Positions 1-64,000 of a DNA stretch of 64,000 nt are shown here, in pieces. Source of the stretch: Liolophura sinensis (Eukaryota; Mollusca; Polyplacophora; Chitonida; Chitonidae); assembly GCF_032854445.1 (NCBI RefSeq), contig NC_088295.1, positions 498,501-562,500 on the forward strand, read 5' to 3'. The notes under the pieces are model-generated. The model ran no database searches and was not told where the DNA came from. It was given only the letters and a program-made list of their open reading frames with translations. The stretch's first letter is position 1. Every line of letters begins with the position of its first letter. The translations under genes were made by a program, and so were the position numbers.

Positions 1-838
1 TGATGTCTATACAGGTGCTGCTTGCAATCTGATGTATGTACAGGTGGTGCTTGTACTTTGATGTATGTACAAGTGGTGCTTGTACTCTGATGTATGTACC
101 GGTCATGCTTGCAGTATGATATATGTACAAGTGGTGCCTGTAATCTGATGTCTGTACAAGTTGTGACTGTAATGTGATGTATGAACAAGTGGTACCTGTA
201 CTCTGATGTATGTACCAGTGCTGCTTGCACTGTGATGTCTGTACAGGTGGAGCTTATATTCTGATGTATGTACAGGTGGTGCTTGCAATTTGATGTATGT
301 ACAAGTGGTGCTTGCACTCTGATGTATGTACAAATGGTGCTTGAAATTTGGTGTATGTACAAGTGGTGCTTGCAATTTGATGTATGCACAAGTGGTGCTT
401 GCCCTCTGATGTATGTACCAGTGCTGCTTGCGCTCCGATGTATGTACAAGTGGTGCTTGCAGTCTGATGTATGTACAGGTGCTGCTTGCACTCTGATGTA
501 TGTACATGTGGTGCTTGCAATTTGGTGTATGTATAAGTGGTGCTTGCAATTTGATGTGTGTACAGGTGGTGTTTGTACTCTGATGTATGTACAAGTGGCG
601 CCTGTGATCTGATGTCTGTACAAGTGGTTCTTGTACTCTGATGTATGTACCAGTCATGCTTTCAATCTGATGTCTGTACAAGTGGTGCTTGTAATCTGAT
701 GTATGAACAAGTGGTGCTTGCATTCTGATGTATGTACCAGTGGTGCTTGTACTCTGATGTATGTACAAGTGGTGCTTGTTCTCTGATGTATGTACAGGTG
801 AGATTTATGTGCAGGTGGATATTGCACTCTAATGTTCA
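1..838. repeat. 30-bp minisatellite, about 28 copies, runs off the window
   Basis: Tandem units of about 30 bp with the core gatgtatgtacaagtggtgc. Both strands stay open for long stretches because the unit is divisible by three. Copies differ at several positions. No gene evidence. Confidence 0.95.
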
Positions 839-1087
839 TAAATTTTTGAACACGTTGTTCGATGATCCTGGCATCCAAATTCACAGTTAGTCAAAATTTT
901 CAGTTGAAGATTGGGCCGGAGAGTGTGCTCCCAAGAAAGTGTGATCTTTCTTGAAAAGATCAGATCCTTTCCATGTCTGAAATGATCCGAACAGATCCTA
1001 ACCTAGGTGCAGTGGATGTACGTTGGTCATGCCAAGGACACACCTAATGCTGAGCGGAGAGACCAGCCAATGGAGGAAAGTGCTTGA
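839..1087. other. Unique non-coding stretch between array and SINE
   Basis: About 250 bp with no repeat structure and no coding signal that I can see. Confidence 0.5.
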
Positions 1088-1350
1088 TGTATTTATTTAT
1101 TTGATTGGTGTTTTACGCCGTACTCACGAATATTTCACTTATTATGGTAAGCATTATGATGGGTGGAAACCGGATAGAGCTTGGGGGAAACTCACGACCA
1201 TCCGCAAGTAGCTGAAGGACCTTCCCACGTACTGCCAGAGAGAAAACCAGCATGAGCTGGCCTTGAACTCATAGAGACCGCATTGATGAGAGGCTCCTAT
1301 ATCATTACGCTGCGCTAGCGCGTTAACGAACTGGGCCACGGAAGCCTCCG
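1088..1350 (-). mobile_element. SINE family B, full-length copy, inverted
   Basis: Read on the minus strand it begins with a tRNA-like head (box A near tggcccagttcg, box B near gagttcaag). It ends with the tail gtaaaacaccaatcaaataa and an AT-rich run. Related copies are at 21576-21836, 33861-34112, 39684-39856, 24615-25165 (interrupted) and 14540-14578 (tail only). Confidence 0.88.
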
Positions 1351-1540
1351 TGCATGGTGTAAAATGTGCATGCAATTGTGAGTCCTTGTGTGATCGTGTG
1401 TGTGTCTGGGAGAACACTTTTTCTACAGCAACTTCCTCCTGTGGATGGTTTAATTGTTTCTGCATCGTATGTCTTACGGATAACATATAGACAAAAAATA
1501 GAACACAGTGTGTTGAAAGCCCTGCAAAATCGCCAGTGAT

Positions 1541-1704
1541 TCACAAGATGACTGAAATTACGTTGTGACTGAGTCATGCAAGAGATGACTGAAATGACGT
1601 TGTGACTGAGTCATGCACGAGATGACTGAATGGACATTGTGACTGATTCATGCACGAATTGACTAAATTGAAGTTTTACTGATTCATGCACCAGATGACT
1701 GAAT
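1541..1704. repeat. 37-38-bp minisatellite, about 4 copies
   Basis: Units share gatgactgaa and gtgactgagtcatgca. Copies degrade toward the 3' end. Confidence 0.8.
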
Positions 1705-1995
1705 TATACATTTTGTGGTGTATTATTTCTTTATCATCATACACATTTTGCAATGTATCCTGCCTTCGTCATCATCGCATATATATTGTGGTGTATCGTT
1801 CCTGTATCATCATCATATACTTTTTATGTGTATCGTTCCTTTGCCATCATCATGTACATTTTGTGGTGTATTGTTCCTTTGTGTATCGTTCCTTTGCCAT
1901 CATCATATACATTTTGTGGTGTATCGTTCGTTTCTCATCACAATATTCATTTTGTGGTGTATTGTTCCTTTGTGTATCGTTCTTGTGTCATCGTG
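1705..1995. repeat. Degenerate minisatellite with the core cattttgtggtgtat
   Basis: About seven imperfect units of 35-40 bp containing cattttgtggtgtatcgttc and catcatcata. The neighbouring array changes to a different unit at about 1995. Confidence 0.8.
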
Positions 1996-2515
1996 TCCAG
2001 AAGTTTGTGGATGTGTCTGTCCATAAGTGTCCATAAGTTTGAGGATCTTTGTGTCTATACTTTCGCAGATGTTTTTGTTTCCATAAGTTTATGTTCATAC
2101 GCTTGTGGATGTTTGTGTCCATACGTTTGTTGATGTGTCTGTCCATACGTTTGTTGATGTGTCTGTCCATTTGTGCCCAAACGTTTGTTGATGTGTCTGT
2201 CCATTTGTGTCCATACGTTTGTTGATGTGTCTGTCCATTTGTATCCATACGTTTGTTTATGTTTCCGTCCATACGCTTGTGGATGTTTGTGCCCATACGT
2301 TTGTTGATGTGTCTGTCCATTTGTGCCCATACGTTTGTTGATGTGTCTGTCCATTTGTGTCCGTACGTTTGTTGATGTGTCTGTCCATTTGTGCCCATAC
2401 GTTTGTTGACCTGTCTGTCCATTTGTGTCCATACGTTTGTTGATGTCTGTCCATTTGTGCCCATACGTTTGTTGACGTGTCTGTCCATTTGTGTCCATAC
2501 GTTTGTTTATGTTTC
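1996..2515. repeat. 34-bp minisatellite, about 15 copies
   Basis: Units contain catacgtttgttgatgtg and tctgtccattt. Long open frames on the minus strand (repeating NKRMGTNGQT) come from the repeat and are not taken as a gene. Confidence 0.92.
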
Positions 2516-2671
2516 CGTGAACGGGATACGAGCAGTAAGCAATTGATTTAGCCTCAGCTGTACGTTATCTCATTGTACACCACATGAAAGACAGAAACAT
2601 ATGTCTTTATATCTCGTCACCGTAAATACATAATGTCGAGCCAACCTTGGATACTTTAGGCTTTTTTTGCT

Positions 2672-4125
2672 GAGTAACAACCAGTATTTTGGCGTTACCC
2701 TTTGGCCGAGTGTCTTTCAGTACTTGGGCTTTACCCTTTGGTTGATGGCCAACCAGTGCTTGAGCTTTACACCTTTGCCGAGTACCATTCAGTACTTGAG
2801 CTATACCCTTTTGCTGAGTGCCATCCAGTATTTGAGCTTTACCCTTTTGCCGAGTGTCAACCAACACTTGAGCTTTAACCTTTTGCTGAATGCTAAACTC
2901 TACTTGGACTTTACCCTTTAGCTTTATAATTTTAGCTTTTTGCTTAGTGCCAACCAGAACTTGGGCTTCAAACTTTTGCTAAGTGCCAACTGGTACTTGG
3001 CCTTTACTATTTTGCTTAGTTCCAAGCAGTGCTTGGACTTTTACCCTTTTGCCGAGAGCCAACCAGTACGTGAGATTTACCCTTTTCCTGAGTGCCAACC
3101 AGTAATTGGGCTTCACCATTTTGCTTAGTGCCAACCAGTACTTGGGCTTCACCTTCTTGTTTAGTGCCAACCAGTTCTTGGGCTTTACCCTTTTTGTTTA
3201 GTGCCAACCAGTACTTGGGCTTTACCCTTTTGCCGAGTGCCTATCTGTACTTGGGATTTATCCTTTTGCTTACTGCCAACCAGTACTTGGGCTTTACCCC
3301 TTTTTTTTGCTAACTGTCAACTAGTTCTTTAGCTTTACCCTTCTGCTGAGTTTAAAGAACTAGATTTTACCATTTTGCTATCTGCAAGCATCGGTACTAC
3401 AGCTTTATCCATTTGCTAACTGACAACCAACTCTTGGGCTTTACCATTTGCCACCCATATTTGGGCTTTACGCTTTCACTAACTGTCAATCAGTACTTTG
3501 GTTTTGCCCTTTTCCTGAGCGTCAACCAATACTTGGTCTTTAGCCGTTTGTGAGTGCCACCCCATACTTTGGTTTTGTCTTTTTCCTGAGTGAGAACCAG
3601 AACTTGGGGTTCACCCATTTACTTTCTTCTAACCAGTACTTTGACTTTACCTTTTGGCTGCCTACCAATACCCAAACTTGAGATTTTTGTTAGATGCCAA
3701 CCAGTACGTGGGCTTTGCCCATTTGCTGACTGTCAATCAGTACTTTGGCTTTGCCTTTTTGCTATCTGCCAACGATTGCTTGGGTTTACCCCTGTTGCTG
3801 AGCACAAACCAATATTTGTTTCACCCTTTCGCTCAGTACCAACCAGTACTTGAGCTTTACTCTTTTCCCGCGTGCCAACCATTGTGATTTTCCCTTCTGC
3901 TTAATCCCAACCATTACTTAGGTTTGCCCCTTGCTGAATATGAACCAGTTCTAGTAGCTTACCCTTTTGCTGAATGCCAACCAATACTTGTGCTTTGCCA
4001 GTTTGCTAACTTCCAAACAGAACTTGGGTTTTACTATTTTACTTACTGCCACCTGGAACCAGGGCTTTACCCTTTTGCTAACTTTCAGTCAGTACTTGGG
4101 CTTTACCCTTTTGCTGAATACAGTT
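2672..4125. repeat. 36-bp minisatellite, about 38 copies
   Basis: Core ccaaccagtacttgggcttt followed by accctttt and gctgagtg. Divergence is higher in the second half (3350-4000). Unit length divisible by three leaves several short open frames. Confidence 0.94.
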
Positions 4126-4172
4126 CATTCGACGCAGTACATGTATCATGCCTTCTACCCAAGAGGTGAACC

Positions 4173-4196
4173 TCGCCCCCCCCCCCCCCCCCCCCG
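4173..4196. repeat. Poly-C tract of about 21 bases
   Basis: An almost pure run of C just after the 36-bp array. On the minus strand it is a G run that could form quadruplex structures. Length is unreliable in sequencing. Confidence 0.9.
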
Positions 4197-5016
4197 CCAT
4201 CCCACACATACACAAGCTGCACCCTTAATCCATGATCCACCCTAGTGCTGACGTTCGCTAATAAATAGTGTGTTACGAGATTGGAAGCGACTGAGATTCA
4301 CGGGAACATCACAGCCACTCTGATCCATTCTCTCTTGCCTAAAAATGTAAAATGAAGTGTTCCCTAGTAAATAGGTGACTGGACTGGGGAACAGCTATAT
4401 GGTTATTGTCTTTGTCACACAAACTCAAGGTTGAACAATAAAACATTTTTACTTAATGCTATATACGAACTGCACGACAACTTTTCGACGGGCGCATTGC
4501 TCGTACTTGATACAAAACAAAGTACACTCATGTCTGGTAGTACTGACTGTACGTGTTCACCCATGCATGTATCATTGCAAGGAAACAAGTGAACGATGGA
4601 TTTATCTCGCACCACGTGACGGTTGTCTCGCTGTCCGTCTTACCATAACGGCAAAGGGCAAAGGAGCTAGCTTCCTGTCGGCAGCCTGGAAGCAGACACA
4701 TGCGCGTTGTCTGTTAGCGGAGATGTCTATTGGCGGAGGTGTCTTTTGGCTGAGTTGTCTATTGGCGGAGCTGCCTATTGGCGGAGCTGCCTATCGGTGG
4801 AGCAGTTTACTGGGGGCGCTTTCGGAGACCCCAACGTAGCTAACATGAATTAGTAACATGATTACGCTAGATTTATCCTTCCAATTCATATTTAACGACA
4901 CTTGGCTGATAAAAAGTATACCGCTTTGTCTAACCGCGAGACATCCAAGCTGGGAATCGAAACAAAATTCGATTGCTTCTTTCAGAGCAACCATGAGGGA
5001 AAAAAAACATTATTTT
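4197..5016. other. Unique, non-coding by eye; small 18-bp repeat inside
   Basis: About 800 bp with no recognisable gene. A short repeat of attggcggagctgcct (about 18 bp, 4-5 copies) lies at 4710-4805. An open frame of 127 codons spans 4456-4839 on the plus strand but runs into this repeat and resembles no family I know. Confidence 0.5.
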
Positions 5017-5875
5017 TTACAGTTATTGCCATGAAGGCCCAGGAAACCTTGTAGATCGAGAAAACCCAAGCGATCCCATATTACGAGCACTATGGGACCG
5101 TTTATTGCCACCAAGGCCCCGTGAAGATAGGAGGCAGGGAAATTCAAACCGTCCTATAGTACGAGCGCTGTGGACTGTTTATTGCCACCAAGGCCCAGGG
5201 AAGACAAGAGGCAGGGAAACCCAAAAAGTCCTATAGTACGAGGGCTGTGGACCGCTTATTGCAACCAAGGCCCAGGGAAGATAAGAGGCAGGGAAACCCA
5301 AAAAGTACTATAGTACGAGGGCTGTGGACCGCTTATTGACACCAAGGCATGGAGAAACTCAAGTGGTCCTATAATAGGAGCGCTGTATACCGCTTATTAC
5401 CACGAAGTCCAGAGAGCAAATGAGGCAGGGAAACTCAAACCTCCTACACTACGAACGTTGTGGACCGATTATTGCTACCACGGCACGAGAAAACCCACGG
5501 CGTTCTATAGCACGACCACTGCGGACGGATTATTGCTACAGAGTCCCACAGTCCCACAGAATATAGGATGCAGGGAAACTTACTTATTGTCACCAAGGCT
5601 CCGGGAAGATAGGAGGCAGGGAAGATAGGAGGCAGGGATGATAGGGGGCAGGGAAACTCAAACGGCCCTACAGCGCTGTACGAGAGCTGTGGACCTCTTA
5701 TTGCCACCAAGGTTTTTGCCACCTCCCGGGAAGATAGGAGGCAGGAAGACCCAAACGGTCCTTAGTACGAGCACTGTGGACGCCTTATTGCCACAAAGTT
5801 CCAGAGAACACAGGAGGCGGGGGAACCCAAACCATCGTATAGTACGAGCGCTGTAGACGCCGTATTGGAGGCAGC
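5017..5875. repeat. 77-bp minisatellite, about 11 copies
   Basis: Units contain ttattgccaccaaggccc, gaagataggaggcaggga and tagtacgagcgctgtgga. Several units are shortened by internal deletions (for example near 5380 and 5600). Confidence 0.9.
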
Positions 5876-6001
5876 GAGGACAGGCAGTTTAACTCTATTT
5901 ATTTTCTTCATGATCAGAAAGTGTGTATCATATTGTGTTAAAGCTGTTCAAGTATGAACCTGCATTTTGGAACTTTATATACATGAAGTAGGTACACCCA
6001 A

Positions 6002-6007
6002 TTTATT
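6002..6007 (-). promoter_or_regulatory. Candidate poly(A) signal of the annexin gene
   Basis: AATAAA on the minus strand about 190 nt after the annexin stop codon, in unique sequence. A second AATAAA lies at 5898-5903. The 3' untranslated region would then run from 6192 to about 5980 or 5880. Confidence 0.55.
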
Positions 6008-6192
6008 AAAAGTGTGCGATTGCCTTCAAACTGACTAACTCAAGGCCTAACAGGCGTAGGGACACAAAGATTAAAGCATAATGACATTAAAACAAAGCAT
6101 TGTCAGACTGTCATGAGACAATAGGGTCAAAACTCCATGAATCTTCCACCAACTAAACACTGTGTATGACTGTGAAAGAGACCAATGAGTAT

Positions 6193-6312
6193 TTATCCCA
6201 GAATTGCAATCAGCAGGCTTTTGTAGTCTCCGCTTGTATCACCTCTAATGGCGTCTGCTAACGTCACAGAATACGTGCCTTTGTAAGCCAGTCTGATTTC
6301 TTCCATGTCAAC
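6193..6312 (-). CDS. Annexin exon 9 (end of repeat 4, C-terminus, residues 275-313, stop)
   Basis: 120 nt encoding VDMEEIRLAYKGTYSVTLAD and a C-terminus with GDTSGDYKSLLIAILG, then TAA. This is the standard annexin ending (VDM..I...Y....L...I.GDTSGDYxxLLxAxxG). D299 caps the fourth calcium site. Acceptor ctgttatag. Confidence 0.96.
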   Translation of the reverse strand, partial: VDMEEIRLAYKGTYSVTLADAIRGDTSGDYKSLLIAILG

Positions 6313-9300
6313 CTATAACAGAAAATAGATTACCACGTTTTATACACCTATCCAACATGTCAATTCCAGTGACGACATGTTCATCCCGATACAGTAATCG
6401 AGGCGTAGTAACTCCAGATGTTCAGTCCACAAGAAGAAAACCAATGATATTTGTAAACATGTACCTTCACGATAGCACGAAACTATTGCAGCAACATTAC
6501 CCTTTAACATAAATGAGAGTGACCGGATGCCAGTAGGAGTGTCATGGGAGGTATCAGATCAGGTCAGGTCAACACATACAACGGCAAGGATATTTTGGAC
6601 GGAATTTTTTTTCTGGTTTTCGGTCTGAAGCTGAAGAATGATATATAGTTGGTTGGCTCCAACACGGACTTCATGTGACCTTTCATCTTTCACCTTTGCA
6701 ATACGTATCGCAGTTGATAACGATGCCTGATGTTCTAATGTGGTTTGATGATCAGTTGCACCGGATGGGAAATGTCCCAAATGTGAGGAGGGTGCAGGCA
6801 AGTTAGGGTTAAATTACGATTTAAACTGACAATTCCGTACCGACATCAAGGTCACGGCCTGTCCCATGAATGACGAACCAATCGGACGAAACTTTACCTC
6901 ACTACGTGTAACGAGGATCCTCATAAGGTCTTGGTCACGTGTTCCCGGGCCAGCCATACACTTGTGTAACCGCTCTGCGAAGTACTGTCCAGAGTTTCGA
7001 CCTATTTTGACTGTAACCAAGACCACAAGCAAACATCAACTCTGAATTTTGGTTTAGAAGAGACAGCAAATATCAAAGGTTAATGTGAAGATTTAAATTG
7101 AGCTCACCCATAATCCACCTACACCACAGACTTGTGATCAGGTAAGCGATCTCACCCGATGTTACCCCTACACCACAGATTTCTGGTCAGGTAAGCGATC
7201 TCAACCGATGTTCCCCCTACACCACAGATTTGTGATCAGGTAAGCGATCTCATCCAATGTTCCCCTACACTACAGATTTGTGACCTGGTAAGCGATCTCA
7301 CCCAATGTTCCCCTACACTACAGATTTGTGACCAGGTAAGCGATCTCACCCCATGTTCACCCTTCACCACAGATTTGTGATCAGGTAAGCGATCTCACCC
7401 CATGTTACCCCTACACCACAGATTTCTGATCAGGTAAGCGATCTCAACCGATGTTCCCCCTACACCACAGATTTGTGATCAGGTAAGCGATCTCAACCGA
7501 TGTTCCCCACACACCACAGATTTGTAATCAGGTAAGCGATCTCACCCGATGTTACCCCTACTCCACAGATTTCTGATCAGGTAAGCGATCTCACCCCATG
7601 TTCCCCCTACTCCACAGATTTCTGATCATGTCAGCGACATCACTCGATGTTACCCCTACACCACAGATTTCTGATCAGGTAAGCGATCTCAATCGATGTT
7701 CCCCCTACTCAACAGATTTCTGATCAGGTAAGCGATCTTACCCGTTGTCCCCCTACACCACAGATTTCTGATCAGGTAAGCGATCTCACCCGATGTTCCC
7801 CCTTCACCACAGATCTGTGACCTGGTAAGCGATCTCACCCCATGTTCACCCTTCACCACAGATTTGTGATCAGGTAAGCGATCTCACCCCATGTTACCCC
7901 TACACCACAGATTTCTGATCAGGTAAGCGATCTCAACCGATGTTCCCCCTACACCACAGATTTGTGATCAGGTAAGCGATCTCAACCGATGTTCCCCACA
8001 CACCACAGATTTGTAATCAGGTAAGCGATCTCACCCGATGTTACCCCTACTCCACAGATTTCTGATCAGGTAAGCGATCTCACCCCATGTTCCCCCTACT
8101 CCACAGATTTCTGATCATGTCAGCGACATCACTCGATGTTACCCCTACACCACAGATTTCTGATCAGGTAAGCGATCTCAATCGATGTTCCCCCTACTCA
8201 ACAGATTTCTGATCACGTAAGCGATCTTACCCGTTGTCCCCCTACACCACAGATTTCTGATCAGGTAAGCGATCTCACCCGATGTTCCCCCTTCACCACA
8301 GATCTGTGACCTGGTAAGCGATCTCACCCGATGTTCACCCTTCACCACAGATTTGTGATCAGGTAAGCGATCTCACCCGATGTTACCCCTACTCCACAGA
8401 TTTCTGATCAGGTAAGCGATCTCAACCGATGTTCCCCCTACACCACAGATTTGCGATCAGGTAAGCGATCTCAACCGATGTTCCCCATACACCACAGATT
8501 TCTGATCAGGTAGGCGATCTCACCCGATGTTCCCCATACACGTCAAATTTTTGCTCAAGTAAGCGATCTCACCAGATGTTCCCTCTGCACCACAGATTTG
8601 TGATCAGATAAGCGATCTCACCCGATGTTTCCCCTACAACACAGATTTCTGATCAGGTGAGCGATCTCACCCGATGTTCCCCCCACACCACAGATTTATG
8701 ACCAGGTAAGCGATCTCACCCATTGTCCCCCTACACCATAGATTTATGATCAGGTCAGCGATCACGCCCGATGTTCCCCATACACCACAGATTTATGACC
8801 AGGTAAGCGATCTCGCCCGTTGTCCCCCTATACCACAGATTTGTGATCAGGTAAGTGATCTCACCCGATGTTCTCCTACACATCAAATTTTTGCTCAAGT
8901 AAGCGATCTTACCCGATGTTCCCTCTGCACCACAGATTTGCGATCAGGTAAACGATCTCACCCCATGTTCCCCCTACACCACAGATTTCTGATCAGGTAA
9001 GCGATCTCACCCGTTGTCCCCCTACACCACAGATTTGTGACCTGGTAAGCGATCTCACCCCATGTTCCCCCTACTCCACAGATTTCTGATCAGATAAGCA
9101 ATCTCACCTGATGTTCACCCTACACTACGGATTTGTGATCAGGTAAGCGATCTCACCCGATGTTCCCCCTTCACCACAGATCTGTGACCTGGTAAGCGAT
9201 CTCACCCCATGTTCACCCTTCACCACAGATTTGTGATCAGGTAAGCGATCTCACCCCATGTTACCCCTACACCACAGATTTCTAATCACGTAAGCGATCT

Positions 9301-12300
9301 CACCCGATGTTCCCCCTTCACCACAGATCTGTGACCTGGTAAGCGATCTCAACCGATGTTCCCCATACACCACAGATTTGTGATCAGGTGAGTGATCTCA
9401 CCCGATGTTACCCCTACACCACAGATTTCTGATCATGTCAGCGATCTCACTCGATGTTAACCCTACACCACAGATTTCTGATCAGGTAAGCGATCTCAAC
9501 CGTTGTTCCCCCTACACCACAGATTTCTGATCAGGTCAGCGATCTCAACCGATGTTCCCCACACACCACAGATTTCTGATCAGGTAGGCGATCTCACCCG
9601 ATGTTCCCCATACACGTCAAATTTTTCCTCAAGTAAGCAATCTCACCAGATGTTCCCTCTGCACCACAGTTTTGTGATCAGATAAGCGATCTCACCCGAT
9701 GTTTCCCCTACAACACAGATTTCTGATCAGGTGAGCGATCTCACCCGATCTTCCCCCCACACCACAGATTTATGACCAGGTAAGCGATCTCACCCATTGT
9801 CCCCCTACACCATAGATTTATGATCAGGTCAGCGATCACGCCCGATGCTCCCCATACACCACAGATTTATGACCAGGTAAGCGATCTCACCCGATGTCCC
9901 CCTATACCACAGATTTGTGATAAGGTAAGTGATCTCACCCGATGTTCTCCTACACATCAAATTTTTGCTCAAGTAAGCGATCTTACCCGATGTTCCCTCT
10001 GCACCACAGATTTGCGATCAGGTAAACGATCTCACCCCATGTTCCCCCTACACCACAGATTTCTGATCAGGTAAGCGATCTCACCCGCTGTCCCCCTTCA
10101 CCACAGATTTGTGACCTGGTAAGCGATCTCACCCCATGTTCACCCTACTCCACAGATTTCTGATCAGATAAGCAATCTCACCAGATATTCCCCCTGCACT
10201 ACGGATTTGTGATCAGGTAAGCGATCTCAACCGATGTTCCCCCTACACCACAGATTTCTGATCAGGTCAGCGATCTCACCCAATGTTCCCCCCACACCAC
10301 AGATTTAAGACCAGGTAAGCGATCTCACCCGTTGTCCCCCTACACCATAGATTTATGACCAGGTAAGCGATCTCACCCGTTGTCCCCCTATACCAAAGAT
10401 TTGTGATCAGGTAAGCGATCTCACCCGATGTTCCCCTACACATCAAAATTTTGCTCAAGTGAGCGATCTTACCCGATGTTCCCTCTGCACCACAGATTTG
10501 TGATCAGGTAAACGATCTCACCCCATGTTCTCCTACACTACAGATTTCTGATCAGGTAAGCGATCTCACCCAATGTTCCCCCTTACAGAACAGATTTCTG
10601 ATCAGGTGAGTGATCTCCCCCACCTCCACCAGAGATCTGTTCTCATGTAAGCGATCTCACTGAATCTTCCCCATACACCACAGATTTGTGACCTGGTAAG
10701 CGAGCTCATCCGATGTTCCCCTACACTACAGATTTGTGACCTGGTAAGCGATCTCATCCAATGTTCCCCTACACCACAGATTTATGACCTGGTAAGCGAT
10801 CTCATCCAATGTTCCCCTACACTACAGATTTGTGACCTGGTAAGCGATCTCACCCAATGTTCCCCCTTACAGAACAGATTTCTGATCAGGTGAGTGATCT
10901 CCCCCACCTCCACCAGAGATCTGTTCTCATGTAAGCGATCTCACTGAATCTTCCCCATACACCACAGATTTATGACCAGGTAAGCGAGCTCATCCAATGT
11001 TCCCCTACACTACAGATTTGTGACCAGGTAAGCGATCTCATCCAATATTCCCCTACACTACAGATTTCTGATCAGGTAAGCGATCTCACCCAATGTTCCC
11101 CCTTACAGAACAGATTTCTGATCAGGTGAGTGATCTCCCCCACCTCCACCAGAGATCTGTTCTCATGTAAGCGATCTCACTGAATCTTCCCCATACACCA
11201 CAGATTTATGACCAGGTAAGCGAGCTCATCCAATGTTCCCCTACACTACAGATTTGTGACCAGGTAAGCGATCTCATCCAATATTCCCCTACACTACAGA
11301 TTTCTGATCAGGTAAGCGATCTCACCCAATGTTCCCCCTTACAGAACAGATTTCTGATCAGGTGAGTGATCTCCCCCACCTCCACCAGAGATCTGTTCTC
11401 ATGTAAGCGATCTCACTGAATCTTCCCCATACACCACAGATTTGTGACCTGGTAAGCGAGCTCATCCGATGTTCCCCTACACTACAGATTTGTGACCTGG
11501 TAAGCGATCTCATCCAATGTTCCCCTACACCACAGATTTATGACCTGGTAAGCGATCTCATCCAATGTTCCCCTACACTACAGATTTGTGACCTGGTAAG
11601 CGATCTCACCCAATGTTCCCCTACACTACAGATTTGTGACCAGGTAAGCGATCTCATCCGATGTTCCCCTACACTACAGATTTGTGACCAGGTAAGCGAT
11701 CTCACCCAATGTTCCCCTACACTACAGATTTGTGACCTGGTAAGCGATCTCACCCAATGTTCCCGTACATCACAAATTTGTTCTGATGTAAGCGATGTCA
11801 CCCAATGTTCCGTTTACACCACAGATATCTGCTAAGGTCATCGAGGTCACACGATGTTCCTCTTACACAGACTTGTACTGATGTAAGTGAGCTTACCCAA
11901 TGCCCCCACCCCCCACCCAAACCCCACTACACCACACGTTTGTGCTTCGGTAAGCGAGCTCACCTATGTCCAGGTAAGCTTCCTTGAGATCGCCGCTTGT
12001 TTCCGATTCGATGGCTTGCTCGATCTCATGACCAGCCACTCTCTTGTAAGCTTCGATGGTCGCCTTCAGCTGATGAAAGCTCCGATGACAGAGAATGTCT
12101 GTGAACACTGTCTCGTCCGTACCCAATCGTTTTTCTCCAGCCTACACATAGAGAATTAGAAATAACTACAGAGACACGCATACAAGGATCAAGTGATTAG
12201 GGTTTAATGTCGTACTTCACAATTTTCAGCCATATGATGACGAAGGAGTCCTTATAGTGCCTGTAATGCACCCCCTTGTTGCAGGGCGGGTGTTCACCCT

Positions 12301-15300
12301 CCTTTTATCTAGTGCTTCTTCGCTGAGACGACTTACCGAATGCACGTAAGCGGCCATACCCGAGCAATTATACTGATACTAGTCAACCAGCCGTGTCGCT
12401 ATCCCTTAAACTGGTGAACGCCAAGTGAGGAAGCTACAACTTCCTCTTTAAGATCTTAAATATTTGACCCTGGATCTACTGCCCCCGAAGTGGACACCCT
12501 ACCAGCTGAGCCATCGGGGCCGGTTCAGAACTGCATGGGATGAGATAAGTAACCACATATACATGCATACAGGGATGAAGGCGGCCTGATCAGAACTGTA
12601 TGGGGTGATACAGGTAACCACACATACATACAGAGGCCCCAAATCAGAACTCGGTGGGATGAGATAAGTAACTACATACAGGTATATATACACGGATCAT
12701 GGCGTTCCCATCAAAACGGTATGGGATGAAATAAATAACCACATACGGGGATCATGGCGTTCCCATCAAAACGGTATGGGATGACATAAATAACCACATA
12801 CGGGGATCATGGCGTTCCCATCAAAACTGTATGGGATGACATAAATAGCCACATACGGGGATCATGGCGTTCCCATCAAAACTGTATGGGATGACATAAA
12901 TAACCACATACGGGGATCATGGCGTTCCCATCAAAACTGTATGGGATGAAATAAATAACCACATACGGGGATAATGGCGTTCCCATCAAAACGGTATGGG
13001 ATGACATAAATAGCTACATACGGGGATCATGGCGTTCCCATCAAAATTGTATGGGATGACATAAATAGCCACATACGGGGATCATGGCGTTCCCATCAAA
13101 ACTGTATGGGATGAAATAAATAACCACATACGGGGATAATGGCGTTCCCATCAAAACGGTATGGGATGACATAAATAGCTACATACGGGGATCATGGCGT
13201 TCCCATCAAAATTGTATGGGATGACATAAATAGCCACATACGGGGATCATCGTGTTCTGATCAAAACTGTATGGGATGACATAAATAACCACATTCGGGG
13301 ATCATGGCGTTCCCATCAAAACTGTATGGGATGAAATAAATAACCACATACGGGGATAATGGCGTTCCCATCAAAACGGTATGGGATGACATAAATAACC
13401 ACATACGGGGATAATGGCGTTCCCATCAAAACGGTATGGGATGACATAAATAGCTACATACGGGGATCATGGCGTTCCCATCAAAATTGTATGGGATGAA
13501 ATAAATAACCACATACGGGGATAATGGCGTTCCCATCAAAACTGTATGGGATGACATAAATAACCACATACGGGGATAATGGCGTTCCCATCAAAACTGT
13601 ATGGGATGACATAAATAACCACATTCGGGGATCAAGGAGGCCTGATCAAAATTGAACGGGAATCTTGGGATGCGATAAATAAAGACGGTGCTGTAAGCGT
13701 GAGACTACATGTAAGCTTAAGGCTATAGATATAGGCTTAAAGCTAGATACAAGCTTCAGGCTAGATACAGGCCTAAGCTTAAGACTAGATGGAAACTTAA
13801 GACTGAAGTTATTATTTTCTCCACACATGAACCATTACCGTAATGACAGTCAACATGCTAAAATATGGTTACAGAATGCTCTGTGTAAAATAGTTGCATT
13901 ATCTAAGGGACAAAGTATACACTAACGCTATATAACCGCCTAGCATCGGCGTCCGCACGTGGAGCATCGGCAGTTTTTGTCTCTTCCCGAGAACCAGTGC
14001 AGAGTGTTAGGAGAAGCTCCCGGAAATCTCCACTCGTCTCTGATCTGATGTCAGCCTCCAGCTCCACTGAATAGGCTAGGCAAAGGAGAAAGGTTGAAGG
14101 TTAGCCTTTGGGCTCGCATGACTGAGCAAACCATAAAACTATATAATGTTCAAGTGAGGTGATACGTTCAAAAACTGATCTCGACCAAAATAAAGTAGAT
14201 TAACATCGTCATACACAGATATTATTCTCAGATATTCAGATATTATCCATGTGAAATCTAAAACTTTGAGTACAACATCACGGTGATGAAATGTGTCTTC
14301 AGCTTCCACCGTTACCAGTGTGCATGAAAACATTTCTACTCTATATACCTGAATGGGTGTGACTATGAGAATGACAATAATAATAATCATGCTGTCATTA
14401 TTATTAAGTCTGTAGATGTTTACATGCGTATGATACAAAAGACATTCAGCTTACAGGGAAGTTGGATCTACGTGCAATGTGCCTGCTTGTTGCAGGATGG
14501 ATTTCCACGCTCTTTTATCTAATGCTGCTTCACTGAGATTTGATTTGATCTGATTGGTGTTTTATGCCGTACTTAAGAGCTTCGCTGAGATGACTTACAG
14601 AAGGCAAGTCAGGTGCCCCACCCGAGCAATTATACTGATATGGATTTACCAGCTGTTGCACTATCCACTTGAACGCCAAGCGATGATTCTACAGGTATGA
14701 CCCAGCCCAGGATTAACCCTTGATCTACCGTCCTTAAAGCGGGCGCTCTTCCGGCCGAACCATCGGGGCAGGTCAAGTAAACCGTTTCAGCTTTGATTAT
14801 TCATCATCATCGAGGTGGATCTTCGCCATTTTCTCACCTGCCTTGTAAGCTGCCTTTATAGCTGCAATTTCTGCGTTCTTTCTCGTCCCCAGAATCTCTA
14901 CTAATATTCTCTCCTTTGTTCCTAACCTCTGAAGGTAAAAAAGAAATATGTGCACACCTATAATAGTCAACCGATTTATAACGTATGTGGCGAAGAGGCG
15001 TGGCTTAAACTCCATGTACCTAGATCTAGACAGTTGTATATAATAGGTTTCACTGCACGAATATTCCTAACAAAGTGATTCATCTGAACAATTCATTCTA
15101 ACAACATGTGCATGCGTAAACATCTTTAACACATGTTCAACTTACCATCACAGGTCTGTTCACCTTTGGTCAGCTTCTCTTTGCAGCTCCGTTCAGCTTC
15201 TCTTCACAGCTCTGATCAGCTTCTCGTCACAGTTCTGTTCACCTCAGTTCAACTTACCATCATAGCTCTTTTCACCTCTGTTCAGCTTACTTTCACAGCT

Positions 15301-18300
15301 CTGTTCACTTCTGTTTAACTTACCTCTGTTCACCTCTGTTCAGCTTACTTTCATATCTCTGTTCACCTCTGCTCAACTTACTTTCACAGCTCTGTTCACT
15401 TCTGTTTAACTTACCTCTGTTCACCTCTGTTCAGCTTACTTTCATATCTCTGTTCACCTCTGCTCAACTTACTTTCACAGCTCTGTTCACTTCTGTTTAA
15501 CTTACCTCTGTTCACCTCTGCTCAGCTTACTTTCATATCTCTGTTCACCTCTGTTCAGCCTACCTTCTTAGCTCTCTTCTCTGTTCAACTTACCATCATA
15601 GCTCTGTTCACCTCTGTTCAGCTTACCTTCATGGTTCTGTTCACCTCTGTTCAGCTTACTTTCATATCTCTGTTCACCTCTGTTCAGCCTACCTTCTTAG
15701 CTCTGTTCTCTGTTCAACTTACCATCATAGCTCTGTTCACCTCTGTTCAGCTTACCTTCATGGTTCTGTTCACCTCTGTCCAGCTTACTTTCATATTTCT
15801 TTTCACCTCTGTTGAGCTTACCTTCTTAACTCTGATCTCTGTTCAGCTTACTTTTATAGCTCTGTTCACCTTACCTTCATAGCTCTGTTCACCTCTGGTC
15901 AGCTTACCTACATAGCTCAGTTCACCTGTGTTCAGCTTACTTTCATAGCTCTGTTCACCTCTGTTAAGCTTACTTTCATAGCTCTGTTCACCTCTGGTTA
16001 GCTTACCTTTACAGCTCTGTTCACCTCTGGTCAACTTACCAACATAGCTCTGTTCACATCTGTTCAACTTACATTCACAGCTCCGTTCACCTCTGTTCAG
16101 CTTACTTTCATATCTCTTTTCACCTCTGTTCAGCCTACCTTCTTAGCTCTGATCTGTGTTCACCTTACTTTCACAGCTCTGTTCACCTCTTTTCACCTTA
16201 CTTTCATAGCTCTGTTCACCTCTGGTCAGCTTACCTACATAGCTCTGTTCACCTCTGTTCAGCTTACTTTCATAGCTCTGTTCACCTCTATTCAGCTCAC
16301 ATTCATAGATCTCTTCATCTCTGTTCAGCTTACCTTCATAGCTCTCTTCACCTCTGTTCAGCTTACTTTTATAGCTCTGTTCACCACTGTTCAGCTTATT
16401 TTCACAGCTCTGTTCAACTTACCTTCATAGCTCTCTTCACCTCTGTTCAGCTTCTCTTCACAGGTCTGTTCACCTCTGGTCAGTTCACCTTCATAGCTCT
16501 GTTCACCCCTGTTCAACTTACTTTCACAGCTCTGTTCACCTCTGGTCAGCTTACCTTCACAGCTCTGTTCACCTCTGGTCAGCTTACCTTCACAGCTCTG
16601 TTTGGCTCTTTTTTGCTTACCTTTTAGCTCCGTTCAGCTTGTGTTCATAAACCTGTTCAGATCTTTTCAGCATACCTTCATAGCTCTGTTCAGCTCTTGG
16701 GCGTCATATTCCGCGGGGGACAAGAACATAGCCAAGACCGCCTTCTCAAAATCCCCTCCAAGGTCAGCTTTTAAGTCAGCTTCCAGGTTCTGAGAAAAAC
16801 GGCGAGGGAATTAGATATAATAAACTGTAGTGCCTGACTCAAGGTATCGAGACTAGTTCGAGTGTTACCGGCTACCACTGACCATTGTAAGCTTGCTTGA
16901 ACAGTAAGCCTAGTCCGTTCGTATTAGGTTCATGTTTCTGTCCATTAAATAACCATTTGGAATATTTCTGGACAGGTGAAGATTACTAAAGTTACCATTA
17001 ACATCACTGTACTTATTTTGCCCAATCCTGCTAAAAAGATTCATTAAAATACAACACTACAACGAAGAATATGATTAAAAATAATAATGAAAATTATGAA
17101 ATTTTTTCACTTTTTCATTTTTGAGGCTTAGGTCTCAAAATTACCCCTTTATTTTATGGATAATTTCTTTGAATCACCAGAAATGTTCCACAATGACGTA
17201 TACGTTGAATTTGGCTTTATGACGGGACCGGCTATTAGCATGCCAGTATTGTCTGCATGTCAGTATTGTGTGCATGCCAGTGCTGTCTGCATGCCAGTAT
17301 TGTCTGCATGCCATTATTGTGTGCATGCCAGTGCTGTCTGCATGCCAGTATTGTCTGTATGCCAGTATTGTCTGCATGCCAGTATTGTCTGCATGCTAGC
17401 ATTGTCTGCATGCTAGCATTGTCTGCATGCCACTGCTGTTTGCATGCCAGTGCTGTTTGCATGCCAGTATTGTCTGTATGCCAGTATTGTCTGTATGCCA
17501 GTATTGTCTGCATGCCAGTATTGTCTGTATGCCACTACTGTCTGCATGCCAATAATGCCGGCATGCCAGTATTGCCTGCATGCTAGTACTGCCTGCATGC
17601 TAGTAGTGCCTGCATGCCAGTATTGCCGGCGTGCCAGTATTGCCGGCATGTCATCGTTGTCTGCGTGCCAGTATTGCCGGCATGCCAGTATTGCCTGCAT
17701 GCTACTAGTGCCAGCATGCCATCAATGTTTGCATGCCAGTATTGCCAGCATGCCATTTTTGCCTTTATGTCTGTATTGTCTCCATGCAAGGATTGCCGGC
17801 ATGTCAATATTGCCTGCATGCCATTATTGCCTAAATACTGTCTATACAATATACCGTATTACCTTGCCTGTGCTTTTCTGGTAAGCGGCTTTGATTTCCA
17901 GTCTCTGCTTGCTACAGTGACTGGTCAGCAGATTGATGATCACAGACTCGTTCGTACCTGAAACGTATAGTAGCTTTATTTACAAATGAGTGGATGAGCC
18001 AATATCTGCGCACACAGCTATATGTATACACTTCAGAGACGTACATCCGACACATTTAGCTGACAACAGTTAGATATGTTGATTGACAAAATGACAAAAT
18101 GCAAAAACCGAAGTCGTGTTTTGTAAAAAGCCTGAAGACAGCGAGCTGTATGTAGGCGATGTTGAGCTTGTCGCTGTAACAGTGGGTCTACCTATTTCGA
18201 TGGATGGGTGGGGATGTCTATTTGTCGCCTGTCCAGTGTGGCTCGGCCCGTTTATTCCGATTAAAAACCGAAGAAGGGGATATTCCAGTTAGTGTTGTCC

Positions 18301-21300
18301 ACTTCGGGACCGGTAGATCCAGGATCAATCCTTGATCGAGTCACACCTAAGACTTTAAAAGAGGAAGTTGAAACTTCCTCGCTTGGCGTTCAGCATCAAG
18401 GGGATAGTGCAACGACTGTTTGACCCGTATCAGTATAATGGCTCGGGCGGGGCGGCTTACTTGCCTTCGGTAAGTTGTCTCAGTGAGGCAGCACTAAATA
18501 AAAGAGCGGTGGAAATCCGTCCTGCAACAAGGAGGCACATTACACGTACATGCATCCTACTAATTCCTTCGTCGTCATATGACTGAAAAATTGTTGAGTG
18601 CGACGTTAAACCCCAAGCACTCACTCACTCACCCAGTTAGTGTTGATATTTCTCCAGAATAAGATTAAATCAAGGTGAATGAATGATGACTAGCGTCAGG
18701 CTGTTCATGAAGTGTAATGATAATCGTAATCACTGCCCAGTACCGTGTAGCCGGTAGCACTGCCCAATACCGTGCAGCCGGTAGCACTGCCCAATACCGT
18801 GCAGCCGGTAGCACTGCCCAATACCGTGCAGCCGGTAGCACTGCCCAATACCGTATAGCCGGTACCACAACCCAATACCGTGCAGCCGGTACCACAGCCC
18901 AATACCGTATAGGAGGCCTATATATGATCTGCTTCGTCTGATATCTCAGTGATATCTAAATACTGCCTATCTAATTAAAATACTGAAAGTTATTGGTGTG
19001 GCTCATTAATAAGAACTACTTTGTTTGAAAAGTAGGCCTACATATTTTTTATGAATTATTACCTCAGGCGAGGCTGCCAGAATATTATACATGAAGGACT
19101 AAAACGGCAACCGCTGCTGACTTTGGCCTCTGAACGTCGAGCAGGAAAAAAAAAATCGCTTGAAATCCCATCTATGTATTATCTTCATCACTGTGAACAG
19201 ATCATACCATCCTTTATAAACGTGTGTTTGCAAAAACTAATATAACTAACCAATATCTGGTAGTCACTCTGGAAAGAATCGTAGGCTACTCTATGTCTCT
19301 TATCAGGATGATAAAAAGCTAATTATCCCCATAAAGGCGATCCCGGTTCAACGCCCATCGTGGATTCTTTTGATTTATTATGTGTATCGTGTCACTTGGT
19401 AATGCACTGACATGCATACAACGTACATGTAGTTGTCCTGGCTGGGGTCTTCATGATGAATGAGTCAGGCAGACCTGGATGTATGACATGTATAGAGCGT
19501 AGCCTGTATAAGTGTATATGTCAGCGTGATTACTCCTGGTTAAAGCAGCTTTCAGCATACAATGTGGTCTCTCCACCGTGTCCCTGAGAGTGCTTGAGAT
19601 TTCCATCACTTCCTCAGTGATCATAATCAGGACACCAGTTGTGACACCAACAGGGTAGGCCCTATACATGTCATATATCCAGGTCTGCCTTACTCATTCG
19701 TCATGAAGACCCCAGCCATGACAACTACATGTACAATATATGCATGTCGTTGTATTGTCAAGTGTTAATTCGGTATACACGACCGAGGTCGACAGGGATA
19801 AGTGCCTCGCATATGTATGCTGATGTTTATATGCGGTTATTATCCAGTTGTGTGTATACAGCCTACAAAGGCACTATTGATCTCTGGTCTGAACAAAGAG
19901 ACATGTGTCCGTATCACTTACCCCAACCTCGTATAGCCTTGTCCAATTGCTGGGCAGAAGTATCCGCGTTGAACGAAGCGGCAGCTTTGATCGTGCCCTA
20001 TAGTAACATAGGTTCAGGCGTTGTAACAGGTTTAGTTCACGAGAAGCACGATAACAGTTTCAGGTCACGAGAAGCATTACGATAGATTCAGTTCACGAGA
20101 AGCATTATAACAGTTTCAGGTTATGAGAACCATTATTACAAGTTCAGTTCATAAGAAGCATTGTAAGAGTTTCAGTTCACGACAAGTATAAAAACAGTTT
20201 CAGTTCAAGAGAAGCAGTGTAACAGTTCACGAGAAGCATGATAACAGTTTCAGTTCACGAGAAGCATTATAAAAGGTTCAGTTCTTGAGAAGCATTCTAA
20301 CAGCTTTAGTTCACGAGAGTGAGTGAGTGAGTGCTTGGGGTTTAACGTCGTACTCTTAGTTCACGAGAAGGATTATCACAGGATCAATTTATGAGAAGCA
20401 TTTTCAGAGGTTTTGATTATTATTATAAAAGCTTCAGTTCATGAGAAGTAGTATAACAGTTTCATTCCACCAGACGTATTGTAACACTTTTAGTTCATGA
20501 GAAGAACTGTAACAGTTTCAGTTCGCGAGAAGCATTATAACAGTTTCAGATCACGAGAAGCATTACAACAAGTTTAGTTCACTAGAAACATTATACCAAT
20601 TTCATTTCACGAGAAGCATTATAACAAGTTGCTTTCACTGGAAGAATTACCACAGGTTCAATTCACGAGAAGCACTGCAATAGGTTCAGTTCATGAAAAG
20701 CATTATAAAAGTTTCATTTCATGAGAAGCCTTATAAAAGTTTCAGTCCACCAGAGACATAGTAACATCTTCAGTTCATGAGAAACATTATAAAAGTTCCC
20801 GCTCATGAGAAACACTATAAAATGTTAAGTTCACGAGAAGCACTGTAACAGTTTCAAACCAAGAGAAGCATTATAAAAGGTTCATCATACTAAAAGCATT
20901 ATCATAGGTTCAATTCAGGAAAAGCATTATAATAGTTTGAATTCAAGAGAAGCATAATAAAAGTTTCATTTCACGAGAGGCATTATAACAGTTTCAGTTC
21001 ACGAGAAGCATTGTAACAGTTTCAGTTTACGAGAAGCACTGTAAGTTTTAGTTCAAGAGAAGCATTGTAACAGTTTCAGTTCACGAGAAACACTTTAAAA
21101 TATTAAGAGGCATTATAATAGGTTCAGTTCAAGAGAAGCATAATAAAAGTTTCAGTTCTTAGGAAGCATTGTAAGAGTTTCACTTCACGAGAAGCATTGT
21201 AACAGTTTCCGTTCAAAAGAAGCACTGTAACAGTTTCAGTTCACGAGAGGCATTCAGTTCACGAGAAGCTTTGTAACAGTTTCAGTTCACCAGAAGCATT

Positions 21301-23681
21301 GTAACAGTTTCAGTTCACGAGAAGCATTGTAAGTTTAGTTCAATAGAAGCATCATAACAGTTTCATTTCAAGAGAAGCACCGTAACAGTTTCACTTCACG
21401 AGAGGCATTGTAACAGTTTCAATTCACGAGAAGCAGGGAAACAGTTTTAGTTCACGAGAGGTATTGTAATAGCTTCATTTAACGAGAAGCATTACAACAG
21501 TTTCAGTTCACGAAAGGCATTTTAACAGTTTCAGTTCACGAGAAGCATTATAACAGTTTCAGTTCAGGAGAAATGTTTTTTTTTTTTGATTGGAGTTTTA
21601 CGCCGTACTCAAGAATATTTCACTTATACGACGGCGGCCAGCATTATGGTGGGTGGAAACCGGGCAGAGCCCGGGGGAAACCCACGACCATCCGTAGGTT
21701 GCTGACAGACCTTCTCACATACGGCCGGAGAGGAAGCCAGCATGAGCTGGACTTGAACTCACAGCGACCGCATTGGTGAGAGACTCCTGGGTCATTACGC
21801 TGCGCTAGCGCTTTAACCGACTGAGCCACGGAGGCCCCGAGAAATGTTTTTAGTTTGTTTCTACACCCTATCTCCATATGGCACTTTTGTATCGTAACTT
21901 TACCGCCATAATTATTACGAAACTCATATTAGATAGTAAGTACATGTATATTTCCAGATATTTTTACCATTAACGTCAGCCCATGCAAACTCTAGGAAAA
22001 GTAGGGAGTACCGCACTACTTCTGAAAATTATCTGTAGCACAGGTTGACCCCTTGGGTTACTGTTCAAATTGTGTGAATGCCAATAATCTTATTATACAA
22101 AGTTTTTCATGGTCCGTTAAAGAAGTTATCTGTTAAATTGTGGAATGAGCTGTTAATTACGTTTGTTGTTTGTGATAAACATTTGGATATAATCCTGAAA
22201 GATCGAAAAAAAGGTTGACAGATTGCACATTATTTTATGTGTCTTTGCCATATTTGTGCCATTGAGATACAACTATACAATGTAAGGACGAAAACATGTC
22301 TTGTATTACGATATGTCGCCTTGATATGTTACCACATATGGCAATGGCACAAATAATTTCCATGCTCAATCTAACCAAACAAATAAAAATGGTAACGAAA
22401 AGAAAATGTCCAACATTGTCTACAATCTTACAGTATATCATAATATGGTGCATTCTCTTTAAAGTTATGTCATAATGAGGTGGGGCCAGGTCCTCCATTA
22501 CAGACAGAAGAACTGACAGATCCTTTATGGGTGGAGAAGAACAATGAATTTCACTAGAAGACAACTGGTCTCTTAGTTAAATAAGAGAGAAAAATAAAAA
22601 TAGAAAAAGAGCAATTGGCCCATTTCACAGCTCTTGGGCTCTAGTTTACGCTTGGTTTGGATTAAACGTCGTCTTGGATATTACTTCCATTTTCTGCTAA
22701 AGGCGACATACACGTATTTATATTGCTGCGTAATTTTATCGTAACAGTCTATGGACACCAGGTCCCAACCAGTCACAATCTACCGACACCAGGCCGCCAC
22801 CAGTCACAGTCTAAGGACACAAGCCCCCACCAGTCACAGTCTACGGACACCACGCCCCAACCAGTCACGGTCTACGGACACTAGGCCCCCAACCAGTCAC
22901 AGTCTACGGACACCAGACGCCAGCCAGTCATTTTGTACGGACACCAAGCGGGGTACGCGTATATACATCTTCAAGTTAATCTGCATTATGACGTGATGTT
23001 CAAAACACCTGCACACATGTACACACTGACTTGGCCCATGTGGTTTCGAACGCCACGCCCCTCGTTTGGCGTTCAGCATGAAGGGGATAGTGCAACGACT
23101 GGTTGACCCGTATCACTATAAATGGCTCTGGCAGGGCTGCTCGCTTGCCTTCGTTAAGTCGTCTCAGTGAAGCAGCACTAGATAAAAGAGCGGGGGAAAT
23201 CCCTCCTGCAACAAGGAGGCACATGCACTCTAAGGATTCCTTCGTCGTCATATGACTGAAAAATTGTCAGGTATGACGTTAAACCCCAAGCACTCACTCA
23301 CTCGAACGCCACGTCCAGTAAGCGAGCCATGACATTCGCATTACTGCCTGGCTGTGAGGAATCACTAGCAACCATTCCTCATGCTCAGCCAGGCCCATGT
23401 CGACAGGAGTGCAGGCATGGTCAATATTTCTCCACGCTACTGGGTTACTAAGCCGCGTGAACGTCTACTGAATACGTCAAAGATTAGCTCTAGGCTTATA
23501 TGTGTGTAAGGTTTATCGGTACTAAGGTCCTTAGTTCCTCTCCACTGGCTACCGATATACACGGATACAGTCCGCTTGATGTGTCAGTGTAATAGCCTGT
23601 ACTAAATACCTACAACTCGGGTTGTCTTTCTAAGGATAACAATGCTGAGGTAACACCAGACTGTTGTACACTTACCGGCAT
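6193..23681 (-). CDS. Annexin, complete gene of nine coding exons (313 residues)
   Basis: Annexins are cytosolic proteins that bind acidic phospholipid membranes in a calcium-dependent way. Joining 23681-23676, 19997-19922, 17957-17863, 16789-16676, 14928-14838, 14075-13927, 12141-11964, 7010-6898 and 6312-6193 gives 942 nt, 313 codons plus TAA, with AG/GT at every junction. Four annexin repeats are visible (about 13-84, 85-158, 168-243, 244-313). In each, the GT of the calcium loop is followed after exactly 38 residues by an acid (T29/D68, T101/E140, T185/E224, T260/D299), the family spacing. Loops 1 (GWGT) and 4 (GPGT) keep the first glycine; loops 2 and 3 have Arg there (R98, R182) and loop 2 also has Lys for Asp (K102), so calcium binding there is probably weak. 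The N-terminal tail is very short (about 12 residues). Family call is secure; the subfamily cannot be assigned by eye. Confidence 0.95.
6313..6897. other. Annexin intron 8, unique sequence
   Basis: About 585 bp between exons 8 and 9. No tandem array or mobile element is visible. Confidence 0.6.
6898..7010 (-). CDS. Annexin exon 8 (start of repeat 4, residues 237-274)
   Basis: 113 nt encoding KIGRNSGQYFAERLHKCM then GPGTRDQDLMRILVTRSE. It joins exon 7 through split Val237, giving the family string DIV..RN...FAERL. The loop GPGT at 257-260 keeps both glycines. The acceptor is ggttacag and the donor GAG/gtaaag, phase 0. Confidence 0.94.
7105..11960. repeat. 48-49-bp minisatellite filling annexin intron 7, about 98 copies
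   Basis: Units contain ggtaagcgatctcacc, then gttccccctacaccacag and atttgtgatca. On the minus (transcribed) strand the core is cgggtgagatcgcttacc. It matches the true donor of exon 7 (gacataG/gtgagctcgcttacc) and the following intron bases cacaaacgtgtggtgtag. The array begins at that donor and stops about 100 bp short of exon 8. Blocks of several units are themselves repeated (see findings). Confidence 0.96.
11964..12141 (-). CDS. Annexin exon 7 (repeat 3, residues 178-237)
   Basis: 178 nt encoding AGEKRLGTDETVFTDILCHR, the helix SFHQLKATIEAY, and IEQAIESETSGDLKEAYLDI. This is a complete repeat 3 with the typical AGEK.xGTDE entry. The acceptor is tgtgtag and the donor GACATAG/gtgagc (phase 1). 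The donor sequence is the apparent seed of the long 49-bp array that fills the next intron. Confidence 0.95.
12199..12522 (-). mobile_element. SINE family A, old diverged copy, inverted
   Basis: On the minus strand: tRNA-like head with box A-like gctcagctggtaggg, then gaggaagt, cgcttggcgttcac, gctcgggtatggccg and a tail with cgacattaaacccta. It lies in annexin intron 6 and directly abuts the 55-bp array. More diverged than the copies at 18298 or 54536. Confidence 0.82.
12523..13670. repeat. 55-bp minisatellite in annexin intron 6, about 20 copies
   Basis: Core ggatcatggcgttcccatca, then aaactgtatgggatgac and ataaataaccacatac. Middle copies (12700-13640) are nearly identical while the first three (12523-12700) and last are diverged. 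Confidence 0.95.
13671..13926. other. Rest of annexin intron 6 next to exon 6
   Basis: Contains a short degenerate repeat of about 20-25 bp (13695-13800, aagcttaaggctaga-like), then unique sequence to the donor of exon 6. Confidence 0.55.
13927..14075 (-). CDS. Annexin exon 6 (end of repeat 2 and linker, residues 128-177)
   Basis: 149 nt encoding AYSVELEADIRSETSGDFRE, a leucine-rich helix, then a charged linker ending ADARRLYS. I use the acceptor tttgcctag (exon edge 14075) rather than the nearer ttcag at 14067. Only the former gives the 38-residue spacing between T101 and E140. Donor gttagt, phase 0. Confidence 0.9.
14076..14454. other. Annexin intron 5, unique part
   Basis: About 380 bp of AT-rich unique sequence between exon 6 and the SINE; contains a short run of taataataat near 14380. 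Confidence 0.55.
14455..14775 (-). mobile_element. SINE family A, old copy, inverted, with a tiny SINE B tail inserted
   Basis: Diverged family A copy in annexin intron 5. It is interrupted at 14540-14578 by 39 bp of the family B tail (gattggtgttttatgccgta), flanked by a 13-bp duplication with one mismatch, gcttcactgagat / gcttcgctgagat (14527-14539 and 14579-14591). Confidence 0.85.
14838..14928 (-). CDS. Annexin exon 5 (repeat 2, residues 98-128)
   Basis: 91 nt encoding RLGTKERILVEILGTRKN and IKAAYKA. The loop RLGTKE replaces the usual GxGTDE, so this calcium site looks degenerate. The acceptor is ccttcag and the donor gtgaga, phase 1. Reading through the donor gives a stop within 15 codons. 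Confidence 0.93.
15140..16675. repeat. 33-bp minisatellite in annexin intron 4, about 46 copies
   Basis: Plus-strand core agctctgttcacctctgttc then agcttactttcat. On the transcribed strand each unit reads gaacagagctatgaagg followed by taagctg. This is a copy of the last bases of exon 4 plus its donor (AACAGAGCTATGAAG/gtatgctg). The array touches the exon 4 donor and runs nearly to exon 5. Around 15306-15540 a sub-block of about 90 bp is repeated three times. Confidence 0.96.
16676..16789 (-). CDS. Annexin exon 4 (end of repeat 1, linker to repeat 2, residues 60-97)
   Basis: 114 nt, 38 codons. It begins NLEADLKADLGGDFEK, with D68 capping the repeat-1 calcium site, and ends with SPAEYDAQELNRAMK, the conserved PxxYDAxEL.xAMK linker. 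The acceptor is ttctcag and the donor AAG/gtatgc (phase 0). The last 16 bases plus donor are the seed of the minisatellite in the next intron. Confidence 0.95.
16790..17235. other. Annexin intron 3, unique part near exon 4
   Basis: About 445 bp, AT-rich near 17040-17150, no repeat or coding sign seen. Confidence 0.55.
17236..17840. repeat. 17-bp minisatellite in annexin intron 3, about 35 copies
   Basis: Core gcatgccagtattgtct. Because three units make 51 bp, all frames stay open for long stretches on both strands (MPVLSACQYC-like). It begins about 25-30 bp past the exon 3 donor. Half of the copies carry tgccggc or tgcctgc in place of tgtctgc. Confidence 0.94.
17863..17957 (-). CDS. Annexin exon 3 (repeat 1, residues 28-59)
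   Basis: 95 nt encoding the calcium loop GTNE and helices with LLTSHCSKQRLEIKAAYQ. It joins exon 2 through the split Gly28. The acceptor is tttcag and the donor is gtaata after AAG (phase 0). A 17-bp minisatellite starts a few tens of bases past the donor. Confidence 0.93.
17958..18284. other. Annexin intron 2, unique part near exon 3
   Basis: No gene, array or mobile element seen in these 330 bp. Confidence 0.5.
18298..18632 (+). mobile_element. SINE family A, 5'-truncated copy with perfect 13-bp target duplication
   Basis: Starts within the tRNA-like head (cttcgggaccggtagatcc), continues through gaggaagttgaaacttcct, gcgttcagcatcaagggg, ggaggcacattacacg and cgtcgtcatatgac. It ends cgttaaaccccaagcactcact. 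Flanked by ccagttagtgttg at 18285-18297 and 18633-18645, showing recent LINE-type insertion. It lies in annexin intron 2. Confidence 0.93.
18738..18912. repeat. 27-bp minisatellite, about 6.5 copies
   Basis: Units of gccggtagcactgcccaata plus ccgtgca, very similar to each other. In annexin intron 2. Confidence 0.93.
18913..19381. other. Annexin intron 2, unique stretch
   Basis: About 470 bp without visible features. Confidence 0.5.
19382..19780. mobile_element. Foldback / MITE-like element with about 105-bp inverted arms
   Basis: The left arm (about 19393-19497) and right arm (about 19658-19764) are inverted copies of each other. They share cacttg, catgcat, gtacatgtagttgtc, tggctggggtcttcatga and ggcagacctggat. 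The roughly 160-bp centre has no coding capacity. This is the architecture of a non-autonomous foldback DNA transposon; no target duplication was recognised. Confidence 0.8.
19922..19997 (-). CDS. Annexin exon 2 (residues 3-28, N-terminal tail and start of repeat 1)
   Basis: 76 nt reading GTIKAAASFNAD then SAQQLDKAIRGW and the first base of Gly28. The acceptor is ctatag and the donor gtaagt (phase 1). The NAD..A..L.KA.RGWGT pattern is the classic entry into annexin repeat 1. The neighbouring 28-bp minisatellite comes right up to the acceptor. Confidence 0.93.
20010..21570. repeat. 28-bp minisatellite in annexin intron 1, about 55 copies
   Basis: Core cagttcacgagaagcattat then aacagttt. The array starts within about 25 bp of the exon 2 acceptor. 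It is broken at 20319-20354 by a SINE A tail fragment and closed at 21570 by a full SINE B. Confidence 0.94.
20319..20354 (-). mobile_element. SINE A tail-only insertion (36 bp) with target duplication
   Basis: Only the 3' tail of family A is present (gtgcttggggtttaacgtcg plus gagtgagtga run). It is flanked by tttagttcacgaga (20305-20318) and cttagttcacgaga (20355-20368). Because the target is itself a tandem array, the flanking match could partly be array periodicity. Confidence 0.7.
21576..21836 (-). mobile_element. SINE family B, full-length, inverted
   Basis: On the minus strand: head with gcctccgtggctcagtcgg (box A) and gagttcaagtcc (box B). The body has ggcttcctctccggccg and the tail gagtacggcgtaaaactcca. 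Flanked by a duplication of gagaaatgttttt on both sides. Sits at the far end of the 28-bp array. Confidence 0.92.
21837..22744. other. Annexin intron 1, unique stretch
   Basis: About 900 bp. An open frame of 109 codons on the minus strand (22564-22235) shows hydrophobic segments but no recognisable family and lies in an intron. A segment at 22600-22670 (attggcccatttcacagctc) looks like dispersed repeat. Confidence 0.5.
22745..22950. repeat. 30-31-bp minisatellite, about 7 copies
   Basis: Core accagtcacagtctacggac followed by accaggcccc. In annexin intron 1. Confidence 0.92.
23058..23302 (+). mobile_element. SINE family A, 5'-truncated, with 11-bp target duplication
   Basis: Starts at cctcgtttggcgttcagcat and ends ccccaagcactcactcact. 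Flanked by cgaacgccacg at 23047-23057 and 23303-23313. In annexin intron 1, about 370 bp from exon 1. Confidence 0.92.
23676..23681 (-). CDS. Annexin coding exon 1 (start codon, 2 codons)
   Basis: The exon ends ATGCCG followed by the strong donor gtaagt. The two codons (Met-Pro) join in phase 0 to exon 2, which starts GTIKAAASFNAD, giving a typical short annexin N-terminus. I chose this ATG because it is immediately followed by a consensus donor and the reading frame and length then match the family. A different upstream first exon cannot be excluded without transcript data. Confidence 0.75.
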
Positions 23682-23820
23682 TCTGAGGCTGTTCTATCGG
23701 TACGTTGCAGTGACGGAGTTAAAATACCTGAACGGAAGTAGGTCAACCTGACACTTTCGTTCGGCTTGTTTCGGTGCTATCCGCTAGTCCAGAGAGACGC
23801 CTCTGCCGTAAACATCCTTC
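23682..23820 (-). other. Probable 5' untranslated part of annexin exon 1 and promoter-proximal region
   Basis: The sequence upstream (on the minus strand) of the annexin start codon is unique and GC-richer than its surroundings, in keeping with a 5' leader. The transcription start cannot be placed by eye, and I see no clear TATA box. The upper limit given is approximate. Confidence 0.45.
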
Positions 23821-24614
23821 ATTTTCCCCATTACGCTACAAAAAATTTAGACCCTATTCTAAACAGTTTTCATGTACCGGTACACCGGTTTTAACACTTA
23901 AATAAAATCAAAACAAACCCCCCAATATTGAAACATCAGCTATTATAACACGTGTTTACATGTGTAATTAAAGTCTTAGAGTTTATTACTCTAACTTCCT
24001 GAATACAGTAATTTTATATTCACTCCAGGTATCATAGGCTAATATCTGCATGCCCTCTTCAGTGTATAAACTTTTGACATACATTTCACGCAGTTACTAG
24101 AAAGCCACAACAACTGTCCACCAGCTGGGAAAGATTCAGTCAAAAAGCTCCCAGCATGTGTCTCCATTTGAAGTAAGCAGATAGAACAACCTTTACAGAC
24201 ATGACTGTACAGACATGGCCGTTGTAGGCTACGCCTACACCTCAGAACACATGAGGTGTATATGGGGACACGGTGTATACTCCATGCACATCTCAGGGTG
24301 AGATATAGATTAGGCGTACAGATCATCTATATTATCTGAGGTGTGCTGTACCTCAGGAACACCTCAGCCATATGCCTATAGACATACATCAGATGTACCT
24401 CAGGAATTACAAACAGTTTCGGAATATGAGATAATGTACCTTAGGTACACCTCAGCAACACTAAGAAACTCAAAGACAAAGAAGACATACCGGTACCCGA
24501 TCAGAAACAGCTCAGAAAGTAAGAAAGTTGTTTCTGAATAATTAAGTGATTATGTACCTCGCCACTTTCAATGTTTTAAAATAACAGATAACAGATTTAG
24601 ACTGTTTACTTTAA
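23821..24614. other. Intergenic stretch upstream of the annexin gene
   Basis: About 800 bp without genes. Repeated short motifs cacctcag / acctcagg occur at 24230-24460, too irregular to call an array. It would contain the annexin promoter if exon 1 is correct. Confidence 0.5.
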
Positions 24615-25165
24615 ACAAAATGGCTCTCCCGCCGAAGTGGGAAGGTCTGCCAGTAACCTGCGGTTGGTCGTAGGTTTCCCCAGGGCTCTGCCCGGTTTCC
24701 TCCCACCATAATACTGGCCGCTGTCGTATAAGTCGACCGGCCCGGATAGCACAGTTGGTAGAGCGTCCGTTTCGGGACCGGTAGATCCAGGATCAATCCA
24801 TGATCGAGTCACACCTAAGACTTTAAAAGAGGAAGTTCTAACTTCCTCGCTTGGCGTTCAGCATCAAGGGGATAGTGCAATGACTGGTTGACCCGTATCA
24901 GTATAATGGCTCGGGTGGGGCAGATTACTTGCCTTCGGTAAGTCGTCTCAGTGAAGCAGCACTAAATAAAAGAGCGGTGGAAATCCGTCCTGCTACAAGG
25001 AGGCACATTACACGTACATGCACCCTAATGATTCCTTCGTCGTCATATGACTGAAAAATTGTTGAGTACGACGTTAAACCCCAAGCACTCACTCACTCGT
25101 ATATGTCAAATGTTCTTGAGTAGGCCTACGGCGTAAAACACCAATCAAACAAATAAATAAATCAA
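24615..25165 (+). mobile_element. SINE family B interrupted by a SINE family A (nested pair)
   Basis: The family B body runs 24615-24734 (gaaggtctgccagtaacctg ... gtcgtataagtc) and resumes at 25097-25165 (aaatgttcttgagta, gtaaaacaccaatcaaacaa). Between them is a complete family A copy. The B copy itself lacks its tRNA head. Confidence 0.92.
24735..25096 (+). mobile_element. SINE family A, full-length, inside a SINE B
   Basis: Complete copy with tRNA-like head: cggatagcacagttggtag (box A) and ggatcaatcc (box B-like). It ends aaccccaagcactcactcac. Target duplication tcgtataagtc / tcgtatatgtc at 24724-24734 and 25097-25107, 10 of 11 matching. Shows that family A was active after this B insertion. 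Confidence 0.93.
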
Positions 25166-25689
25166 ACAAAATGGTGACTACAACATCACAAGTTTTCATA
25201 CAAAAAAGTTTACTAAATAAATATTTGCCATTGTCTCACCATGTAATGACTTGTTATTCAGTATGCCATTAACGACAAATCACATAGGACAAATACATTA
25301 GCCCCCGATAATTTCAAGATGGCTGCCCACAGCAATGCACATATTTCAGGCTGTGAAGAAAATATCCAATTAAGCACTGACTAATGTCTCCTAGGGCACA
25401 ATTTGTCACATCTGCTGGCCGATGGCATAGTTCTAAATGGAACAGAAAAAGAGTAGCACTAAAGTTTGATCAACCAGCCAAAAAGCTTCACGTAAATGGT
25501 CATCATTGTTGTTGTTGTTGTTCTTCATTTACGATAGGCCTATCTGTAAATCTCAACTAGTGTGAACTAGTAAAGAACTGCACTTACAAACTTTCAACTT
25601 CACCTGTAATTTATACAGTAAATGTCTTCAGTGTTTTTAGCTTCTTTTCTATCCAAATATAAATGAAAACTGTGTTAAATGTGAGTCAC
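25166..25689. other. Intergenic unique stretch
   Basis: About 520 bp, AT-rich, with a short gttgttgttgttg run at 25508. Nothing else seen. Confidence 0.5.
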
Positions 25690-26195
25690 ATAAACCCAGG
25701 TATATGCATGTACCTTGTCCGTGGGCATATACCGGTACTTCAGCTATACCTCCAACTATGCCTAGTCTGTCCAGAGTACACCTCCACTGATGTATAATTT
25801 AGGTGTTACTGGATATATGTGTAGGCCTATCATATGTACATGCTCCATGGACATTAGGCCTACTGGGGATGCTAAATACCTACTAAATGTACTAAGGACA
25901 AATACTGGATGTACAGGCTTACTAAATGTAACAGGGGCATCACCGGATATATAGGCCTAGTGTATGTACCATGGACATTACTGGGTATGGTATATGCCTA
26001 CTAAATGTATCAGAGACATAAGAAGATATATAGGCCTACAACATGTACATGTGCCATGGACATTACTGGGTATACTATATGCCTACTAAATGTACCAGAT
26101 ACATTACCAGATATATAGGCCTAATAAATGTACCAGGGATGTAACTGGATATATAGGCCTCCTATATGTGCCAGGGACGCTACTGGATATACAGG

Positions 26196-26515
26196 TCTAT
26201 GAGTGGATGAGTGAAAGTTTTAACGTCGATTTCAACAATATTTCAGTTTTATCGCGACAATAAAACGTCAAGTAGTCAATCTACTACGAACAAGCCATTT
26301 ATTAGTCAGTCAAAAAAGGACATCAGAAGTCACATAACAAACACAGACGGTAGTTTAAAATCACAGCTTTCCTGCCATACCAATGACACAGAAAATCAAA
26401 AATAGTATCATTTTCTGCAGAATTTAAAAGTTCTGCAAGAGAGCTCACGTGATAAAAAGAATCTTGCGCAGGAGCAAAGTCGCAACAGTCCAGTAATATG
26501 TGCTTGACACACGCC
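26196..26515. mobile_element. Insertion in the 38-bp array, probable degraded interspersed element
   Basis: About 320 bp unrelated to the array, starting gagtggatgagtgaaagttt then aacgtcgatttcaacaatat. A start of gagtgagtga plus aacgtc and caatatttcag resembles the tail end of SINE-like repeats in molluscs. I found no target duplication and no open frame with homology. Confidence 0.5.
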
Positions 26516-28162
26516 TATTAGAAGTACCATGGACATTGCCGTGCATGCTATATGCCTGCTAAATGAACTAGGGACATTACTGGATATATAGTCCTACAGT
26601 ATCTACCAGGGATATTACTGGAAACATTGGCCTACTTTAAGTACCAGGGGCTGGATATATAGGCCTACTAAAAGTACCACGGAAATTACTCGATAAATGG
26701 GCCAACTCTATGTTCCATAGACATTACTGGATATGGTACAGGCCTACTAAACCTACCAGGGACATTACTGGATATATAGGCCTAAATGTACCATGGATAT
26801 TACCGGGCATATAGGCCTACTATATCTACATGTACCATGGACATTACTGGATACATAGGCCTACTATATGTACATGTACCATGGACATTACTGGGTATAC
26901 TATGTTCCTCCTAAATGTATCAGGGACATTACTGGATATATAGGCCTACTAATTGTACCAACGACACAACTGGATATATACATGTAGGCCTCCTACATGT
27001 TAATGTTCCAGGGACATTACCGGATATGTGATATGCCTATTAAATGTGCCAGAGACATTACTAGATATATAGGCCTACTACTTGTACCAGGGACATAACT
27101 GGATATACAGGCCTATTATAAGTACCATGGACATTGCCGTGTATGCTATATGCCTGCTAAATATACCAGGGACATTACTGGACATATACGCCTACTATAT
27201 GTACATGTACCATGGGCATTACCGGGTATGCTATTTGCCTACTAAATGTACCAGGGACATTACTGGATATATAGGCCTACTGTATGTACCAAGGAAATTA
27301 TTGGATATATAGGCCTACTGTATGTACCAGGGACATTACTGGATATATAGACCTACTATACGTACCATGCACATTACTGGGTATATAGGCCTTCTATAAG
27401 TATCAGGGACATTATTGGATATATAAGCCTACTGTATGTACAAGGGACATTACTGGATATATAGGCCTAGTGTATGTACCAGGGAGAATACTAGATATAG
27501 AAACCTAGTAATCTACCAGGGACATTACTTGAAGCATAGGCTTACTATATGTACCATGGACATTACTGGGTATGCTATATACCCACTAAATGTACAATGG
27601 ACATATGGATATATATTACTGGATATAAACACGTAGGCCTACTAAATGTACCAGGGACATTACTGGATGTACAGGCCTACTAAATGTACCAGGGACATGT
27701 ACCGTGAAAATTACTGGATATATAGGCCTACTATATGTAACATGGACATTACAGGATATACATGTATATATCCGGTTGTGTCGTTGGTACAATTAGTAGG
27801 CCTATATATCCAGTAATGTCCCTGCTACATTTAGGAAGAACATAGTATACCCAGTAATGTCCATGGTACATGTACATATAGTAGGCCTATGTATCCAGTA
27901 ATGTCCATGGTACATGTAGATATATAGGCCTACATGTACTATATATACCATGAACATTACTGGGTATGCTATATACCTACTAAATGTACAATGGACATAT
28001 TGATATACAGGCCTAAATGTACCTGGGACATTACTGGATATAAAGGTCTCTTATATGTACCAAGGACATTAGTGGATATGTGGGCCTACTGTACGTGCAA
28101 TTTACCATACACATTACTGGGTATGCTATATGCCTACAGTACGTACAATGCACCATGGACAT

Positions 28163-28345
28163 TACTAAATGTGTTTACCTCTCATTGCTCTGACACCCAC
28201 ATCTCAGTTGTGGGTTCACACCCAGCCTTGGACAGGGAAATTGTTGATTCCCCTGCTCATTGCGGTCTCGGTGACAGTGGACATCTAAGAATGCTGACAG
28301 TCCAAAGTTCTTTGAAGACCACCTTCCACAAGCAGGTTAGTAGTG
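28163..28345. mobile_element. Insertion in the 38-bp array, possible tRNA-related fragment
   Basis: About 180 bp unrelated to the flanking units. It contains ttgtgggttcacacccag, similar to a tRNA B box, and cctgctcattgcggtct. Nature uncertain. Confidence 0.4.
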
Positions 28346-28590
28346 TCCTGATAAATAGGCCTATTATCAGGTATGGTGTATACCTACTAAATGTATTAGG
28401 GACATTACTGGAGATCTTGAGTACTGTATGTACCATGGACATTATTGAGTATGGTGTATGTCTACTAAATGTACCAGGGACATTCCTGGAGATACAGGCC
28501 TACTATATGTACCCTGGACATAACTGGATATACAGGCCTACTACAGGTACCATGAACATTACTGGAGATATTGGCCTACTGCATGTACCA

Positions 28591-29754
28591 GGATAAAATA
28601 AGAGTTGTCACCACATAATGAGGTAACCGCTAGCCCACCATAGGCTTGTCATGGACATTTCAGACCCTATTTCTGGTAAACTCAGCAAACGCTTTTTGTA
28701 ACCTTGAAGTAAATTCCAACAATTCTGTCCATGTATATGGCATGCTGTGCCATTTCTTTCATCACTAACTGATAATATGGCACTTGTTTTCAACGCTCAC
28801 TTTCAGTAAACTGTAAGTTTAAGTTGGAGCATGACATTAAAGCAGATCTCTCAAAATGAAATCCTTTTCTACATATAATTTAGAACACAGGTGCCTTATT
28901 AAGAGCCAAACAAACAAAAGAAATGAACAGAACAAGATTAATGTAGCATCAACAACTACTTTGTAAAAATAACAGGCAGAGGTATTCAGATGGGTGGGTA
29001 TGTTGGACTGTTTATTGGTGTTTTAACACTGAAGAAAGACATATGGACTATGTATTTCACATAAGCTTCATGTAGGAGAACTTGGCAAAAGTAGTTCTCT
29101 CCCTTCCACTGATATACCCTCTTGCAGACCTACAATTCCGAATCCTCCACAATAAGTGCTATACTCTTACATCTGACAAGAATTTAACTCCATTTTTTAA
29201 CATAAAATGTTCATAATACCCCAAAACACATTCTTTATGTACACTATTGAATAGTTTCATCGACATACATTTCAGCATAAAGGGAAAATAAGGTTGAACA
29301 ACAAATGTGTCATGAGATTAACACTTTCCATCACTAACTTTCAAACCTATCTGGTGTCAAAAGCCTCTACTGTGTTTTAATTTACATACATGTAGTAAGA
29401 CATAAACAGATACAGTGCATGCTGTGCTTACTGTACACAGTTATTAAAAGCTCTAAGGAAAGAGGAGTTCAATAAACGAGATAAAATTTTATATCAAACT
29501 GAGTCACAACAATCAGCAACAAAAAAATATTGGCATAAAATGTTACAATATTATTCAATGTTGGAACATTGGCTTTACCTTTTACTACTTAAAGTACTAC
29601 AACAATTGCAAAACCTTTTGCATTTCAAAAGCAGACAAAAAACAAGATAACCATAATATAAAATCAGAAAGTCTAAAAATGACTGTATCAAACAATTTAA
29701 CAAACTCAATTAACATGCAACAACAAATAATATGTCTACTAAAATGTTCTTGGT
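28591..29754. other. Intergenic AT-rich unique region
   Basis: About 1.16 kb, the longest stretch in the window with neither array nor recognisable element. No coding signal with homology. Confidence 0.5.
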
Positions 29755-30030
29755 ATCTGTGCTCATCTGTGACAGCAATACGAAAGCTAATATACAGCTT
29801 CTTTGTGACAGCTATATGAAAGCTAATATACAGCTTATCTGTGACAGTTACATGGATGCTAATATACAACTCATCTGTGACAGCTACATAAAAGCTAATA
29901 TATAGCTCATCTGTGACAGCTACATGGAAGCTAATATACAGCTTATCTGTGACAGCTACATGAAAGCTAATATACAGCTCATCTGTGACTGCTACATAGA
30001 GCTAATATACAGCTTATCTGTGACAGCTAC
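29755..30030. repeat. 36-bp minisatellite, about 7 copies
   Basis: Core atctgtgacagctacatg then aaagctaatatacagctt. Confidence 0.93.
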
Positions 30031-32235
30031 ATGTCTACAGCTTCTCTCCACTCTACAACAATGTGTGTCAACAAATCAACACTGCTATTAGCTGACTGTG
30101 TGTACATGTAGCAAAAATTCCATTCTCTCCACTCTACAACACTGTGTATCAACAAATAAACACTGCTATTAGCTGACTGTGTACATGTAGCAAACATTCC
30201 AGGTCTACAGCTTCTCTCCACTCTACAACACTGTGTATCAACAAATAAACACTGCTATTAGCTGACTGTGTACATGTAGCAAACATTCCAGGTCTACAGC
30301 TTCTCTCCACTCCACAACACTGTGTATCAACAAATAAACACTGCTATTAGCTGCATGTGTACATGTAGCAAACATACCAGGTCTACAGCTTCTCTCCACT
30401 CTACAACACTGTGTATCAACAAATAAACACTGCTATTAGCTGACTGTGTACATGTAGCAAACATTCCAGGTCTACAGCTTCTCTCCACTCCACAACACTG
30501 TGTGTCAACAAATAAACACTGCTATTAGCTGACTGTGTACATGTAGCAAACATTCCAGGTCTACAGCTTCTCTCCACTCTACAACACTGTGTGTCAACAA
30601 ATAAACACTGCTATTAGCTGACTGTGTACATGTAGCAAACATTCCAGGCCTACAGCTTCTCTCCACTCTACAACACTGTGTATCAACAAATAAACACTGC
30701 TATTAGCTGACTGTGTACATGTAGCAAACATTCCAGGTCTACAGCTTCTCTCCACTCTACAACACTGTGTATCAACAAATAAACACTGCTATTAGCTGAC
30801 TGTGTGTACATGCAGCAAACATTCCAGGTCTACAGCTTCTCTCCACTCCACAACACTGTGTATCAACAAATAAACACTGCTATTAGCTGCATGTGTACAT
30901 GTAGCAAACATACCAGGTCTACAGCTTCTCTCCACTCTACAACACTGTGTATCAACAAATAAACACTGCTATTAGCTGACTGTGTACATGTAGCAAACAT
31001 TCCAGGTCTACAGCTTCTCTCCACTCCACAACACTGTGTGTCAACAAATAAACACTGCTATTAGCTGACTGTGTGTACATGCAGCAAACATTCCAGGTCT
31101 ACAGCTTCTCTCCACTCCACAACACTGTGTATCAACAAATAAACACTGCTATTAGCTGACTGTGTGTACATGTAGCAAACATTCCAGGTCTACAGCTTCT
31201 CTCCACTCCACAACACTGTGTATCAACAAATAAACACTGCTATTAGCTGACTGTGTACATGTAGCAAACATACCAGGTCTACAGCTTCTCTCCACTCTAC
31301 AACACTGTGTATCAACAAATAAACACTGCTATTAGCTGACTGTGTACATGTAGCAAACATTCCAGGTCTACAGCTTCTCTCCACTCTACAACACTGTGTG
31401 TCAACAAATAAACACTGCTATTAGCTGACTGTGTGTACATGCAGCAAACATTCCAGGCCTACAGCTTCTCTCCACTCTACAACACTGTGTATCAACAAAT
31501 AAACACTGCTATTAGCTGACTGTGTACATGTAGCAAACATTCCAGGTCTACAGCTTCTCTCCACTCTACAACACTGTGTATCAACAAATAAACACTGCTA
31601 TTAGCTGACTGTGTGTACATGCAGCAAACATTCCAGGTCTACAGCTTCTCTCCACTCTACAACACTGTGTGTCAACAAATAAACACTGCTATTAGCTGAC
31701 TGTGTACATGTAGCAAACATTCCAGGTCTACAGCTTCTCTCCACTCCACAACACTGTGTATCAACAAATAAACACTGCTATTAGCTGACTGTGTACATGT
31801 AGCAAACATTCCAGGTCTACAGCTTCTCTCCACTCTACAACACTGTGTGTCAACAAATAAACACTGCTATTAGCTGACTGTGTACATGTAGCAAACATAC
31901 CAGGTCTACAGCTTCTCTCCACTCCACAACACTGTGTGTCAACAAATAAACACTGCTATTAGCTGACTGTGTACATGTAGCAAACATTCCAGGCCTACAG
32001 CTTCTCTCCACTCTACAACACTGTGTGTCAACAAATAAACACTGCTATTAGCTGACTGTGTGTACATGCAGCAAACATTCCAGGTCTACAGCTTCTCTCC
32101 ACTCTACAACACTGTGTGTCAACAAATAAACACTGCTATTAGCTGACTGTGTACATGTAGCAAACATTCCTGGCCTACAGCTCTCCACTCTACAACACTG
32201 TGTGTCAACAAATAAACACTGCTATTAGCTGACTG
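30031..32235. repeat. 89-bp minisatellite, about 25 copies, highly homogeneous
   Basis: Units contain ggtctacagcttctctccac, acaacactgtgtatcaacaa, taaacactgctattagctga and gtgtacatgtagcaaacatt. Length alternates between 89 and 91 bp through gtgtac or gtgtgtac. It lies just downstream of the phospho-lyase gene. Confidence 0.96.
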
Positions 32236-32624
32236 GTCAGATCAAATCAATGATGCTATATGCTGACTGCTCAGTTCAATCATCGCATCTATCTGCTGAC
32301 TCGTCAAGGTCTTTGAAAGGAAGCACAAAACAGCAAACTACAATACTAAGTAACTAACAAACACAAGCCAGGCACACTCACTAAAATCTTTCCGTTCTGT
32401 TAAAATGACAACTTGACCACACAGCAGCCATGCTTTATATGTCTGCCCAAGCTACACGCACATGCCATGTATAGAAACCACATTATACACATCCTCATAT
32501 GTCTACATTCTCTCATTCCTCTTCCACACATCTGAGGTAAAAACAGGCCATAAACAAAGCTTCATAAAGCCTGTGACAATTTCATTTTGATATCGAAAAT
32601 TGACAGGGTGTTCGCGTACATACT
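32236..32624. other. Unique stretch downstream of the phospho-lyase gene
   Basis: About 390 bp. A few degenerate relatives of the neighbouring units at 32236-32300 (gctgactgctcagttcaat); otherwise no features. Confidence 0.5.
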
Positions 32625-32880
32625 TGACACAGTAAAATCTAACTATGATCACGTAGGCACATTCCACAGTAAATCTAACTATGATCATGTGGGCACATTC
32701 CACAGTAAAATCTACCTATGATCATGTGGGCACATTACACAGTAAAATCTAACTATGATCATGTAGGTACATTACACAGTAAAATCTAACGATGATCACA
32801 TAGGCACATTACACAGTAAAATCTATCTGTGTTCATGCACTTCACACAGTAAAATCTAAATGTGTTCATCTTCACATTTG
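32625..32880. repeat. 36-bp minisatellite, about 7 copies
   Basis: Core cacagtaaaatctaactatg then atcatgtgggcacatt. Confidence 0.92.
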
Positions 32881-33029
32881 GGTACATACAGGGTAGAAAA
32901 GCTTGTTTTCACCTACAGTTTATAGTTTACACAGTTAAAATTCTACTGTGGCAGGTACAGCGACATTAAATGTCGGAAATTAAATGTAACTAAGCAAAAA
33001 TCCTACCATTAATCATGTAATGTACCAGT

Positions 33030-33275
33030 TTTGAAGGCCGCGAACACTGATGTGCCAGCAGTTACAGTAAACACTGATGTGCCAGCAGTTACAGTAAACA
33101 TTGACATGCTAGCAGTTACAGTAAATGCTGATGTGCAAGCAGCTACAGTAAACGCTGAGGCGCTAGCAGTTACAGTAAATAATGACGTGCTAGCAGTTAC
33201 AGTAAACACTGACGTGCTAGCAGTTACAGTAAACACTGACTTGTTAGCAGTTACAGTAATACTGACATGCTAACA
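33030..33275. repeat. 27-bp minisatellite, about 9 copies
   Basis: Core gcagttacagtaaacactga followed by tgtgcta. It begins about 70 bp past the phospho-lyase stop codon, so it probably lies in the 3' untranslated region or immediate flank. Confidence 0.93.
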
Positions 33276-33341
33276 GTTTGATATCAACATGAACACTGAA
33301 AATCCTCACTACAGGTCCAAATAGAGCAAAACTCCGGTGCC

Positions 33342-63046
<29,705 letters not shown>

Positions 63047-63119
63047 TCAATACCAGGAATTCACCTCAGGTATACTTACCTTCAGCTTTATTATTTATTC
63101 ATATACAGGTAAAATGTAC

Positions 63120-64000
63120 ACACGGCATTACACCTGTCAGAATGACAGTCACGGCACAGAACAGATTACACCTATCAGGATGAGAGTCACGGCACAGAAC
63201 AGATTACACCTGTCAGGATGAGAGTCACGGCACAGAACAGATTACACCTATCAGGATGAGAGTCACGGCACAGAACAGATTACACCTGTCAGTCTGATAG
63301 TTGGAGCTCATCACAGCAGAACACCTTGAGCCTCTCGGCAGTATGATAGTCAACACATCACTTGTGATTCCACAACATAACACCTGTCAGTATGATAGTC
63401 AACACATTACCTGTTATTCCACAACATAACACCTGTCAGTGTGATAGTCAGAGCCCATCACCTGTTATTCCACAACATAACACCTGTCAGTATGATAGTC
63501 AGAGCCCATCACCTGTTATTCCACAGCCTTACGCCTGTCAGTATGATAGTCAGAGCCCATCACCTGTTCTTCCACAACATAACACCTGTCAGTATGATAG
63601 TCAGAGCCCATCACCTGTTATTCCACAACATAACACCTGTCAGTATGATAGTCAGAGCCCATCACCTGTTATTCCACAGCCTTACGCCTGTCAGTATGAT
63701 AGTCAGAGCCCATCACCTGTTATTCCACAGCCTTACGCCTGTCAGTATGATAGTCAACACATCACCTGTGATTCCACAACACCTGTCAGTATGCTAGCCA
63801 GAGCCCATCACCTGTGATTCCACAATATAACACCTGTCAGTATGATAGTCAGAGCCCATCACCTGTGACTCCACAACATAACACCTGTCAGTATGATAGT
63901 CAGAGCCCATCACCTGTTATTCCACAGCCTTACGCCTGTCAGTATGATGGTCAGAGCCCATCACCTGTGATTCCACAACATAACACCTGTCAGTGTGATA
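63120..64000. repeat. 51-bp minisatellite at the window end, preceded by a related 45-bp type
   Basis: From 63340 the units are gtcagtatgatagtcagagc, ccatcacctgttattccaca, acataacacct. From 63120 to 63300 a shorter type has gtcacggcacagaacagatt. It lies in the intron upstream of exon w1 and runs off the window. Confidence 0.95.

Follow-up and report, generated by a model that had tools for sequence, protein, structure and literature searches.

The closest described counterparts of the arrays reported here are the mirages of amphioxus. In the sections of two reports consulted, these are minisatellite-like tandem duplications across the exon-intron boundary, 5' and 3', with units of 10-160 bp and AG or GT in many copies (PMC3087553, PMC3902484). 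The examples given there are Adh3 (Canestro et al. 2002, as cited) and the globins BflGb6 and BflGb9 (PMC3087553), and also PGBD5 and troponin C (PMC3902484). In the literature consulted, mirages have so far been a curiosity of these few amphioxus genes.

Related processes are known elsewhere. In potato RdRp, a local tandem duplication with splice-site bases has interrupted an exon with a new intron, and in fission yeast genes a repeated 24-bp AGGT exonic segment forms a small array whose copies are spanned by an intron (both from the consulted part of PMC4974935). Human VNTRs are enriched in subtelomeres (PMC7608644), and an intron of an abalone TSSK1-like gene carries a length-variable 27-bp minisatellite (PMC6905558); the consulted portions of these two papers mention no link to exon boundaries and no splice-site or exon content, respectively. 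The main text of a comparison of five chiton genomes, as accessed, is without the words "minisatellite", "satellite" and "tandem repeat" (PMC12005716), and no report of mollusc mirages appeared among the matches listed in our search, which covered titles and the beginnings of abstracts and left most subscription literature outside.

We analyzed a 64-kb stretch of the chiton Liolophura sinensis (hereafter the window; C1:498501-562500, scaffold_1 of the assembly). A first-pass annotation, made from the sequence alone, had described intronic minisatellites in two genes as built from the neighboring splice sites and knew of no named system of this kind; amphioxus mirages, as presented in the consulted part of PMC3087553, are such arrays. 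As in amphioxus, chiton units span the boundary and contain exon bases (the donor of annexin exon e4, the acceptor of phospho-lyase exon w4, and the w5, w6 and w7 donors of a lyase paralogue), with the e7 donor, at 1 nt, as the exception. Both donors (9) and acceptors (3) are hit, and units in the clear arrays measure 31-140 bp, within the amphioxus range. Unlike the amphioxus cases, the host is not a cephalochordate, several arrays reach kilobases (the globin mirages have 3-6 units in the section consulted), and the arrays are known from the sequence of one assembly alone. With the potato and fission yeast cases, the latter a small array outside amphioxus, they share local tandem duplication that takes in splice-site bases, but the chiton copies lie within an existing intron. 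Unlike introner elements, they show no single sequence family common to many introns of the window and the paralogue. They resemble human subtelomeric VNTRs in the density of tandem repeats near a chromosome end, and the abalone repeat in being an intronic minisatellite of a mollusc. The phenomenon is real and well marked, and mirages, named in amphioxus, are now seen in a mollusc, in several of its genes.

The window and its two genes

The assembly was published under the name Liolophura japonica (PMC11068029), afterwards corrected to L. sinensis (PMC12441733); the sequence used here has 609,464,459 bases in 632 contigs. The consulted part of the assembly report records that scaffold_1 begins with a telomere, which places the window about 0.5 Mb from a chromosome end, and gives a HiFi coverage of 14x with a mean read of 8.3 kb, so that misassembly within long arrays is possible (PMC11068029). 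Tandem repeats make up 67.6% of the window and 43% of 30 kb of the lyase paralogue region. Their share is 9-13% in the other locus groups outside the paralogue and 9.7% (periods of at least 10) in a 169-kb sample around exons elsewhere in the genome.

Other repeats were also noted in the window. A long mix of GT-rich microsatellite and minisatellite occupies 40048-41197, in the w6-w7 intron of the phospho-lyase gene. Four copies of a dispersed element with a common open frame (VSAWGLTS...) lie on the minus strand near 54.8k, 25.0k, 23.25k and 18.6k. At 21590-21850 (minus strand) lies a SINE-like element, its head tRNA-like and its end A-rich, and pieces resembling it by translation occur near 34.0k and 1.2k.

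Both genes lie on the minus strand; we reconstructed their models manually, setting splice sites by reading the sequence. The annexin gene was traced from exon e2 through the stop codon in e9 (6193..19997; exon 1 was not located), and a phospho-lyase-like class III aminotransferase gene from w1 through the stop codon in w9 (33342..63009; the 5' part before w1 was not located). Lyase exons w1-w9 and annexin exons e3-e9 splice in frame. Annexin e2 was read separately: a pattern search for the N-terminal annexin exon was without a match, and exon 2 was then recognised by reading. At the arrays the in-frame models use the outermost splice-site copy; alternative copies were no part of the modelling. 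Pfam confirms the predicted families (Aminotran_3, E=2.3e-70; Annexin, E=7e-91), and the finer name "phospho-lyase-like" remains putative. The exon numbering of the first-pass annotation agrees with these models.

Arrays at exon-intron boundaries

In the annexin gene, the last 22 nt of exon e4 (NLEADL...ELNRAMK; 16676..16789, minus strand) are repeated in the adjoining donor-side array (15170..16675, minus strand), whose 33-bp unit consists of exonic nucleotides plus the donor. TRF places this array at 15170-16636, and degenerate copies continue from there to the donor. The alignment of the donor to the array consensus takes in these 22 exonic nucleotides, with 54 of its 70 columns identical; the donor scored 52 in a uniform flank test, and 49 against its own intron compared with 20 for the best other intron. 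A still longer exonic stretch is copied at lyase exon w4 (ADCPDVYRG...LPTVYR; 42034..42242, minus strand), where the 73-bp unit of the acceptor-side array (42199..43895, minus strand) comprises the acceptor and 44 exonic nt, and the array itself extends into the exon. In the alignment, which takes in these 44 exonic nucleotides, 90 of 104 columns are identical, and the acceptor scored 52 in the uniform flank test and 56 against its own intron (best other intron, 23).

The first-pass annotation had named a third array of this type, at the donor of annexin exon e7 (AGEKRLGTDE...YLDI; 11964..12141, minus strand). Its 49-bp units run from the donor GGTGAG onward (7103..11963, minus strand; TRF limits 7103-11868), and 35 of 42 columns match the consensus, but the exonic part of the alignment is 1 nt, which indicates that the unit begins at the donor with little or no exon in it. 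An 8-nt resemblance, GGACATAG versus GAACATCG, is suggestive only as a sign of exon content. The e7 score depends on the test (25 versus 24 for other introns with 12 intronic nucleotides, 31 with 15), and exon content was therefore judged by the consensus alignment and not by flank scores. The description of a boundary-built array thus holds in full for e4 and w4; at e7 it holds for the donor.

Two further acceptors had been seen as the last unit of their array. Both arrays do lie close to the acceptor, and their exon content was not demonstrated. Upstream of annexin e2, which starts at 19997, a 28-bp array (20021..21572, minus strand) has its last unit about 20 nt before the AG; the acceptor region scored 50 against this array (shuffle maximum 24), in an upstream intron that is incomplete. 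Near the acceptor of lyase exon w8 (35342-35253), the degenerate 42-bp unit of an array at 35422..36359 (minus strand) stops some 31 nt short of the AG, and the match is weak (28 versus 27).

We applied one flank test throughout, in which 30 exonic plus 15 intronic nucleotides were compared with the junction's own flank of at most 1400 nt, at a cut-off score of 30; for consensus alignments in the window and paralogue, 60 nt were tested at each splice site. Three of the 30 junctions of the window's 15 complete introns reached the cut-off (the w4 acceptor and the e4 and e7 donors) and the other 27 fell below it, as compared with three of 15 paralogue junctions and eight of 169 genome-sample edges, seven of them clear. 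The total, 14 of 214 edges, compares with 0.075 expected from the flanks of other genes (8560 draws, maximum 33, fraction at or above 30 of 0.00035); for the 169 genome-sample edges the chance expectation was about 0.06. Own flanks read backwards scored at most 28. When exon ends were compared with their own and with other introns, 25 of 28 junctions did not exceed the best other intron. The annotation had posed the alternative that array consensus sequences match adjacent splice sites no more often than random introns do; instead, own flanks outscored other introns. Such a match to the own flank implies a local origin, not a preference for junctions.

The units differ from intron to intron. 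Among 1653 unit pairs from the window and paralogue, 14 exceeded the shuffled maximum of 23, and 13 of these lay within one intron or array cluster. The view of the first-pass annotation that no single spreading repeat is the source is borne out by this comparison, in which units were almost all unrelated between introns. The sole pair from different places joins the array at 45678-48498 with that at about 1705-1992, weakly (28 versus 23).

The lyase has a paralogue some 100 kb away, at roughly C1:429-462 kb; the two proteins are 45-76% identical over matched exons. Within the 60 nt tested, the paralogue's w5 donor array (102-bp unit) holds 38 exonic nt, its w6 donor array (41 bp) 31, and its w7 donor array (46 bp, more than 5 kb long) 40. 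These arrays sit at junctions other than those of the window lyase. Because the junctions differ and the proteins have diverged, the arrays of the two genes look, from their sequences, to have been born independently.

The paralogue has further peculiarities. A repeat-rich intron of 15.5 kb interrupts its exon w4 (C1:442582-458956, L082-L085), and the second half of that exon is doubled (w4b and w4c, about 0.8 kb apart, with good splice sites on both); the split may represent a gained intron, and w4b/w4c a possible alternative exon pair. Paralogue exon w6 (C1:440079) stops at the repeated donor, without the GIEYFNT that precedes YGGNP in the window copy, and a search of the paralogue for an EYFN-like motif found no separate piece.

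Cases elsewhere were sought in a genome sample of annexin, myosin and aminotransferase exons (169 edges, 169 kb), in which edges are the ends of family matches rather than confirmed splice sites and the sites of reported cases were read by eye. Further family exons at loci that were not cut out fall outside this sample, and three of 172 edges with flanks under 150 nt were left out of the flank test. A first pass over 73 loci flagged nine of 146 sides; those at L021, L079 and L011 did not stand inspection, and C7:27896741 was set aside as borderline (score 32, a single 15-nt copy). Donor arrays were found at C12:684214 (31-bp unit) and C12:686729 (66-bp unit), apparently in the same myosin gene, and at C8:10565028 (140-bp unit, about 113 exonic nt). 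Further donors are those at C11:2675303 (8-9 exonic nt) and, in an annexin, at C1:25211691 (about 15 exonic nt). Acceptors were hit at C2:5378501 (about 9 exonic nt) and at C4:1247172, with one acceptor copy on either side of another array. With the window and paralogue, clear cases fall on six scaffolds, in line with the earlier proposal that boundary-derived arrays have arisen repeatedly. Near the chromosome end the rate was six in 45 edges, as compared with eight in 169 elsewhere (Fisher P 0.08).

In the C4 case (C4:1247318-1248078, L075), the two myosin acceptor copies, with about 24 exonic nt, surround an unrelated 41-bp array, a layout that looks as if a minisatellite had arisen inside an older junction duplication.

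Proposed origin of the arrays

We consider it probable that these arrays are mirages, that is, minisatellites produced by local tandem duplication across an exon-intron boundary and tolerated when the surplus exon sequence comes to lie within the intron. In the units, coding sequence from the neighboring exon is attached to the splice site of that same exon, and the units differ from one intron to the next. The first unit would have come from a stretch of about 30-140 bp across the boundary that was duplicated locally in tandem. The exon was probably the source of the copies and the intron the recipient, since the duplicated stretches code for what we take to be family-conserved motifs, the AMK end of the annexin repeat and the PD-YRG of the lyase. 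Tolerance would follow if the first copy continues to serve as the true donor, or the last as the true acceptor, with the surplus exon piece spliced out; correct splicing and neutrality of the arrays are assumed here. Slippage or unequal exchange would later lengthen the row of intronic copies, as in other minisatellites. On this account the chiton, particularly near this chromosome end, makes many arrays, and those at splice sites would mainly be the fraction of a general process that happened to land on an edge. In a donor array the true site would be transcribed first, and in an acceptor array last, which may make acceptor arrays harder to tolerate. The surplus of donors among the clear junctions (9 to 3) fits such poorer tolerance, though it is not significant (two-sided P 0.146; 11 to 3 and P 0.057 when the e7 donor and the C7 case are added).

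A different reading is that splice junctions are favored birthplaces of minisatellites, for example through AGGT microhomology or a co-transcriptional event. To quantify what random landing alone would yield, we set the probability of an overlap of at least 8 exonic nt at 2(p-8)/(ancestral intron length + p - 1), where p is the duplication length. For the complete introns of the window and paralogue, with 37 arrays and with the paralogue w7 donor array excluded because it runs beyond the stretch examined, the model predicts 1.9-3.5 such arrays; four were seen, or five with the e7 donor (P 0.02-0.46), in agreement with random landing. The genome sample for this model kept 70 of 73 exon loci, dropping the window and paralogue loci (L013, L018, L025), and also left out loci L001-L008, arrays with periods below 10 and six of 92 exons outside the stretches. 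Here 1.62 exon-overlapping arrays were predicted and four were seen by TRF alone (P 0.08), six with the C2 and C11 cases shown by alignment (P 0.006), and seven with the two-copy duplication on C4 (P 0.001). Pooled, the prediction of 3.5-5.1 compares with a strict count of eight (P 0.03-0.14), a count of ten (P 0.003-0.03) and a broadest count of 12 (P 0.0003-0.006); the broader counts, which speak most for a preference, rest on more sensitive detection than the prediction does, so that their excess is inflated.

Word pairs were also counted across the whole genome. Pairs of the donor word AGGTAAGT at 20-50 bp (12-42 bases between) numbered 886 for 26,576 sites (3.33%), as compared with 704 for 29,085 sites (2.42%) for the reversed word, a rate ratio of 1.38 in the donor word's favor. 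For the acceptor word TTTTCAGG the ratio was only 1.15 (534 pairs for 40,785 sites; reversed word, 217 for 19,003). All four counts are far above the 9-42 pairs expected by chance, which indicates that tandem arrays are common; a few large arrays dominate the counts, and for this reason no P value is attached to the ratios. With GGTAAG at a spacing of 16 bp, the reversed control was the commoner one (252 versus 106), contrary to a preference for junctions.

Together, these observations indicate that much of the junction-array count can be put down to random landing, possibly with a moderate preference for edges. That junctions are favored birthplaces is a tentative reading that we regard as unlikely. 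We are doubtful, too, of its broad form, in which junctions, donors more strongly than acceptors, would be true hot spots for the birth of minisatellites in animals as distant from each other as amphioxus and chitons, with thousands of mirages per such genome. If that form were true, mirages would supply decoy splice sites, raw material for new introns and changes in exon length.

Function, intron creation and consequences

Many splice-site copies in the arrays are intact (GGTGAG occurs 53 times in the e7 intron, the donor 50 times in the examined part of the paralogue w7 intron and the acceptor 11 times in the w3-w4 intron), as would be expected if they served as decoy or regulatory splice elements that steer isoform choice or intron retention. 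Neutral arrays also keep such signals, however, the paralogue has its arrays at different positions, and regular splicing is reported as undisturbed in the consulted section on amphioxus (PMC3087553), so that a functional role is improbable. The AG|GT units and the interrupted exon w4 of the paralogue would suit intron creation, through duplication at AGGT sites (the Rogers model) or introner elements. The window exons, however, join in frame at ordinary sites with no sign of a new intron there, and the 1653-pair comparison argues against introners; we judge this reading very improbable. Chance resemblance or an assembly artefact, for which the high repeat load and the e2 and w8 matches (weak or without exon bases) might speak, is very unlikely, given scores far above the other-gene and reversed-flank controls and clear cases spread over six scaffolds.

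Mirages at 4-5% of sampled edges outside the window region, on six scaffolds, suggest a common outcome of active local tandem duplication. Such arrays are natural experiments on how the spliceosome chooses one true site among dozens of near-identical neighbors, and on whether arrays yield new introns. They also carry a warning for annotation, as exon positions around array-bearing introns may come out wrong in gene prediction and short-read assembly.

Two observations on HSP70 matches in the same genome may be added. Five HSP70 copies lie within about 67 kb (C10:18983545-19050453), each with a nearly full-length domain match in one open frame. A further HSP70 match, at C1:28756494-28757417, is listed with a 42,745-aa open frame, perhaps a stretch of N or another artefact.
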